64,000 bases of DNA from Gammaproteobacteria bacterium (GTDB lineage Bacteria; Pseudomonadota; Gammaproteobacteria; Enterobacterales; Psychrobiaceae), in contig JABSRU010000024.1 of NCBI GenBank assembly GCA_013214965.1, positions 1 through 64,000 on the forward strand, read 5' to 3'. Shown piece by piece: positions 1 through 64,000 of this stretch; within the stretch, counting starts at the first letter, position 1; every line of letters begins with the position of its first letter. The translations under genes were made by a program, and so were the position numbers. The notes below the pieces were generated by a model. It was given only the letters and a program-made list of their open reading frames with translations, did no database searches and was not told the origin of the DNA.

Positions 1-79
1 TAAGATCTTATCAACGTTGGCCAAGGTCAATGATAACCGCTCAATAAACACGTTTTTTGTTAAAGCTCAATCAAGTTAG

Positions 80-682
80 TTAAGTTGAGCGCCAATCGTT
101 GGCTTTTATCATAACGTCTTTGAATAAGTGCCAATCTAGTAACGCTCGTTGATATAAACCAGCCTTACCATCAAAGTTAATGCCATAGGAGGCTAATCGA
201 TAGGCCAAAACCGCATAAAAAGCATCGACAGCACCAGCATTTTTGAACATGAATTCACCTTGGGCTGAGGACCAAATGTTTTTAATTCGAGTTAGTTCAG
301 TATCTAGTTCTGGTGTGATAATTATGGTTGACGTTTGGTCAATGTAAAACGGACAAGTTGATCTTAATTGGTTAAAACCAGAATGGAGTTCGGCGCAAAG
401 ACTGCGTGCAATGGCACGTTCGTTTGATGATTCAGGATAAAGAGAACCACTTGATAACTCATTAATGTACTCAGCAATGGCGAGGGAATCGTGAATTTTT
501 AGTTCGCCCCGAATAAGCACTGGTACTAACATGCTAGCAGAGTATCGTTTTAATCGTGTTTTGTTGTTATCGCTGAGGTTAATAACGGTTTCGTGACAAT
601 GCAAACCTGAAATTTGTAAGCACAGCGATGCTCTAATCGACCATGTCGAATCTGTACCTACCACTAGTTGTAATTCATTCAA
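80..682 (-). CDS. Glutathione S-transferase family protein
   Basis: A 200-residue protein with the two-part layout of soluble glutathione S-transferases. The N-terminal thioredoxin-like half reads as LQLVVGTDSTWSIRASLCL, followed by the VPVLIRGELKIHDSLAIAEY segment, which matches the cis-proline and the Glu/Asp-Ser glutathione-contact motif of the family. An all-helical C-terminal half follows. The expected role is conjugation or reduction of electrophiles with glutathione in the cytoplasm; the substrate cannot be read from sequence. It lies 20 bases downstream of a minus-strand ABM-domain gene and may share its transcript. Family call is confident, exact subclass is not. Confidence 0.85.
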   Translation of the reverse strand: MNELQLVVGTDSTWSIRASLCLQISGLHCHETVINLSDNNKTRLKRYSASMLVPVLIRGELKIHDSLAIAEYINELSSGSLYPESSNERAIARSLCAELHSGFNQLRSTCPFYIDQTSTIIITPELDTELTRIKNIWSSAQGEFMFKNAGAVDAFYAVLAYRLASYGINFDGKAGLYQRALLDWHLFKDVMIKANDWRST

Positions 683-702
683 TGGCTGTTTTCCTTCAAT
701 TA

Positions 703-1002
703 TTAACTATGGCTAGTCATTTGATAATAGCGCTTAACATTTTGAGTTACTTTACCCCAATGAGAGTCTTTTACTCGTCGCTGGTGAAAATCAAAAGCAT
801 CTTTATCGATAAACTCTTCATCAACATTAAATTTATTAGGGTTATTTAAATCTTGAGTAACGTCGAATAATAAGCAGCCAGCTTCTTGCTTGGTCAGATT
901 TTTATGAAGAGGTAGAGCCGATAACACCACTGATAAATCACTGTTTGATACAATGATGTGACCTTGTAAAATGACTTTTTTCTCTTGTTTACGTGCATTC
1001 AT
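703..1002 (-). CDS. Antibiotic biosynthesis monooxygenase (ABM)-like small protein
   Basis: A 99-residue protein with the ferredoxin-like alpha/beta pattern of ABM/YgiN-type dimeric proteins: an N-terminal strand (VILQGHIIV), a helix with the conserved Glu-Ala-Gly-Cys stretch, then FDVTQDLNNPNKFNVDEEF and a C-terminal DAFDFHQ-type helix. These proteins bind or oxidise quinol-like or polyaromatic compounds, and many are of unknown function. Its start codon region overlaps the end of the upstream lipoprotein gene by 14 bases, which suggests coupled translation. Function beyond the fold is inference. Confidence 0.7.
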   Translation of the reverse strand: MNARKQEKKVILQGHIIVSNSDLSVVLSALPLHKNLTKQEAGCLLFDVTQDLNNPNKFNVDEEFIDKDAFDFHQRRVKDSHWGKVTQNVKRYYQMTSHS

Positions 1003-1366
1003 TTAACGTCGCCAACCCCAAATCTATGTGAGCAATTATATAGCCATATTCTTTTTTTGAGAGTATGTCTTGCTGGTATTGTTGCTTAGCAAGCTGGTGT
1101 GTCCATGTGCTGTTGCACGGTGCGTTTGGGATGGTTGTATCAACCTGTAACAGGTGGCTCTGTTCAGTGGTAAACCCTTTTTTGACCGCGCTTTTTGCAC
1201 ATAGGCTTAGGGCGTATTCAACGGCGTATTTGTCAACGCTTGGGAGGCCAATAAATTCGACATCACAGGCAAGTGTTCGTGTACCCGATTGATCGACATA
1301 ATAAAGCTGCCCAGTGGTGCATCCGGTCAGTAACAGAGATAGTGTGATGATTAAAAATCTACTCAA
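989..1366 (-). CDS. Small predicted lipoprotein, unknown function
   Basis: A 125-residue protein starting with a short lipoprotein signal peptide; the lipobox reads LLTGC, so the mature protein would begin at Cys16 and be lipid-anchored. Four further cysteines occur (near residues 34, 56, 84 and 124), so disulfides in the periplasm are possible. I do not recognise the family. The 3' end overlaps the ABM-like gene by 14 bases, making a two-gene unit likely. Confidence 0.65.
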   Translation of the reverse strand: MSRFLIITLSLLLTGCTTGQLYYVDQSGTRTLACDVEFIGLPSVDKYAVEYALSLCAKSAVKKGFTTEQSHLLQVDTTIPNAPCNSTWTHQLAKQQYQQDILSKKEYGYIIAHIDLGLATLNECT

Positions 1367-1407
1367 GCTTGATATTTCCTAGGTTGGTATGAATAACCGT
1401 CTTAAAT

Positions 1408-1833
1408 TTATCGTGCCAATCTTAACGCCATTGGGTGATTAGGGTTCAATTGCAATAAGTCCCACAGGTTACCATATAAGTCTTCGAAAACGGCGACGGT
1501 ACCGTATTCTTGTTCTTGTGGCTCACGGATGAATTTGATGTTGTTGGCTTTCATTGAGTGATAATCGCGCCAGAGATCGTCGGTGCTAAGAAACAGAAAA
1601 ACCCGTCCTCCTGTCTGATTACCGATAGCATCAGATTGCTCAGGTTTTGATGCTTTAGCTAATAATATTGTTGCGCCAGTCGAGTTTGGTGGTGCTATTA
1701 CCACCCAGCGTTTATCTTGCGCTGGTTGGTAACTATCTTCGATTAGCTCAAACTTTAATTTGTTGACGTAAAAATCAATAGCTTCATCGTAATCTTTGAC
1801 AACCAAGGCGATATAAATGATGTTTTGTTGCAA
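1408..1833 (-). CDS. VOC (glyoxalase/bleomycin resistance) family protein
   Basis: A 141-residue vicinal-oxygen-chelate protein. The first half reads IIYIALVVKDYDEAIDFYVNK, the standard opening strand and helix of the fold, and the second half ends with VAVFEDLYGNLWDLLQLN, where the Glu/Asp-x-Gly-Asn pattern marks the second metal-binding half. Members handle small reactive metabolites or bind drugs; the substrate here is unknown. A separate VOC gene lies at 12103-12456, with little similarity beyond the fold. Confidence 0.85.
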   Translation of the reverse strand: MQQNIIYIALVVKDYDEAIDFYVNKLKFELIEDSYQPAQDKRWVVIAPPNSTGATILLAKASKPEQSDAIGNQTGGRVFLFLSTDDLWRDYHSMKANNIKFIREPQEQEYGTVAVFEDLYGNLWDLLQLNPNHPMALRLAR

Positions 1834-1940
1834 TTGATGTTCCTATTTTTAGTATCATTTAGACACGGTTGCTATTGCAGGCCTGCATGATGGTTTGTGT
1901 GGACTGGAGATTAGAGACCTCCAGCTACCCGGTTAGCATT

Positions 1941-3356
1941 TTATGAACCATATCTTGCTATAAGTTCATTAATTTTTCTTCTCACGGGAGCAACCACATC
2001 AGATTGGTTAGCCAAAATTACAACAGTGAATCCACTATCAAGGTGAATGTCCAAACGAGCATCAACACCTAAATATGCTCCCCCGTGTCCAATGACTCTA
2101 TTGTGAGGATCTCCGCTGATAGAAAAGCCATAACCATACCAAAAAGCAGACTTATATTTTGTTTTTTCACTATAGGCTTCAAGTGTTAATCTCTTACTGA
2201 GTAACTGATAGCGAGTCAATGCTAGAGCAAAGTGATACAAGTCTTCTACGGTTGAAAAACCTCCTCCCGCAGGGCTACCTTTAATCGCTCTTGTATAAAT
2301 ACTATCGACCCAATTATCACTATGCATTCTTTTTAAGTAACCAGAAGCCATATTAGCTGTCACCGAGTCAAGCTCAAAACTACCAGAATTAAGCATATTC
2401 GCTTTGTTATAAATATTTTCTCTTACATACTTGTAATAGCTTTTCCCACTTACTTTTTCAACGACTAATCCAAGCATTAACATTCCCGAATTACTGTACC
2501 TGTTCCGGGTGCCAGGAATAAACAATAAGGGCATTTGAGATATTAATGGTTTATATGCATCTAGGTTACGGTAGACTTCTTTGTTACTTTTATTAAAATC
2601 ATTATTGAAGAAGTTGCCTAAACCTGATGTATGAGTTAATAGTTGCCTTATCGTTATAGATTTAGCATTACCTTCAGGCAGCCAGCTTTTATCTACATAT
2701 TGACTGAGTTTATCTTCAAACTTCAGTTGACCTTTTTCTATTAGTTGCAGCGCAGAAATAGCAGTAAACATTTTATTCATCGATCCTAATGAAAATTTAG
2801 TATCTACCTTGTTTTTTAACTTCCAGCGTTTGTTTGCATAACCGACAGTCCCTTTAAATAGAATATCTTCACCGCGTGCTACTAATACAGCTCCAGAGAA
2901 AGCATCTTTAGCCCCCAGCTCTTTTAGGAAAATAAATAATTCTTGTTCTAACTCTTTTGCTGATAACTGATGATTTTGGATTACCTGCACTTCAGAATCT
3001 TGCAAAGTGAAATAGTTGATTTTATGAGGTGATTTTTTGTCTTTGTTTATGATGAGGTTATATATAAGCTTATTATTTTTCGAGAGAACCTCAACACGTT
3101 CATTGCCATTACTTGGAGGTAAGAATTTAATTACTTCAAGATTTCCAAAAGTATTTTGACTATTTAAAAAGACACCAACATGATTGTCAATGCCATATCT
3201 TTCTATTCTACTTTTTGACATATTATTTGAAAGGTAATCTATCACTTCAAGGCGAGAGCCCTGATTAAATACCTCTATAAATGATGGCGCTATTCCTTGT
3301 TTCGCTAACAATGAGTTAGAGAGTAGTAATGTAACTATCAAAAAAAACTTTTTCAT
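1941..3356 (-). CDS. Serine hydrolase, class C beta-lactamase family, exported
   Basis: A 471-residue exported protein of the beta-lactamase/transpeptidase-like superfamily. The signal peptide MKKFFLIVTLLLSNSLLA is followed by an N-terminal DUF3471-like or unrelated segment and then the catalytic domain with Ser192-Met-Asn-Lys195 (SxxK), Tyr287-Ser-Asn289 (YxN) and a late His-Gly-Gly box. The start chosen, 30 bases inside the longest frame, has an AAAGGA ribosome site eight bases upstream and begins the signal peptide directly. Relatives are esterases, D-amino-acid peptidases or penicillin-binding proteins; true beta-lactamase activity is not implied. Confidence 0.85.
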   Translation of the reverse strand: MKKFFLIVTLLLSNSLLAKQGIAPSFIEVFNQGSRLEVIDYLSNNMSKSRIERYGIDNHVGVFLNSQNTFGNLEVIKFLPPSNGNERVEVLSKNNKLIYNLIINKDKKSPHKINYFTLQDSEVQVIQNHQLSAKELEQELFIFLKELGAKDAFSGAVLVARGEDILFKGTVGYANKRWKLKNKVDTKFSLGSMNKMFTAISALQLIEKGQLKFEDKLSQYVDKSWLPEGNAKSITIRQLLTHTSGLGNFFNNDFNKSNKEVYRNLDAYKPLISQMPLLFIPGTRNRYSNSGMLMLGLVVEKVSGKSYYKYVRENIYNKANMLNSGSFELDSVTANMASGYLKRMHSDNWVDSIYTRAIKGSPAGGGFSTVEDLYHFALALTRYQLLSKRLTLEAYSEKTKYKSAFWYGYGFSISGDPHNRVIGHGGAYLGVDARLDIHLDSGFTVVILANQSDVVAPVRRKINELIARYGS

Positions 3357-3547
3357 TAAAGTAATCCTTTTATCGACACTAACCAAAGTTTAATCAACTT
3401 TTAACGCATATTATCTAGATGGGATAATCCCGCAACGCAGACATTTAATTAACGCTGATTCTAGTTTAATAAAATCATAAGCTAAAATTTTTACAAATTA
3501 AATACCTAGAAAAATCATCCTGATTAAATAACAATACCGATATAAAA

Positions 3548-3571
3548 AAACCGAGTCAACTGACTCGGTTT
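3548..3571. terminator. Intrinsic terminator, probably for the DUF885 gene
   Basis: A perfect 10-bp stem (AAACCGAGTC / GACTCGGTTT) with a four-base AACT loop, flanked by A-rich sequence on one side and T residues on the other. It sits 20 bases beyond the stop codon of the minus-strand DUF885 gene and could act in both directions. Confidence 0.8.
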
Positions 3572-3590
3572 TAAGGGGATAGTTCGAGGA

Positions 3591-5372
3591 TTACTTGTTG
3601 AGCATTAACTCTCGGATGTACTTAACGGGTGCGCTGCCGTAGCTTAAGAATTTGTCGTGAAATTCTCTTACACTGTAGTCATCACCTTGGGTGGCTTTAT
3701 ATTCGGTTCTAAAGTCGTAAATATCGCGGAAACCCGAGTAGTAACTGGTTAATTGTACTTGCGATAAGGTTGCGCGGCGCCATTTACCTTCTGCTTCTGC
3801 TTTTTGTTGGAATGCGCCGTCCATCATTAATGATAGTCCTTGTGCTTTGCTGAGGTTGTTGACGTGAATCGAATAGTCCAAAATAGTATTGGTGATCACG
3901 CGCAAGTTCCACTTGTAATACATTAACCACAATTCAGGTTCAAAATCACCGTAGCCTTCTTCTAGCATCATTCGTTCGCTGTATACTGCCCAGCCTTCGA
4001 CCATTGCGCCATTACCAAATAGACTTTTGATCAGACTTGGAGCCATGTTTGAATAGACTAATTGAGTGTAATGTCCCGGTACCGCTTCATGGATATTAAG
4101 CACCTGTAATACCCAGTGGTTATATTCGCGCAGGTAGCTTTCTGCTTGCTCATCACTCATGTTATCGAGTGGTGTAACATTGTAATAGGTGTTGGCTTTT
4201 TTGTCGTAAGGACCCGGAGCGCTAATTGAAGCGCCAGCAAATCCCTGCATATATTTAGGGGTTTCACGAACGATTAAAGGCTTGTCTTTATCGAGGCTAA
4301 TCAATTTGTTGTCATTAACAAAGGCTTCTAGCTCTGGAATTTGAGCACGAATATGAGTGACAAAATCTTCACGCTTTACATGTTTAGCCGACAATTTGTT
4401 AATTACCGTTGCAATTAATTGTTGTTGGTTAGTTGGCTTGTCTTGTCCGGCAAAATATTTCGGCCACAGAGTATCGGCTAATTTAGCCATTTCGCTGAGG
4501 ACTTGTTGTTTCTCAGCTAGGGCTTTGTGATAAAGTTCTTTTGCTGATAAATCTGACTGAATATCGAAGGTGAATTTTTGCTCGTATAATTCACTGCCAA
4601 TGCGGAAACTACGACCGCCGTCTTGGGTTAGTTTTGCTTCGAGTTTAGTTAACCAATCAACATGACTCATCACCGCTTGACGGGCTTCTAATACTAGGCT
4701 GGCGAATAGAACTTTTTGCTGATCGTTTAGATTAGAGTCTTGGGCTTTACTGATTAATTGGTCAGAAAAAACACTTAACGCACCTTGGTTTTGCATTAGT
4801 GCAAGTTGGGTGTGTTCAAGGGTTGGGTTTTCAATGTTTTGGCGAGCCGCTTGGTAGTATTTTGCCACCGACGTTAGGCGCTCAAGCACAGCGGTTAAAC
4901 GTTCTTCTAATGATGCGTAACTGCCGTTGATGATTTGCGCGAATCCGCTAGCGACATTATATTGTGATGGCTGCCACTGCCAAGATTTAAAGGTTTCTAT
5001 TTGCCATTTACCTGAGGTTAATAGATTTTCAATCAATTTAGCATCGATTTTTTGCGAGGGACTCAATTGGCTTTGATCAAACTGTGCTAGCAATGCTAAT
5101 TGGCTGTCAGCAAATTGTAGTTGCTGTTGGCGGTTTTTAGCATTGGGGATCACCAATTTACCATCATTAATGTGATTGCCACTGTAAAGTGCCCATGTTG
5201 GATATTGTTGCCATAATGCATCAATAAACTGAGTGGAAAACTGCTCAAATAATGCAGATTGGGTAGCCGTTGCTTGAACCGGAGTAACAGTCTGTTGTGG
5301 ACTCTGACAACCGACTAATAATGAGCCACTTAATGTCATGGCAATACTAAGTGCAATAATTTTTTGTTTCAT
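3591..5372 (-). CDS. DUF885 family lipoprotein (M-type metallopeptidase-like)
   Basis: A 593-residue predicted lipoprotein; the signal peptide ends in the lipobox LLVGC with Cys22 as the acylated residue. The body matches the DUF885 family: the hallmark HEAVPGHYTQ around residue 428, an HExxxGH-like metal-binding signature, followed by a downstream Glu-Gly-Trp-Ala motif (VEGWAVYSERMM) that supplies the third zinc ligand region in gluzincin-like enzymes. Length is normal for the family. It probably cleaves peptides in the periplasm, but no substrate is established for this group. It is monocistronic, with its own terminator. Confidence 0.85.
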   Translation of the reverse strand: MKQKIIALSIAMTLSGSLLVGCQSPQQTVTPVQATATQSALFEQFSTQFIDALWQQYPTWALYSGNHINDGKLVIPNAKNRQQQLQFADSQLALLAQFDQSQLSPSQKIDAKLIENLLTSGKWQIETFKSWQWQPSQYNVASGFAQIINGSYASLEERLTAVLERLTSVAKYYQAARQNIENPTLEHTQLALMQNQGALSVFSDQLISKAQDSNLNDQQKVLFASLVLEARQAVMSHVDWLTKLEAKLTQDGGRSFRIGSELYEQKFTFDIQSDLSAKELYHKALAEKQQVLSEMAKLADTLWPKYFAGQDKPTNQQQLIATVINKLSAKHVKREDFVTHIRAQIPELEAFVNDNKLISLDKDKPLIVRETPKYMQGFAGASISAPGPYDKKANTYYNVTPLDNMSDEQAESYLREYNHWVLQVLNIHEAVPGHYTQLVYSNMAPSLIKSLFGNGAMVEGWAVYSERMMLEEGYGDFEPELWLMYYKWNLRVITNTILDYSIHVNNLSKAQGLSLMMDGAFQQKAEAEGKWRRATLSQVQLTSYYSGFRDIYDFRTEYKATQGDDYSVREFHDKFLSYGSAPVKYIRELMLNK

Positions 5373-5471
5373 CTCTCAATACCTTATTCTAGATTTTTAT
5401 TTGATGATTGAATTTTAAAACGCCACTCAATGTATTACCAAGTGACTATTGTAAGTAAATGTTTCGTTGAT

Positions 5472-6158
5472 TTAACGTAAATAATAGTCGAGCGCCGACA
5501 CAAAAAGAGGAGCCAACAATGCGGTTAAAATACCACTAATCACTAACGCTAATGAACTAAATGCACCTTGTTCGCGACCTTGTGCTATCGCTTGCGCGGT
5601 GCCAATGGCGTGCGCACTGCAACCCATCGCGAGTCCTTGTGCTTGTTTATTGGTGATTTTACAATAATTTAATAGACTAAAACCGCCGATCGCGCCCAAT
5701 AGACCAACAGCAATCACTACCGCCGCGGCTAAAGCGGGTAAACCACCACTTTGATTGGCAATAGCCATCGCGATGGGACTAGTAACCGATTTAGGCAATA
5801 GGGAAATTAATAGCGCCCGATCATCAGTAAAGTATAAAATGATGCTTAAACAACTGGTGATGCCAATCACGACTCCCAGTGTGCAGCTGATTAAAATCGC
5901 TTTTAGTTGTGCTCTGATCTCAATCACTTGGTTGAATAGCGGCAAGGCTAATGCGACAACGGCAGGTTCAAGTAACCAAACAAAGCCTTGGTTAGCGTGG
6001 GCGTAATCATTAAAACTTAATGGGGTTAAACTAAATAGGGCCATAAAAAACAGAATGCTAACGAGTAAAGGGTTAGCTAAAGGATGACTAAAACGCGCTA
6101 AGATTTTTTTTGCGCTCAAAAATGCCACAATGGTCGCGACTAGATATAAATAAATCAT
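5472..6158 (-). CDS. lrgB: LrgB/CidB family membrane protein
   Basis: A polytopic inner-membrane protein with the LrgB signature: conserved KSVTSPIAMAIANQSGG segment and GCSAHAIGTAQAI near residue 180. LrgAB pairs are described as modulators of murein hydrolase export and, in several bacteria, as pyruvate or glycolate transport components. The ATG at 6158 overlaps the TGA of lrgA (ATGA), so I chose it over the upstream TTG at 6179; this gives 228 residues and translational coupling. Confidence 0.9.
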   Translation of the reverse strand: MIYLYLVATIVAFLSAKKILARFSHPLANPLLVSILFFMALFSLTPLSFNDYAHANQGFVWLLEPAVVALALPLFNQVIEIRAQLKAILISCTLGVVIGITSCLSIILYFTDDRALLISLLPKSVTSPIAMAIANQSGGLPALAAAVVIAVGLLGAIGGFSLLNYCKITNKQAQGLAMGCSAHAIGTAQAIAQGREQGAFSSLALVISGILTALLAPLFVSALDYYLR

Positions 6159-6532
6159 TTGCTTAGTCTTTGATAGCAATAGCCAACACTCAATAATACC
6201 GCGACGGTGCTAATGACACTGCTGACCATAATAGCGAGCCAATATTGGCTCAGTAAGTCAGAGTATTGCAACAGCCCAACCCCAACGGGAACAAAAAACA
6301 GCGTGATATAATTGAGTAATAAATTGCTACTTGGCAGTAACTGTTCAGTGCTAATTAAGCGTAAATTGAGCGCGCTAAAGAGTAGTAACAAGCCAAAGAT
6401 ACTGCCGGGGATTGGCAGCGATGTTAGCCATTGAATCGCTTTACCTAAATAAAGAAACGCTAAAATAATACCCGCGCTGGTCAGAAATTTTAAGCCCGTT
6501 AATCCTACTTTTTTTAAATCAAATGGTTTCAA
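6155..6532 (-). CDS. lrgA: LrgA/CidA family membrane protein
   Basis: A 125-residue protein with about four transmembrane helices and the family core PIPGSIFGLLLLF followed by a Phe-Val-Pro-x-Gly-Val-Gly segment (LFFVPVGVGLLQY). LrgA is the holin-like partner of LrgB; the pair has been linked to autolysis control and small organic acid transport. Stop and start of lrgA/lrgB overlap as ATGA. One base separates it from the AEC transporter upstream, so the three membrane genes probably form one operon. Confidence 0.9.
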   Translation of the reverse strand: MKPFDLKKVGLTGLKFLTSAGIILAFLYLGKAIQWLTSLPIPGSIFGLLLLFSALNLRLISTEQLLPSSNLLLNYITLFFVPVGVGLLQYSDLLSQYWLAIMVSSVISTVAVLLSVGYCYQRLSK

Positions 6533-6533
6533 G

Positions 6534-7406
6534 TTACAACACCCAAGCTAAGGTCAGAGAAAGACTGACCAAACTGAAAATATTACCAATCAGAACAATG
6601 GCAGCGACTTTGGCTGGTTGCTGTTGGTATTTGTCCGCTAAAATATAATTAAGTACCGCCGGAGGCATGGCACCAAAAACCAACAAGATAGCATATTGTT
6701 GCGGTGGCAGTGCCAATAATTGTTGAGCTAATACAGCCATCAGCAAACCTGATAAAGGGCATAATACCGCGCCAAGTAATCCGATTTTCCAATCAGAAAA
6801 GTCAACATCCGTTAGCCGAGCGCCTAAGGTAAATAGCATTAATGGGATCGCAATTTGGCCAATCATTTCAATCGATATCGCAATGCCACTCGGAACAGTG
6901 AAGTCACTCACACTGACAATTAAACCGGCGATGGTCGCTAAAATTATCGGCATGGTTAATAACTTATGGAGCTTGGTTTTATGATCTAGCATGTAAATAC
7001 CGATGGTGAAATGCAAAGTCATGCCAATGATAAAAATGATCACCGCGCCGGGCAGGGCATCTTGACCAAAGGCCAACACAATTAACGGGATCCCCATATT
7101 TCCTGAGTTATTAAACATCATCGGTGGCAAAAAGGTTTTTAAGTTAATGCCACACCAGTGCAATGGCAGCAGGATAATACCCGAACCAATAATAACCATT
7201 GCAGCCCCGAGGGCTAGCCCTTGGTAATTGATCAGATCGAGTGACTTGGCTGATAACACCGAAAATATTAATGCTGGAATAAACAGATCCATATTAATAA
7301 TGTTAGAGAATGCTAAATCCGGTTTAAATTTTTTGGTGTAGAGAAAGCCGATCAGCACAATAAAGGCAATCGGAAAAATAGTAATAAACAGACGCTCAAG
7401 CAACAT
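6534..7406 (-). CDS. AEC family (auxin efflux carrier-type) transporter
   Basis: An integral membrane protein with about ten hydrophobic segments typical of the AEC family, whose bacterial members export malonate, malate or other carboxylates. Diagnostic features are the NNSGNMGIPL segment in the first half and the FGAMPPAVLNYILA segment in the second half. The ATG at 7406 starts directly at the first hydrophobic helix; the longer frame to 7499 would run into the start region of the divergent ABC transporter gene. The substrate is unknown, though the LrgAB neighbours point to a small organic acid. Confidence 0.8.
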   Translation of the reverse strand: MLLERLFITIFPIAFIVLIGFLYTKKFKPDLAFSNIINMDLFIPALIFSVLSAKSLDLINYQGLALGAAMVIIGSGIILLPLHWCGINLKTFLPPMMFNNSGNMGIPLIVLAFGQDALPGAVIIFIIGMTLHFTIGIYMLDHKTKLHKLLTMPIILATIAGLIVSVSDFTVPSGIAISIEMIGQIAIPLMLFTLGARLTDVDFSDWKIGLLGAVLCPLSGLLMAVLAQQLLALPPQQYAILLVFGAMPPAVLNYILADKYQQQPAKVAAIVLIGNIFSLVSLSLTLAWVL

Positions 7407-7524
7407 AACAATACTCAATAAGAATGGCAGCCCCGATATTAGGTGAATATTATCGTAATTAGTAGTCAGCAATAGTCTAAAAGGTATAATGCGTGCCATT
7501 AGTTTACAACTTCAGTGGAGTGTA

Positions 7525-8442
7525 ATGAAAGCATTAGAGATAACAGGGTTAACTAAAACCTATCGTGGTGGTGTTGAAGCACTCAAAGGCATTGATTTAA
7601 GTGTCGAACAGGGTGATTTTTATGCGTTACTCGGCCCTAATGGCGCTGGTAAATCGACCACCATTGGTATTATTTCCTCCCTTGTTAATAAAACACAAGG
7701 TCAGGTCAAGGTGTTTGGTCATGATCTTGATAAGGAGCTAGAGCAAGCCAAATTATTGATTGGTTTAGTGCCGCAAGAGTTTAACTTTAATCAATTTGAA
7801 ACGGTGTTGCAGGTCGTGGTTAATCAAGCGGGTTATTATGGCGTGACACGAAAAGAAGCACTAATCCAAGCCCAAAAGCATTTAACTCAACTTGAATTGT
7901 GGGATAAGCGCAACGAGCGCTCCCGGACATTATCCGGTGGGATGAAACGTCGATTAATGATCGCGCGTGCCTTAATGCATCAACCTAAACTTTTGATCCT
8001 TGATGAGCCAACTGCTGGGGTCGATATTGAGCTTCGTCGTTCAATGTGGGCATTTTTGCAACAGCTGAACAACGACGGTGTCACCATTATTTTAACCACT
8101 CACTATCTTGAAGAAGCTGAGTTGTTATGCCGTAATATCGGTATTATTGATAATGGTGTCATCGTCAAAGACTGTTCGATGAAATCATTGTTATCACAAT
8201 TAAATGTTGAGACTTTTATTTTTGACTTGGCGGTAACCGAGCTCGATTATCAGCTGACAGGCGTTGAGTATCGCATTGTGGATAATCATACCTTAGAAGT
8301 CGATGTGGAGCGGGGCACAGTGCTTAATACAATTTTTGCGCAATTGACCGAACAAGGAATTGATGTGCTGAGTTTACGTAATAAAGCTAACCGTCTTGAA
8401 GAGTTGTTTTTACGTTTAGTTAATCAAAAGGGTCAAGGGTAA
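7525..8442 (+). CDS. yadG: ABC transporter ATP-binding protein YadG
   Basis: A 305-residue ABC ATPase. Walker A reads GPNGAGKST, the signature is LSGGMKRR and Walker B is LLILDEPTAGVD. A C-terminal extension of about 85 residues follows the ATPase domain, as in YadG and other ABC-2 export ATPases. The ATG at 7525 is preceded by GTGGAG at proper distance. It is followed two bases later by the matching permease. In E. coli yadGH lie close to the same panC-pcnB-dksA region, which supports orthology; the cargo is unknown. Confidence 0.85.
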   Translation: MKALEITGLTKTYRGGVEALKGIDLSVEQGDFYALLGPNGAGKSTTIGIISSLVNKTQGQVKVFGHDLDKELEQAKLLIGLVPQEFNFNQFETVLQVVVNQAGYYGVTRKEALIQAQKHLTQLELWDKRNERSRTLSGGMKRRLMIARALMHQPKLLILDEPTAGVDIELRRSMWAFLQQLNNDGVTIILTTHYLEEAELLCRNIGIIDNGVIVKDCSMKSLLSQLNVETFIFDLAVTELDYQLTGVEYRIVDNHTLEVDVERGTVLNTIFAQLTEQGIDVLSLRNKANRLEELFLRLVNQKGQG

Positions 8443-8444
8443 TT

Positions 8445-9215
8445 ATGTCATCTCTATATTTTATTGCGTTTAAAAGCTTATTAACCAAAGAAATTAATCG
8501 TTTTACCCGCATTTGGTTACAAACGCTCGTACCGCCAGCCATCACCATGAGTTTATACTTTGTGATTTTTGGCAGCTTAATTGGTCAACGTATCGGTACC
8601 ATGTCCGGTTTTAGCTACATGGAATTCATTGTTCCTGGCTTAATTATGATGTCGGTGATCACCAACTCTTATTCTAATGTTGCTTCTTCATTTTTTAGCT
8701 CAAAGTTTCAGGGCAATGTAGAAGAATTGTTGGTTGCACCAGTACCCACTTGGGTCATTATTGCCGGCTATGTTGGCGGTGGTGTAACACGCGGCTTACT
8801 CGTTGGAATGATAGTCACTTGTTTGTCGATGTTTTTTGTCAAGTTACAAGTCTTTAACTTAGCGGTATTAGTGGCCAGTGTGTTGTGTACATCGGTGCTG
8901 TTCTCACTGGGCGGTTTAATCAATGCTATTTTGGCGAAGACCTATGATGACATTAGTATTATTCCTAACTTTGTCTTAACGCCATTGACTTATCTTGGTG
9001 GTGTTTTTTACTCCTTAACCCTGTTACCTGATTTTTGGCAGACGGTCTCGAAAGCTAATCCGATTGTTTATATGATTAATACCTTTCGCTATGGATTCTT
9101 AGGGGTGACAGATATTCCATTAGTCTATTCGTTTGGAATGATTTTGGGATTTGTGGTGGTGTTATATAGTCTGGCGCATTGGATGATTTCGCGCGGTATT
9201 GGTTTACGTTCTTAA
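8445..9215 (+). CDS. yadH: ABC-2 type permease YadH
   Basis: A 256-residue inner-membrane protein, exactly the size of E. coli YadH, with six predicted helices. The conserved ABC-2 segments are present: GFSYMEFIVPGLIMMS after helix two, the EELLVAPVPTWVII coupling region, and PLTYLGGVFYSLTLLP before the last helix. It partners the ATPase encoded two bases upstream. The transported substrate has not been established for this family. Confidence 0.88.
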   Translation: MSSLYFIAFKSLLTKEINRFTRIWLQTLVPPAITMSLYFVIFGSLIGQRIGTMSGFSYMEFIVPGLIMMSVITNSYSNVASSFFSSKFQGNVEELLVAPVPTWVIIAGYVGGGVTRGLLVGMIVTCLSMFFVKLQVFNLAVLVASVLCTSVLFSLGGLINAILAKTYDDISIIPNFVLTPLTYLGGVFYSLTLLPDFWQTVSKANPIVYMINTFRYGFLGVTDIPLVYSFGMILGFVVVLYSLAHWMISRGIGLRS

Positions 9216-9225
9216 GGTTTTAGTT

Positions 9226-9888
9226 ATGTCATTTGCAAATTCACATCAAATTATTAGTAATCAAGCGGGTGTGCACGATAAGCTGCAAGCTATTGTCGAA
9301 AAACATTTAACGCATTCTTTTCAAAAACCCTATCAACAGCACACTATTGACGGCTTTAAGTTAGTAGAAAGCCAAGTCAAAAAAATAGGCAAACCGCTGA
9401 TTTTTGATTCTTGTTGCGGTGTTGGTGACAGCACCATTAATCTCGCTAAAGCTCACCCTAATCACTTTGTGATTGGGATGGATAAGTCTGGTCATCGACT
9501 TAACAAGAATGAAGCCTATGAGCAACATGGCATCGATAATTTCATGTTGATTAGAACCGATCTCAATGACTTTTGGCGCTTGGCGCTAGAGGCGAAGATG
9601 TTGCCCGAAAAACATTTTATTTTGTACCCAAACCCGTGGCCGAAATCGAAACATGTTAAACGTCGTTGGCATGGTGCAGCGGTGTTTCCAACCATCGTGG
9701 CATTAGGTGGTGAATTAGAGTTACGCAGTAATTGGCGGATCTATCTTGAGGAATTTGCGGCGGCCTTAGCCATTGCTGACAAGCCATCTTTAGTCAAAGA
9801 GTTTGTTCCAGAACCCTGTATTACGCCTTTTGAACGTAAATATCAGGCTAGCGGGCAAGCGCTGTTTAAGCTAACAGCTAGCTTGTAA
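9226..9888 (+). CDS. TrmB-like tRNA (guanine-N7) methyltransferase family protein
   Basis: A 220-residue SAM-dependent methyltransferase. The SAM-binding motif reads DSCCGVGDSTINLA (in place of the usual E-I-G-x-G) and the family hallmark NPWPKSKHVKRRWH near residue 140 matches the PDPWPKxRHxKRR box of TrmB, which methylates G46 in tRNA. The Cys-Cys-Gly in motif I and the low conservation elsewhere suggest a divergent second TrmB-type enzyme rather than the housekeeping copy. The start at 9226 follows yadH by ten bases; the longer frame overlaps yadH. Activity is inferred. Confidence 0.75.
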   Translation: MSFANSHQIISNQAGVHDKLQAIVEKHLTHSFQKPYQQHTIDGFKLVESQVKKIGKPLIFDSCCGVGDSTINLAKAHPNHFVIGMDKSGHRLNKNEAYEQHGIDNFMLIRTDLNDFWRLALEAKMLPEKHFILYPNPWPKSKHVKRRWHGAAVFPTIVALGGELELRSNWRIYLEEFAAALAIADKPSLVKEFVPEPCITPFERKYQASGQALFKLTASL

Positions 9889-9903
9889 TAACGGTATAAA
9901 GAT

Positions 9904-9932
9904 AAAAACCAACAAAGGTTTTGTTGGTTTTT
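9904..9932. terminator. Bidirectional intrinsic terminator
   Basis: An inverted repeat with arms AAAAACCAACAAA and TTTTGTTGGTTTTT, ending in a T run on both strands. It lies between the stop of the TrmB-like gene and the stop of the convergent 31-residue Cys-rich gene, so it can serve both. Confidence 0.85.
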
Positions 9933-9939
9933 GATTTGA

Positions 9940-10035
9940 TTAGTCAGACTTTTTCTCGTCTTGTTTCTTTTGCTCTTCTTCTTTTTTAGCTTTATCAGTA
10001 TTTTGACCGCCACAAGCACCACAACATGAACTCAT
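9940..10035 (-). CDS. 31-residue Cys-rich charged peptide (CCGACGG motif)
   Basis: A short open frame encoding a peptide that begins MSSCCGACGGQNTDKAKK and continues with a Lys/Glu/Gln-rich tail ending KKSD. An AGAAGG ribosome site lies eight bases before the ATG. The CCGxCGG head followed by a charged tail suggests metal binding through the three cysteines. It has its own terminator, which argues that it is a real gene. I recognise similar tiny proteins in marine gammaproteobacteria but know no assigned function. Confidence 0.65.
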   Translation of the reverse strand: MSSCCGACGGQNTDKAKKEEEQKKQDEKKSD

Positions 10036-10119
10036 AAGATTAACCTTCTTGGTAATGATAATTGTCCTTATCTTAACTGAGGTGTTTGTTTGGTTAATTG
10101 ATTTTAGTCATGTTGTTAT

Positions 10120-10539
10120 TCAATCACTCTTTAACTGAAGAGATTCTATGAGCGCCGATTTTTTTACTGCTAACGTGACATCAAATGCAATGGCTCGTCT
10201 GAAATTTAAGAGCCAACCTTGTACAACATCTTGATCTACGCTACAGCGACGAGAGCAATTGACTCGATTGGCTGATAATAGCTTGATCGTGACGGTATTA
10301 TTATTAATCATTAGCTGTGTGTTGATGTCATAGCTTTTATACAGCAGGCGGGAAAAATAATTACCTTGATTGTCTTTACTAAAATCCCAGTGATTACGCT
10401 CCGCCGACTTTTTTAATAACACGCTAAGATCAGAAACGTAGTGATAGTAAGGGACAGGTTTGGCATAAGCATCTAGCTCATAAGCCAATGAATTGATCGA
10501 AAAGCATAACAAAATAGCCAGTATTAATCGTTTTCTCAT
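10120..10539 (-). CDS. Small exported protein, unknown function
   Basis: A 139-residue protein with a signal peptide (MRKRLILAILLCFSINSLAYE). The mature part has one helix with Asn-His-Trp (ERNHWDF) and alternating beta strands, then a final helix WLLNFRRAIAFDV. The pattern, a helix carrying Trp followed by strands and a closing Asn-Leu/Phe-Arg helix, is also seen in the gene immediately upstream, so the two are probably diverged paralogues. Two cysteines in NCSRRCS could form a disulfide. No function assigned. Confidence 0.6.
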   Translation of the reverse strand: MRKRLILAILLCFSINSLAYELDAYAKPVPYYHYVSDLSVLLKKSAERNHWDFSKDNQGNYFSRLLYKSYDINTQLMINNNTVTIKLLSANRVNCSRRCSVDQDVVQGWLLNFRRAIAFDVTLAVKKSALIESLQLKSD

Positions 10540-10548
10540 TATCAGCTC

Positions 10549-11004
10549 CTAAAGCATACCTAATCGTTGTTCGATGCTTTTTCTTAAATTTTTAGTGTAA
10601 TTGTAATAACCTCGCGCATTTTTATAACAAATTCCTGCGCTAACTTTCTTACAAACATAGTCGCCCCAGGCATCATGATATTTTAATTGCACTAATGCGG
10701 TGTCATATTCAATTTTTATAATGGTGGTATCACCGCGATAATCGAATCGAGCAAGGACAAAACCGTCACCTTCGCCCTCTAAAACCCATTTGTAACCTCT
10801 TGTTGTTATCATACCCTCTAAAATTTCATATTTTATCGCTGCTAAATTTGTCGAATAGTGGGGGATTTCTCGATGAACTGAATTAATCCTTGAGTCGGAT
10901 GATTGGCGTTTTATCATATTTTCTATAATTAATTTGGTGGGTTTCGCAACCGCCGTTAGCGATATAAGCAGTAGCAGACCACCAAATAATTGTTTTAATT
11001 GCAT
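10549..11004 (-). CDS. Small exported protein, paralogue of its downstream neighbour
   Basis: A 151-residue exported protein. After the signal peptide (MQLKQLFGGLLLLISLTAVAK) it shows the pattern AAIKYEILEGMITTRGYKW, beta strands ending in KIEYDTALVQLKYHD, and a closing YYNYTKNLRKSIEQRL helix. This arrangement (helix-RGW-like turn, strands, YNxxIxNL helix) is shared by a group of small periplasmic proteins of unknown role in Proteobacteria. It ends nine bases before the next gene, so the two are likely co-transcribed. Confidence 0.6.
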   Translation of the reverse strand: MQLKQLFGGLLLLISLTAVAKPTKLIIENMIKRQSSDSRINSVHREIPHYSTNLAAIKYEILEGMITTRGYKWVLEGEGDGFVLARFDYRGDTTIIKIEYDTALVQLKYHDAWGDYVCKKVSAGICYKNARGYYNYTKNLRKSIEQRLGML

Positions 11005-11123
11005 ACACTGTCCTTTAGCGTGGTCTAATAATATTGAAGAGAGTTATAGCGTTAGGAGCCATGAGCTATCATGGCAAAAATGTACATCTTCGAAAATAAT
11101 AATTAGGAACTGTTTTTATTTAT

Positions 11124-11549
11124 TTAATAAGCCTTACAGCTGATGAAGTGTTGATTTAAAGCGGTCATTAATTCATTAACCCCAATGGAACCGATGAGCT
11201 GATTATCTTTGATAACGGGAAAGTCTATTTGATGATTTAAGTGGGTATCACTCTGAGTAACACGTTGTGCTAAATCGAAAACACTATCTTCTGCGGTGAT
11301 ATGGACGAAATCGGTATTCATAAACTCTTTCGCTTGTGGAGCACCGTCACAATAGTAACTACTGGCGAGCAAGTTTTTTAAACAGTCTATTTTATTTAAA
11401 ATTCCGATCACCTTATTATCGTCAACGACCACAGCTTGCTCTTGCTGATTAGTTTGGAGTGCTGCAATGACTTGCGTGATGAGATCCGTTGGCGCAACAG
11501 TTAATGGCTGGTGGTTCATGTGATCTTTAATGTGTAAATTATTCATCAT
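11124..11549 (-). CDS. CBS domain pair protein
   Basis: A 141-residue stand-alone CBS pair (Bateman module). The first CBS reads IKDHMNHQPLTVAPTDLITQV to VVDDNKVIGILNK and the second AKEFMNTDFVHITAEDSVFD to VIKDNQLIGSIGVNEL. Such modules bind adenosine nucleotides and act as energy or redox sensors in trans; no effector domain is attached. AGGA lies just upstream of the paired ATG codons at 11549 and 11546. It appears to be monocistronic. Confidence 0.85.
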   Translation of the reverse strand: MMNNLHIKDHMNHQPLTVAPTDLITQVIAALQTNQQEQAVVVDDNKVIGILNKIDCLKNLLASSYYCDGAPQAKEFMNTDFVHITAEDSVFDLAQRVTQSDTHLNHQIDFPVIKDNQLIGSIGVNELMTALNQHFISCKAY

Positions 11550-11653
11550 AGTTTCCTTGATTTGGCAAAAGCCGTTGAGATGAAACCAGTATGAATTAAG
11601 TTTGTTAATAGTTTAAATTGTTTATTACAGCCGAGTGCATAGTTTTTACCTAT

Positions 11654-12103
11654 CTACGGTGCGATCAACCAGTTCGACTCGAGTTGCACCAGTAAATTAG
11701 CGTTATTAATATTGGCAGGCCTAGTGCAGCTTAAGCTCGTAGTTAATGGAGTATCCGGTTGTTGGTTATTTGATATGGTCAAATAATATGTTTGACCAGC
11801 GCTTATTAAGCTAACGTCTATGGCTTGGATTAAATCAAAATATTGTACTTGGCAAGCCGAGTAAGTTACCGCTTGATTGTTCGCCGCCGCTATTTGGTCA
11901 TGGCAGGTTCTCATAAAATTTGTTACGGCAGCCTGAGACTGCCATTGTGCAATAATTACCGCGTTACCGCTGTTTACTTCCCAGCCACCGATTTGACCAG
12001 CGAACCCGAGACATTGGCTAGTTGCTTGCCAAGCTTGTTGAGCCAACGAGAAATTATCCCGTTGTTCGGACGTTACTTGGCAAATTATCAACTTAGTAAT
12101 CAC
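11654..12103 (-). CDS. YdbC-like DUF4937 protein
   Basis: A 149-residue protein starting with GTG. The N-terminal half (LIICQVTSEQRDNFSLAQQAW, then GFAGQIGGWEV and AVIIAQWQSQAAVTNFM) matches the ABM-type dimeric fold known from DUF4937/YdbC-like proteins; the C-terminal part is not recognised. The GTG start overlaps the TAG of the upstream VOC gene, so the two are coupled. Function unknown. Confidence 0.6.
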   Translation of the reverse strand: MITKLIICQVTSEQRDNFSLAQQAWQATSQCLGFAGQIGGWEVNSGNAVIIAQWQSQAAVTNFMRTCHDQIAAANNQAVTYSACQVQYFDLIQAIDVSLISAGQTYYLTISNNQQPDTPLTTSLSCTRPANINNANLLVQLESNWLIAP

Positions 12104-12456
12104 TATTTATCTGTCCATACCGCAAATTCATTACCGCTTGGTTCGATAAAATGAAAGCGTCGACCACCGGGAAATGTAAAAATAGCTTGGGCGATAGTGC
12201 CGCCAGCAGTAATGACTTTTTTCTGTGTCGCTTCGATATCTTGACTATAAAAAACCAATAGTGCCGCGCCGTTGCTGGTGACTGAGGCTTGCTCTGATTT
12301 AAAAAATCCGCCATCAAGACCTTCGCCGGTAAATGCCGCATAATCAGGGCCATAATCAACAAAACTCCAATTAAAAGCGGCACTAAAAAAGACTTTCGTT
12401 TTACTTAAATCGTTAGCTGGATATTCGACATAATTTAATTTTTCATGCACGTTCAT
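12103..12456 (-). CDS. VOC family protein (glyoxalase-like)
   Basis: A 117-residue single-domain VOC protein of the enzyme group with the KLNYVEYPANDLSKTKVFF opening and the RRFHFIEPSGNEFAVW ending, in which the Glu-Pro-Ser-Gly-Asn-Glu box is the metal-site half. I chose the ATG at 12456 because a GAG lies eight bases upstream; the ATG at 12462 has only three bases of spacing. It is the first gene of a two-gene unit with the DUF4937-like gene. Substrate unknown. Confidence 0.82.
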   Translation of the reverse strand: MNVHEKLNYVEYPANDLSKTKVFFSAAFNWSFVDYGPDYAAFTGEGLDGGFFKSEQASVTSNGAALLVFYSQDIEATQKKVITAGGTIAQAIFTFPGGRRFHFIEPSGNEFAVWTDK

Positions 12457-12462
12457 TATCAT

Positions 12463-12952
12463 TACTCGCTACGGTGAGAACATTAGATTGGTTGATTATG
12501 ACACTATTTATGGGAAAAATTGATAAATGATATCAATCGATATTTCATTACGAGAGAATTGGGTACCCCCTCACTTCTTATCAACAAGAATAGTTTGATG
12601 GCTGATGCTTAGGAATAATGAAATTTCGACAGTTATCATGATCTATGATGTCAGCCAAAGAGAGATAGGCAGAGTTTCAAAGATTGTTTATATCTATTAA
12701 GTTCGACGTACTTTTTCTAATGCATTTACAATCTGGTTTATTCTTTGATTTATCGACTAAGGCTCAATAATTGATCATTTATTGAGTTTCCAGTTTATTG
12801 GTGGTCAGTTACGGGCTAATTACGTGGGATAGTAAAAGATGTTAATTTTCAATGCTGATAAAGCACAAGATGATGGTTTTAATACTTTCCCATAAGGCTT
12901 TTTTATATGGCAGGAAACTGCGAATTACGCCCTTGAGTAATTGCTAGTCTAA
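12463..12952. other. Intergenic stretch without recognised genes
   Basis: About 490 AT-rich bases between the VOC gene and a terminator. I see no open frame longer than about 40 codons with a ribosome site, and no repeat family. It should contain the promoter of the VOC/DUF4937 unit at its left end. Confidence 0.5.
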
Positions 12953-12983
12953 AAAATTCCGTCCAAAAAATGGGCGGAATTTT
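12953..12983 (-). terminator. Intrinsic terminator of the CsgG/GNA1162 operon
   Basis: Arms AAAATTCCGTCC and GGGCGGAATTTT form a 12-bp stem with one G-U type mismatch and a seven-base loop, followed on the minus strand by a T run. It starts 12 bases past the stop of the last gene of the three-lipoprotein operon. Confidence 0.85.
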
Positions 12984-12995
12984 AAAATTAATGAC

Positions 12996-13640
12996 TTATT
13001 TTTTGTTAGGAAAATAATAAGGTCCGGGTAATAAACCGCGCTTCTTAGAATTAAATGCTCGATTATTAGCAATACGAGCAGCAATTGGCGTTTGGTCGTT
13101 AACAGAACCGATGATTTGCGTTACAACGGCATTAACTAAGGCACCAAGTAAACCACCGCCGCTATTATTGGAGTTTAATACTCCATTAATAGGTGCGTCC
13201 CATAATGTATTCCCCGTTTTAGTTGACACGAGTTTAACCGAGCCTCGAACGACAGTACTCGATGATAATACTGAAAATTTTTGTCCCCAATCATCTAATG
13301 TCACATATAAAACGGCATCGGCGCCAATGTGTTCTCTGATTTTATCTAGCGGGATTGCATTCATTTCTGCTGGGGTTGGTAAGCCATTTTGTTTTAAAAA
13401 CGTATCGATCACAGAAACAGGAAATACATAATAACCTTTTTCAGCTAATGGTACCGAAATCGTCGATAAATACGAATATGAAGCGTTCACTTCAACACTA
13501 TTATTTAGTGGCGGTATAACCAAAATTGAGCGCGGGGCTGCTTCACGTAACGCGCTATAATCATAAGGTTTAACAGTTGCACAACCCGATAGAATCAAAA
13601 AAATAGCTGGTAAAAAATTTAACATCTTATTTCTAAACAC
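12996..13640 (-). CDS. GNA1162 family (DUF799) lipoprotein
   Basis: A 214-residue lipoprotein, lipobox LILSGC, with the GNA1162/DUF799 core: RSILVIPPLNNSVEV, then YVFPVSVIDTFLKQNGLPTPAE and HIGADAVLYVTLDDWGQKF. The fold is related to the periplasmic part of CsgG-like secretins. The GTG start has AAGGA nine bases upstream. It is third in a conserved trio with a DUF4810 lipoprotein and a CsgG/HfaB-type lipoprotein, which presumably assemble together at the outer membrane. Surface exposure is known for the Neisseria homologue; the function of the trio is not settled. Confidence 0.85.
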   Translation of the reverse strand: MFRNKMLNFLPAIFLILSGCATVKPYDYSALREAAPRSILVIPPLNNSVEVNASYSYLSTISVPLAEKGYYVFPVSVIDTFLKQNGLPTPAEMNAIPLDKIREHIGADAVLYVTLDDWGQKFSVLSSSTVVRGSVKLVSTKTGNTLWDAPINGVLNSNNSGGGLLGALVNAVVTQIIGSVNDQTPIAARIANNRAFNSKKRGLLPGPYYFPNKK

Positions 13641-13651
13641 AACAATAATCC

Positions 13652-14014
13652 TTATTTAATTGATTGATAGCGCTTTAACATTCCGTTGATAAATGTTGCT
13701 GCTTCAGGAAATAAATTTCGCTCTTCTTCTAGTGCTGCTATTGCTTTATCTGCTTCACCAACGGATGAATAGAGCATACCAAGATGTGCATAAATACCTG
13801 GAGCTACCTTTTTATTCTTAACCTTTGCACCTGAGATACTTTGAGTTAACAATTCAATCTGCTTTTGAGGTTCAACGGTGCTTTCGCTATTGTGAAACTC
13901 ATAAACTAAATCTTCGTATTGACCCCATGCATATATTTGTTTGTCGTTACTTGCGCAACCAGCAATGAAAAAAACGGTTATTATTAGCAAATACTTTGTC
14001 ATAGTGTTATTCAT
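13652..14014 (-). CDS. DUF4810 lipoprotein (TPR-like)
   Basis: A 120-residue lipoprotein with lipobox FIAGC. The family opening is visible (YAWGQYEDLVYEF), and the C-terminal half GIYAHLGMLYSSVGEADKAI is a clear TPR-like helix pair. AAGGAAG precedes the first ATG. It is the middle gene of the CsgG/DUF4810/GNA1162 operon (gaps 16 and 11 bases), likely an accessory factor of that outer membrane complex. Confidence 0.85.
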   Translation of the reverse strand: MNNTMTKYLLIITVFFIAGCASNDKQIYAWGQYEDLVYEFHNSESTVEPQKQIELLTQSISGAKVKNKKVAPGIYAHLGMLYSSVGEADKAIAALEEERNLFPEAATFINGMLKRYQSIK

Positions 14015-14030
14015 GTATCTTCCTTGATGA

Positions 14031-14696
14031 TTATAATTCTACTTTTAATGTGCCGTTTTCTAAATCTCGAATCATATTATTGACTGTTTGCTTAATGGAA
14101 AAATCGAGCACTTTGCCATTAAGCGTAGAGTCATAACCAGCACTAGAGCCAAAACCAATGACTTGACGAGAGTTTAATTCATATTCTCCTGCACCTTGTG
14201 TTGAATAAATAACTTCGGATGTCAAAACATCAACGATATTTAGCGATATTTTCGAATAGGCGATTTGACTTTTGCCAGCGCCTAAAATCCCAAACAGCTG
14301 TTTATCACCAATAGTTTTTCTACCAAATTCAGTGACAGCACCTGTAATGGTATATCGAGCACCTTTAATGTTTTGTTTAATTCCACGTAATTTTGCTTCG
14401 ACGGCTATTTGCGCCATATTTTGGCGATCAACAACCTTAAAACGATTAGATTGTTGTAACAAAGTTTTTAAAATAACTTTTGCTTGGCTACCTAATTTGT
14501 CTGTATTTGAAGAAAATAGTCCCTGCATGTAATCAGACTTATTTGAGAAGTCACCAACGACAATTGTTGTTTTGGGACCAGAATATGAAACTGTATTTAA
14601 AACCATAGGTTCAACAGCAACTGTTCTGTGGCTTTGAGTTGCACAACCAGCCAATAAGGTAATAAAGGAAAGGGTTAAAATAATATTTCTATTCAT
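14031..14696 (-). CDS. CsgG/HfaB family lipoprotein
   Basis: A 221-residue lipoprotein with lipobox LLAGC and the CsgG/HfaB pattern: TTIVVGDFSNKSDYMQG, then LLQQSNRFKVVDRQNM and IKGARYTITGAVTEFG. CsgG itself forms an outer-membrane channel that secretes curli subunits, and HfaB anchors holdfast. No curli subunit genes (csgA, csgB, csgD-F) lie nearby, so this is the separate CsgG-like lineage that travels with DUF4810 and GNA1162. First gene of the operon. Confidence 0.85.
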   Translation of the reverse strand: MNRNIILTLSFITLLAGCATQSHRTVAVEPMVLNTVSYSGPKTTIVVGDFSNKSDYMQGLFSSNTDKLGSQAKVILKTLLQQSNRFKVVDRQNMAQIAVEAKLRGIKQNIKGARYTITGAVTEFGRKTIGDKQLFGILGAGKSQIAYSKISLNIVDVLTSEVIYSTQGAGEYELNSRQVIGFGSSAGYDSTLNGKVLDFSIKQTVNNMIRDLENGTLKVEL

Positions 14697-15467
14697 AGTG
14701 AACTTCCATTTAGAGGTTTGTAATGGGGATTTTTACATAAATAGTGGTGCTTTACTATTCAAATTAGTAGTTAGTATATTTACTATTGAAAGTCATTTTT
14801 TAATTCGTTAAGGAATAGTGAAAATTCTAGCTCAAGTTGATCATGTGCCATACAAAACCTAATCCAAAAATCAACATTGGTACAATAAATCCTATGGCGT
14901 GCCCCAATACCTTAGAAAATTGTTTACCAAAACAGGTAACAGATAAACGTTGACCGCGTTTTTCAACCCCAGATAGTAGATTTTATAGGTCATTCCAATA
15001 AAGATGATGAATGCTAACTTGTCCCATTCATCACTTTGTAATGAATATTAGTAACGTTCGTGAATAGGAGTGAATGTCATGACACTACAATAGGTCTGAG
15101 CTGGCTAAATAATGTTTCTATTAAAATATCTCTCATCCAGTTTAATTAAGGCCGACGGCTTGCCAGTGTACATATCGATGTGGCACTTGAAAATTAATTT
15201 GATTCGATAGTAGATGCACTATCGCCCATTCAGCAGGGGTGCTGATTCGTGTCTCTGATCAACCCAACAAGAAGCCAAATTCAATCCGAGTATAAGACGC
15301 TTCAAAGTAAACTAATGATCAGCAAAGTGGTCAACACAATTTTTGTTGAAGAAAGTGGCGTGGTTAATTTCATTAAACAAATACACAATTTGTAAGCTGT
15401 GTCGCCGAACTTCCCTTATCGTCAAATACAACATCACCTCTAATACTGTGCCTAGCAGATTCACCTA
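14697..15467. other. Long non-coding stretch with degraded sequence
   Basis: Together with the bases up to 15675 this leaves nearly 1 kb without an intact gene. It contains the promoter side of the CsgG operon, a frame-disrupted membrane-protein remnant (14827-15044) and short plus-strand frames (up to about 45 codons, near 15240-15395) that lack a ribosome site. The appearance is that of decayed DNA bordering a foreign gene. Confidence 0.5.
14827..15044 (-). pseudogene. Remnant of a small membrane protein, frameshifted
   Basis: On the minus strand, the frame encoding DEWDKLAFIIFIGMTYKIYY continues in the next frame, after a run of G residues, as GVEKRGQRLSVTCFGKQ and then GFIVPMLIFGLGFVWHMINL before a stop. 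Both parts are hydrophobic and adjacent, which fits one gene broken by a one-base shift. No start codon precedes the first part. I cannot name the family. Confidence 0.35.
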
Positions 15468-15498
15468 AGTGTTTTTTTTGAACACTGTGTTTTTTTTT
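15468..15498 (+). terminator. Possible weak terminator
   Basis: AGTGTT and AACACT flank a seven-base T-rich loop and are followed by a run of nine T residues. The stem is only six AT-rich pairs, and no intact plus-strand gene precedes it, so it may be a leftover of a lost gene. Confidence 0.35.
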
Positions 15499-15675
15499 AG
15501 ACTAAGCTCTGGTAAAACATCAGGGACAACCACTGAAAGATATGATTTTCGCATAGGGTTCTATTGTGAAAATTCTAGTGTTACTGGTGAAGGAAGGAAC
15601 GACTATATATCACTAATAAGTTTGTAGCGAAAAAGGAATATATATTATCAAAACGTAGGCAAAGGAGAGTTGGAT

Positions 15676-17958
15676 ATGTTAAATAACAATCGAAAAAAGA
15701 TGTATGTCATGCATCATATGGGGCGACTTACACGCCTCCGATATTGGACAACAATGACCGTATTGTGTTCCTTTATTTTTACTTCTTCTTGTAGTTATTT
15801 TAATCCAGGTTCCAGTGCCCATGAACGTGCTGAGCGCTTGATTGATCACCTCAAAGGAATAGTTGACCCTAATGTTCGTGAAATGAGCACCGCCTTCGCT
15901 TTGAGCTCTCTTTGCTCCCTAAGTCGGCTCGTGTCAGGGCAAGCCGATGGTGAAATTGAAACGGCGATGTCAACGTTTTTTATGTCGAGGCCATCGCAAG
16001 TCAAAGCGAGAATCAAACAGCTTGGCTCAGTCCTAGAGGCTATCCCTACTGCAACACGGATGCAATTACTCGGTGGACTAAATATGTATGATCCAGGACC
16101 ATGCGCCAATGCGCCAGATTGGGCAGGCCTCAAGAACGAAGTCAGGTTCAACCACTTGCCAAACCCAAGACTTCGTACCAACTATTGTGCGGGCAACTTT
16201 ATTTATGCCAATGGAACCGCTGCCACTCGGGCTATTACGGTGGGCTCAAAAGTTATAAGGGTTGATATTGATAGTGGTGATGTGGGTGAGGTCGCACCGG
16301 CGGGCAGCCCTGTGATTATAGGGGTGGAAGGCGAATTCGTGTCGGCAAGGCATCCTGATTTGGAACTTTCTGAACCAACGGAGGGTATTTCGCCCTATGG
16401 CGCGAAGACGAATATTCCTTGCTCTTCTAGTAATAACTCGGCTTGTGACGCTAATCTAGGGCTTATTTGTGGCCTTGAATTCAATGGTCCTGCGCGCTGC
16501 ATAGCTTATCCAGTCGTGCAAAAAGAGAAAATCATGGTGGTTCGTGGCTATAATTTCTGGGACACCCTCAATGCAAAATTAGTGTTAACCCCATTAGTAT
16601 CGGGGCAGGGAAATCAAACAATCCTACCTATTGATGGTGTTGATAGTAACGAGCCCCTTGATGACGCCTTGGCGTGCGCTGTACCAAGTCCGGTTAACGC
16701 GTCCCATAATCGCGCCTTTTTTAACGTGGGTGCTAACGCAGGTGCGTTCTATACGTTACGCATGTACAATGAAAATGGAAATTTCTATACGCAAAGTGAC
16801 GTCTCTGATCACCTTGAGTCGCGGGTGATACACGTGTGTTATCCGCTTTCGTTAGGTGATGCCGGTTTGCCACCTGACACTGTAAGAGATTGTACTGCGC
16901 CACAAGCGAGTTGTGTCGCCGATGGTGCAACCTGCGTTGAGACGTGGAATACACCCCCTCGGGAGTTGGAGGATTGTTCACACAATTTGGGCGATCCGGC
17001 CTCTTGCCTTGAAACCCCTCGATGGTTCGCGTCTGAGCGGCTCACATCACGGTCCGACGGTATCAATGCAAGTGATGCAGCAATAGTCTATGTCACCGAT
17101 GAGCAGCAAGAGCCTGAGTATACCGTGACCGCCACCCTTCAAGCAGTCGATTGTTTGGAAGAAACCGGCTGGGATTGGACAGGCTCAGATGAACCTATGG
17201 TGATGTTGGCGGGCATAGTGAATGATCGACTCCCAGAGAATGTCGATACGCAGTTTCTTGAGGATATAGATAATAGTGTCCAGGTATGGAGCGGAAGTGA
17301 TTTTGATTCCAATGATCGCAAGGAAGTCGGCCAGGTCATCAATACCTTAGATGGGTTAGCGTTTAATGATGAAGTGTCCTACTTTCTCATTGTGGCAGAA
17401 GATGACAGTTTCTGGCCCGGCTTTATTGGGGGCGGCGCCGTTATTGCGGGGCTATCTGGTTTTCTCGCTTATCTGGCGACTACCACTGCTCTAACTGCTG
17501 GCGCGGCTGTGGGAGGAGGTGTTCTGGCAGTAGCTTTAGGCTTCTACATGACCGAGCACGCTAAGTCTGATTTATTGGGTAGTTCGGGGATTAGCGCTAC
17601 GTCGCTTAATTTTGACGAGCGGATAGGATCTAATCACGCCGCAGATTTCCTAACCGTAGTACCGCAACGATTCGGCGGACTTCCCAATTTGACAAACGCA
17701 CCAATAGAAGGGGAAGTTAGCACTCGACTAGTGCATCCGTTTGTCGACGATCGGCAGGCTTATCACGGCGAGCCATTAGAGGTTCAGTGTAACCCTGGCG
17801 TTTGTCCGAACACCCAACAGTGTTTGGTGAATCGCTGCGTAGCCCCTGGTTTTGTTGATCCGTCAGTGGGCGTTGGATTTGTTGAACAGCGTCAATACAG
17901 TTTAAATGGTGGTGAATATACGTTAGATATTCTCTGGGAGAAGAAGAAAATAAACTAA
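15676..17958 (+). CDS. Large Cys-rich predicted lipoprotein with glycine-rich membrane hairpin
   Basis: A 760-residue protein I cannot assign to a family. The ATG at 15676 has GGAG eight bases upstream; the TTG six bases earlier is too close to it. The N-terminus is long and basic, then a hydrophobic stretch ends in FTSSC with Cys39, a plausible lipobox. The middle holds two Cys-rich segments (PCSSSNNSACDANLGLIC and CTAPQASCVADGATC) and the C-terminal part another (CNPGVCPNTQQCLVNRC), patterns common in secreted proteins of myxobacteria-like organisms. Around residues 585-625 two Gly/Ala-rich hydrophobic segments (GFIGGGAVIAGLSGFLAYLA, then AGAAVGGGVLAVALGFYM) could form a membrane hairpin. 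Its DNA is richer in G and C than its surroundings, and it stands alone between decayed sequence and ada, so acquisition by transfer is likely. Confidence 0.7.
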   Translation: MLNNNRKKMYVMHHMGRLTRLRYWTTMTVLCSFIFTSSCSYFNPGSSAHERAERLIDHLKGIVDPNVREMSTAFALSSLCSLSRLVSGQADGEIETAMSTFFMSRPSQVKARIKQLGSVLEAIPTATRMQLLGGLNMYDPGPCANAPDWAGLKNEVRFNHLPNPRLRTNYCAGNFIYANGTAATRAITVGSKVIRVDIDSGDVGEVAPAGSPVIIGVEGEFVSARHPDLELSEPTEGISPYGAKTNIPCSSSNNSACDANLGLICGLEFNGPARCIAYPVVQKEKIMVVRGYNFWDTLNAKLVLTPLVSGQGNQTILPIDGVDSNEPLDDALACAVPSPVNASHNRAFFNVGANAGAFYTLRMYNENGNFYTQSDVSDHLESRVIHVCYPLSLGDAGLPPDTVRDCTAPQASCVADGATCVETWNTPPRELEDCSHNLGDPASCLETPRWFASERLTSRSDGINASDAAIVYVTDEQQEPEYTVTATLQAVDCLEETGWDWTGSDEPMVMLAGIVNDRLPENVDTQFLEDIDNSVQVWSGSDFDSNDRKEVGQVINTLDGLAFNDEVSYFLIVAEDDSFWPGFIGGGAVIAGLSGFLAYLATTTALTAGAAVGGGVLAVALGFYMTEHAKSDLLGSSGISATSLNFDERIGSNHAADFLTVVPQRFGGLPNLTNAPIEGEVSTRLVHPFVDDRQAYHGEPLEVQCNPGVCPNTQQCLVNRCVAPGFVDPSVGVGFVEQRQYSLNGGEYTLDILWEKKKIN

Positions 17959-17961
17959 TGA

Positions 17962-18001
17962 ATTGCCGCAATACAATGGTGTTGTATTGGAATAAGGCAA
18001 T
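17962..18001. repeat. Imperfect two-part inverted repeat after the Cys-rich lipoprotein gene
   Basis: Outer arms ATTGCC/GGCAAT and inner arms AATACAA/TTGTATT around a five-base loop, with an asymmetric bulge on the right. It begins three bases after the stop codon. There is no T run, so it is not a classic intrinsic terminator; it may stabilise the 3' end or mark the edge of an insertion. Confidence 0.45.
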
Positions 18002-18115
18002 ATAAAGTGAGTCTTGCAGTCAAATTAACGGCTGGGATAAGGGAGCCGTGTGTCCTAACGAGAGTGGGGTTAGACGTAGGCCAAAATACGTTGGATCAAC
18101 CAATGCATTTTGTGT

Positions 18116-19234
18116 CTACTTTGCAGGAGCAATGGTGGCAACTGAGGTTATTGGTGATGTTAACTTTATTTCTTTCATTAATAGTTTATGACGCAGTTCA
18201 TGCTCAATTAGCCACTGTTTTCTTGCTAAACCACCGCCATAACCGGTTAACTTACCATTTTTACCAATCACTCGATGGCAAGGAATGATAATCGCAATTC
18301 GATTGTGGCCATTGGCACTGGCGACCGCTCGAACGGCTTTGGGATTATTGACATTAATCGCCTGTTGTTGATAACTAACGGTTTCACCGTAAGGGATTTT
18401 GTGAAGTGCTTGCCATACTGTGTTTTGAAACTCGGTACCTGGGGTGTCTAATTTAACTTCAAACTGGCTGCGCTGACCGGAAAAATATTGTGCTATTTCT
18501 TGCTTAGCTTGCTCAATATGTTGGTTTTCACCGACTACAATTTTACTGTTTAACCGTTTTTGTAAATCTTTAAATTCAGTTTCGAGCATCCGGCGGTCGA
18601 CAAATTCCAATAAACAAACGCCACTATCTGTCGCACACACAAACATCGGGCCTAAAGGTGTCGTTAAGCGACTAATTAAAATGAGCGAGTCATGTTTGTG
18701 ATGGCTGGGTGCTTGGCCAAGCAATTTTTTGAAGGTGTAACCAAAGCCACTGAGGGAATCATAACCTGAATCGAATGCTGCCTCTGTGGTGTTTTTTCCT
18801 AATTTTAACTCGATAAACGCATTATTGATCCGATACATTCGCTGGAAGGCTTGAAAGGTCATGCCATAGTTCTTATTAAACCAACGCCGGACTAATTCAG
18901 GGCTAATGCCTTGTTGTTGGAGTTGATAGTCGGTGATTTTTTGTTTGAGATTGTTTTTGACTAACTCAATGGCTTTATTCACTGGTGGAGGTGCTTGATT
19001 AGCATTTTCGGTCGGCTTACAAATTTTACAGGGACGATATCCGACATCGAGCGGATCTTTAAAATTGCTAAAAAACTCAACATTCTCAAACTTTGGCTTA
19101 CGAGCTCGGCAAGTTGCAATACAGAATATTGATGTGGTTTTAACCCCCACAAAAAAAATCCCGACATAACTGGGATCTTTGTTAACCAGTGCATCGTAGT
19201 ATGTGATGATTTGTTGCTGATCGGTGATTAACAT
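18116..19234 (-). CDS. ada: Bifunctional Ada: methylphosphotriester / O6-methylguanine-DNA methyltransferase and activator
   Basis: A 372-residue full-length Ada. The N-terminal zinc domain has Cys38, Cys42, Cys69 and Cys72, the same positions as in E. coli, where Cys38 takes the methyl group from DNA phosphotriesters. An AraC-type helix-turn-helix follows (ISPELVRRWFNKNYGMTFQA and TTEAAFDSGYDSLSGFGYTF). The C-terminal methyltransferase domain carries the IIPCHRVIG box with Cys319 as methyl acceptor. It repairs alkylated DNA and, when methylated, activates the adaptive response. No alkB or other adaptive-response gene is adjacent. The C-terminal tail is a little longer than in E. coli. Confidence 0.95.
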   Translation of the reverse strand: MLITDQQQIITYYDALVNKDPSYVGIFFVGVKTTSIFCIATCRARKPKFENVEFFSNFKDPLDVGYRPCKICKPTENANQAPPPVNKAIELVKNNLKQKITDYQLQQQGISPELVRRWFNKNYGMTFQAFQRMYRINNAFIELKLGKNTTEAAFDSGYDSLSGFGYTFKKLLGQAPSHHKHDSLILISRLTTPLGPMFVCATDSGVCLLEFVDRRMLETEFKDLQKRLNSKIVVGENQHIEQAKQEIAQYFSGQRSQFEVKLDTPGTEFQNTVWQALHKIPYGETVSYQQQAINVNNPKAVRAVASANGHNRIAIIIPCHRVIGKNGKLTGYGGGLARKQWLIEHELRHKLLMKEIKLTSPITSVATIAPAK

Positions 19235-19329
19235 AATTTACCTTTAAATTATCATTATGGATAATATTCTACGGGTAAATAGAAAGCGAGGACAACCGAA
19301 AACTGGACAAGTATATTTAACTTAGCGGT

Positions 19330-20127
19330 TTAATCAGTAGAATTAATTATCTTAAAAATCCAAGTCCGATAATGAGATAATCTCACTTGATAAGCTGTTG
19401 TGCCATATAGTCCGGCTTTGAATTGGCTAAGATCACCTTGATAAAATTGCCAACTCGATAATCCTATTAGCAAAGGGCGTTTGTATTGATAAACTATTGC
19501 AGCACCACCGCTATCTCCTGAACCATGTATACCTTCTAGCACTAGTGCGTTAGGGGCTGAATTAAAGCGATAGCTTAACCATTGTTTATTTGATTGCTCA
19601 ATAATGTTGTTAAATGAGCGCATGATTGGTGTTTTCTTGGTTGCTATCATTTCGCCGGATTGACCGTTTCCAGTCGCGCCACGACCGAACACGGTTACGG
19701 TTTGACCTACTTCATCATTGCTCGGATAAATTTCAATGGCTGTAATGTGACTAAATACTGGCGTTGATAATTTTATCAATGCTATATCACTACGTTGTTT
19801 TAAAAACGCCATTAAAGGTGCTGCATCACCATTCAGTAGTGACTTTGTTGGGGGTTTATAGTCGGGATGGATGATCATTTTTTCTATTTGGTAATCCTTG
19901 CCGCCAATCGTTAGGTATTTTCCTCGATAATCATAAAAAATGACGTGGGCGACCGTGACAACCCATTGAGGGGCGATTAATACCCCATGACCTTCATGTG
20001 GCATATCGATTAAATACGCTGGTCTGTCTGTTTTATAGTAATGGTCTGCAATATCATGTCGACGTACTACACTATGGCATAACGCAGAATAAATCGCCCA
20101 AAGTGCAACAAAAATATATTTCAACAT
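19330..20127 (-). CDS. Exported trypsin-like (S1 family) serine protease
   Basis: A 265-residue protein with a signal peptide (MLKYIFVALWAIYSALC) and a complete S1 triad: His61 in WVVTVAHV, Asp114 in RSDIALIKL and Ser206 in GSGDSGGAA. The usual TAAHC is TVAHV here, so the disulfide at the active-site His is missing. Size fits a single protease domain without PDZ. It is the last gene of a three-gene operon, 19 bases after a membrane protein, so it probably acts in the periplasm, perhaps on or with that protein. Substrate unknown. Confidence 0.85.
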   Translation of the reverse strand: MLKYIFVALWAIYSALCHSVVRRHDIADHYYKTDRPAYLIDMPHEGHGVLIAPQWVVTVAHVIFYDYRGKYLTIGGKDYQIEKMIIHPDYKPPTKSLLNGDAAPLMAFLKQRSDIALIKLSTPVFSHITAIEIYPSNDEVGQTVTVFGRGATGNGQSGEMIATKKTPIMRSFNNIIEQSNKQWLSYRFNSAPNALVLEGIHGSGDSGGAAIVYQYKRPLLIGLSSWQFYQGDLSQFKAGLYGTTAYQVRLSHYRTWIFKIINSTD

Positions 20128-20146
20128 TTATAGAACAATCCTTTGG

Positions 20147-20647
20147 TTATTTATTCAGTATTTTATTTTTTATTTCATCACTGATAGGGGCTTGTTTGAT
20201 CAGTTCTTCAAGTCTTTTTGAGTCTTGCATTTCGCTATACAACCAATACGCAGTTGAGAAAGAGGCGGTGATGACTGACGCAAGCATGGCGGCGGTTAAA
20301 CTTTCTAACACTGATACTTTAAATGGTTTTTTTATTTGAAGCAGAACGGCATCATCTTTTAAACTTGCTTTATATAAGGCGAGTTCCTCTGACAGGGTGA
20401 CATTAATAAAGCGATTAACAACAAACTCAGCTTCATTTCTAAAGCGTTTGATAGACTCTGGGCGAGCGATGGGAGTATGAAAATATTTCTCTATTTCTTC
20501 GCTGCTGGGGTAGGTTTTGTTTGTTAACTCAAAATGCTTAACCCAAGCGACTTTTTCTTGTTTATATATTGAATAGGCAACTTTCCCGACAAAATCATTA
20601 TCATCTTCTATTATGCTTTCGAAGATATTATGTTGCCACATGCTCAT
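20147..20647 (-). CDS. Single-span membrane protein of unknown function
   Basis: A 166-residue protein. Residues 1-110 are polar and helical, with KVAWVKHFELTNKTYPSSEE near residue 32, then one hydrophobic span (about 113-137, VLESLTAAMLASVITASFST) and a charged tail. It lacks a signal peptide, so the large N-terminal part should be cytoplasmic and the tail periplasmic. Its ATG overlaps the stop of the 53-residue gene (TAATG), and the trypsin-like protease follows after 19 bases. The family is not recognised; the operon suggests a complex or a regulated protease system. Confidence 0.65.
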   Translation of the reverse strand: MSMWQHNIFESIIEDDNDFVGKVAYSIYKQEKVAWVKHFELTNKTYPSSEEIEKYFHTPIARPESIKRFRNEAEFVVNRFINVTLSEELALYKASLKDDAVLLQIKKPFKVSVLESLTAAMLASVITASFSTAYWLYSEMQDSKRLEELIKQAPISDEIKNKILNK

Positions 20648-20808
20648 TACCTTTGGGTGTTAGATTCTTTATACGCTTTATTTATTTCTGATGAGGAATA
20701 AGTTCGGCTGGCTATCTGGTATTTTATACCCGCAGGTAAATCATACGAAGAGAGTTCTTTTTTATTCATGATAGCATTAGCTGCTCGTTTAATAATGTCT
20801 AATGTCAT
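20647..20808 (-). CDS. 53-residue protein, first gene of the protease operon
   Basis: An open frame of 53 codons starting MTLDIIKRAANAIMNKKE and ending YKESNTQR. GGGGA lies about six bases upstream of the ATG, and the stop TAA overlaps the ATG of the membrane-protein gene by one base, which argues strongly for a translated gene. The middle reads SSYDLPAGIKYQIASRTYSS. The protein is basic, cytoplasmic in appearance, with no hydrophobic span. I do not recognise it. Confidence 0.65.
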   Translation of the reverse strand: MTLDIIKRAANAIMNKKELSSYDLPAGIKYQIASRTYSSSEINKAYKESNTQR

Positions 20809-20873
20809 TACTATTCCCCAGTGTCATTTTTAATCAATTATAAGATGTGTGGATTTTATTATCAAGTTTCTAA

Positions 20874-20899
20874 AACCCAACAGCAATGGCAGTTGGGTT
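20874..20899 (-). terminator. Probable terminator of the panBC operon
   Basis: Arms AACCCAAC and GTTGGGTT with a ten-base loop; on the minus strand the stem is followed by TTTTAG. It lies about 100 bases beyond the panC stop codon. Confidence 0.6.
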
Positions 20900-21001
20900 A
20901 ATAATAGTTATACCAATCGCATTAATTAAGTGCTCACTTGTGCGTGATGAAACCCATTTATCCTGCGTTGCTCTCATTCCTAATAGCGAGTTATTACTCA
21001 A

Positions 21002-21853
21002 TCAAGCGCTGGGCTCAAATACTAAATTATCGATCAATCGTGCTTTGCCAAGGAAAGCGGCGGCTAAAATAACCAGTTGCCGATCAGCTGTCGTTGCGTT
21101 AGTTAAATCATCGGCGTAGCGAACTTTGACATAGTCGGTGGTAAAATCACTGACATCCAGTCGTGCTATCGCTAAACTGATTTGTTCAGTAATCGATTCA
21201 CCTTGTTTAACGGCTTTTGCTAGTTGCTGCATCACTTGATAAAGCAATGGAGCAACGGTTAACTCATCAGCTGTCAAATAGCCATTACGTGAGCTTTTGG
21301 CTAACCCTGAGCTTTCGCGGACTGTTTCAACGCCGATAATTTCAGTGTCAATTGATAAGTCTTCGACCATGGCACGGATGACTTGCAGCTGTTGATAATC
21401 TTTAGTACCAAAGCAGGCAATATCAGGGGTCACTAAATTAAAGAGTTTAGTGACTATGGTTGCCACACCACGAAAGTGCCCAGGACGACTAGCACCACAT
21501 AATATGTCGCTAATACCCGGTACTTCAACGAAGGTTTGGGCATCGAGTCCTTTGGGATACATTATCTCAGGGGTTGGCGTAAATAATAAATCAACGCCTT
21601 GGGCGATCAATTGTTCACTGTCTTGCTCGAGTGTACGAGGGTAGTTTGTCAAATCGTTAGGATTATCAAATTGCATCGGATTAACAAAGATACTGGCGAC
21701 AATTTTAGTCGCACGTTTTTTTGCTTCAGCCACTAAGGTCAAATGACCTAAATGCAAGTTACCCATGGTTGGAACAAAAGCGATAGTTTCGCCGGCCAAG
21801 CGCCACGCTTTAATTTGCGCGCGCAGTTGTGCTGTGTTTTCTGTTGTGATCAT
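21002..21853 (-). CDS. panC: Pantothenate synthetase
   Basis: A 283-residue PanC, the usual length. It joins pantoate and beta-alanine with ATP to give pantothenate, the precursor of coenzyme A. The nucleotidyltransferase HIGH motif appears as [12 protein letters not shown], the substrate-binding region as [17 protein letters not shown], and the KMSKS-like loop as [10 protein letters not shown]. It follows panB after nine bases, forming the panBC operon. panD is not in the window. Confidence 0.97.
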
Positions 21854-21862
21854 GGTATTGCC

Positions 21863-22660
21863 TTACTCGAAACAGTGCTCAGGGCCAGGAAAAGCACCAC
21901 TAGATACTTCGTCGACATAAGCGGCAATCGCCAAATGAATGTCACCGGTTTGCTTGATAAAATTCTTTGAGAACTTAGGGATATAGCCAGTAGAAATACC
22001 TAGCATATCGTGCATCACCAAAATTTGGCCATCACAATGAGGGCCAGCACCAATCCCGATCACGGGAATAGTTAGCGCTTCACTTAACCGTTTACCTAAA
22101 CTACTTGGTACGCACTCAACCACTAATAGCTGTGCGCCTGCATTTTGCAGGGCAATGGCATCGTCGATCATTAGTTGGGCTTGATCCTCTTCACGTCCCT
22201 GCACTTTATAACCACCAAACACATTAACTGATTGTGGGGTTAATCCTAGGTGAGCACAGACAGGAATACCACGGATAGTTAAGCCTTCAATAGACTCAAG
22301 TAGCCACGAACCGCCTTCAAGTTTAACCATGTTAGCGCCAGCACGCATTAAGGTGGCGGCATTAGTCCATGTTTGTTCTGGTGTCGCGTAGCTCATAAAA
22401 GGCATATCGGCAATCAGCAATGACCCTTTGTTACCCGCTTGTACGCATTTTACATGGTAAGCAATTTCATCGACAGTAACGGGAATCGTGGAGTCATTAC
22501 CTTGTAATACCATGCCTAAAGAGTCACCCACTAATTGGATATCGACCCCTTGGGTGGCGAATACTTCAGAGAAACTGGCATCATAAGCAGTGATGGCTGA
22601 TATTTTTTGTCCTTGCTGCTTCAATTGCGCTAGCTTGGAACCTGTGATGTTTTTTTTCAT
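21863..22660 (-). CDS. panB: 3-methyl-2-oxobutanoate hydroxymethyltransferase
   Basis: A 265-residue PanB of standard length. It transfers a hydroxymethyl group from methylene-tetrahydrofolate to ketoisovalerate, giving ketopantoate. Family landmarks are [13 protein letters not shown], the metal site [11 protein letters not shown], and [14 protein letters not shown] with the [18 protein letters not shown] segment near the C-terminus. It is translated just ahead of panC. The neighbour folK belongs to folate synthesis, which supplies its cofactor. Confidence 0.97.
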
Positions 22661-22732
22661 AATTATTGCTTACTCTATGCCTATACATTTTATACAGAGC
22701 TCGATCCATGAGTTCAATGAATTGGTTTATTC

Positions 22733-23221
22733 TTAATTGTCACAATATACTTGTAAATCGTTTAAAGGACAATTGTTTACTAAATTTGCTAATGATTGAC
22801 CATCGGGTAGAGTTAACTGTGGTGCAATCTCAAATAGGGGATATAGCACAAACTCACGCTGCTTCATGCCGTAGTGAGGCACGGTCAAACGTTCATTAAC
22901 GATAGTTTGATCGCCAAAAAGGATTAAATCGAGATCTAGGGTTCGGGGACCCCAGCGCTCAGCCTTGCGTACCCGGCCTTTTTCTTGTTCGATGCGTTGC
23001 AGCTGGTCTAGTAACGCTAGCGGTGTCAGAGTTGTTTCAATCGCCGCGACGGCATTGATGTAGTCAGGTTGATCGCTAGGGCCCATTGGCTTACTACAAT
23101 ATAACGCAGATACTGCCACCCATTGAGATTGTGGCAGTTGTTGAAGCGCTTTGATGGCTAATTGTGCTTTTTTAGCCGGATCACCAAGGTTGCTGCCGAT
23201 CCCAATGTAACAAATCGTCAT
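22733..23221 (-). CDS. folK: 6-hydroxymethyl-7,8-dihydropterin pyrophosphokinase (HPPK)
   Basis: A 162-residue HPPK. It transfers pyrophosphate from ATP to hydroxymethyldihydropterin in folate synthesis. Motifs are ICYIGIGSNLGDP at the N-terminus and the HPPK signature WGPRTLDLDLILFGD. I chose the ATG at 23221, four bases after the pcnB stop, since all homologues start right at the IGIGSN strand; the longer frame reads back into pcnB. Confidence 0.95.
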   Translation of the reverse strand: MTICYIGIGSNLGDPAKKAQLAIKALQQLPQSQWVAVSALYCSKPMGPSDQPDYINAVAAIETTLTPLALLDQLQRIEQEKGRVRKAERWGPRTLDLDLILFGDQTIVNERLTVPHYGMKQREFVLYPLFEIAPQLTLPDGQSLANLVNNCPLNDLQVYCDN

Positions 23222-23225
23222 TAAT

Positions 23226-24602
23226 TTACTCAGGTGTTCTTGGTTTCTTTTTCGGAGCACGTCGTCGTTTTTTCGGCGCGCCTAATTTTCTGACCATATC
23301 ACGCTGGATAGTTTCGGTGGTATGTTGGAATGTTGTCCACCATTGTGCCAACTCCTCTACTTCGCCACCTTCAATTTCGCCACGGAGTAACAATAAATCA
23401 TAACCAGCACGAAATTTAGGGTGAGTCAATAATTTGAAGGCTTTAGCACCAGAGCGACGAGGCAAACGTAACTGCAAATGCCAAACATCACGAGCCATGC
23501 TGGTGAAGCGTTTCGGGATCGCGATTGAACGACATTGCTGATCACAAATATCATTCATTGCCACCATCATGGCGTCGTAATAAGAAAGTTCAGCTTCTAC
23601 CATCACTGCTTGAGCGCGGGCTTCAATTGGATTCCATAGGAACGCTGCAATAATAAAGGCCGGTGTGACTCGTTGATCATTAGCGAGTCGGAGGTCGGTG
23701 TTTTTACAAACTAATTGATATAACGCCGATTCTTTACCTTGCATGTTGTTTTCAAGTAAATCAGCACACACCGGGAATAGCTGTTGAAATAAATTATACT
23801 CGTTAAGCATGTGGTAGTTAGCTAGTGCTTTGCCCGATAAAAATAATTTTTGATATTCTTCAAACAATCGGGGTGCTGGAATCGAGCTTAATAACGGTGC
23901 CATGGTTTTTATCGGTTTTTCTGTTTCCGGAGACATGATCATGTCTAATTTCGTCGCAAAACGAATCGCCCGTAACATCCGTACTGGATCTTCTTTGTAG
24001 CGAGTTTCAGGATCGCCAATCATCCGTAAAATCCCCGCTTCTAGATCATCAATTCCGCCACCATAGGCAATAATTGAATAGTCAGCGACATTGTAATAAA
24101 GCGCATTAACGGTGAAGTCACGTCGTTCGGCATCTTCATCAATGGTACCGTATACGTTGTCACGCAGTAACATGCCGCCATCGCTTTGCTTGGCTAACTT
24201 TTCGGTGTCAGTTTCTTGATGATGACCACGTAGCGTTGCCACTTCAATGACTTCACGACCAAATAGAATGTGTGCTAAACGAAAACGGCGGCCAATAAGA
24301 CGACAGTTACGAAACAAATCTTTAATTTGTTCTGGGGTGGCATCGGTCGCAATATCAAAATCTTTGGGTTCTTGATCTAATAATAAATCACGGACACCGC
24401 CACCGACTAAATAAGCTTGGTAGCCAGCACGATTTAAGCGATGCAAGACCTTAACCGCATTAACGCTCATGTTAGAACGTGAAATGTTATGCTGATCCCG
24501 TGATAAAACTTCAACGGCTAACCGTTTGTTAATCACTTGAGATTCTTTTTGTTTTGAACCGCCGATGACTTTACGATAAAGCCCGATAACTTTGGAAAAA
24601 AT
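23226..24602 (-). CDS. pcnB: Poly(A) polymerase I, probable AUU start
   Basis: PcnB adds poly(A) tails to RNA 3' ends and promotes decay. The nucleotidyltransferase core is clear: LVGGGVRDLLLDQEPKDFDI, the NCRLIGRRFRLAHILFG box and RRDFTVNALYYN, with a basic C-terminus (PKKRRRAPKKKPR). The first ATG/GTG in frame is GTG 24536, but the frame stays open upstream and encodes FSKVIGLYRKVIGG, which closely resembles the N-terminus of E. coli PcnB (FTRVANFCRKVL). The codon before that Phe is ATT at 24602, with AGGGG six bases upstream. E. coli pcnB is a known AUU-start gene, so I place the start here (458 residues). Starting at GTG would give 436 residues. Confidence 0.9.
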   Translation of the reverse strand: MFSKVIGLYRKVIGGSKQKESQVINKRLAVEVLSRDQHNISRSNMSVNAVKVLHRLNRAGYQAYLVGGGVRDLLLDQEPKDFDIATDATPEQIKDLFRNCRLIGRRFRLAHILFGREVIEVATLRGHHQETDTEKLAKQSDGGMLLRDNVYGTIDEDAERRDFTVNALYYNVADYSIIAYGGGIDDLEAGILRMIGDPETRYKEDPVRMLRAIRFATKLDMIMSPETEKPIKTMAPLLSSIPAPRLFEEYQKLFLSGKALANYHMLNEYNLFQQLFPVCADLLENNMQGKESALYQLVCKNTDLRLANDQRVTPAFIIAAFLWNPIEARAQAVMVEAELSYYDAMMVAMNDICDQQCRSIAIPKRFTSMARDVWHLQLRLPRRSGAKAFKLLTHPKFRAGYDLLLLRGEIEGGEVEELAQWWTTFQHTTETIQRDMVRKLGAPKKRRRAPKKKPRTPE

Positions 24603-24718
24603 AATCCACCCCTTGGTTGTATTGTTTGGTCTCTATCTTACGGCGTAAAAATGCAGTAAGTGAAAATTTGGAGGCAATAATAACTCAGGCTGACCAAAAA
24701 GATAACCCTAAAATGGCA

Positions 24719-25615
24719 TCAATTGTGAATGAATTTTTCAGCAAGGTTTGGCTGCTGAGATATTTTATTTATTTGCCAGTTGTTGATTGCGCTTTTTAAT
24801 AGCTCTTCAATCGTAAAGTCTTGATATTGCAGGCTGAATTTTTGACCTAAAAATTTTAAAGCAGCGATTAATAATTGCTTGGTATTTTCGGGCGCTAGCG
24901 CTTGCGCATGATTTTGTTTACTGAGTTTTAAGCCGTTGGCCGTGACGGCTAATGGTAAATGTAAATAACGCACAAAATTGATATTTAAATACTGATATAA
25001 AGTCATTTGGCGCGTAGTCACTTCAAGTAAATCACACCCACGGACAATATCGGTTATTTGTTGATCTATATCATCAAGTACCACCACCAGTTGATAAGCA
25101 AATAGGCCATCTTTACGTTTGAGAATAAAATCTTCGTTGGCAAAATCACTTGATACTGAGACTAATCCTTGAAGTCGGTCATCAAAGTGGTTAATCCCTA
25201 GAGTGTTTTTTAACCGAGTGGAATAAGGGGCGGATATAAGCGATTTTTGGTTGGCGCAATGTCCCTGATAGAGTCCACCACCTTGCATGATCATTTTTCG
25301 GGTGCAATCGCAGTGATAAGCGTCGTTTTTGTTGATAATGAGATCGAGGTGATGCTGGTAGAATTCATGGCGTTGACTTTGGTAGCTAATGTTTTCATCC
25401 CAATAGAGACCAAATTGCTCAAGGGTTTTTAAAATAGCAACGCTGGCACCGGAAACTTCACGTGGGGGATCAATATCTTCAATTCGAACTAACCATTGAC
25501 CTTGATGATGTCTGGCATCAAGAAAGCTACCTAAAGCAGCAATGAGAGAGCCGAAATGAAGCGCACCGGAAGGAGAGGGTGCAAAGCGGCCACGATAGTG
25601 AGGGATATTTTTCAT
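24719..25615 (-). CDS. gluQRS: Glutamyl-Q tRNA(Asp) synthetase
   Basis: A GluRS catalytic-domain paralogue that attaches glutamate to the queuosine base in the anticodon of tRNA(Asp). It has the HIGH-like PSPSGALHFGSLIAALG, the RIEDIDPPR segment, a zinc-binding Cys set (CDCTRKM and QGHC) and the KMSKS-like LKLSKQNHA, with no anticodon-binding domain. Its place directly after dksA is conserved in gammaproteobacteria. The start is uncertain: ATGs at 25639, 25627 and 25615 are in frame. 25639 lies inside a strong hairpin, so I chose 25615 (298 residues), which begins right before the RGRFAPSPSG core. Confidence 0.9.
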   Translation of the reverse strand: MKNIPHYRGRFAPSPSGALHFGSLIAALGSFLDARHHQGQWLVRIEDIDPPREVSGASVAILKTLEQFGLYWDENISYQSQRHEFYQHHLDLIINKNDAYHCDCTRKMIMQGGGLYQGHCANQKSLISAPYSTRLKNTLGINHFDDRLQGLVSVSSDFANEDFILKRKDGLFAYQLVVVLDDIDQQITDIVRGCDLLEVTTRQMTLYQYLNINFVRYLHLPLAVTANGLKLSKQNHAQALAPENTKQLLIAALKFLGQKFSLQYQDFTIEELLKSAINNWQINKISQQPNLAEKFIHN

Positions 25616-25629
25616 TGTTGCTGTCATTG

Positions 25630-25660
25630 ATTGAGCCATCGTTAAGAATGATGGCTCAAT
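25630..25660. repeat. Perfect 11-bp hairpin between dksA and gluQRS
   Basis: ATTGAGCCATC and GATGGCTCAAT flank a nine-base loop, eight bases after the dksA stop. No T run follows on either strand, so it is not a standard intrinsic terminator. It overlaps two of the candidate gluQRS start codons and could limit read-through translation or set an RNA-processing end. Confidence 0.75.
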
Positions 25661-25667
25661 AAAAGAG

Positions 25668-26111
25668 TTATGCCATTTGGCGCTCTCTAATTTCAGCAAG
25701 CGTTTTACAATCAATACATTGATCGGCAGTTGGGCGTGCTTCCAAGCGACGAATACCTATTTCAATACCGCAGGTATTACAAAAACCAAAATCGTCTTCT
25801 TCGATGATCACTAAGGTCTTTTCAATCTTTTTGATCAGTTTACGTTCACGATCTCGTGTTCGAAGTTCTAATGCGAATTCTTCTTCTTGGGCTGCACGAT
25901 CCACTGGATCTGGAAAATTAGCGGCTTCGTCTTGCATGTGATTTAAGGTACGGTCTACTTCTTCGCGTAACTGATTACGCCAAGCTTCTAGTATTTTCTT
26001 AAAGTGTCCAAGTTGATCTTCATTCATATACTCCTCACCAGACTTCATCTGATAAGGTTCAACGTTGGCAATAGCCATAACTCCAAGTTTTTTAGCGTTT
26101 GCTTTAGGCAT
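25668..26111 (-). CDS. dksA: RNA polymerase-binding transcription factor DksA
   Basis: A 147-residue DksA. It enters the RNA polymerase secondary channel and, with ppGpp, mediates the stringent response. The coiled-coil tip is [17 protein letters not shown], where the two aspartates important for activity sit in the FPDPVDRA loop. The zinc finger uses FCNTCG and QCIDCK, so the four-Cys form is intact. AGGAGA lies six bases before the ATG. Confidence 0.97.
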
Positions 26112-26417
26112 TTTGCTTCTCCTGTACTCGCCAACATTTGCGAATTTTTAAATTACGAAATTTTAAGGGCGCTATGTATAGCAAAAATTTGTAATGTTGG
26201 CAATTTAATCATAAAAATAATGGCTAATTAATGGGGGTCAATAATTTTATTTCAACCCCAAGCCAAGGTATATTTTCGATATTAGCTATTTTTATTATTG
26301 ATTCGTATAATAAATGTACTAAAATGCCGTTTCATTCATTACTCATTATAAAGGTAGCTCTTTTAGGTAAAAAAAAGCAACAATTTAATGGGTTTAACCT
26401 GAATAAAAGCTAAACCG
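26112..26417. promoter_or_regulatory. Upstream region of dksA
   Basis: About 300 AT-rich bases between sfsA and dksA. It must hold the dksA promoter. A plus-strand frame at 26231-26413 has no ribosome site and no protein-like composition, so I see no gene here. I could not pick out a promoter with confidence. Confidence 0.5.
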
Positions 26418-27122
26418 TTAATCATTAATACTCAAATTCTGACTTAATTCGATACCATTGACTGATATTGTTGCGCGATATGCTAATACTTCAACTCCAC
26501 AATTGATAGCTTGTTGCATTAATTTTTCATAGAGAGGGTCAAGATGGCCAGCTGCTTTAACATTGTTGATGCCGTCATGTAATACCGCAAAGAGCAACAC
26601 GGCTCGATGGCCTAATCGTTTCATCTCCATGAGCTCTCGTAAATGCTTTTGCCCTCGCGTGGTGACGGTGTCAGGGAAAAAGCCTTGGCCATCTTGTAAT
26701 AACGTACAACTTTTAACTTCGAGGTAGCAATCTGGGCGATTGGGTGCGGTTAATAAAAAGTCAATTCGGCTATTTTCATCGCCATATTTAACTTCGGGGC
26801 TAATGGTTTTATAGCCCTGTAGTTCAGATATTATATGATTGGCTAAGGCTATTTTAGTTAATTGATTAGCACGCGCGGTGTTTACACAAATTAAATGATT
26901 GTCTGGAGTTTGAGTGAGTTCCCAACTTAATTTATATTTGCGTTTAGGGTTGTCGTTACTTAATAGCCATAGAATATCGTCTGGCTCTGCACATCCGGTC
27001 ATTGCACCTGTATTGGCGACATGAATGGTTGTTTCGCTACCATCTTCAAGAATTACATCGGCTAAAAATCGTTTGTAACGCTTAATTAAAATCGCTTTGA
27101 TTAACGGTGGTGAATATTGCAT
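26418..27122 (-). CDS. sfsA: DNA/RNA nuclease SfsA
   Basis: A 234-residue SfsA, normal length. Early work linked it to maltose regulation; the fold is a PD-(D/E)xK nuclease with an N-terminal OB domain. Visible features are [29 protein letters not shown], and the nuclease core [10 protein letters not shown] with [10 protein letters not shown]. The ATG at 27122 has GGA six bases upstream and overlaps nothing; the longer frame runs into the upstream PH-domain gene. Its place upstream of dksA is the usual gammaproteobacterial order. Confidence 0.95.
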
Positions 27123-27123
27123 A

Positions 27124-28620
27124 TTACATCCAGTTTTGTTTTGATGATTCGACTTGGTACAAACAAAAATCAATGATTTTGTTGGCTTGAACGGTCGAAA
27201 TGAAAGGAATTTTTTGCGCACCAGACGCCAACACTAATACCATGGTTGATAAGCCTCTACGCTCCATAAACCAACTTTGCTTAAATTTAGTTTGTTGTAT
27301 CTTATGAACAGGGAAGGTGTAGTAATTAACGCCTAACAACCCTTTACGCAGGTAGATAAACTCATGGTCGATTGCAAAGCCCCATCGATACCAACGAGCA
27401 ATGATTAATAGACTACTGATAACGAAAGTCGGGATTAAAGTTGCTAGGTTTTGCCAGTGATTATTCAGCAAAATAAAGGCGCCAATCATTAAGTGGAGCG
27501 GTAGTATGACAACGAAAATATGACGGTAAATAAACCGTTTACTGATCGGACTAAACGCGATGCTAGCGAGTTGGTTGGTTGGCCAAACATCGTCAATAAG
27601 CTGATTGAATTGAGTTGGTTCGATCGATGGCACCATGATTTTGTTACGGATATCCATGCCCGGCGGATTTTTCAGATTGGCATTACTTTGTTCGAATTTA
27701 AGATTAACGCGTTTAATTAGCACATCGAGCCAATCTTGTTGCCAGATGACAAGCTGAAGGCGAGGCAATTTCATCACCACTTCATGATGAGTGAGTAATC
27801 CACTGCGCCTGATATAGGTTTCGCCATGCTTGCTGAGGGTATAGCCATAAAAAGCTATAATAGAGCCAAACACCGACAGCAGCATTACAATTCCGTAGCT
27901 GATGATTAACGCGAGCAGTGCGTAGCTGGCAATTTGCCACCAAGCATGAATCTGTGGCGAGAACAGATCGGTAAAATCTAACCCGATTGATAATGTAAAT
28001 TCCGACATATATTCAACAATATTATCAGCCATCGGGGCCAGCGCCGCGACAAAAATCCAAATTCTGTTATTAGTGACGCCATGAATAATTAAATCTTTGA
28101 GTGCACGCTGGTTTAGTATTTCTTCATTGTTCGTTGGTGTTGTGGATGGTTCGTTGTGTTCTTCAGGTTGGGTATTGGTTAGTATTTCTTGCTTTAAATT
28201 GTTCGCTTGCGCGACCTCTAAGGCGACTATCTTAGCCTCATTTTTATTAGATCCTGCGGTATCTAATTCAACACAAGTAAAACCAAAGGGTCTAAAATAT
28301 AAGGGGGAAATTAGCTTCACATTCTGTATTCTAGTGTAAGGTAGGTGAAGGTTTTTCTTAAATATTACCCCTGAATTTATCTCAATGCTTTGCTCATTCA
28401 GTCGATATTTAAAGAAATAAAACTGTAAGAATGCGCTAATGATTAACAAGCTTAATGCCGCAAATATAGCCAAAAACACCCACCATGGATTATTGATGAT
28501 TTTGTCATAACTGGTAAAAATAATTGGCACTAAATAAATGATATTATTAACGATAAATTTTAGGTTTGAAAAAAAGAAATACAATAATGCAATGGGTGAT
28601 ACGCGGCGCCATTTATCCAT
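27124..28620 (-). CDS. YdbT-type bacterial PH-domain (bPH2) membrane protein
   Basis: A 498-residue membrane protein with repeated bPH2 modules. Each module follows a hydrophobic helix pair: the first reads [19 protein letters not shown] then [11 protein letters not shown], the second [20 protein letters not shown] then [10 protein letters not shown], the third [20 protein letters not shown] then [12 protein letters not shown]. This is the YdbT layout. The ATG at 28620 overlaps the stop of the YdbS-like gene. Family function is unknown, though the genes often sit in envelope-stress contexts. Confidence 0.85.
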
Positions 28621-29170
28621 GCTGAGTAACATCCTTATGATCTAACATGAATTGGCGTAGTTGTTGTGCTTGTTCAAGTGATAATCCGGGCAGCTCAAAA
28701 GTATGAACTGCCCCACCGGCACTAAAAACTTGCAAGGTTGCTAGGTTAACTTTACGCTCGAACGGCCCTCTTTTAAGCTCAATATGCTGTAACCGTAAAA
28801 ATGGCTGAGTGACAATTTTTTTAAAAATAACCCCAGACTGATAACTAATATCTAATTCTCTGATCGCATACCCTTTGGCACAGTCACTCAAATAACCAAA
28901 ACCAATACGGCTGATCAGCAATAATGAAATGGCTAAAATTAACCAATGAATGTTGGCGGCAGGGAAGGATTCTAATGGTGAGAATGTTTGATATTTAACA
29001 ATCACCAGCGCCGCAATAATGACTAGGCTAATTAGTACTCTCAATAAGAGGTTTACTCGCCAATAAACCGGCTCTAATGGCTGGAATTGTTGCTGAGAAA
29101 ATTGAGGAATATCGAGCAGTTGGGCGCTGTCTAATTGTTTATTACTAAACTCTGGGGATGTTGTAGTCAT
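28613..29170 (-). CDS. YdbS-type PH-domain membrane protein
   Basis: A 185-residue partner of the YdbT-like protein. It has two transmembrane helices (about residues 44-62 and 73-90) and one bPH2 domain with DISYQSGVIFKKIVTQPFLR and LQHIELKRGPFERK. Stop and start of the pair overlap by eight bases, so they are co-translated and likely interact. Function unknown. Confidence 0.85.
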   Translation of the reverse strand: MTTTSPEFSNKQLDSAQLLDIPQFSQQQFQPLEPVYWRVNLLLRVLISLVIIAALVIVKYQTFSPLESFPAANIHWLILAISLLLISRIGFGYLSDCAKGYAIRELDISYQSGVIFKKIVTQPFLRLQHIELKRGPFERKVNLATLQVFSAGGAVHTFELPGLSLEQAQQLRQFMLDHKDVTQHG

Positions 29171-29259
29171 TTTGTTTTTTTATTTATCAAATTATGAATG
29201 AGATAGTATCTTATTGAGGTATTATTTGGCTAATTAATTAGAAATAAGGAAAGTAAGTC

Positions 29260-30555
29260 ATGACTAGTGTGATGAATGTGATGTTGTCAACGCAACCAGC
29301 GGCTCAACAATGGGGTGAAAAGGCATTAATAAGCAGCGATGGTAATGCGATGTTAATTCACCTACCAGTGAATAATGACGACAAGCTTATCGCAGTACAA
29401 CGCGCAGCAAGACGCCTTCAAGGCCAAGGGCTTAGCCAAGTTGCTTTAAGTGGTGATCATTGGAACGTCGAGCTTGAGTGGGCTTTTGCTAAGGGGTTTA
29501 GTGTGGCTCGCGGCATGATACAATTAACTTGGGCGACTCAACAATCAAACGAAATCATTTTACTAGATGCTCGCGTGGCTTCCCGTGATTGGGCGGTTAA
29601 GATGATTAATGGCACGCCTGAAGATATTTATCCTGAAACATTAGCCGCTGCGGCCATCGAAGAAATTACCCGAGTAGCGTCAAGTGATGTTAGTTATCAA
29701 ATAATTAAAGGTGATGAATTAATTAAGCAAGGTTGGATGGGGGTTCATACCGTAGGTCGTGCTAGCGTCCGCCCACCGTTAATTCTTGAGCTTGATTACA
29801 ACCCGACTGGCGATGTTAACGCGCCAGTTGATGTGGCACTTGTGGGCAAAGGAATTACCTTTGACAGTGGTGGTTACACCCTAAAGAGTGGTCCGGGCAT
29901 GGTGAGCATGAAGTGTGACATGGGAGGTGCGGCTACGGTGACTGCGGCCTTATCATTAGCAATCAGTCAAGGGCTCAAAAAACGCGTAAAATTAATTCTG
30001 TGTTGTGCGGAAAATCTTGTCAATGGTGAAGCCTATAAACTTGGCGATATCATTACGTATAAAAATGGTACCACGGTTGAGATTTTAAATACCGATGCAG
30101 AAGGACGCTTAGTATTGGCCGATGGTTTAATGATGGCAGGCAACACTGGCGCTAAACTAATCATTGATGCGGCGACACTAACGGGAGCCGCGTTAACCGC
30201 TGTGGGTACTCATTACAATGCCATTCTAGCGTTAGATAACGAGTTGGCTCAGTTCGCGTTAGATTGTGGCGATCAAGTAAATGAAATGAACTGGCAGTTA
30301 CCACTCGCGCGTTTTCATCAATTCGAATGCCCATCACCTTATGCTGACACGGCAAATACCACTACGGGCAAAGGCGGGGTAGCTGGTGCGAGTAATGCCG
30401 CAGGATTCTTATCACGCTTTGTCCCGAATGATGGCAAAGGCTGGCTTCACTTTGACTTAGCCGCCGTATTCCAAAATAGCGGTAATGCCAGTTGGTCTGC
30501 CGGTGCCACTGGATTAGGGATCCAAACTATCGCTCAGATCATCCTAAAAAGCTAA
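29260..30555 (+). CDS. pepB: Peptidase B (M17 leucyl aminopeptidase family)
   Basis: A 431-residue PepB, close in sequence and size to E. coli PepB. It removes N-terminal residues from peptides in the cytoplasm with two metal ions. The M17 signature NTDAEGRLVLAD is intact, and the other metal ligands are in GKGITFDSGGY and KCDMGGAATV. AGGAAA lies eight bases before the ATG. It stands alone, transcribed towards the O-methyltransferase gene; stops are 14 bases apart. Confidence 0.95.
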   Translation: MTSVMNVMLSTQPAAQQWGEKALISSDGNAMLIHLPVNNDDKLIAVQRAARRLQGQGLSQVALSGDHWNVELEWAFAKGFSVARGMIQLTWATQQSNEIILLDARVASRDWAVKMINGTPEDIYPETLAAAAIEEITRVASSDVSYQIIKGDELIKQGWMGVHTVGRASVRPPLILELDYNPTGDVNAPVDVALVGKGITFDSGGYTLKSGPGMVSMKCDMGGAATVTAALSLAISQGLKKRVKLILCCAENLVNGEAYKLGDIITYKNGTTVEILNTDAEGRLVLADGLMMAGNTGAKLIIDAATLTGAALTAVGTHYNAILALDNELAQFALDCGDQVNEMNWQLPLARFHQFECPSPYADTANTTTGKGGVAGASNAAGFLSRFVPNDGKGWLHFDLAAVFQNSGNASWSAGATGLGIQTIAQIILKS

Positions 30556-30569
30556 AGTTTAACCTGACC

Positions 30570-31643
30570 CTACTTTATTGGTTCACACACGAGTAGGGTG
30601 TGGCCTAGCCCTACGGGGCAGATATCTTGGGTGATTACTAACCCGGCTTTTTGGATTAAACCAATCAATTCGCGTGAGGAATACATCCGGCTGTTGCCAT
30701 TGGCAAAACAGGTAAAGTAGAGTGAGGTGGCATTGAGGCTAAAACTGGCAGCTTCGAATTTTTGGCGATCAATGAAGGTTTCCATGATGTAGAGTTTGCT
30801 GCCAGGTTTCATCATTGATGCTGTACGTTGTAAAATACTGATAATCTCTTCGGGAGAGAAACAATCTAGAAACTGGCTCATCCATAAAGTGTCTGCACCT
30901 TGATAAAGCTGCTGTTCGGGATCGAGCATATTACAAGGGTACGGCGTAAAACGATCTGTTTTACCATCCCGTTCCATATTTTCACTAGCGACCGCAAGTT
31001 GTTGTGGCAAGTCCATAATAACCAATTTAACTTGATCATCATGATTGAGGCATTTTAACGACCAACGTCCGGTATTACCGCCAATATCTAAGATAACTTT
31101 AGGGGAGTCTTTAAACACGATGTCTAGTGCTTGGTCAAAAGCGTGATCAGAATAAAAATGGTCAAATTCAAACCAGCTTTTACTGGTCTTTTCGGGTAAG
31201 GACGTTAATGCTGGATAAACGGTGTCCCAATCGCCAAACACTTTCAAGCCTGCTGGTTTACCTGTTTTAATCGCTTGGGCCAGTTCGCTTAAGCCTTCGT
31301 AGCAAAAATGTTGATTAAATTCAAAGTTAACCCGAGTCATCTCATCATTCTGCAAGAAATATCCGGTCTTAGTCAATTGATAGAGACCGTCGGTGTCTAT
31401 CAATATGCCAATACTGCTGGCGAAATCGAGTAACACTTGCACGCCATAAGATGATACTTGGCATTGCTCGGTAATGTCGCTAGCACTAATCCCTGTTTTT
31501 CCGGCACTATCGATGCTACTTAAAATATTCAGTTCCCGTAGTGCAGAGGTCGCTTGAAAGATAAAAGGGGAGAATGCAATATATTGCGCTTGAGCACGAG
31601 CTTCGAGCGCGGTCATTTTTTTATTTTTATCAAAATTGAACAT
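30570..31643 (-). CDS. SAM-dependent O-methyltransferase, pigment cluster
   Basis: A 357-residue methyltransferase of the winged-helix dimerisation plus Rossmann type used in secondary metabolism. The N-terminal part (LNILSSIDSAGKTGISASD to VQVLLDFASSIGIL) is the dimerisation domain; SAM motif I is VILDIGGNTGRWSL; the post-I acidic loop is LVIMDLPQQLA. Enzymes of this type occur in aryl polyene and flexirubin clusters, where the aryl ring is methylated. It lies at the left edge of the pigment cluster. The exact position methylated is inference. Confidence 0.78.
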   Translation of the reverse strand: MFNFDKNKKMTALEARAQAQYIAFSPFIFQATSALRELNILSSIDSAGKTGISASDITEQCQVSSYGVQVLLDFASSIGILIDTDGLYQLTKTGYFLQNDEMTRVNFEFNQHFCYEGLSELAQAIKTGKPAGLKVFGDWDTVYPALTSLPEKTSKSWFEFDHFYSDHAFDQALDIVFKDSPKVILDIGGNTGRWSLKCLNHDDQVKLVIMDLPQQLAVASENMERDGKTDRFTPYPCNMLDPEQQLYQGADTLWMSQFLDCFSPEEIISILQRTASMMKPGSKLYIMETFIDRQKFEAASFSLNATSLYFTCFANGNSRMYSSRELIGLIQKAGLVITQDICPVGLGHTLLVCEPIK

Positions 31644-31807
31644 CGATCACTGTCTTCCTAACATTAGCTTGATTATCGAATTACTGTACAGTAAAAACGC
31701 AATGTTTAAAATAGCGAAGAAAATGACTATTCTAATGAGACTGATTTGATTTTTTAAGCCAAACTCTTTAGCATTTGACAATTATAATCTCTAAGATTGG
31801 AAACAAA

Positions 31808-32569
31808 ATGAGTAAAAACTTCAACCATTATTGGCGTATTTTTGCGACCGGTGGTTGTTTTGCATTTTTTGGCTTTGGTGGTTTACTGTTATCGTTATTG
31901 GTTTTTCCGATTCAGAAACTCGTGGTCAGAGATGTTAAAAAACAAAAAAAATTGGCCAGAAAAACTGTTCACCTGACGTTTAAGTTCTTCATTGGTTTGA
32001 TGGCCCTTAGTGGTATTTACAGTTTTAACCTTGCGCAAGCGAGGATCTTACAGGATAAAAGAGGTCATTTGATCCTCGCCAATCATCCCTCGCTGATTGA
32101 TGTTGTAGTGCTGATTTCAATCATTCCCAATGTTGATTGTGTAGTTAAAGCCCATTTATTCAAAAATCCATTTATTCGCGGTGTGGTTAAAAATACCGGT
32201 TATATCAGTAATGCCGATCCTGAAGGATTGCTCAATGATTGCCACGCTTCATTAGCGGCGGGTAATAATTTAATTATTTTTCCTGAGGGTACTCGAACGA
32301 CGCCTGGAGTTTCACTTAAATTTCAACGGGGTGCTGCTAATATTGCGGTGCGCTGTCAGGCTAAAGTTAGTACGGTGTTGATTGATTTTACGCCGTCGGC
32401 ATTAACTAAAGTGGTTCCTTGGTATAAAGTGCCTGAGCGTAAATCGATATTCACAGCACAGGTGATTGAGAATTCACCTGCTGTGCCTGAGTTATCATTG
32501 GATATTGTCAGTAAACAAGTACGACAATATAATAACGAACTTGAGTCGTTTTTTAAGCAATATCAGTGA
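31808..32569 (+). CDS. 1-acyl-glycerol-3-phosphate acyltransferase-like (PlsC) protein
   Basis: A 253-residue membrane acyltransferase. The catalytic block I is LANHPSLIDVVVL (H-x4-D type with an insertion of the usual NHxSxxD form) and block III is FPEGTRTTPGVSL. One or two N-terminal hydrophobic helices anchor it. Relatives inside flexirubin and APE clusters are thought to move acyl or aryl polyene groups to a lipid or resorcinol acceptor. Its stop overlaps the stop of the convergent BtrH-like gene by seven bases. The ATG at 31808 with GGAAAC upstream was preferred to 31775. Confidence 0.82.
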   Translation: MSKNFNHYWRIFATGGCFAFFGFGGLLLSLLVFPIQKLVVRDVKKQKKLARKTVHLTFKFFIGLMALSGIYSFNLAQARILQDKRGHLILANHPSLIDVVVLISIIPNVDCVVKAHLFKNPFIRGVVKNTGYISNADPEGLLNDCHASLAAGNNLIIFPEGTRTTPGVSLKFQRGAANIAVRCQAKVSTVLIDFTPSALTKVVPWYKVPERKSIFTAQVIENSPAVPELSLDIVSKQVRQYNNELESFFKQYQ

Positions 32570-33570
32570 GCTTTAATCGCTAATAAGGTTTGGCGTAATG
32601 CAGTTTCTTGTTCGCCGCATTGGCTTAATTTGTTAGCGACATCCTCTAAGGTAACATCTTTGCGTTTTTTGCAAAATAATACCGAGTCCATCGCAAAATC
32701 ACGCCAGTTATCGCCAACAGCAGTGGCTTCTTCGGCCGCCGCTTTTAATTCTTGGTTGTCGGTCAGCTGAGCTGCTTCCGCCATAAAGCTAGCAAACATA
32801 AAGCGAAAACCTGCGCCGCCGGTACCAATTTCTTCCTGCATCCGCACGATATTAGCTAAAAACAACTTGGTATATTTAGGCTTTGCGCTGGCTAAGTTAC
32901 GGATTTTTTTACTGAGAAAATTAATCCCTTTAATCCCAAAAAATGGCAGAATTAAGCCACGCATCATTTTCGCGGTTTTGGCGATTGAGCTATAGATATG
33001 CGGGGTTAAGTCGATATTGTCCGGTACCTCTCGAACCACATACATTAAGCCTTTCGGGGCCAATACTCCTTTGGCGAAACGGGCGCGCTTTAAGTCTTCA
33101 CTGGGACATTCGACTAATTCTTCAAACACTGGATCACTAATTAAATAATTACCTTCGGCTGTTTTTCCATAGACTACTAAATTGTGAGCATTAAAGTGAA
33201 ATCGCATATCCTCAGGGAAATAAGGCAGCCAATAGACCGAGCTTTGTAGTCCGACTAAATTGCCCTTAGCTAATTCATCGTCGAGGGCTTGCATCCCTTG
33301 TTCAGGATTGGAAAACTTTTGGCTGTGTAGTTTAATCTTTAATTTTTTACAGACACTTTTAATAATGGTCTTTGGCGGCATTCGGTAAGCGACTAGCGGC
33401 ATGCCACCAATCTTAACCATCGGTAAATAGACAAAGGTTAGCGCCGACGATAGGCCAAAAATCATTGGCTCTGAGAGTGCTAGGCCTTTAGCTCGAAGTA
33501 AAGTAGATAGTACGCCCGTTTCACAATGGGATGATTGTTGATGCTCAATCGTTAATTTAATCTCAGTCAT
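32563..33570 (-). CDS. BtrH N-terminal domain (DUF4872-type) protein
   Basis: A 335-residue protein. The N-terminal half has the BtrH/papain-like pattern: HQQSSHCETGVLSTLLRAKG with the candidate nucleophile Cys, GLSSALTFVYLP, and FHFNAHNLVVYG with His, followed by YLISDP with Asp, a Cys-His-Asp arrangement. BtrH transfers an acyl group from an ACP in butirosin synthesis, so an acyl-ACP transfer role in the pigment pathway is plausible. The C-terminal half is helical. It overlaps the next gene upstream by eight bases within the dar operon. Confidence 0.75.
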   Translation of the reverse strand: MTEIKLTIEHQQSSHCETGVLSTLLRAKGLALSEPMIFGLSSALTFVYLPMVKIGGMPLVAYRMPPKTIIKSVCKKLKIKLHSQKFSNPEQGMQALDDELAKGNLVGLQSSVYWLPYFPEDMRFHFNAHNLVVYGKTAEGNYLISDPVFEELVECPSEDLKRARFAKGVLAPKGLMYVVREVPDNIDLTPHIYSSIAKTAKMMRGLILPFFGIKGINFLSKKIRNLASAKPKYTKLFLANIVRMQEEIGTGGAGFRFMFASFMAEAAQLTDNQELKAAAEEATAVGDNWRDFAMDSVLFCKKRKDVTLEDVANKLSQCGEQETALRQTLLAIKAH

Positions 33571-33970
33571 TGCTGGTCGGTAACTCTTTTAATTGGTGGA
33601 TGGTTAGTTTCATGACTTCACCGTAGCTGGTGAGTTTTTTGTCACTTAATTTGGCAAATATCGTTGGTTTAAAATGACGTTTGATTTGCCATTGAAAAAA
33701 GCCGGTGGTTTGCGCCAGTGAGCAAATATCAAATCGCAGGTTTAACATATGATAATAGAGCGCTGATACCTCGCCAGCTTTAGCTTGGGCTAACGCTTGA
33801 TCGGTTTGTTGGGCTAAGTCATCCACCGCCATCTGAGTGGCAAAGCTTTCGACTTCCCAACCGGTTGAAGTCACACCTTGGTAGTTACCTTCGTTATCTA
33901 CGGCATATAGTAGCTTTCGTTGCCCTTGGTACGTTGCTGAGTCATCTTGAGGGACATCATCTTTTTTCAT
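33563..33970 (-). CDS. Conserved hypothetical protein of the dar operon
   Basis: A 135-residue soluble protein without signal peptide or membrane span. It reads GWEVESFATQMAVDDLAQQ, then GEVSALYYHMLNLRFDICSL and WQIKRHFKPTIFAKLSDK. I know similar short proteins beside BtrH-like genes in aryl polyene-type clusters but no function. It lies two bases after darB and overlaps the BtrH-like gene by eight bases, so it is part of the same transcript. Confidence 0.7.
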   Translation of the reverse strand: MKKDDVPQDDSATYQGQRKLLYAVDNEGNYQGVTSTGWEVESFATQMAVDDLAQQTDQALAQAKAGEVSALYYHMLNLRFDICSLAQTTGFFQWQIKRHFKPTIFAKLSDKKLTSYGEVMKLTIHQLKELPTSND

Positions 33971-33972
33971 CG

Positions 33973-35115
33973 TTACACTACTGTCAATTGAATAAAGGCA
34001 CTGGAAAAACGACCACTTTCAGGCACGTAACATAATATTTTTTGGCCTGGCGATAAATTTCCGCTAACAAATAACTCTTCAAGGATAATAAAAATTGAAG
34101 CAGATCCGGTATTACCTTTAGTGGTTAAATTGGTAAACCATTTTTCATAAGGAATGGCAAAATCTATCCGTTGCAAGCCGTCAAATAAACGTTCACGGAA
34201 ATAACCCGATGAGTAGTGCGGCAAGAAAAAATCATAGTCATTCGGGCTGATTTGGCGTTTCGCTATTATTTTTAGCAGCGCTTGCTCGACGGTGACTTTA
34301 ACAATGTTTTCATTGAGTAATTTAACATCTTGTTTGACCGACAATACCGATTGTTGATTACGTTCTTCACTGGTATAACGGGCCCAACCTTTTAATTGAC
34401 CATCAACCATATCGCCACCGGCATACATACAGGTATCAAGGGTATCGGCAAAGGATAATATATCAATCCAATCGATTTTGAGGGAAATACCTTGCTGATT
34501 TGGCTGGTTACTTAATAATGCTGCGCCCGCGCCATCGGATAACATCCACCGTAGAAAATCTTTTTCAAAGGCTATCTCTGGTTTGCTATCGAGTGTTGCG
34601 ACCTTATGTTGGCATTCGGCGCTAAAATTACGAGCGTGCATGGTATTTGAGGCTAGCTCACTGGCGACTACTGCACTTTGGCTACTATCACCAGACTTGA
34701 CCGCTAAATAACCATATTTTAATGCTGTTACACCACATAAGCAGACACCCGCAGTGGTAACTACCTCGCAGGGGGGATTTTTTAATTCACCGTGTACCAT
34801 CACGCCATGACCCGGCATCAGCTGATCGGCAATGGAGGTTGCCGCGACTAGGGTATCAATATTACTAACATCATTATCGCTAAATAATCCTTTAACGGCT
34901 GCAGCTGCGAGTGACGCATTGGTGTAATTATAGAGACCAGTGAGAGGATCAATCGCATAATGGCGGCTCTTAATTTTGTTGCTACGTAAAATTAATGACT
35001 TGGCCCGTGAGCGGTGTTCGCCTACTTGGCCGAGTACCTGTTCCATTTGTTGATTTGAGACCGGTTGATTAGGTAAAACCGCACTAAGGTTAGTTATATA
35101 GACATTATTGCTCAT
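33973..35115 (-). CDS. darB: Ketosynthase III-like dialkylresorcinol synthase DarB
   Basis: A 380-residue FabH-like ketosynthase. The candidate nucleophile region is VTTAGVCLCGVTALKYG (Cys125 or Cys127), the His is in DYDFFLPHYSSGYF and the Asn in TTKGNTGSASIFI, which gives the Cys-His-Asn triad. DarB enzymes couple two beta-keto thioesters to a cyclohexanedione that becomes a dialkylresorcinol. The adjacent darA supports this over ordinary fatty acid initiation. Expected partners are acyl-ACPs from fatty acid synthesis. Confidence 0.85.
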   Translation of the reverse strand: MSNNVYITNLSAVLPNQPVSNQQMEQVLGQVGEHRSRAKSLILRSNKIKSRHYAIDPLTGLYNYTNASLAAAAVKGLFSDNDVSNIDTLVAATSIADQLMPGHGVMVHGELKNPPCEVVTTAGVCLCGVTALKYGYLAVKSGDSSQSAVVASELASNTMHARNFSAECQHKVATLDSKPEIAFEKDFLRWMLSDGAGAALLSNQPNQQGISLKIDWIDILSFADTLDTCMYAGGDMVDGQLKGWARYTSEERNQQSVLSVKQDVKLLNENIVKVTVEQALLKIIAKRQISPNDYDFFLPHYSSGYFRERLFDGLQRIDFAIPYEKWFTNLTTKGNTGSASIFIILEELFVSGNLSPGQKILCYVPESGRFSSAFIQLTVV

Positions 35116-35123
35116 CGTTACTT

Positions 35124-36038
35124 TTATTCCCCTGAAGGCTCTGAAAAATAGGCCTTTTGTGTCGCTATCCGTTTTTTTGTAAGTGGAGCTATTAGTCTTT
35201 TAATCAAGGCCGAGATAGGCACAACTGTCAAAATTAATGTCACTAAAAATATCACATAGAGCATAAGCCCACAACTGCGGCGTAATGAATACATCGGACC
35301 AAATGCACTGATGATTTTACTCCATATTCGAAAGCTATGTTGACCAACGCGCTCGCTTGCAATAAATTTTTCATTAATCGTCACCGCTGCTAAACCTTTG
35401 AGCATTGGTTGCTCTATTTTGCTAGGGTCTTTGTTGAGACGTGTTGCTATTGCCTCGCCAAAGCGGTCACACTGAGCTATCTCTTGATCTGAGACACCAG
35501 CTTTTGGCACCCAAGAATAGGATTTTTTACGACCGGTAAACATCCACAATGGCGTGGCTAAAAAGCTAAATCCGGCCCCACATTGATCCGTTAATACCAC
35601 GTTATCTACTAAGGTTGCTTGCAAATTTTCGAGTAAACATTTGACTTTTTCTTGTGCGCTTAACCACATGCCACGACAGCCAATCACCGTGACCACTGGC
35701 GTGTTTTTAAATAAACTGGCCGCAAGCTCGCTTTGTAAAAATGACGAGGTTGGTAATGAGGGGGATAAAAACCACACTTGATAACACAAAATTATTAAAT
35801 CGTAATCAAGGCGTGGCGGGCAAGTGTGTTGCATCGGGATTGGTTGCATTTTGACACTTTCGGGAAAGACATGAAAAAAACTTAAAAAGGGCCAAGGGAA
35901 TGGGAACGCTTGCTCGGGTTTCAGTTCGAGCAGATCAACATTAATCTGAGGATCATCCTGTAATGGTTTAATCACCGACTCGCTGATTCGAGTTAACTGA
36001 CCGGTTTGAGAATAATGAATTACTAAAACATTACGCAC
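35124..36038 (-). CDS. darA: Dialkylresorcinol condensing enzyme / aromatase DarA
   Basis: A 304-residue protein of the DarA family. The N-terminal half is flavodoxin-like (VLVIHYSQTGQLTRIS), with the family signatures FPFPWPFLSFFHVFPESV, IILCYQVWFLSPSLPTSSFL and VIGCRGMWLSAQEKVK. The C-terminus carries a hydrophobic span (LMLYVIFLVTLILTVVPISA), so it sits at the inner membrane. DarA finishes the resorcinol ring made by DarB. It starts with GTG preceded by AAGGA, and is the first gene of the leftward dar operon, divergent from the DUF2141 gene with about 60 bases of shared promoter space. Confidence 0.85.
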   Translation of the reverse strand: MRNVLVIHYSQTGQLTRISESVIKPLQDDPQINVDLLELKPEQAFPFPWPFLSFFHVFPESVKMQPIPMQHTCPPRLDYDLIILCYQVWFLSPSLPTSSFLQSELAASLFKNTPVVTVIGCRGMWLSAQEKVKCLLENLQATLVDNVVLTDQCGAGFSFLATPLWMFTGRKKSYSWVPKAGVSDQEIAQCDRFGEAIATRLNKDPSKIEQPMLKGLAAVTINEKFIASERVGQHSFRIWSKIISAFGPMYSLRRSCGLMLYVIFLVTLILTVVPISALIKRLIAPLTKKRIATQKAYFSEPSGE

Positions 36039-36100
36039 TGCATAAATCCTTTATGGCATACTTATTATTGCAAACAGTATATAACAAATGGAATAAACTA

Positions 36101-36568
36101 ATGAATAGTTTTAAGCCGATTTTATTTTTGGCCGCCCTATCATTTTCAACATTGGCAGTCGGCCATCCGCAAGAACCCATTCTTAAACTGTCGATTAACT
36201 CGATTAAGCCAACTCAGGGCGAACTTTATTATCAGTTATTTAGTTGTGCGAAGGGGACAACGGATTTATGGTCAGACTTAACTCCATTGCTGAATGCTAA
36301 AGTAACGGTAATCGGAGAGCAGCAATTTGTGAACTTGGCGGCGACAGTCAATCAGCATTATTGTGTCAGGGTTTATCAAGACACCAATGCCAATGGCCAA
36401 ATCGATTTTGGCACCGGTGGCATTCCACGGGAAGCGGTAGGTTTTAGTGACAACCCTAATTTGTTATTAGGCTACCCAACACCAAGCGATACGGTGTTTT
36501 ATCATGACGGAAAAACGGCAGTGGCGATTAAAATGAATTACCCGCGTCATCGCCGTCGTCGCCATTAG
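36101..36568 (+). CDS. DUF2141 exported protein
   Basis: A 155-residue protein with a signal peptide (MNSFKPILFLAALSFSTLAV) and the DUF2141 pattern: ISINSIKP-like strand, YYQLFSC, CVRVYQDTNANGQIDFGTGG, then PREAVGFSDN. The DxNxNGxID run looks like a calcium-binding loop. It ends in a run of Arg and His (PRHRRRRH). The family is periplasmic and of unknown role; copies are often found beside carotenoid or polyene pigment genes. GGA lies eight bases before the ATG. Confidence 0.78.
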   Translation: MNSFKPILFLAALSFSTLAVGHPQEPILKLSINSIKPTQGELYYQLFSCAKGTTDLWSDLTPLLNAKVTVIGEQQFVNLAATVNQHYCVRVYQDTNANGQIDFGTGGIPREAVGFSDNPNLLLGYPTPSDTVFYHDGKTAVAIKMNYPRHRRRRH

Positions 36569-36610
36569 TAATGTATTGGTTATACTGCACTAAAATGTGG
36601 GTAAAGAGGT

Positions 36611-36889
36611 CTAATTATTTACAATGGTTTTTGTAATCTGATTTCCATTTATATCAGTAATTACAACCGTGTTACTTCCTTGTGACAAGAATACTGACTT
36701 GTGTTCTTCTTGATATGAAATTATCATTCTGTCCAATGGCACTTCATTTTTATGATTGAATTTAAATACTTCAACCATGCAAGGGTATGAATTTTTACAA
36801 TCACTTGAGCCTATCCTGTAATTTTTTCTATCTAAAGATGTCCATTTAGATACCTTGCTCTTTGCTGGAATAGATAATACGGATGCCAT
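36611..36889 (-). CDS. Short hypothetical protein, possibly truncated
   Basis: A 92-codon frame, mostly beta-rich in prediction (NYRIGSSDCKNSYPCMVEVF, then MIISYQEEHKSVFLSQGSN). Its first dozen codons lie antisense to the transposase remnant, and there is no signal peptide or clear ribosome site, so this may be the 3' end of a gene cut by the transposon. Low confidence that it is expressed. Confidence 0.35.
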   Translation of the reverse strand: MASVLSIPAKSKVSKWTSLDRKNYRIGSSDCKNSYPCMVEVFKFNHKNEVPLDRMIISYQEEHKSVFLSQGSNTVVITDINGNQITKTIVNN

Positions 36890-37124
36890 CTCGTTTAGTC
36901 TGTCAGATTATTTAGCATTAATACAATGGAGTGGACGCCATGTTGATGCTAATAAAGCAGGTTATCTTGACGCCAAAGAGCCTGATGTATTAAAAGAGCT
37001 AGGTATCGATGAAGAGACATGGCTTGAGGCTATTATTAATTTCAGGCGAGAGTACAGGAGTAACATGATATTACGCCGTCATGCCCATTCGCATGGGTGC
37101 CGTTGGCACAAGGGCGGTCACTGA
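36855..37124 (+). pseudogene. C-terminal remnant of a REP-associated (Y1) transposase
   Basis: The frame reads DNTDAISFSLSDYLALIQWS, GRHVDANKAGYLDAKEPDVL, then KELGIDEETWLEAI. This is the C-terminal tail seen in many TnpA(REP)-type transposases of marine gammaproteobacteria (SLxDYLxLVDWTGR...I...L..L......W). The catalytic Tyr and HuH part is missing, so it is a truncated, inactive copy. It is followed by REP-like hairpins and then the asparagine-synthase-like gene. Confidence 0.6.
37084..37109. repeat. Two tandem REP-like mini-hairpins
   Basis: CCCAT-TCGC-ATGGG is followed immediately by GTGCC-GTT-GGCAC, sharing one G. They lie at the 3' end of the transposase remnant, which is where REP/BIME elements mobilised by such transposases occur. 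Further genomic copies would confirm it. Confidence 0.5.
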
Positions 37125-37274
37125 TAATTTTTCCGCGCAACCACAAAATCAGATATTTATTTCAATGATATAATTGTGCCAGTCTAATATTGTTACTGCT
37201 ATACTAAATTTTGTAACAACCGCGATAAAACTACGTTAAGTTAACGGGTATATAGAGCTATATAAAAGGATATT

Positions 37275-38915
37275 ATGAGTTTTTTAGGATTAAATAAAGT
37301 GGTATTACCAACTCCGGAAGGCATTCATGAGACGAGTTTACATGGGATCGGTTTTTATTATGAAAAAAACACCACTGTCTACAAAACTCCAGAGTACGAG
37401 TTGTATATTATCGGTCATACCGATTTTACACCAGATAACTCAAATATTGAAAAATTACTTGAATTGGCCTCTGGTACATTTTGTTATGTGTTGTCATTAA
37501 AAGATAAACTTGTGATAGGTACTGACGCTATGGGGTTCTACCCATTATTTTACAGTATGGATGAGGGGCTTAGCTTTGCTAATTTTATCCCCCACCTCAA
37601 ACATCGTTTAGTTAAACCTAAAATTAACTGGGATGCGTGGAATGAGCTGCTCAATGGTGGTGACATTATCGGTAACAAGACTACGATTAGTGGGATATTA
37701 CGTTTGCGAGAGGGGGAGAAAATATGCTATCGAGCCGGGCAAGTATCTTTTGAGCACTTCAGTATTATTCAAGCGATGGTATTTGTAGATAGCAATACTT
37801 ACATCGAAAAAAACAATCAATTACTAAATGATGTGATGAGTCGCTTAACTAAAAATCAGCATGATATCGTGATACCACTTACGGGAGGGCATGATTCTCG
37901 GCGAATTGCGATAATAGCGACAGGATTGGCAGTCGATTATACAGCTGTTACGCAAGAGGTAGCTGATATTAGTGGTTATGATGTTGATACTCATATTGCG
38001 AAAAAAGTCGCTAAGGTTCTTGATATCAAAAAATATACTAAAATCGACGCGCCTGAGCATCATATGGTTCACTTTAATCGTGTTTATAAAGATTACTGGT
38101 GCGGCTTCGAGAGCCCGCAACATGAATGGGCGGCTAATATAACTAAAGAGCTAGCACCCAACAGTTTGATTTTTGATGGTATTATCGGTGATATTACGGT
38201 AAATAATCATCCATTTTTCGATCCGAAACTTGATATTGATATTGACTATGATGTCGATTATCTAGCTAAACGCCTTTATAAAGAGCCGCTTTTTAGAATT
38301 CAGTCTGAGCTGTTATCAGAATCTCGATTTCAAAGTATAAAAAACGAAATAACTAGGTACCCAAGTGATTGCAATCAAGTCGCATTATTTAAAACATTTA
38401 ATCATGCTAGAAGAAATACAGGCCACTGGTTTAGTTTGTTTTTGCATGATGGTCATAATATGGCTTTACCTTATGGAGATCTTTCTTTTTTTAATCAGTC
38501 GTTATCACTTGAGCCCAAAGAGCGTTCAAAAGCACTTTATCAGCGAGAATGTATGTTAAAGCAGCACAAGGTAGTCGCTGAACTCGAGTCTACTCGTGAT
38601 AACTTAGCTTCTGATTACGGTAAAAAATCGGGGGCAAAAAAAGCGACCTATGTCCAACAGTTTTATCCACAACGAATGATTAAATTAGACAGTTCATTTT
38701 TCTCGTTGTTTGAAGGTGATAGTAAAATCAAGGTCTTGGATGCGCTGGTATATCGATGGCTGCCACCGAAAATATTAAAAAATCGAAGTTGGAAGTATGT
38801 CCCTTTACAGCGATTGGCTTTGTTCCAGCAATGGCTAGCGAACGATGAGAGTGAGCTTCCGCTACTATTTAAAGGAACAGCACCATTTGTTAAACAATTA
38901 ATGAAGCGTTTATAG
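37275..38915 (+). CDS. Asparagine synthase-like amidotransferase, lacking N-terminal Cys
   Basis: A 546-residue protein with an N-terminal glutaminase-like region (SGTFCYVLSLKDKLVIGTDA, MGFYPLFYSM) and a C-terminal PP-loop ATP domain (IVIPLTGGHDSRRIAI near residue 200, in place of SGGxDS). The residue after Met is Ser, so the catalytic Cys2 of glutamine-dependent enzymes is absent; ammonia or another amine would be needed, or the protein forms a lactam-like bond as in lasso cyclases and beta-lactam synthetases. No RiPP precursor or B-protein lies next to it. It stands alone between the two halves of the pigment cluster; its role there is unknown. Confidence 0.72.
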   Translation: MSFLGLNKVVLPTPEGIHETSLHGIGFYYEKNTTVYKTPEYELYIIGHTDFTPDNSNIEKLLELASGTFCYVLSLKDKLVIGTDAMGFYPLFYSMDEGLSFANFIPHLKHRLVKPKINWDAWNELLNGGDIIGNKTTISGILRLREGEKICYRAGQVSFEHFSIIQAMVFVDSNTYIEKNNQLLNDVMSRLTKNQHDIVIPLTGGHDSRRIAIIATGLAVDYTAVTQEVADISGYDVDTHIAKKVAKVLDIKKYTKIDAPEHHMVHFNRVYKDYWCGFESPQHEWAANITKELAPNSLIFDGIIGDITVNNHPFFDPKLDIDIDYDVDYLAKRLYKEPLFRIQSELLSESRFQSIKNEITRYPSDCNQVALFKTFNHARRNTGHWFSLFLHDGHNMALPYGDLSFFNQSLSLEPKERSKALYQRECMLKQHKVVAELESTRDNLASDYGKKSGAKKATYVQQFYPQRMIKLDSSFFSLFEGDSKIKVLDALVYRWLPPKILKNRSWKYVPLQRLALFQQWLANDESELPLLFKGTAPFVKQLMKRL

Positions 38916-38956
38916 CTTTATCAATCGAGATGAATGAAATTAATATTAAGCTATCA

Positions 38957-39154
38957 CTAACCCTGCCACGTGGCCGCGGTACGTAGATGCTCTAGGCCAT
39001 TAACCTTAAGAATTAAGCTTTCGAATCCATCCCACGAAAAATCCATTTTAAACAGGTTCATGCCATCGAACAGCTCGGTTATGGCCTGTGATTCAATTAA
39101 TTTGGGACAGACAGTGCGCCGAGCTAAAGCGATAGAAAGTTGGAGGGGAACCAT
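38957..39154 (-). other. Orphan 65-codon frame in an otherwise empty stretch
   Basis: The 387 bases between the asparagine-synthase-like gene and the TonB receptor hold one plausible frame on the minus strand (LQLSIALARRTVCPKLIESQ, LFKMDFSWDGFESLILKVNG). It is richer in G and C than its surroundings and looks protein-like, but lacks a good ribosome site, so it may be a fragment of a lost gene. The opposite-strand frame at 38970-39239 looks like its shadow. Not identified. Confidence 0.3.
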
Positions 39155-39302
39155 AGGCCATTATAACAATCAGAAAAACTTTATTTTCCCAAACCGTAAA
39201 CCCATTCTTGGGGCTGTGGCACAGCATATCGACAATTGATCCTGTATTGTATTTATAGCTTACATCCATGTAAGCATCGAGGATATATTTAACTCAAGTC
39301 TT

Positions 39303-41822
39303 TTAAAACTGATAGCTTAGACGGGCGTAAATGAAACGTCCGTCGGTGCTATAAGCTGAAAATCCTGAGTATGGGAATATTTGATTAAATGTGCTTTTAC
39401 CAACATTGCTGATGGTGTCTTGTGGATATTGATCAAATAAGTTATTAGCACCTAATGACACTGCAACAGCTTCAGTCACTTGATAGTTAATGTCTAAATC
39501 AGTAATCCATTTTGCAGCTAACCACTCATTTTTAGCGACAGTACTTGAAGCATCTAATACTTCACCGTAACGCGTTGCACGTAATGTGACTGCTAGGTCA
39601 TCTAACTGCCAGTTGGCTGCTAAGTTATATTTACTCTTTGGCGTACCTTTTTCAAAACGAGCAATCTCTCGTGCCGAAAATAAGATGTAATCGTCACCTA
39701 ATGAAGATAACTGCGTAGGGTTCTCTTTAACATGAGTGACCTCAGTGTCATTAAAGTTAACCGCCGCGCTTAAACGTAAATCACCATAATCGGCGATTTC
39801 TAAATCGTAGGTCGCGACAATGTCGATACCCTTAGTTTTAGTGTCGATAGCATTAGTGAAGTAACGGGCTTTTTGGGTGTTTAATTCGCCCGCTGCGACT
39901 AAAATTGCTTTAACCGCAGCGCCACTTAAATTCTCTGATAACACTATACGATCATCAATCGAAATAGTGTAAGCATCAACCGTTAGGTTGAAGTTATCTA
40001 ATTCATACATAAAACCAAAGGTCGCGTTAATTGATTCTTCGGCGGTCAATTGAGTAGAGCCCAATGCAGCAGCTGCTTTATGATCCGTTGGGAAAATACC
40101 TACTTCACTCGGGATACCATCTGAAAATACTGTGGCAATCGAGGTGTAATGGGTTTGGGCTAGCGATGGGGCTCTAAAACCTGAACTAATAGCACCACGA
40201 AGTGCAAATTGATCGGTAATTGCAAAACGAGCAGCAAGTTTGCTGGTCAAGGTTGAACCAAAATCACTGTAGTCTTCAAAGCGTGTTGCTAGGGCGACGT
40301 TAAAATCATCACTCAAGTCAGTATCAAATTCAACAAATAATGCGGTGTTATGGCGGCTTTTATCGGTGGCACTCGACGGTGAAAAACCAGCTAATACTTG
40401 TGCGCCACCAGCAGCAACCGGCTTACCATTACTGTCTAATTTAGTCAGGTAAGAAGCTTCATCACCGGCTTTAATTTGGTAATCCTCACGGCGATATTCA
40501 GCGCCTAAAGCAACAAATACGTCATTAGGTAAACCAAAATCAAATGATTTGTTGGCATTGATGTTAGCGATGCTCTGTTGGTAGATTAAGCTACCATCAT
40601 CAAATTCAGTGGGGCTTTGTGCACCCATTGAAGTGTTAATTGAGTTGGTCACCATAAAGTTAAAATCATTACGACCGTAATTGACGCTGGCATCCCAGAT
40701 CCAATCATTAGTTTCGCCTTTAACGCCAACCACAATTGCGTGATCTTTTACATTAGAAGCGATGTGAGGTAAAAAACCATCAGGATATACTTCGACCACA
40801 TTACGTGAGTCAATCGCCCGGCGGTAAAAACCACCTGATAAACCTTCACGCTCACCAAAACTACCGAATGAATAAAGCTCAGTGGTGTCGGATAAGTTCC
40901 AACCGGCATTATAGAAGAAGGCGAGATCTTTAATTTCAGCTTTACCAAACTTGTGGTTATAGCGGTCAAACGTTAATTCTCGAGGATCAATCACGTTATC
41001 GCCAGATTTCCCATATTGTTCCCGTGGATCAAAACCTGAACGATTGGTCCCTTTGCGATCTCTCGACTCAAAAGACAAATGGATAAAACCATCATCGCCA
41101 ATGTTAGTGCCCCAATCTGCTGCTATAGTGGTGGTGCCACCGTCGCTGCGCTTACGATCTTCACCTATGGTAAACGCTAAGTCACCGTCGCTGCCTTGGC
41201 TAACACCCGTTAACTGAGCCGCGCCTGCCATTTGAGTGTCATATTGACCATAAGTGATACTAACATTACCACCTTCTTGGTCTTTTAGAATGATATTAAT
41301 CACACCAGCAATGGCATCTGAACCATATTGTGCCGCTGCACCGTCACGTAACACTTCGATACGTTGAATCGCCGAGGTTGGAATCGTGTTTAAATCGACG
41401 GCACTTGAACCTCGACCAACGGTACCATTTAAGTTTAGTAATGCTGAACTATGGCGACGCTTACCGTTAATTAGCACTAAGGTATGATCCGGTGCTAACC
41501 CACGTAATATGGCTGGGCGAGAGTGATCGGTACCATCAGAAATCGCCGCATGGGGAAAGTTAAAGCTAGGAATTAAGGTGGTTAAAATTTGGCTAACTTC
41601 CAATTGACCCGTGCTCGACATATCAGCCACGTTAATGACATCAACCGGTACGGTGCTTTCTGATACCGTACGATCATTACGGCGTGAACCTGTGACAATA
41701 ATTCGTTCAACATCTGCGCTTGCTTCGTCGGCAAAAACGCTCGCTGTGTGGAAGGTTGTGCTACTAACAATTAATGCCAGTGCCGTTAATTTGGGAGTGA
41801 AGCTTAATTTTTGGATTAACAT
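39303..41822 (-). CDS. TonB-dependent outer membrane receptor
   Basis: An 839-residue receptor. A signal peptide ends near ASVFADE, the TonB box region is ERIIVTGSRR, and the plug domain has PAILRGLAPDHTLVLINGKR and VLRDGAAAQYGSDAIAGVIN. The barrel ends with RFIYARLSYQF, the C-terminal Phe signal for outer-membrane insertion. It takes up a ligand, often a siderophore, vitamin or oligosaccharide, with TonB energy. No substrate-specific neighbours help; it lies in the gap of the pigment cluster. Confidence 0.92.
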   Translation of the reverse strand: MLIQKLSFTPKLTALALIVSSTTFHTASVFADEASADVERIIVTGSRRNDRTVSESTVPVDVINVADMSSTGQLEVSQILTTLIPSFNFPHAAISDGTDHSRPAILRGLAPDHTLVLINGKRRHSSALLNLNGTVGRGSSAVDLNTIPTSAIQRIEVLRDGAAAQYGSDAIAGVINIILKDQEGGNVSITYGQYDTQMAGAAQLTGVSQGSDGDLAFTIGEDRKRSDGGTTTIAADWGTNIGDDGFIHLSFESRDRKGTNRSGFDPREQYGKSGDNVIDPRELTFDRYNHKFGKAEIKDLAFFYNAGWNLSDTTELYSFGSFGEREGLSGGFYRRAIDSRNVVEVYPDGFLPHIASNVKDHAIVVGVKGETNDWIWDASVNYGRNDFNFMVTNSINTSMGAQSPTEFDDGSLIYQQSIANINANKSFDFGLPNDVFVALGAEYRREDYQIKAGDEASYLTKLDSNGKPVAAGGAQVLAGFSPSSATDKSRHNTALFVEFDTDLSDDFNVALATRFEDYSDFGSTLTSKLAARFAITDQFALRGAISSGFRAPSLAQTHYTSIATVFSDGIPSEVGIFPTDHKAAAALGSTQLTAEESINATFGFMYELDNFNLTVDAYTISIDDRIVLSENLSGAAVKAILVAAGELNTQKARYFTNAIDTKTKGIDIVATYDLEIADYGDLRLSAAVNFNDTEVTHVKENPTQLSSLGDDYILFSAREIARFEKGTPKSKYNLAANWQLDDLAVTLRATRYGEVLDASSTVAKNEWLAAKWITDLDINYQVTEAVAVSLGANNLFDQYPQDTISNVGKSTFNQIFPYSGFSAYSTDGRFIYARLSYQF

Positions 41823-41880
41823 AACTGTCTCAAAATAAGGTGAAATTCAATTTTTTTATTAAGTTAATTTTACTAGCTGA

Positions 41881-41900
41881 TTGATTTTTAAAAAAATCAA
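41881..41900. promoter_or_regulatory. AT-rich inverted repeat, possible operator, upstream of fadH
   Basis: TTGATTTTT and AAAAATCAA are separated by two A residues, giving a 20-base near-perfect dyad in the 261-base divergent region between the TonB receptor and the fadH-like gene. Its symmetry and position suit a regulator site; no regulator gene is adjacent. Confidence 0.35.
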
Positions 41901-42038
41901 GATCCTTCTATGTTATTCTATAAAGATATTAAAAAGCTGATTTAGCGTGAGCTTAGTCACTAATTTCTGGTTTACGAAAATTTATTTTTAGAAATGCGAC
42001 ATTCAATAAGTTTTGCACCAACAATTATTCCTTGATAG

Positions 42039-44096
<2,058 letters not shown>

Positions 44097-44114
44097 CCAA
44101 AAAGGAAGGTAAAC

Positions 44115-45029
44115 TTGTCACAGCCAAACGTTGCCATTAGTGCGACTCATGTTAGCTTTAAATATCCAGGTAACGATTATTATTCTCTCAATGATATTTC
44201 AGTCACGATCAAAGCAGGAAGCTGTACTGGTATTATCGGACCCAATGGCGCAGGTAAATCAACCTTCATTTCATTGCTTTGTGGTTTATTGATCCCTGAA
44301 AAAGGCCAGATTATCTACCATGACTGTGCCGAACTTAGTATAGAACAGGCGGTGAAAAACCAAGTGGCGTTGATCCCACAGGAATATGCCTTCTATCCAC
44401 AACTGACCATTAAACAAAATCTTGATTACTTTGTTGCTTTAAGTGAGAGAGACAAATATAAACGGCCACAAATTATCAGCCAAACGTTAGCGCAATGTGC
44501 CTTGAGTGATGTTGCCCATCGAAAGGCACAATCGCTGTCCGGTGGTTATAAACGACGACTCAATATCGCCATTGCCTTGAGCAAACAACCCACCATTATC
44601 TTTTTAGATGAGCCAACCGTTGGTATTGATCCCATTTCACGCCAGCATATTATCGATTTATTATTGAGCCTCAAAAAAGCGGGAAAAACCTTAATTTATA
44701 CCTCGCATATGCTTAATGAAGTAGAACAAATTTGTGATGAGGTAGTGTTACTCAATCATGGACAGGCGATCGCCACCAGTTCAAATGATAATCAACAGAT
44801 GTTTTTGTCCGTTGAATTTATGCCTTCTTCGCAAGCGATCACACAACTATTACCTAGCGCCGATATTGTTAGTCAACAAGAGGGGAGCCTCGAAATAAAG
44901 ATTAAAGATAATGCGGATCTCAAACAGCAATTACTCGCCTTAAGTCAGGCGGGCCCGTTAATTAAGAATCTTCATTTTTCACAAAATTCAATCGATCATC
45001 TTTATTTTAATAGTTACCGGGGACAATAA
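44115..45029 (+). CDS. ABC exporter ATP-binding protein in the pigment cluster
   Basis: A 304-residue ABC ATPase with Walker A GPNGAGKST, signature LSGGYKRR and Walker B IIFLDEPTVGIDP. It starts with TTG behind a strong GGAAGG site. The last codon overlaps the permease start. ABC-2 exporters of this type move polysaccharides, lipids or drugs. In the pigment cluster it may export a lipid-linked intermediate besides the MMPL protein. Substrate is inference. Confidence 0.85.
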   Translation: MSQPNVAISATHVSFKYPGNDYYSLNDISVTIKAGSCTGIIGPNGAGKSTFISLLCGLLIPEKGQIIYHDCAELSIEQAVKNQVALIPQEYAFYPQLTIKQNLDYFVALSERDKYKRPQIISQTLAQCALSDVAHRKAQSLSGGYKRRLNIAIALSKQPTIIFLDEPTVGIDPISRQHIIDLLLSLKKAGKTLIYTSHMLNEVEQICDEVVLLNHGQAIATSSNDNQQMFLSVEFMPSSQAITQLLPSADIVSQQEGSLEIKIKDNADLKQQLLALSQAGPLIKNLHFSQNSIDHLYFNSYRGQ

Positions 45030-46195
45030 TGTTATTGCAAAGCGTTAAAAAAGAAGCCATTTTGATTTGTAATGACTTACATAGTGTCGGGGTGTTATTA
45101 CTATTACCGATTTCATTTATGTTGATCATGACCTTTGCGATGAGTGAGCAATATAGCAATTTAGCCAGTAAAATGACCATTAAATTGGTTGGTCAATCAC
45201 ACAGTGCCCATGGCGCGGCATTAAGCCGTTATGTCAGTGGGCATGGTTTTAAAGTGGTGACAGAACGAGCGATAACCGAGATCGATGCCACCATCGAGAT
45301 AAAAGATGGTTTCGATCGGGCATTGCTTTTACGCAGTGGCGGCGGTCATATTGAACTAACATTGGCGGACAAGTTATCACCTCAAGCACAGACCTTAATT
45401 AAAGAATCGATTAAAGTTTCCTTATCTAAATTAAAGCTTCACGCTTATATGGATGATCTTGGTGATTTTGAAGCGAGTATGAGCCTTGACGAGAAAGTAT
45501 CCTTGGTCAATGCCAGCGCCGATGTTGACTATTTAATTGTTCATCACGAAACCAAGGCGGTGCTAAAGGCCCCCACATTATATAGTGTGCCATCTTGGAT
45601 GGTATTTGGTATTTATTTTATTGTGTTACCGATTTCCATTACTTTAATTAATGAAAAACAAAATGGCACCTTAATTCGGATTAAAACCTACCCGATTTCG
45701 ACTAGCCGCTATTTTAGTAACAAAGCTTTGTCCTATGGTGTGTTGAGTTTGTTGCAATGGCTAACGTTATCTGTGGTCGGGTTAATGTTGGTGCCTCTAA
45801 TAACTGGTCAGCCGATGTTGGGAATTGATAATATTCCTTTGTATATTTGCGCTGGCCTAATGGTGGTATTTTCAGCCATTGGCTTTGCCTTTTTGATTGC
45901 GTCGATGGTCAGTACCTATGATCAGGCGATTGTATTGGGGGGCGGAATTAATATTTTAATGGCGGCGTTAAGTGGCTTTATGGTGCCTGTTGATATTATG
46001 CCGCAGCAATTAGCTGACTTGGCCTCATTTTCGCCAATGTATTGGTCCGGTGATGTCATTCGACAAGCGATTGCTGGAGCGACAATGATCGATGGCGCAA
46101 AAAATTTATTGGCATTGGGATTGTTTGGACTGATATCATTTGCCATTGCTCTGGTTATTTTTAATGTGAAAAGTAGGAAGCTTTTGTGGAATTAG
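45029..46195 (+). CDS. ABC-2 type permease (YhhJ/YbhR-like)
   Basis: A 388-residue membrane protein: one helix near residue 20, a large periplasmic domain (about 45-185), then five helices (WMVFGIYFIVLPISITLINE to the C-terminus), with the coupling segment EKQNGTLIRIKTYPISTSRY. This is the layout of drug- or lipid-exporting ABC-2 permeases. It overlaps the ATPase by one base and the following ACP gene by ten bases, tying export to the carrier-protein genes. Confidence 0.85.
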   Translation: MLLQSVKKEAILICNDLHSVGVLLLLPISFMLIMTFAMSEQYSNLASKMTIKLVGQSHSAHGAALSRYVSGHGFKVVTERAITEIDATIEIKDGFDRALLLRSGGGHIELTLADKLSPQAQTLIKESIKVSLSKLKLHAYMDDLGDFEASMSLDEKVSLVNASADVDYLIVHHETKAVLKAPTLYSVPSWMVFGIYFIVLPISITLINEKQNGTLIRIKTYPISTSRYFSNKALSYGVLSLLQWLTLSVVGLMLVPLITGQPMLGIDNIPLYICAGLMVVFSAIGFAFLIASMVSTYDQAIVLGGGINILMAALSGFMVPVDIMPQQLADLASFSPMYWSGDVIRQAIAGATMIDGAKNLLALGLFGLISFAIALVIFNVKSRKLLWN

Positions 46196-46452
46196 AATTA
46201 TTAAAACAACAATTAAAACAGTTGATCGTTACTGAATGCGACAAGGAAGACGACATTAGTGCCGAAGAAATTTTAGATGATGAGCCATTGTTTGGTCGCA
46301 AGTCTCGGATTAACCTCGACTCACTCGACGCCCTGCAATTATCTCAGGTATTCAAGAAAAAATTTGGAATAAAAATTGAAGGTTCAAAAGAGACCCGTAA
46401 ACATTTTCAGTCAATTAATAGTATCAGTGATTTTATTATGAGCGAGCAATAA
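46186..46452 (+). CDS. Acyl carrier protein, first of three
   Basis: An 88-residue ACP with the phosphopantetheine attachment Ser46 in RINLDSLDALQLS. It starts with GTG behind AGGAAG, inside the permease end. Its C-terminal half (KKKFGIKIEG, KHFQSINSISDFI) is clearly related to that of the ACP at 48979-49236, so the two look like duplicates. Standard APE clusters have two ACPs; this third one comes with its own ketosynthase just downstream. Confidence 0.88.
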   Translation: MELELLKQQLKQLIVTECDKEDDISAEEILDDEPLFGRKSRINLDSLDALQLSQVFKKKFGIKIEGSKETRKHFQSINSISDFIMSEQ

Positions 46453-46460
46453 CAGCCATC

Positions 46461-47594
46461 ATGACCCCCAATAAAATGCCAGTTTATATTAATGCCGCAG
46501 CGAGCGTTAGCGCGTTAGGCCGCTCTGAGTTATTGCAAAGCGATGACTTTGTCTATCGACCGCAAAGGTTGAGCGATGATGGTCAATTGTTTCAATCAGT
46601 TAAAGACTGTCCGGTCAGTCAAAGTCGTGAACGGCTATATCAGTTATTGACTGAGGTTATTGATTCGGTGATTTCACAGTTAGCGCTTACTAGCGAACAA
46701 TTGTCACAAATCACCTTGTTTTTAGGTTCATCATCTCTTGATATTAGCACTGCCCAGCTTGACGTATCAAAAGTCATTTGGTTGCCACAACTCGATGCTA
46801 TTAATATTGAACTGACAAAGAAATATGGCTTTTCAGCGCTTAATTTTACATTTAATACCGCCTGTACCGCCAGTGCTAATGCTTTAATTTATGCCACTAA
46901 ATTCATTGAAAATGGTGATGTTAAACAGGCCTTAGTGGTGGGCTGTGAATTTTTTAATCAATTAACCCTTAAAGGATTTTCATCGTTAGAGTTGATCAGT
47001 GAGCAGGGGCAGTATTCGTTATCGAGTTTGCGTGATGGTTTAGTGCTGGGGGAAGGGGTTGGCGCGTTGTTACTATCGAGTGAGAAAGCACCAACCACCT
47101 CGCTCCAAGTGTTAGGCGGATATTCATCGTGTGATACTTATAGCCTGACCACGACTCAAGAAGATGGCAGTCACATTCAATCGGTGATTAGCAAAAGCTT
47201 AGCGTTAGCAGGCATTAGCTTAGCTGAGGTTGATTTAATTAAGGTCCATGCCACGGCTAGTCATGCCAATGATCAAGCTGAAGTTGCCGCGATTACGGCA
47301 CTATTTAAGGATATTCCCGCTGTTTTTGCGTTAAAACCTTACATTGGTCATACGTTGGGTGCATGTGGGGTGTTAGAAATAGCCATTATGGCGCAATTAT
47401 TAGCCCTAGATTATCTGCCTGTCCCTGAGTATGCCGTTGCTCAAGCCGAGTGTAATATGTTGCCCTTTGTTCCTCAAGGGAGTTCTTTTACCGATTATCG
47501 GATTATTTTGGCTAACCATTTTGGTTTTGGTGGTAATAATGCAGCCATCATTCTGAAAAAGATCACCTCGATAAGCGAGGCTCCTCAATGTTAA
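46461..47594 (+). CDS. Beta-ketoacyl-ACP synthase, third full KS of the cluster
   Basis: A 377-residue KAS I/II-type ketosynthase with an intact triad: Cys135 in FNTACTASANAL, His263 in KVHATASHAND and His297 in KPYIGHTLGAC. Around LSSLRDGLVLGEGVGALLL the usual acyl-pocket gate is present. It is shorter at the N-terminus than ApeO. With the ACP before it and the KS-like half-protein after it (seven-base overlap) it forms an extra elongation or priming set not present in minimal APE clusters. Which chain it extends is unknown. Confidence 0.85.
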   Translation: MTPNKMPVYINAAASVSALGRSELLQSDDFVYRPQRLSDDGQLFQSVKDCPVSQSRERLYQLLTEVIDSVISQLALTSEQLSQITLFLGSSSLDISTAQLDVSKVIWLPQLDAINIELTKKYGFSALNFTFNTACTASANALIYATKFIENGDVKQALVVGCEFFNQLTLKGFSSLELISEQGQYSLSSLRDGLVLGEGVGALLLSSEKAPTTSLQVLGGYSSCDTYSLTTTQEDGSHIQSVISKSLALAGISLAEVDLIKVHATASHANDQAEVAAITALFKDIPAVFALKPYIGHTLGACGVLEIAIMAQLLALDYLPVPEYAVAQAECNMLPFVPQGSSFTDYRIILANHFGFGGNNAAIILKKITSISEAPQC

Positions 47595-48094
47595 AGGTTG
47601 TCGAACAACATTATGTGGAATTTGAACGCGCACTCACGGTTAAGGAAATTCGGCAGCAGGTTAAAGCGACTACCGGCTTTGAAGTGCGCAGAATGGACAG
47701 CTTTACCTTAATTGCGCTGGCCACGGTTTACGGTTTACTTAAAGATAAACAGTTAAATGGTGAGATCGGACTCTATGGTATCGCGCAATATTTCTCGGTC
47801 GATTTACTCCAAAAACTAGTCGTCACCATTAATGACGATCAAGATATTCGTCCGCTCGATTTTATTGCCACCGTTGGTAATGCCGCGAATTATTATTTAG
47901 CCAAGCTATTTAAGATAACCGGGCCCAACTTGTTTCTCGGTGATAGTACTAATAGTGATATTGCGGTTAAGATGTTAGTTAAAGCTGATTTAAGCAGCAA
48001 TATTGTACGTTATGCGATTATTGTTCGTTGGCATGACAGCCCAGATAAAATCAGTTGTAGCGCGCAATTACTGACGATTACTGACAAAAACTAG
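47588..48094 (+). CDS. Short ketosynthase-like protein without active-site residues
   Basis: A 168-residue protein whose middle (PLDFIATVGNAANYYLAKLF, then TGPNLFLGDSTNSDIAV) resembles the thiolase-fold N-terminal half of ketosynthases and of ApeC, but with no nucleophilic Cys in that place and no C-terminal half. It overlaps the preceding KS gene, so it may be a chain-length-factor-like partner or a pantetheine-binding leftover. The gap of 95 bases after it separates this set from apeC. Confidence 0.55.
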   Translation: MLKVVEQHYVEFERALTVKEIRQQVKATTGFEVRRMDSFTLIALATVYGLLKDKQLNGEIGLYGIAQYFSVDLLQKLVVTINDDQDIRPLDFIATVGNAANYYLAKLFKITGPNLFLGDSTNSDIAVKMLVKADLSSNIVRYAIIVRWHDSPDKISCSAQLLTITDKN

Positions 48095-48189
48095 AGCAGT
48101 TACTCCGAAGATAGCTTGTATCAGGGAATTTGCTTAGGTAAAATCGGGGGCTAAATTATTATTTTGTGTGAGATAGGGACGTTAAGGCT

Positions 48190-48924
48190 TTGGAATTTTC
48201 AATTAAGAAATGCGTAGCTTGGGCTGGTGAATTAAATTGTGCGCAAGATTGGCAGCAATTTTCCGCTGGCGAAAAGTCCCTTAACCAAGAGACACTTAAA
48301 CCTGCACTATCTCAAATTCCTGCGATGCAACGCCGTCGTTTAAGTCCCTTTGCTAAATTAGCTCTCCATTGTGCGTTAGAAGCGGGCCAAGGATACTTAA
48401 GCACCGTGCCTTGTGTTTTTGCTTCTCGTCATGGTGATTTACATAAAACCAGTAAGCTCATCAATGATGTTGCGGCCAAGCAACCCTTATCACCCACTCA
48501 ATTTGGTTTGTCAGTTCACAATGCTGTTGGCGGTCAGTTTAGTATTTTTACCGGCAATAAAGCACCATTAACCGCTATTTCGGCTGGCGAAGACACTTTT
48601 TTCAGTGCAATTATTGATGCGATGTGTAAGCTTAATACTAATCAATACGAAAATATTCTGGTGGTTTATACTGATGAGGTAGTGCCAGTAATTTATCAGC
48701 CCTTTGTCGCGCAACAAGAGGTGTCGATTGGCACTGCTTTGTTACTTGAAAAATCAACCGCTGATAACAACAGTTACCAATTAAACGTTGGACCTAGTAT
48801 TGAACAAAAAGACGAAAACCCTATAATGCAGGTTATTGATTTTCTATCTTTTTATTTTGGAACATCGCTTGAAACTCAAGTCAGCTCGAAACGGCATACT
48901 TGGCATTTAAGCAAACAACAATAA
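48190..48924 (+). CDS. apeC: Chain-length-factor-like ketosynthase partner ApeC
   Basis: A 244-residue protein of the beta-ketoacyl synthase N-terminal-like family. It reads FSIKKCVAWAG, LSPFAKLALHCALEAG, PTQFGLSVHNAVGGQFSIFT and TAISAGEDTFFSAIID, with Ala-Gly-Glu in place of the active Cys motif. In studied APE systems ApeC pairs with the active KS ApeO to set chain length. It starts with TTG, a weak start, with GGGA upstream. The following gene is the ACP apeE, as in other clusters. Confidence 0.78.
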   Translation: MEFSIKKCVAWAGELNCAQDWQQFSAGEKSLNQETLKPALSQIPAMQRRRLSPFAKLALHCALEAGQGYLSTVPCVFASRHGDLHKTSKLINDVAAKQPLSPTQFGLSVHNAVGGQFSIFTGNKAPLTAISAGEDTFFSAIIDAMCKLNTNQYENILVVYTDEVVPVIYQPFVAQQEVSIGTALLLEKSTADNNSYQLNVGPSIEQKDENPIMQVIDFLSFYFGTSLETQVSSKRHTWHLSKQQ

Positions 48925-48978
48925 CAACAATGGGATCATCAATCCTCTTGATATTTATTTTAAAGGAACGCCTAGGCA

Positions 48979-49236
48979 ATGACGACACTAAGTGAAGAAG
49001 TAAAAAACTTAATTATTGAAACATTAGATTTAGAAGACATTGAAGCTGCAGACATTAATGATGACGATGCATTATTTGTTGATGGTCTAGGACTTGATTC
49101 TATTGATGCCCTCGAATTAGGGGTGGCTATTAAAAAGGCTTACGATGTCAAAATTGATAATAACTCAGAAGATAGCAAAAAACATTTTTACTCAGTAAAA
49201 ACACTGTGTGATTTTATTGAACAAACCCGTAAATAA
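48979..49236 (+). CDS. apeE: Acyl carrier protein ApeE
   Basis: An 85-residue ACP with Ser41 in GLGLDSIDALELG as the phosphopantetheine site. The acidic N-terminus and KKHFYSVKTLCDFIEQ tail match ApeE-type carriers. In the APE pathway one of the two adjacent ACPs carries the aryl starter, the other the growing polyene. It is 12 bases ahead of apeF. Confidence 0.9.
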   Translation: MTTLSEEVKNLIIETLDLEDIEAADINDDDALFVDGLGLDSIDALELGVAIKKAYDVKIDNNSEDSKKHFYSVKTLCDFIEQTRK

Positions 49237-49248
49237 GTGGAATAGAGC

Positions 49249-49494
49249 ATGACTAGTAAAGATCAAATTTTCGAGATGTTAAGCGAAATATTAGTTGATT
49301 ATTTTGAGATTGATAAAGAAGACATTAACCTTGATGCCCATTTATATGAAGATTTAGATCTTGATAGCATTGATGCGGTAGATTTAGTGGTAAAACTACG
49401 GGAACAAACCGGTAAAAAAATAGAGCCTCAAGACTTTAAACTGGTCCGTACGGTTAATGACGTTATTGTTGCCATCGAAAAATTAATTGACTAA
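49249..49494 (+). CDS. apeF: Acyl carrier protein ApeF
   Basis: An 81-residue ACP with Ser40 in DLDLDSIDAVDLVVK. It is the second carrier of the conserved apeE-apeF pair and differs from apeE in its C-terminal half (QTGKKIEPQDFKLVRTVNDV). Nine bases separate it from apeG. Confidence 0.9.
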   Translation: MTSKDQIFEMLSEILVDYFEIDKEDINLDAHLYEDLDLDSIDAVDLVVKLREQTGKKIEPQDFKLVRTVNDVIVAIEKLID

Positions 49495-49503
49495 TTACGA
49501 TAA

Positions 49504-50067
49504 ATGAAAAAAATATTACTAGGTTTACTTGTTGTCGCTTATCCCTTAATTGTTTATTTTGGATTGCAATATGTTGAACCTGGTATTATAGCCGCTGTGT
49601 TTGCGATATTTTTCCTCATTCGTCACTTTAGCCAAAAAAGTAGCAACCCGGCGATACCTAATCTCAATGGTGTCGCGGTGGTTGTATTAGGCTTGCTGGG
49701 TTTTAGCATGATTGCTAACTCAGCATTGGCCTTAAAATTCTATCCGGTAGCGATGAGTCTCAGTTTTTTAATCATTTTTGGTTATTCATTATATAAACCG
49801 CCCACGGTGGTTGAAGTGATTGCAAGGTTGACCGAAGAACTCGATCAAGCCGGCGTTACTTATACCCGTAAAGTAACCAAAGTGTGGTGTCTGTTTTTTA
49901 GCACCAATGCCTTAGTCGCCTGTTGGACCATCTTTGAACCCAACCCTCAAGTGTGGCTGATTTATAATGGTTTGATTTCATATGTGTTGATGGGATGTTT
50001 GATGCTGGGTGAGTTTTTGATTAGGCAACGAGTCAAGCGACTAGCTAACCATGAGCCGAGTAAATAA
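49504..50067 (+). CDS. apeG: APE cluster membrane protein ApeG
   Basis: A 187-residue inner membrane protein of the COG4648 type found in APE clusters, with about five to six helices (LLVVAYPLIVYFGLQY, VAVVVLGLLGFSMIANSALA, LIYNGLISYVLMGCLMLGEF). The loop ELDQAGVTYTRKVTKVWCLF is conserved in the family. Its role is not known; it may organise the pathway at the membrane. It overlaps the frame of apeH. Confidence 0.82.
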   Translation: MKKILLGLLVVAYPLIVYFGLQYVEPGIIAAVFAIFFLIRHFSQKSSNPAIPNLNGVAVVVLGLLGFSMIANSALALKFYPVAMSLSFLIIFGYSLYKPPTVVEVIARLTEELDQAGVTYTRKVTKVWCLFFSTNALVACWTIFEPNPQVWLIYNGLISYVLMGCLMLGEFLIRQRVKRLANHEPSK

Positions 50068-50071
50068 AGTC

Positions 50072-51400
50072 ATGAACTTTCCACATAATCGCAGTTATTT
50101 TGTCGAACAATCACAACCCTTTACAGCCTGGCTACGCCAAGTTGAGCATTGCCAACAGCAGTTTCTGCGTAGTGATGGCCACAGTTTTTTATTGTTTGAC
50201 CTTGATTGTTATCGGTTTTCGGTATTATTTTTTGGCTTGATTGCCGCTAATAAACGCATTGTGTTACCACAAAATGGCCAACCTCAGCAGTTACTACAAT
50301 GCATGAGTCATGCTGATTATTTTGTGGGTTCGAGTGAATGCACTGAGCTGGAGCTTTTCGCCATCGATCCCACACAAGCAGCTAGCACATCATCACCTCT
50401 AGTATTTAATCCGGCCACTGAAATTATTTTTTATACCTCAGGCTCCAGTGGTAGCGCTAAGGCGATTGAAAAAAACTTTGGCCAATTGATCACCGAAGTC
50501 GAGCAGCTAGAACAAACCTTTGGCGCGATGATTAACGACGCCATCGTGATGTCGACCGTGTCTCATCAACATATTTATGGTCTATTATTTAAGTTGTTGT
50601 GGCCAATTTGGAGCGGGCGAGATGTCTATTTAAATACCTTTGAGTATCCTGAACATTTGGTTCACCAGGTACAACGATTAGCTCAACGCTCATTGTGTCT
50701 TATTAGTAGCCCAGCTTATTATCACCGCTTGGTTAAAGATAATGTGCTGGTGGCGGTCAAAGATAATATCGCGGTACTCATCTCCTCCGGTGGACCATTA
50801 GATTTGAGCGCGGCGTTGAGTTTAAAGCAGGCGTTAAATTGTGCGCCAATTGAAGTGTTTGGTAGCACTGAAACTGGTGGCATTGGATGGCGACAGCGTA
50901 GTAGCGAGCATTGTGAGGCGTGGCGCGCTTTTGATGATATCGCTATTGCCATCGATCCGCTGGAGCAACGGTTACTCATTGATTCGCCCTATATTAGTCA
51001 GTCCGGTTGGATGATGACTGATGATCGGGTGGAAATAATTGATCAGCAAAGATTTAAACTATTGGGCCGGGCTGATAGAATTGTCAAAATTGAAGAAAAA
51101 CGCTGCTCACTAGACGAAATTCAACTGCGTTTATCTAGCCATGAATGGGTCGAACAGGCTTATGTGTTAGCGTTAAGCGGTGAACGCCATTGTTTAGCCG
51201 CGGTGGTTGAATTATCAGCAACTGGGCGTGAGGCTTTTGCCGCAACGGTTAAATTTAAATTTGACCGTGAAATTAAAGCCTATTTAAAACAATATTTTGA
51301 AGCCTTGGTGGTACCAAGAAAGTTTCGCTATCTTGATGCGTTACCTTTTAACCGCCAGGGCAAACTCAATAAAAAAGAATTGGAGCAGTTGTTTGACTGA
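50072..51400 (+). CDS. apeH: AMP-ligase / aryl acyl-ACP synthetase ApeH
   Basis: A 442-residue member of the adenylating (ANL) superfamily. The ATP loop is FYTSGSSGSAKAIEKNF, the A5 motif VFGSTETGGIGWR, A8 LLGRADRIVKIEEKRCSLDE and the catalytic Lys of A10 in FNRQGKLNKKEL. It activates the aromatic starter acid and loads it on an ACP. ATG codons at 50051 and 50072 are both possible; I prefer 50072, as 50051 has no ribosome site. Confidence 0.85.
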   Translation: MNFPHNRSYFVEQSQPFTAWLRQVEHCQQQFLRSDGHSFLLFDLDCYRFSVLFFGLIAANKRIVLPQNGQPQQLLQCMSHADYFVGSSECTELELFAIDPTQAASTSSPLVFNPATEIIFYTSGSSGSAKAIEKNFGQLITEVEQLEQTFGAMINDAIVMSTVSHQHIYGLLFKLLWPIWSGRDVYLNTFEYPEHLVHQVQRLAQRSLCLISSPAYYHRLVKDNVLVAVKDNIAVLISSGGPLDLSAALSLKQALNCAPIEVFGSTETGGIGWRQRSSEHCEAWRAFDDIAIAIDPLEQRLLIDSPYISQSGWMMTDDRVEIIDQQRFKLLGRADRIVKIEEKRCSLDEIQLRLSSHEWVEQAYVLALSGERHCLAAVVELSATGREAFAATVKFKFDREIKAYLKQYFEALVVPRKFRYLDALPFNRQGKLNKKELEQLFD

Positions 51401-51743
51401 TTTTGTATATTACCCGCAGGTAGATGTTATTTCACAGACCGCTGAAATGGTAGAGTTGAGTTTATTGATCCCTAAAAATTTGTATTATTTTCAAGGACAT
51501 TTTACTCAAGCACCTATTTTAGCCGGGGTGGCGCAACTCGATTGGGTGATGACGTATCTCGCTAAGTATTTTGATGTTGATAAAACCAAACTCAGCAGCG
51601 TTGACGCGCTTAAATTTCAAATTATTGTTCGTCCTAATTATCGAATTAACTTAATGTTAAACCGAGTTAAGCCAAACAAGTTTAGTTTTAATTACAGCTC
51701 TGAACATGGCCAACACGCATCGGGTAAGGTTGTTTTCTCGTGA
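51393..51743 (+). CDS. apeI: Hotdog-fold dehydratase ApeI
   Basis: A 116-residue FabZ-like hotdog protein. The motif YYFQGHFTQAPILAGVAQLD carries the catalytic His and an Asp where FabZ has Glu. In APE pathways ApeI dehydrates beta-hydroxyacyl-ACP together with ApeP. No ATG exists at the proper place; TTG 51393 has GGAG seven bases upstream and starts LTDFVYYPQVDVI, as in homologues. It overlaps the end of apeH by eight bases. Confidence 0.82.
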   Translation: MTDFVYYPQVDVISQTAEMVELSLLIPKNLYYFQGHFTQAPILAGVAQLDWVMTYLAKYFDVDKTKLSSVDALKFQIIVRPNYRINLMLNRVKPNKFSFNYSSEHGQHASGKVVFS

Positions 51744-52486
51744 GTGAAAATCAATATGGTTTCGTCATCCCTAATTACAATCATCACTTGGTGATTGCTG
51801 ACACGATAAAAGATTTAATCGCGTTTGATTTGCCGATCTTATTAATTGACGATGGCTCTTGTGAAGAAACCCAGTATGTACTAGAACAAGTTGATGGTGA
51901 ATATAGCGCCGTTACTTTAATCCGCCGCACAGAGAATGGTGGTAAAGGCGCAGCAGTTCAAACCGGTTTGCAAGCGGCACTCGATTTAGGTTGGAGTCAT
52001 GTGGTGCAAGTGGATGCTGATGGTCAACACGATCTAAATGATGTTCAGCGGATGATTGATTGCTCTAAGCAAACGCCATTAGCACTTATTAGTGGTCAGC
52101 CCATTTATGATGACAGTATTTCAAAAGGGCGCTATTACGGCCGCTTTATTACCCATTTTTGGGTTTATGTTGAAACATTATCCTTTGAAATTAAAGACTC
52201 TATGTGTGGCTTTAGGGTTTATCCATTAGCCTCTTATCAGCAGTTAATAAGCAGCACGGCATTGGGCTTTAAAATGGATTTTGACATTGAAGTGATGGTT
52301 AAAATGTCATGGCTTGGAGTGCCAGTTCAGTTTGTAGAAACAAAAGTACATTATCCTGAAAATGGTATTTCACATTTCCATGTCTTTGAAGATAATGTCT
52401 TAATTTCATTAATGCACGCCCGATTGTTTTTTGGGATGCTATTACGTTTACCACAATTATTGAGTCGAAAAATACGTGCCAAATGA
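51740..52486 (+). CDS. Glycosyltransferase family 2 (N-terminal half of ApeJ in fused forms)
   Basis: A 248-residue GT2 enzyme. The nucleotide-sugar site is LLIDDGSCEET and VDADGQHD (the DxD-type motif), followed by TENGGKGAAVQTGL and the acceptor-side DSMCGFRVYP. It starts with GTG overlapping the apeI stop. In several APE clusters this domain is fused with the acyltransferase that follows here as a separate gene, so ApeJ appears split. It likely adds a sugar to the polyene head or lipid anchor. Confidence 0.82.
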   Translation: MSENQYGFVIPNYNHHLVIADTIKDLIAFDLPILLIDDGSCEETQYVLEQVDGEYSAVTLIRRTENGGKGAAVQTGLQAALDLGWSHVVQVDADGQHDLNDVQRMIDCSKQTPLALISGQPIYDDSISKGRYYGRFITHFWVYVETLSFEIKDSMCGFRVYPLASYQQLISSTALGFKMDFDIEVMVKMSWLGVPVQFVETKVHYPENGISHFHVFEDNVLISLMHARLFFGMLLRLPQLLSRKIRAK

Positions 52487-53459
52487 ACAACAGAAAACTT
52501 CAGTGAAACAAGACTTACACTGGTCAAAATTTAAAGAGCGCGGCTCAATGCTTGGTATTGAGTTTTTGGTATTTATTTACAAAGTGTTTGGTAAGTGGCT
52601 GTTTAAAATCGTGCTAACGCCAGTGATGTTTTATTTTTATGTCACGGGTAAGGAATCTCGTAGCGGTTCTTTACATTATCTCGATAACCTTCATACCAGC
52701 GCTGGCCGTGATAAAAAAGTCGGCTGGGCGCGTTTTAAAGATGGCTTTCGACTTTATTTCTCGTTTGGGATGGCTATTTTAGATAAATTTGATGCCTGGC
52801 TCGGTAAGGTTAATATCGAAGATATCGATATTGCCAATAACGAGGCTTATCAAGAGTTGCTCGAAGCCAAAGGCTCGGTGATTTTTAGCTCGCACCTCGG
52901 CAATATGGAAGTGTGTCGCGCCATTTTTAGCATGGGCGAAAATAAACGTCCTTTAAATGTGATCACCTATAATAAGCATACTCCGTCGTTTAATAATTTT
53001 CTAACCAAGGTCAATGCTGATTCGGCGATTAACTTTATTCATATTGATGATTTTGGCCCCGACGACACAATTAAGCTTAAGCAGCGGATTGAAGATGGCG
53101 AGTCGGTGGTGATTTTTGCTGACAGGACGTCAGTCAACAACCCTAATAGCGTTCATCAAGCTGATTTTTTGGGCGAGCCAGCTCCTTTTGCGATGGGTCC
53201 ATTTGCCTTGGCGACGATCATGGACTGTAAAGTCTTTTTAATGTTTTGTATTAAGCAAAATGGTCGTTATTGTGCCCATATTGAAAAATTTGCCGATCCG
53301 GTGAAAGTGAAGCGCAAAGAACGGGCGGCACACTTTCAGGGGATGGCGAGCCGATTTGCCGAGCGATTAGCGCACTATTGTCATTTAGCGCCTTATCAAT
53401 GGTATAACTTTTTTAACTTTTGGCAGAAAATTGAAGCGCCAAAAGATAGTGATAAATAA
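52476..53459 (+). CDS. LpxL-like lipid acyltransferase (C-terminal half of ApeJ in fused forms)
   Basis: A 327-residue acyltransferase of the LpxL/HtrB family. The catalytic H-x4-D/E motif is SHLGNMEVCRAIF, and the downstream DRTSVNN segment matches the DR-type box of the family. One N-terminal hydrophobic segment anchors it. It may transfer the aryl polyene or a fatty acyl group to a lipid carrier. The GTG start lies 11 bases inside the GT2 gene. Confidence 0.8.
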   Translation: MPNEQQKTSVKQDLHWSKFKERGSMLGIEFLVFIYKVFGKWLFKIVLTPVMFYFYVTGKESRSGSLHYLDNLHTSAGRDKKVGWARFKDGFRLYFSFGMAILDKFDAWLGKVNIEDIDIANNEAYQELLEAKGSVIFSSHLGNMEVCRAIFSMGENKRPLNVITYNKHTPSFNNFLTKVNADSAINFIHIDDFGPDDTIKLKQRIEDGESVVIFADRTSVNNPNSVHQADFLGEPAPFAMGPFALATIMDCKVFLMFCIKQNGRYCAHIEKFADPVKVKRKERAAHFQGMASRFAERLAHYCHLAPYQWYNFFNFWQKIEAPKDSDK

Positions 53460-53510
53460 GTAACTGATATTAGTTTTGAGTTACACCCTAATTTTTATGG
53501 AGTGCGGTAC

Positions 53511-55046
53511 GTGGAAAGTATTACTTTTGGTCATGGTCGACTAGCGATAGAAGACATTATTAGTGTTTTTAAACAGAACGCAAAAGTTAGTTTAACCAAT
53601 GATAGTCATTTTTGTGAAAAAATCGACAAAGGTGTCGCCTTTCTTGAGCAATTATTAAAAGAAGATGGCAACATTTATGGCGTGACCACCGGTTATGGTG
53701 ACTCTTGTACCGTTGATATTCCCATGGCATTGGTTAACGAATTACCGATGCACTTAACCCGCTTTCATGGCTGTGGTTTGGGACGTTTTTTTAGTATTGA
53801 ACAGGGTAAGGCAATTTTAGCCGTTCGCTTGGCTTCTTTGTCGCAAGGGTACTCTGGCGTCAGCTGGGATTTATTAAATCTGTTGGTTGAATTAATTAAT
53901 CGCGAAATTATTCCGGTGATCCCAGAAGAAGGCTCAGTGGGAGCTAGTGGTGATTTAACGCCACTATCCTATGTTGCTGGTGCACTTATTGGTGAACGTG
54001 ATGTTTATTATAAAGGTCAAATTGTTAATTCGGCGCAAGCATTTCTTCAAGAAGGTTTAACCCCAATTACCTTACGACCAAAGGAAGGGTTGGCGATCAT
54101 GAATGGCACTGCGGTGATGACCGCCTTAGCTTGTCAGGCATTTGATCGCGCTGAGTATGCTAGTAAGTTAATGACTCGAATTACCGCATTAAGCAGTATT
54201 GCGCTTAAGGGCAATAGCCATCACTTCGATGATATTTTGTTTAGTGTTAAACCCCATCCTGGTCAGCAAAATGTCGCGCGTCGAATCCAAGGTGACTTAA
54301 ATCACCATGAGCATCCGCGTAACTCCCATCGTTTGCAAGATCGCTATTCGATTCGTTGTGCGCCCCATGTAATTGGTGTGCTAGAAGATAGCCTGCCGTG
54401 GCTGCGTAGCATGATTGAAAATGAATTAAACAGTGCCAACGACAATCCAATTATCGATGGTATTGGTGAACACGTGCTACACGGTGGTCATTTTTACGGC
54501 GGTCATATCGCCATGGCGATGGACTCAATGAAAAACTGTGTCGCCAATTTAGCCGATTTGGCTGATCGTCAAATTGCGACCTTAGTTGATGTTAAAATGA
54601 ATCATGGCTTGCCTTCAAACTTAAGCGCCGCTTGTGATGAAAGAAAATACATTAACCATGGCTTTAAGGCGATTCAAATTGGTTGTTCTGCTTGGACCGC
54701 TGAAGCGCTTAAATTAACCATGCCTGCGAGTGTATTTTCACGCTCAACGGAATGTCATAATCAAGACAAAGTCAGTATGGGCACGATCGCAGCGCGTGAT
54801 TGTTTACGCGTACTAGAATTAACCGAGCAAGTGTTAGCAGCGACGTTGCTAGCCAGTGTCCAGGGTATTCGAGTGCGAATTATCAATAAAGAAATTGATG
54901 CGGACTCGTTAACACCTGATATCGCTAATATGATTGATGATATTAGTGAGTTTTTCGAGTTGTTAACCGAAGATCGACCAACGGATGATTTATTACGTCA
55001 AACCATCGGCTATATTCAAGCGCAACGTTGGGATCTTTATGGCTAA
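53511..55046 (+). CDS. HAL/PAL/TAL-type aromatic amino acid ammonia-lyase
   Basis: A 511-residue ammonia-lyase. The MIO cofactor triad Ala145-Ser146-Gly147 lies in GSVGASGDLTPLSY, the catalytic Tyr is in YGVTTGYG and the substrate-selectivity pair reads Phe85-His86 in RFHGCGLG. It should deaminate Tyr, Phe or His to the acrylate, giving 4-coumarate or cinnamate as aryl polyene starter. The GTG at 53511 has GGAG eight bases upstream; the GTG at 53502 overlaps that site. A 51-base gap before it is one of the larger ones in this operon. The exact substrate is uncertain. Confidence 0.88.
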   Translation: MESITFGHGRLAIEDIISVFKQNAKVSLTNDSHFCEKIDKGVAFLEQLLKEDGNIYGVTTGYGDSCTVDIPMALVNELPMHLTRFHGCGLGRFFSIEQGKAILAVRLASLSQGYSGVSWDLLNLLVELINREIIPVIPEEGSVGASGDLTPLSYVAGALIGERDVYYKGQIVNSAQAFLQEGLTPITLRPKEGLAIMNGTAVMTALACQAFDRAEYASKLMTRITALSSIALKGNSHHFDDILFSVKPHPGQQNVARRIQGDLNHHEHPRNSHRLQDRYSIRCAPHVIGVLEDSLPWLRSMIENELNSANDNPIIDGIGEHVLHGGHFYGGHIAMAMDSMKNCVANLADLADRQIATLVDVKMNHGLPSNLSAACDERKYINHGFKAIQIGCSAWTAEALKLTMPASVFSRSTECHNQDKVSMGTIAARDCLRVLELTEQVLAATLLASVQGIRVRIINKEIDADSLTPDIANMIDDISEFFELLTEDRPTDDLLRQTIGYIQAQRWDLYG

Positions 55047-55470
55047 GGCAACCGCGTTGGTGTCGGCTCACCATGATTTAACCGTACAGTTTTATGATGT
55101 TGATCCGATGCGCGTGGTTTGGCATGGTAATTATGTAAAGTATCTCGAGGATGCGCGTTGTGTGTTACTCGATAAAATTAATTATAATTACGATGTGATG
55201 GAGCAATCGGGTTATGTATGGCCGATTGTTGATATGCGACTTAAATACGTTGGCTCGGCTAAGTTTGGCTCAAAAATTCGGATTCAAGCCGATTTGATTG
55301 AGTATGAGTCACGGTTAAAAATTCAATATTTGATCACTGACATTGCCAGTGGTCAAGTATTAACTAAGGCTCACACGGTGCAAGTGGCCGTTGATGTTAA
55401 TAGCTTAGAAATGCAATTTGAAAGTCCTAAAATATTGTTGGATAAATTAGCCGGGTGGCTCGATGAATAA
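55039..55470 (+). CDS. apeK: Acyl thioesterase ApeK (4HBT family)
   Basis: A 143-residue hotdog thioesterase. The 4HBT motif FYDVDPMRVVWHGNYVKY includes the catalytic Asp. It probably releases the finished or stalled acyl chains from ACP. The ATG at 55039 overlaps the ammonia-lyase stop by eight bases and has GGGA five bases upstream; the longer frame is a shadow of the lyase. Confidence 0.88.
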   Translation: MAKATALVSAHHDLTVQFYDVDPMRVVWHGNYVKYLEDARCVLLDKINYNYDVMEQSGYVWPIVDMRLKYVGSAKFGSKIRIQADLIEYESRLKIQYLITDIASGQVLTKAHTVQVAVDVNSLEMQFESPKILLDKLAGWLDE

Positions 55471-56050
55471 AGTCATTACTTTGATATTAATGATGTTGTT
55501 ACTAAATTGTGGTAACGCCATCGCACAGCAAAGCGCAGATGAACTACGTTTGCTTGAGCAACTGCGGATCGAGCAAGGTAGTGGTGAATTTAGTCAGCAG
55601 AAATATTTTAAATTTCTATCACTGCCTATTCGTTCTTCAGGGGTGTTTAAAGTTAATCCCAACGCCGCTTTATGGCATACCCAGCAACCGGTGTTTTCTC
55701 AGGTTTTATTTGCCGATGATAATATTTATCGTCGGTTAGCACTTAATGGACCTTATCAAGTATTAGTGCAAAACTCAGAGCTTGGCAGTGTGTTGGGCGC
55801 GATTTTTAAAGCTGAAATATCCACCAATGACTGGTCGATTTCGATGGTTGAAAAGCAGCCTTGCATTAAGTTAATCCCGAAAAACCCCAGTTTAATCGCA
55901 ATTTTTTCACGGGTCAGCTTATGCTTAAAGCAGCAACAGCGCGTGATTACCTTGTGGGATAAACAAGATAATAAAACTATTATTACCATGACTTTACTGG
56001 CTAATCAGTTGTCTCAACAGGATGTCGACGCGCTTGAGTTACCTCACTAA
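55463..56050 (+). CDS. apeL: LolA-like periplasmic carrier ApeL
   Basis: A 195-residue exported protein with signal peptide MNKVITLILMMLLLNCGNAI and a LolA-type half-barrel: GEFSQQKYFKFLSLPIRSSG, VFKVNPNAALWHTQQP. It should carry the lipid-linked polyene across the periplasm from the MMPL exporter. It overlaps apeK by eight bases and apeM by 29 bases. Confidence 0.85.
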   Translation: MNKVITLILMMLLLNCGNAIAQQSADELRLLEQLRIEQGSGEFSQQKYFKFLSLPIRSSGVFKVNPNAALWHTQQPVFSQVLFADDNIYRRLALNGPYQVLVQNSELGSVLGAIFKAEISTNDWSISMVEKQPCIKLIPKNPSLIAIFSRVSLCLKQQQRVITLWDKQDNKTIITMTLLANQLSQQDVDALELPH

Positions 56051-58343
56051 TTATTCCCAGAGTAATGGCTTTAAAGCATTGGCTTGGTTACTGCAATTTA
56101 GTGCTTTAGCCGCGCTATTAATCTATCAACAATTGACCAATCCTTTAGCACTCAATAGTGATATTAGTGCTATTTTTGCCAGTGAAAAATCATCACCATT
56201 GGCGGCGATTACCACACAAATTGAACAACGGGCAACGCGTTCACAAATTGTATTGGTTGGAGCGCCTGATCTTAATGGGGCCATTAGCGCCGCTGATAAA
56301 TTAGCGAGGCAATTACGCACTATTACTGGTATTGCCACCGTCAATGTCATTTTTGACCAATTGCCGACGCTGCCGCAATTAATTAATCAACATCTTGGTG
56401 CTAAACATTTATTACTCAGTGATCACTACGTTAAGTTATTGGCGGCGGGTGACAGTGAAGCCTTGTTTCGTTATCAATTTTCACTGCTTAACCAGGTGGG
56501 TAATCAAGCAGTAGCGTTGAGTGTGCAAGCTGATCCCAGCTTATCTATCGCCGACTACTTTTCCCGTTCGGTGATTGCTTCTAGTGGCTTATCGCCACAA
56601 CAAAATCATTTGGTTGCTCAGTATCAAAACAAGCACTATGTCTTTATTTCCTTTCAAACGGAGCAATCGGGCATTGATATTAAATCGTCACAGGCTTTGG
56701 TTGCTCATTTAACCCAACTGGCTCTGCAACCCAACTTTGAATACCTTTATACTGGGGCTATTTTCTATGCTAGCGCCGCTAGTGAAACGGGACAATTTGA
56801 AATGACCCTCTATGGCGGACTGTCATTACTGGCGATGTTGTTGATGATCGGAATAGTTTATCGCAGTGGCGTCGCCATTGGGTTAACGCTAACTTTAATT
56901 GGCGTTAGCTTTTTATATGGTTACTTAGGATTAAGCCTTTTTTACGACGAAATAAGTGTGATTGCTTTAGTCTTTTCCGTGACCTTAATTGGTATTTCCG
57001 CCGACTATAGTTTCCACGCCCTGACCGAATTAAAATATGGTAACGGTCAACCACAGCAACCTTTACGTGCGATAACCTCTTCGTTAGTGATGAGTTACTT
57101 AACCACAGGCGCTGGGTATTTGGTGTTATTGTTAGCGCCGTTTGTGTTATTCAAACAGATTGCTATTTTTACCATTTTTGGTTTGTTTGGTGCCTTAGTG
57201 ACGGTGTTATTGCTTTACCCATTATTGCAGCGTTATTTTAAACAAGGCAACAGTGAAATCACCCCCAATATTATTAAATTAAATCAGTGGCATCAGCGTT
57301 TTAGTCGCCGTTTCAGCTTAACCAAGCATTTGGCATTACCATTACTTATATTGTTAGGTACCGCTGCTTACATTAGCGATTTTAATGATGACATTCGTGA
57401 TTTTTATGCGGTAGCACCCGCGATTAAAGCCAATGAAGATAAAGTACAAAGTATTCTAAAACAAAAATGGCAAATGCAATATTTATTGATTGCAGCGTCA
57501 TCGCCTCAAGCGTTGCTAGAACGGGAAGAGTTAGCGCTTAAGCAATTAAAACCATTAATTGAGCAAGGCGTCCTCAGTCATTATTCGGCGATTAGCCAAT
57601 GGCTGCCCTCACAACAACAGCAACTTGCCAATCTTGAGTTAATGACACAGGCTCAGGAACAAGGGATGTTTAACCGGCTAACATCGATGCTGGGGCAGCC
57701 GTTAATTATCAATAATCTTCAACAGAGTTTACTGCCTAATAAGTGGTTTGAGACCGCCTTAGGCCGAATGTTTTCTAATCAATGGTTAGCGATCGATCAG
57801 CAATATTATTCGGTGGTTCGTTTAGCGGGTATTACCGATGTTTCCGTCATTAATCAGACATTTTCGGCTAATCAACAGATTAATTTTATTGATAAAGCCA
57901 GTGAAATTTCGGCACAAGTACAGCAATTTCGCCAATTGTTAATTTGGGTATTAGTGGCCGCTGTGCTGGCGGCTTTAGTGGTATTCTGTTTACGTTATAA
58001 TATCGCGATTGCACTGCGAGCGATTGTTAGCCCAGTGGTTGCTTTGTTAATTGCTTTAGCGCTTAGTAGCTTAATTGAGCAGCAGTTGAATATTTTTAAT
58101 TTGGTTGCTGGGGTGTTGATTCTCGCCTTGGGTTTAGATTATTCGGTATTTTTTGCCGAGCATGGTTTTGAGCGAAAAATAACCCTCACTACATTAATGT
58201 CGGCGCTGAGTTCTATTTTTGTTTTTGCAATATTAATGTTTAGTAGTATGCCGGCCATTCGCAGTTTTGGTTTAACGGTCTTTATTGGGGTGTTAGTGGT
58301 GTTTGTGTTAGCCCCTCAAGTCATCAAAGCAAGGAGCTTGTGA
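56022..58343 (+). CDS. apeM: MMPL/RND family exporter ApeM
   Basis: A 773-residue MMPL protein with about 12 helices in two halves, each with a periplasmic domain after helix one. Core membrane segments include GISADYSFHALTELKYGNGQ and the second-half counterpart ALGLDYSVFFAEHG, both with the conserved GxDY motif used in proton relay. It exports the polyene lipid from the inner membrane. It is the standard exporter of APE clusters. Confidence 0.9.
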   Translation: MSTRLSYLTNYSQSNGFKALAWLLQFSALAALLIYQQLTNPLALNSDISAIFASEKSSPLAAITTQIEQRATRSQIVLVGAPDLNGAISAADKLARQLRTITGIATVNVIFDQLPTLPQLINQHLGAKHLLLSDHYVKLLAAGDSEALFRYQFSLLNQVGNQAVALSVQADPSLSIADYFSRSVIASSGLSPQQNHLVAQYQNKHYVFISFQTEQSGIDIKSSQALVAHLTQLALQPNFEYLYTGAIFYASAASETGQFEMTLYGGLSLLAMLLMIGIVYRSGVAIGLTLTLIGVSFLYGYLGLSLFYDEISVIALVFSVTLIGISADYSFHALTELKYGNGQPQQPLRAITSSLVMSYLTTGAGYLVLLLAPFVLFKQIAIFTIFGLFGALVTVLLLYPLLQRYFKQGNSEITPNIIKLNQWHQRFSRRFSLTKHLALPLLILLGTAAYISDFNDDIRDFYAVAPAIKANEDKVQSILKQKWQMQYLLIAASSPQALLEREELALKQLKPLIEQGVLSHYSAISQWLPSQQQQLANLELMTQAQEQGMFNRLTSMLGQPLIINNLQQSLLPNKWFETALGRMFSNQWLAIDQQYYSVVRLAGITDVSVINQTFSANQQINFIDKASEISAQVQQFRQLLIWVLVAAVLAALVVFCLRYNIAIALRAIVSPVVALLIALALSSLIEQQLNIFNLVAGVLILALGLDYSVFFAEHGFERKITLTTLMSALSSIFVFAILMFSSMPAIRSFGLTVFIGVLVVFVLAPQVIKARSL

Positions 58344-58933
58344 TCAAAAAATTAATTATTCAATGGTTCTTGATAATAGTGCTATTGGGTTTAGCCACCG
58401 GTTGTGTTAACAGCCCTGAGCCTAAGCACTCAAGCCAGTATTTTCCATTACAGCCGGTGCCTAATGAGTTAATCGGGCAAGTTTGGCTCGAAAAGTTTAG
58501 TTTTAACGGCGTGGTTAAACGTTCAATGTTAGTGCAAACCGAATTGAATAAAAATGGCTTAAGTTTGGTGGCAATGACTTTTGAAGGGATCCCGTTATTA
58601 CAGAGTCGTTACCACAGTGAAACCGACGAAATAGAGAGTAATTCGACGTTGCAAATGGGATTAGATCCGGCGCAAATATTTCATGACTTACAAAGTGTTT
58701 ATTGGCCGCAAGCCAGACTGAAACCGTATTTATTACCCAATGTTAGGCTGGTTGAACAAATTACGCCACATCAGCGCCGTGATTTTTATCTGGGTGAACA
58801 GTTGATCCGCAAGATAGACTATCACCATAATCAGATAACGGTGGTCGATTTGGTACAGGGTTATCAATTAGATATTATGAGATTAACGACAGAACTAACA
58901 GCATCAACCAAGAGCAGCAACGATGAAAAATAA
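58340..58933 (+). CDS. apeN: DUF3261 lipoprotein ApeN
   Basis: A 197-residue lipoprotein with lipobox LATGC. The DUF3261 features are LEKFSFNGVVKRSMLVQTEL, VAMTFEGIPLLQSRY and DLQSVYWPQA. It starts with GTG behind AGGAG. DUF3261 proteins occur only in APE-type clusters, probably acting with ApeL and ApeM at the outer membrane. Confidence 0.88.
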   Translation: MIKKLIIQWFLIIVLLGLATGCVNSPEPKHSSQYFPLQPVPNELIGQVWLEKFSFNGVVKRSMLVQTELNKNGLSLVAMTFEGIPLLQSRYHSETDEIESNSTLQMGLDPAQIFHDLQSVYWPQARLKPYLLPNVRLVEQITPHQRRDFYLGEQLIRKIDYHHNQITVVDLVQGYQLDIMRLTTELTASTKSSNDEK

Positions 58934-60122
58934 AATATATATCAGTGATTTTGGTCTGGTCAATGCGTTAGGCAATGATAAAGAAACCATTAAATTCCAA
59001 CTATTAGCGGGCTCGCAAGCTGGCTTTAACCTCAGCACTGCGTTACTGAATGACGGTAATATCAACGTGGCAGTCGTTAGTGCTAAGTTGCCTTCCTTAG
59101 CGGAATATCCATTGCACTTTCATAGCCGAAATAATCAATTAGCCCTAATGGCTATTGAACAAATTAGAGCTGAAATCAATGATGTTGTTAGCAAATATGG
59201 CAGTGAACGAATTGCCATTGTCGTCGGCACTAGTACGTCTGGCATTGGTGAAGGTGAGCAAGCGATGAAAGCTGCACAACAACAAGCAGAGTCAATCGAA
59301 TTACCGACTGCCTTTGGTGCTGGTTTTGATTATCGAACCCAAGAGATGTTTAACTTGGCTGACTTTGTCGCCCATGAGCTTGCCATTAGTGGCTTAGCGT
59401 TAACGATTTCCACTGCGTGTTCATCTAGCGCCAAAGCTTTTCAAACGGCCTATGAGTTAATTGATAATGGCCTAGCCGATGCTGCGATTGTTGGCGGCGT
59501 TGATGCAACTTGTGGCATGACGGTTAACGGTTTTAGTGCGTTAGAGTCAACATCTGCCGGGCTTTGCCAGCCATCAAGCGCTAACCGTGATGGCATTAAT
59601 ATTGGTGAAGGTGCGGCACTTTGTGTGTTGCGTAAAGATCAGGGTACGATTCGATTATTAGGGGTTGGTGAGTCGAGCGATGCTCATCATATGTCAGCGC
59701 CTCATCCCGAAGGTGATGGTGCCGTGGTGGCGATGCAGCACGCATTAGATGATGCTGGTTATAGCGCAAGCGATGTCGATTATATTAATTTACATGGCAC
59801 CGCGACTCCTAAAAATGATGAAATGGAAGCGAAGGCCGTCGCAAGATTGTTTGGGCTGGAAACGCCCTGTAGTTCATCTAAAGGGATGATCGGGCATACC
59901 TTAGGCGCTGCTGGCGCGACAGAAGTGGGGTTATGTTGGCTATTACTGGATGATAATAATCGTTATTATGCTCCTCATGTTTGGGATAATGTTCGCGATC
60001 CGTTGATGCCGATGTTAAATTTTGTCGCGGTTGGTCGCCAACACCCACGGGCGCTTAAAACCTGTTTATCAAATTCTTTTGCCTTTGGTGGCAATAATGT
60101 GAGTGTATTAATTGGATTATAA
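58923..60122 (+). CDS. apeO: Beta-ketoacyl-ACP synthase ApeO
   Basis: A 399-residue KAS II-type ketosynthase with Cys166 (ISTACSSSAKAF), His291 (NLHGTATPKNDE) and His325 (KGMIGHTLGAAGA), so fully active in appearance. In the APE pathway ApeO elongates the chain, in complex with ApeC. It overlaps apeN by 11 bases and apeP by 11 bases. Confidence 0.9.
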   Translation: MKNKIYISDFGLVNALGNDKETIKFQLLAGSQAGFNLSTALLNDGNINVAVVSAKLPSLAEYPLHFHSRNNQLALMAIEQIRAEINDVVSKYGSERIAIVVGTSTSGIGEGEQAMKAAQQQAESIELPTAFGAGFDYRTQEMFNLADFVAHELAISGLALTISTACSSSAKAFQTAYELIDNGLADAAIVGGVDATCGMTVNGFSALESTSAGLCQPSSANRDGINIGEGAALCVLRKDQGTIRLLGVGESSDAHHMSAPHPEGDGAVVAMQHALDDAGYSASDVDYINLHGTATPKNDEMEAKAVARLFGLETPCSSSKGMIGHTLGAAGATEVGLCWLLLDDNNRYYAPHVWDNVRDPLMPMLNFVAVGRQHPRALKTCLSNSFAFGGNNVSVLIGL

Positions 60123-60576
60123 AATTAACAACTATCCGATCGAAGCGGTATTACCCCACGATCACCCAATGATCTTAATTGATAGTTTAGAAAAATACAG
60201 TGAGGACATTGGCTGTTGCCAAGTGACGATTACCACAACGAGTAATTTTTTTGATCCTAAGCTTGAGAGCGTTCCAAGCTATGTTGGGATTGAGTATATG
60301 GCTCAAGCGATTGCTGCCTATGCCAATGCCCATGAAAAAGATTTAGGCCATACCGTCGCCATTGGCTTTTTGGTTAGTAGCCGCAAGTTTAAATTGTATA
60401 CTCCACAATACTCATTGGGCGCAGTACTTAAAGTCACGGTGGAAAAACTCTACAAAGATGATTCAGGCTTGTCTGCCTTTGAGTGTAAAATAGAGCAAAA
60501 TGGCGAACTCTTGAGTGAAGCCAAAATCAATGTATTTCAACCCGACGATCCTGACCAGTTTTTAGCGGAGCAATAA
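60112..60576 (+). CDS. apeP: Beta-hydroxyacyl-ACP dehydratase ApeP
   Basis: A 154-residue FabA/FabZ-like dehydratase. The catalytic His is in AVLPHDHPMILID and the Glu in VGIEYMAQAIAAYA. It makes the trans double bond after each keto reduction. It starts with TTG, overlapping the apeO stop, and ends two bases before apeQ. Confidence 0.88.
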   Translation: MDYKINNYPIEAVLPHDHPMILIDSLEKYSEDIGCCQVTITTTSNFFDPKLESVPSYVGIEYMAQAIAAYANAHEKDLGHTVAIGFLVSSRKFKLYTPQYSLGAVLKVTVEKLYKDDSGLSAFECKIEQNGELLSEAKINVFQPDDPDQFLAEQ

Positions 60577-60578
60577 GC

Positions 60579-61343
60579 ATGACCACAACTATAACCAAGA
60601 CCATTTCCTCAACCAGCCCAACTAAGCGTATTTTAGTCACCGGCTCAAGTAAAGGCATAGGCAAGGCGATTGCGTTAAAGCTGGCCAGCGACGGCTTTGA
60701 TATTTGTGTTCACTGTCGCTCAGGTGTGGAAGCAGCTAATCAAACGGTGGTCGAAATTCAAGCGTTAGGGCAAGAGGCGACTTTGGTTCAATTTGATATT
60801 AGTGATCGCGCCAGCGCAAAAGCGGTGCTTGACCAATATGTTGAACAGCATGGCGCTTTTTATGGCGTAGTGTGTAATGCCGGTATTACGGCCGATACAG
60901 CTTTTCCCGCGATGACTGACCATGAATGGGACAGTGTGATCCACACCAACCTTGATGGTTTTTATAATGTCCTGCATCCGTTAGTAATGCCAATGGTTCA
61001 GGCGAGACTGGGCGGTCGTATTGTTACCATGTCGTCTGTTTCTGGGGTGATTGGTAATCGTGGTCAGGTTAATTATAGCGCTTCAAAAGCGGGTTTAATT
61101 GGTGCCACTAAAGCTTTAGCCTTAGAATTGGCAAAACGTAAAATAACGGTTAATTGTGTTGCTCCGGGACTGATTGATACGGGGATGACCGATGATTTAC
61201 CAATTAAAGAAATTAAGAAAATGATCCCATTAAATCGGATGGGGCATGTTAAAGAAGTTGCTGCGACGGTGGCATTTTTGATGTCACAAGATGCCGGATA
61301 TATTACCCGTCAGGTAATTTCAGTGAATGGTGGGATAGCATAA
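60579..61343 (+). CDS. apeQ: 3-oxoacyl-ACP reductase ApeQ (FabG-like)
   Basis: A 254-residue short-chain dehydrogenase. The NADPH site is VTGSSKGIGKAIALKLAS, the NAG motif VVCNAGITADTAF, and the catalytic Ser, Tyr and Lys are in TMSSVSGVIGNRG and NYSASKAGLI. It reduces the beta-keto group in each elongation round. Its stop overlaps the apeR start (TAATG). Confidence 0.92.
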   Translation: MTTTITKTISSTSPTKRILVTGSSKGIGKAIALKLASDGFDICVHCRSGVEAANQTVVEIQALGQEATLVQFDISDRASAKAVLDQYVEQHGAFYGVVCNAGITADTAFPAMTDHEWDSVIHTNLDGFYNVLHPLVMPMVQARLGGRIVTMSSVSGVIGNRGQVNYSASKAGLIGATKALALELAKRKITVNCVAPGLIDTGMTDDLPIKEIKKMIPLNRMGHVKEVAATVAFLMSQDAGYITRQVISVNGGIA

Positions 61344-62572
61344 TGAGAAGAGTAGTAGTTACTGGCATGTCGGCAATCACAGCCTTAGGCGATGATTGGA
61401 ACACTTTCCGCCACGGGATCGAGTCTGGTTGCAATGCGGTTACCTTAATGCCCGAATGGGATAGAGTTGAGGATTTAAATACGCGCATTGCTGCCCCAAT
61501 AACCCACTTTGAAAAGCCAAGCCATTACAAACGAAAAATGGTTCGCTCGATGGGGCGGGTTTCTTTAATGGCGACTCGTGCCACTGAATTAGCGCTTGAA
61601 CAGGCTAATTTACTGGAGCATCCTGCATTAACTGATGGCTCAACCGGTATTTCTTACGGTTCATCGGTTGGCTCAACCTCACCCATTATCTCCTTTGGTA
61701 ACTTAATGGCTAATGGTGATATGCGCGGCGTGACCGCGACCAGTTATATTCAAATGATGTCTCACACCGCACCGGTTAATGTTGGAGTATTCTTCAGCTT
61801 AAAAGGGCGGGTGATCACCACTAGTTCCGCTTGTACTTCTGGCTCGCAAGGGATTGGTTATGCCTTTGAAGCAATCAAATTTGGCCGTCAAGATCTGATG
61901 GTGGCTGGCGGTGCTGAGGAATTATGTGTCACCGAAGCCGCAGTATTTGATACCTTATATGCCACGAGTATCAAGAATGATACGCCACAATTGACCCCAC
62001 GTCCTTTTGATAAAGATCGCGATGGTTTAGTGATTGGAGAGGGCGCATGTACCTTAATTTTAGAAGAGCTTGAGCATGCTAAGGCACGCGGCGCGACTAT
62101 TATTGCAGAACTCGTTGGCTTTGGCTGTAATTCCGATGGTAAACATGTCACTCAACCCACCGCTGCAACGATGCAAGTAGCCATAGAATTGGCAATTAAA
62201 GATGCAGGTATTAGCCCAAGTGATATCGGCTATGTTTGCGCTCACGGAACGGCAACCGACCGTGGTGACATTGCTGAAACCAATGCCACTGCTGGCGCAT
62301 TAGGAAAAGTAGCGATTAGTTCGCTCAAGAGTTACCTCGGACACACCTTAGGCGCTTGTGGCAGCATTGAGGCTTGGGCATCCATTAACATGATGAATGA
62401 TAATTGGTTTGCACCGACCTTAAATTTAGACAATATTGATCCAGAATGTGGTGAACTCGACTATATTACTAAGTCGGGCCGCGAAATTATCACCGATTAT
62501 GTGATGAGTAATAATTTTGCCTTTGGCGGTATTAACACTTCTTTAATTTTTAAACGTTGGTCTGATGCATAA
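61343..62572 (+). CDS. apeR: Beta-ketoacyl-ACP synthase ApeR
   Basis: A 409-residue ketosynthase with Cys164 (TTSSACTSGSQG), His301 (CAHGTATDRGDI) and His334 (KSYLGHTLGACG). In studied clusters ApeR is the second KS, thought to do the first condensation on the aryl starter. It overlaps the MipA/OmpV gene by eight bases. Confidence 0.92.
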   Translation: MRRVVVTGMSAITALGDDWNTFRHGIESGCNAVTLMPEWDRVEDLNTRIAAPITHFEKPSHYKRKMVRSMGRVSLMATRATELALEQANLLEHPALTDGSTGISYGSSVGSTSPIISFGNLMANGDMRGVTATSYIQMMSHTAPVNVGVFFSLKGRVITTSSACTSGSQGIGYAFEAIKFGRQDLMVAGGAEELCVTEAAVFDTLYATSIKNDTPQLTPRPFDKDRDGLVIGEGACTLILEELEHAKARGATIIAELVGFGCNSDGKHVTQPTAATMQVAIELAIKDAGISPSDIGYVCAHGTATDRGDIAETNATAGALGKVAISSLKSYLGHTLGACGSIEAWASINMMNDNWFAPTLNLDNIDPECGELDYITKSGREIITDYVMSNNFAFGGINTSLIFKRWSDA

Positions 62573-63383
62573 ATTATATTCGGTAGTTATTTTAATCTGC
62601 TTAGCGCTATGTTCTTTTGCCGCCACAGCACAATATAAGCTTGAAATAGGTGCCGGTATATTTACCACTCAATTACCCCATTACCCAGGGGCAGATCAAA
62701 AAAAGACCTATGTGTTACCGATGCCCTATATCTTTTTTGAATCAGAAAATTTTGAATTAGAACGTAATCGCCTAACCGGATTTATGTGGAATAGTGGAAA
62801 CTGGCATCTTGATTTGTCTGCTGGCGCCGGCATCAAAGTGAATAGTGATGACAATGAGGCTAGAGTTGGGATGCCCGATCTCGATTGGGTGTTTGAGCTG
62901 GGTCCTTCATTAAAATACTATCTTCAAGGTTCGCCAAAGAGTCCCCAGCATCTAGTGGCTGAAATCTTTACTCGCAAGGCAATAGCAACAGATTTTAGCT
63001 CAATCGGTAATGTCGGTTGGCGTTATGGTCCGGCGATTAGCTACCAGCAACAATTTATGGTTGATGGTGCTAATCACTTAGCGCTTAATATCCGCGTGGT
63101 GGCAAATTTTTCAGATAAGCGTTATTTGGACTATTATTATGGTGTTAATACGCAATATGCTAGCGACACCCGTCCAGAGTTTCACAACAAGGGTGGTTAT
63201 GCTGGTAGCGACTTATCGTTGGGATTAACCTATAAAACTCGTTCGATTTGGACTGGCGGCTATCTGCGTTATTATCAGCTTTCGGATGCTCAGCAAGTTG
63301 ATAGTCCACTATTTTTTAACACTCAAGGTTGGTCATTTGGCCTTGGGATAGTATGGATTTTTTATCATAAAAAAGGAAAGTAA
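62565..63383 (+). CDS. MipA/OmpV family outer membrane protein
   Basis: A 272-residue beta-barrel protein with signal peptide (LICLALCSFAATAQ) and the MipA/OmpV pattern: GAGIFTTQLPHYPGADQ, YVLPMPYIFFESENFELERN, and a C-terminal strand (WSFGLGIVWIF). MipA relatives scaffold murein enzymes or respond to stress. The start is inside the end of apeR, so it belongs to the operon, perhaps as outer-membrane acceptor for the pigment. Confidence 0.8.
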   Translation: MHKLYSVVILICLALCSFAATAQYKLEIGAGIFTTQLPHYPGADQKKTYVLPMPYIFFESENFELERNRLTGFMWNSGNWHLDLSAGAGIKVNSDDNEARVGMPDLDWVFELGPSLKYYLQGSPKSPQHLVAEIFTRKAIATDFSSIGNVGWRYGPAISYQQQFMVDGANHLALNIRVVANFSDKRYLDYYYGVNTQYASDTRPEFHNKGGYAGSDLSLGLTYKTRSIWTGGYLRYYQLSDAQQVDSPLFFNTQGWSFGLGIVWIFYHKKGK

Positions 63384-63385
63384 CG

Positions 63386-63826
63386 ATGAAAAAACTAGGA
63401 ATGTTATTTGTATCTTCTGCATTGTTGTTAAGTGCTAATGTTGCTCAAGCTCGTGATTCAATAACAGAATACTCGATTAAAGATTTATTGGACAGCGCAC
63501 AAGCTAAACAAGTGTTACTTGATTTTCCTTTATTTTTTGCTGATCAAAAGCATGGCAAAGTAGCAAAAAAATACAGTGAAGTTATCACCAATAAAAAAAC
63601 CAATGCGTTTAATAAATCTGATAGTGAAGCCTGTAACTGGGTAATGCTTAGCGCACTTAAAGCATTACAAGAACGCGCCCAACGTGAAGGAATGAATGCG
63701 GTAATCAATATTGAGTCATATTACAAAAAGCGAAAGTTTGTCAGTGCCACTCATTTTGAATGTGGTGCCGGTACTTTTATGGCGGGTGTTGCGTTAAAAG
63801 GCACACCAGCTACGCTTAAGAAGTAA
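63386..63826 (+). CDS. Small exported protein of APE clusters, YbjQ-like
   Basis: A 146-residue protein with signal peptide MKKLGMLFVSSALLLSANV and the pattern NWVMLSALKALQERAQREGM, then VINIESYYKKRKFVSATHFE and CGAGTFMAGVALKG. Homologues are found at the end of APE clusters and are often misnamed excinuclease ATPase subunit; the fold resembles YbjQ-type heavy-metal-binding proteins. AAAGGAAAG is well placed before the ATG. Function unknown. Confidence 0.75.
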   Translation: MKKLGMLFVSSALLLSANVAQARDSITEYSIKDLLDSAQAKQVLLDFPLFFADQKHGKVAKKYSEVITNKKTNAFNKSDSEACNWVMLSALKALQERAQREGMNAVINIESYYKKRKFVSATHFECGAGTFMAGVALKGTPATLKK

Positions 63827-63843
63827 TAGAAACACCAAGACTA

Positions 63844-63990
63844 ATTATAACCCTAATCGGACTTAGTGTTTTAACCACGGGCTGTTTAAGTATATTATTA
63901 TTTGAAGTAATAAATCCACACAGCTTTTTACAGTGGAAAGGTTCACTAGTTCGCGTTCTGTTGTTAATTAGTTTTATCGTTTGTATTTAG
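63844..63990 (+). other. Short hydrophobic frame without ordinary start codon
   Basis: From about 63841 the frame reads LIITLIGLSVLTTGCLSILL then FEVINPHSFLQWKGSLVRVL and LLISFIVCI before a stop. It looks like a small two-span membrane protein with a lipobox-like TTGC. No ATG, GTG or TTG is in place; only ATT 63844 or ATA 63847 could start it. It lies 17 bases after the last cluster gene. Confidence 0.35.
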
Positions 63991-64000
63991 TTATGGATAC

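Follow-up and report, generated by a model that had tools for sequence, protein, structure and literature searches.

A dialkylresorcinol (DAR) module and an aryl polyene (APE) module are both encoded at positions 30570-63826 of the window, the whole 64,000-nt stretch analysed here (Gammaproteobacteria bacterium, assembly GCA_013214965.1, contig JABSRU010000024.1, positions 1-64,000, forward strand), with open reading frames and, where checked, catalytic motifs (Table 1). From 42063 to 63826, 25 plus-strand genes form a co-directional run with gaps of at most 95 bp, in which dar and ape genes are mixed; darF, darI, darC, darJ and darK (Azoarcus naming; 44115-48094) lie directly before apeC and point the same way as the ape genes. 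The cluster is interrupted at 36611-41822 by an asparagine-synthase-like (AsnB-like) gene and a TonB receptor gene. The genes named in the initial annotation (darA, darB, a BtrH-like gene, acyltransferase, O-methyltransferase and ape genes) are all present with open frames; darF/I/C/J/K, the FadH/OYE-type enzyme (42063) and the AsnB-like/TonB stretch had escaped it.

Table 1. Predicted genes of the DAR-APE locus, with window coordinates, strand and supporting evidence.
Feature	Position	Strand	Evidence
apeB-type methyltransferase (FlxJ family), predicted aryl-ring methylation	30570..31643	-	50% to CFT073 ApeB over 345 aa
apeD, PlsC-type acyltransferase	31775..32569	+	43% to CFT073 ApeD
darE/DarH, BtrH-related acyltransferase, candidate ester-forming enzyme	32563..33570	-	NF053550 482 bits, cut-off 300; BtrH_N + DUF4872
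darD/DarG family protein	33563..33970	-	NF053536 182 bits, cut-off 70
darB, FabH-like ketosynthase, predicted head-to-head joining of two acyl chains	33973..35115	-	NF005293, StlD 5gk0, C-H-N motifs
darA, flavodoxin-like aromatase	35124..36038	-	beside darB in 22/22 loci; WrbA-like fold
DUF2141 protein, divergent from darA	36053..36568	+	PF09912
FadH/old-yellow-enzyme (OYE)-type flavoenzyme	42063..44096	+	PF00724 + Pyr_redox_2; CxxCxxxC...C motif
darF, ABC transporter ATPase	44115..45029	+	PF00005; placed as in Azoarcus dar cluster
darI, ABC transporter permease	45029..46195	+	PF12698
darC, acyl carrier protein	46186..46452	+	DSLD motif; 33% to CFT073 ApeE
darJ, ketosynthase	46461..47594	+	ketoacyl-synt domains; C-H-H motifs
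darK, conserved in relatives	47588..48094	+	after darJ in relatives
apeC, chain-length-factor-like ketosynthase partner without Cys	48190..48924	+	PF13723; AISAGED motif
apeE and apeF, acyl carrier proteins	48979..49494	+	52% and 56% to CFT073
apeG, membrane protein	49504..50067	+	37% to CFT073 ApeG
apeH, AMP-dependent ligase for aryl starter (predicted)	50051..51400	+	PF00501
apeI, dehydratase	51297..51743	+	PF22818 ApeI-like
apeJ, two genes	51740..53459	+	GT2 glycosyltransferase (51740-52486) + lipid-A-type acyltransferase (52476-53459)
Aromatic amino acid ammonia-lyase, predicted aryl-starter supply	53502..55046	+	PF00221 528 bits; ASG, FH, Q motifs
apeK, thioesterase	54985..55470	+	47% to CFT073 ApeK
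apeL (LolA-like), apeM (MMPL exporter), apeN (DUF3261)	55463..58933	+	domain + CFT073 comparison
apeO, apeP, apeQ, apeR: ketosynthase, dehydratase, ketoreductase, ketosynthase	58923..62572	+	46%, 31%, 60%, 61% to CFT073
MipA-like protein and small protein, run end	62565..63826	+	PF06629

Gene content of the two modules

DarB scored 574 bits against the StlD/DarB model NF005293 (cut-off 450) and 471 bits against the narrower DarB model NF053539, below its cut-off of 550; it matched the StlD structure 5gk0 at E 2e-142 and carries the C-H-N motifs. The neighbouring protein returned no sequence match in Pfam, NCBIfam or PDB, and we assigned it to darA because of its place beside darB, its 35-70% identity to DarA-like proteins (19 other loci aligned, out of 22 found) and its WrbA/flavodoxin-like AlphaFold model (pLDDT 87.8). 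The flavoenzyme gene at 42063 was rejected as darA, since a flavodoxin-like gene is what adjoins darB throughout the 22 DarA loci. In 13 of the 22 the DUF2141 gene adjoins darA: every one of the 12 loci from Pseudoalteromonas, Colwellia, Litorilituus and Catenovulum, plus a locus in one MAG of a gammaproteobacterium. DarC scored 18.9 bits for the PP-binding domain, below the cut-off of 20.8.

By blastp, 16 of the 18 APE proteins of E. coli CFT073 have a match in the window. The two ApeN proteins did not align, but both belong to DUF3261, and the CFT073 ApeA query found no match. Gene order from apeC to apeR follows CFT073, so that the near-complete APE set in usual order proposed in the initial annotation (48190 to 62572) largely holds, except that apeJ is split (51740, 52476; 56% and 31% identity to the two CFT073 ApeJ halves), an ammonia-lyase gene is inserted, and apeB and apeD lie outside this series, at 30570 and 31775. 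These last two had been grouped with the DAR genes; they are instead the apeB and apeD orthologues, and the comparison with CFT073 led us to reject a DAR-tailoring role for the methyltransferase and PlsC genes. Six Pseudoalteromonas loci have apeD flanked by apeC and apeE; in Colwellia, Litorilituus and the window it adjoins darE. The MipA-like and small-protein genes are also found 3' of apeR in P. neustonica and Pseudoalteromonas P1-9 and G4.

Several family scores fell below their cut-offs: ApeB against FlxJ (NF053543, 471 bits, cut-off 560), ApeH against 4-coumarate-CoA ligase (TIGR02372, 108 bits, cut-off 335) and, narrowly, ApeM against MMPL (20.3, cut-off 20.5). The lyase has Q in motif 2 (TAL/PAL type) and FH in motif 1; FlxA itself is reported to break the motif rule, and the substrate of the window's enzyme is unpredictable.

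Further cluster genes were absent from the 4.4 kb between the window and the contig end (ORFs of at least 80 aa by eye, and tblastn with window proteins). A second APE fragment, possibly part of the same genome, lies on contig C22. We found no RNA families at the gathering threshold, no tRNA genes and no step in G+C at the cluster. In 41700-48300, promoter-like sites occurred at chance level only, and terminator-like sites numbered 14 against 7.0 (sd 3.0) in shuffles. For the AsnB-like gene and the TonB receptor, a link to the cluster was considered; in the relatives' loci compared, no match covered most of either gene, the single TonB match (locus L037) spanning 9% of the length at the locus edge. 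The TonB gene does, on the other hand, adjoin the one decayed remnant, in genome G123, so a link may exist.

Distribution and relatives of the linked cluster

Comparison with APE, DAR and flexirubin loci, as had been suggested in the initial annotation, revealed linked DAR-APE clusters in Pseudoalteromonas, Colwellia, Litorilituus and Catenovulum. Barring apeD and the insert, the window's gene order recurs in six Pseudoalteromonas loci, Colwellia and Litorilituus; two Catenovulum strains have a linked cluster in another order. darF-I-C-J-K lies directly 5' of apeC in the window and the six Pseudoalteromonas loci, while darK and apeC are about 3.9 kb apart in Colwellia and 8.4 kb apart in Litorilituus. 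Each of the 11 linked loci examined from Pseudoalteromonas, Colwelliaceae and Catenovulum, window counted, has the FadH/OYE-type gene. Among 25 genomes, 18 carry an FAD-dependent oxidoreductase (E up to 1e-60) and six an ApeB homologue; a strict either/or relation between the two was rejected, as two genomes (G140, G200) carry both and three carry neither.

Across 197 genomes of the order, DarB exceeded the cut-off in ten, all of which also encode DarH and ApeP. ApeP occurs in 81 of the 197 overall (hypergeometric P = 9.8e-5, in a test that ignores phylogeny). The two modules lie within 30 kb of each other in only four of the ten DarB genomes; in the other six they are widely separated or fall on separate contigs. 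Outside these ten are G123 with its remnant and G205 and G184, which have StlD-like genes below cut-off and neither DarH nor ApeP. At E 0.001 the family has matches in 189 of the 197 genomes, and its other weak matches are FabH-type kin by score. Three genomes of the window's genus have lyase-bearing APE clusters of similar make-up, lacking DarH or an over-cut-off DarB.

Identities were computed for eight proteins, five of which were given their own tree. The window's ape genes group with those of other linked clusters, apart from plain APE clusters of the same genus. The sharpest split among the five trees was that of the 52476 acyltransferase (split branch 0.76), which shares 58-76% identity with linked clusters of three families and 35-41% with plain or unlinked ones (same genus, Pseudoalteromonas). 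In the DarB tree, the window falls inside a 13-row alteromonad clade (100/99), apart from four Bacteroidota rows, and recent transfer from Bacteroidota was rejected on this placement.

Among gammaproteobacteria, hybrid APE-resorcinol clusters are in print for Pseudoalteromonas distincta/arctica, whose yellow-orange strains are described as carrying a locus of antiSMASH types resorcinol and arylpolyene (PMC9966250, PMC8865838). Relative to the Pseudoalteromonas loci that we compared, which are other than these published strains, the window has apeB and the asparagine-synthase/TonB insert and lacks the FAD-dependent oxidoreductase. Hybrid APE-DAR variants V1-V3 are in print for marine Pseudomonas, where by description APE is joined to DAR and the V1 APE part is similar to those of E. 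coli and V. fischeri (PMC10165715).

The same module logic is known from two characterised pigments, arcuflavin and flexirubin (PMC3949708, PMC3992019); the initial annotation likewise names flexirubins and the Azoarcus pigment as users of both modules. Arcuflavin gives a polyene and a dialkylresorcinol fragment ion, at m/z 317 and 293. As described for Azoarcus sp. BH72, the arcuflavin genes share the darA, B, D, E, F, I, C, J, K set and yield a polyene-DAR ester, whereas 3-hydroxybenzoate comes from a XanB2-type chorismatase and there are two unlinked polyene loci (PMC3949708); in the window a single locus includes an ammonia-lyase, and no XanB2-type chorismatase domain was found among the cluster proteins scanned. 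The flexirubin clusters of Chitinophaga pinensis and Flavobacterium johnsoniae are described with an ammonia-lyase start, DarA/B, a methyltransferase step, LolA and an exporter, as in the window (PMC3992019), but the window's ape genes match the E. coli set and its DarB is alteromonad; the NCBIfam flexirubin equivalogs FlxA, FlxJ, flexirubin DarG and LolA2 all matched cluster proteins below their cut-offs. The annotated plain APE cluster of CFT073 lacks DAR genes and an ammonia-lyase and has a fused apeJ.

Proposed pathway and competing explanations

Judged from its gene content, which looks complete, the locus very probably makes a flexirubin/arcuflavin-type pigment in which an aryl-polyene acid is esterified to a 2,5-dialkylresorcinol. 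Support comes from the presence of both modules, the 25-gene run mixing dar and ape genes, and the genome-wide co-occurrence. The analysis itself shows gene content, orthology, synteny, co-occurrence and, where checked, motifs; the chemistry of each step, the ester linkage, the location and the function are drawn from known pathways. The ammonia-lyase would convert tyrosine or phenylalanine to a cinnamic-type acid, which ApeH would load onto a carrier protein; ApeO/ApeR, with ApeC, ApeQ, ApeP and ApeI, would extend it to the aryl-polyene acid, and ApeB may methylate the aryl ring. In parallel, head-to-head joining of two fatty-acid intermediates would be the task of DarB, and oxidation of the ring to the 2,5-dialkylresorcinol that of DarA. 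Transfer of the polyene acid from a carrier protein to a phenolic hydroxyl could fall to an acyltransferase, for which the BtrH-like DarH is the most likely candidate. The yellow-orange pigment, a coloured polyene probably joined to an oily resorcinol, may be carried to the outer membrane by the ABC transporter and the LolA-like, MMPL and MipA proteins, where it could act as an antioxidant.

Some observations run against the ester: darA, darB, darD and darE lie on the strand opposite to the long run, the modules are more than 30 kb apart or unlinked in six of the ten DarB genomes, the four flexirubin equivalogs score below cut-off, and apeD and the apeJ acyltransferase are still present. In plain APE pathways, these acyltransferases are thought to yield a lipid-linked product. 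Retention of apeD and both apeJ halves, together with the three same-genus genomes whose similar lyase-bearing APE clusters lack DarH or a full DarB, could fit two products that no ester joins: an aryl polyene lipid of the E. coli type, and a dialkylresorcinol that stays free or is used separately. We consider this distinctly unlikely, as DarH accompanies DarB in all ten full-DarB genomes, each with ApeP, and the window's ape genes group with linked rather than plain clusters; the Azoarcus pigment is moreover described as an ester, even though a glycosyltransferase and acyltransferases are likewise encoded in its clusters (PMC3949708). The separation of the modules in six sample genomes might even suggest that chance placed a plain APE cluster next to a DAR cluster unrelated to it, an extremely improbable reading given that the window and six Pseudoalteromonas loci alike have darF-I-C-J-K directly before apeC, that darK and apeC are about 3.9 and 8.4 kb apart in Colwellia and Litorilituus, and that the modules co-occur genome-wide.

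If the ester is accepted, its formation could be assigned to the lipid-A-type acyltransferase (52476) in place of DarH, in line with the sharp split in its tree and identities. This assignment seems rather unlikely: the protein equals the C-terminal half of ApeJ, which occurs without DAR, and the other form of the gene is found both in unlinked Pseudoalteromonas DAR genomes that have DarH (40-41%) and in the linked genome G051 (33%). More speculatively, the linked Pseudoalteromonas, Colwelliaceae and Catenovulum clusters might form a distinct sub-class in which the conserved 42063 homologue of FadH-type 2,4-dienoyl reductase partly saturates the polyene or acts on the form of the resorcinol side chains, while the FH-motif lyase starts the chain from phenylalanine. 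The pigment would then differ from flexirubin and arcuflavin in its partly reduced chromophore and in a head that is phenyl in place of 4-hydroxyphenyl; we regard this as unlikely.

Significance

The polyene-resorcinol ester put forward in the initial annotation is the best reading of the locus, but it does not imply the new structure that was suggested as possible along with it: several genera of gammaproteobacteria have linked hybrids, and the cluster type does not by itself support novelty because hybrid APE-DAR gammaproteobacterial clusters are in print (PMC9966250, PMC10165715). The locus is a new example of combined gene sets already known from related marine bacteria. What remain as local features are the FadH/OYE-type enzyme, the ammonia-lyase and an ape lineage common to linked loci and not to same-genus plain APE clusters; the conserved reductase (42063) is singled out by this analysis. 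The co-occurrence provides evidence for DarH in the hybrid pathway. A well-defined marine gammaproteobacterial case is thereby added to the polyene-resorcinol pigments, weakening the use of flexirubin-type pigments as a Bacteroidota marker, a point already made in PMC3949708.

Gene content and extent of the two modules

Gene calls and domain searches showed that every gene named in the initial annotation is real, and the coordinates are collected in the table below. DarB matched the solved StlD ketosynthase across its full length in a PDB sequence search and retains the C-H-N motifs. DarA gave no match in Pfam, NCBIfam or PDB sequence searches; its model (20 sequences, pLDDT 87.8) matched WrbA and flavodoxins, has a long C-terminal helix and fits a flavin-dependent aromatase. 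Because darF, darI, darC, darJ and darK are of the same kind and in the same order as in the Azoarcus dar cluster (Table 1 of PMC3949708), the dialkylresorcinol (DAR) module, judged from sequence, extends to apeC and is broken by a stretch that encodes a TonB receptor and an asparagine-synthase-like protein. Part of this insert (36861-37132) has an 82% copy on contig C54 of the same genome, which suggests a mobile-element remnant. A run of 25 plus-strand genes with gaps of at most 95 bp spans 42063-63826, and there is no change in G+C at the cluster.

Features of the hybrid cluster and of related loci
Feature	Position	Strand	Remark
Methyltransferase gene	at 30570		ApeB orthologue
PlsC gene	at 31775		ApeD
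DarH gene	32563-33570	-	BtrH-like
DarG-family gene	33563-33970	-	
darB	33973-35115	-	ketosynthase
darA	35124-36038	-	flavin-dependent aromatase candidate
Insert	36611-41822		asparagine-synthase-like gene, TonB receptor
FadH/OYE-type gene	42063-44096		flavoenzyme
darF, darI, darC, darJ, darK	44115-48094	+	
Ammonia-lyase gene	53502-55046		
FAD-dependent oxidoreductase	L033 7333-8607		example in a relative's locus
FAD-dependent oxidoreductase	L028 9317-10669		example in a relative's locus

By blastp, 16 of the 18 aryl polyene (APE) proteins of E. coli CFT073 have a match in the window; ApeA has none, and the ApeN proteins did not align, yet both are DUF3261. ApeJ is represented by two genes, a glycosyltransferase and an acyltransferase. 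The methyltransferase and acyltransferase that had been assigned to the DAR side are present, but that grouping does not hold, as their orthologues are ApeB (50% versus CFT073) and ApeD (43%). In six Pseudoalteromonas loci apeD is flanked by apeC and apeE; in Colwellia, Litorilituus and the window it adjoins darE, the DarH gene. ApeB homologues occur in one of 12 genomes in one set and in five of 13, including the window's genome, in the other. Most relatives carry a FAD-dependent oxidoreductase between apeM and apeN (18/25 genomes, E up to 1e-60); at that threshold, no match was found in the window's genome or Litorilituus.

The window's own genome also holds an APE fragment on a 3 kb contig (G000:C22:1-3018, L059), where apeB, apeO, apeP and apeN are 58%, 46%, 43% and 24% identical to those of the window. 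The fragment is either part of another cluster or contamination; a search for apeR turned up no further close copy in the genome, the next best being 40%.

Ammonia-lyase and predicted pathway

The ammonia-lyase carries the ASG triad. When its two motifs are placed from alignments, motif 1 reads F-H and motif 2 has Q, as in the TAL/PAL type. By the motif rule given in PMC3992019, F at the first place indicates PAL; FlxA, described there as a proven tyrosine lyase, nevertheless breaks this rule, so both tyrosine and phenylalanine are possible substrates. Its presence does not depend on DAR, since three same-genus clusters without DAR also carry it. In Pseudoalteromonas TB64 (G002:C152:62732-64254) and Catenovulum YM01 (L073 13646-15195) the lyase gene is broken into two, through sequencing error or loss. 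By analogy with flexirubin, ApeB would methylate the ring. Co-occurrence and the likeness to BtrH point to DarH as the putative ester-forming enzyme. BtrH transfers acyl groups off a carrier protein.

Linkage in relatives and across the order

A DarA search, which reaches close relatives only, yielded 22 loci. Linked DAR and APE genes that follow the gene order of the window, except for apeD and the insert, were seen in Litorilituus, in Colwellia sp. 75C3 and in six loci from Pseudoalteromonas. The Pseudoalteromonas loci have darK directly next to apeC; the spacing between these two genes is about 3.9 kb in Colwellia sp. 75C3 and about 8.4 kb in Litorilituus. Two Catenovulum strains are linked with a different gene order, and Pseudoalteromonas G4 and P1-9 have the modules on separate contigs. 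With the window included, each of the 11 linked loci from Pseudoalteromonas, Colwelliaceae and Catenovulum carries the FadH/OYE-type gene. A search of the stretches from the two unlinked Pseudoalteromonas cases, from L070 (the sole same-genus cluster without DAR having enough flank) and from the linked genome G051 did not find it. Nor was it seen in those of G020 and G161, though these reach only to a point inside apeC or 1.3 kb before it.

Among 197 genomes of the order, DarH occurred in 11, ApeP in 81 and DarB over the cut-off in 10; weak DarB-family matches, through FabH-type kin, occurred in 189. DarH and ApeP are both present in each of the 10 DarB genomes (hypergeometric 9.8e-5, ignoring kinship). 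By coordinates, four of them (G000, which is the window's genome, G051, G161 and G020) have the two modules within 30 kb of each other, two (G026, G186) have them more than 1 Mb apart, and in the other four they are on separate contigs. The one DarH genome outside these 10, G123, comes from the window's genus and has a decayed hybrid-cluster remnant (L058 3765-8526): broken pieces of darE and darB lie directly against a MipA piece, and next comes a TonB gene that shares 78% identity with that of the window. StlD/DarB-like ketosynthases under the family cut-off occur at G205:C61:15339-16433 and G184:C1:62955-64061, in genomes without DarH or ApeP.

Published hybrids and lineage

Of the 39 genomes in which Schoner et al. 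found polyene clusters, 16 had DAR genes, and in nine of those 16 they lay within or adjoining the polyene cluster (PMC3949708). Gammaproteobacterial hybrid clusters are described in Pseudoalteromonas distincta/arctica, where they accompany yellow-orange colour (PMC9966250), in strain KMM 3548 (PMC8865838) and, as three types, in marine Pseudomonas (PMC10165715). A special status for the window, argued from the absence of darAB in APE clusters of gammaproteobacteria, is therefore not borne out. Searches of an open-access library, mostly at the level of listings and passages, brought up no description of a characterised product of a Pseudoalteromonas- or Colwellia-type hybrid cluster.

In a DarB tree of 32 rows, the window grouped weakly with Litorilituus and Colwellia (support 81/76) inside a 13-row alteromonad clade (100/99), and four Bacteroidota rows stood apart. 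An unrooted APE tree of eight joined proteins from 12 clusters put the window together with linked clusters from Colwellia, Litorilituus, Pseudoalteromonas neustonica and Catenovulum DS-2. A branch (100/100) sets these five apart from the remaining seven, which comprise three from the window's genus that lack DAR, two unlinked ones from Pseudoalteromonas, one from a gammaproteobacterial MAG and that of G051. This split was absent from ApeR by itself and strongest in the ApeJ acyltransferase half (58-76% versus 35-41% identity). Since G051 is linked yet has the other form of this half (33%), the pattern is a mark of one lineage and not of linkage as such.
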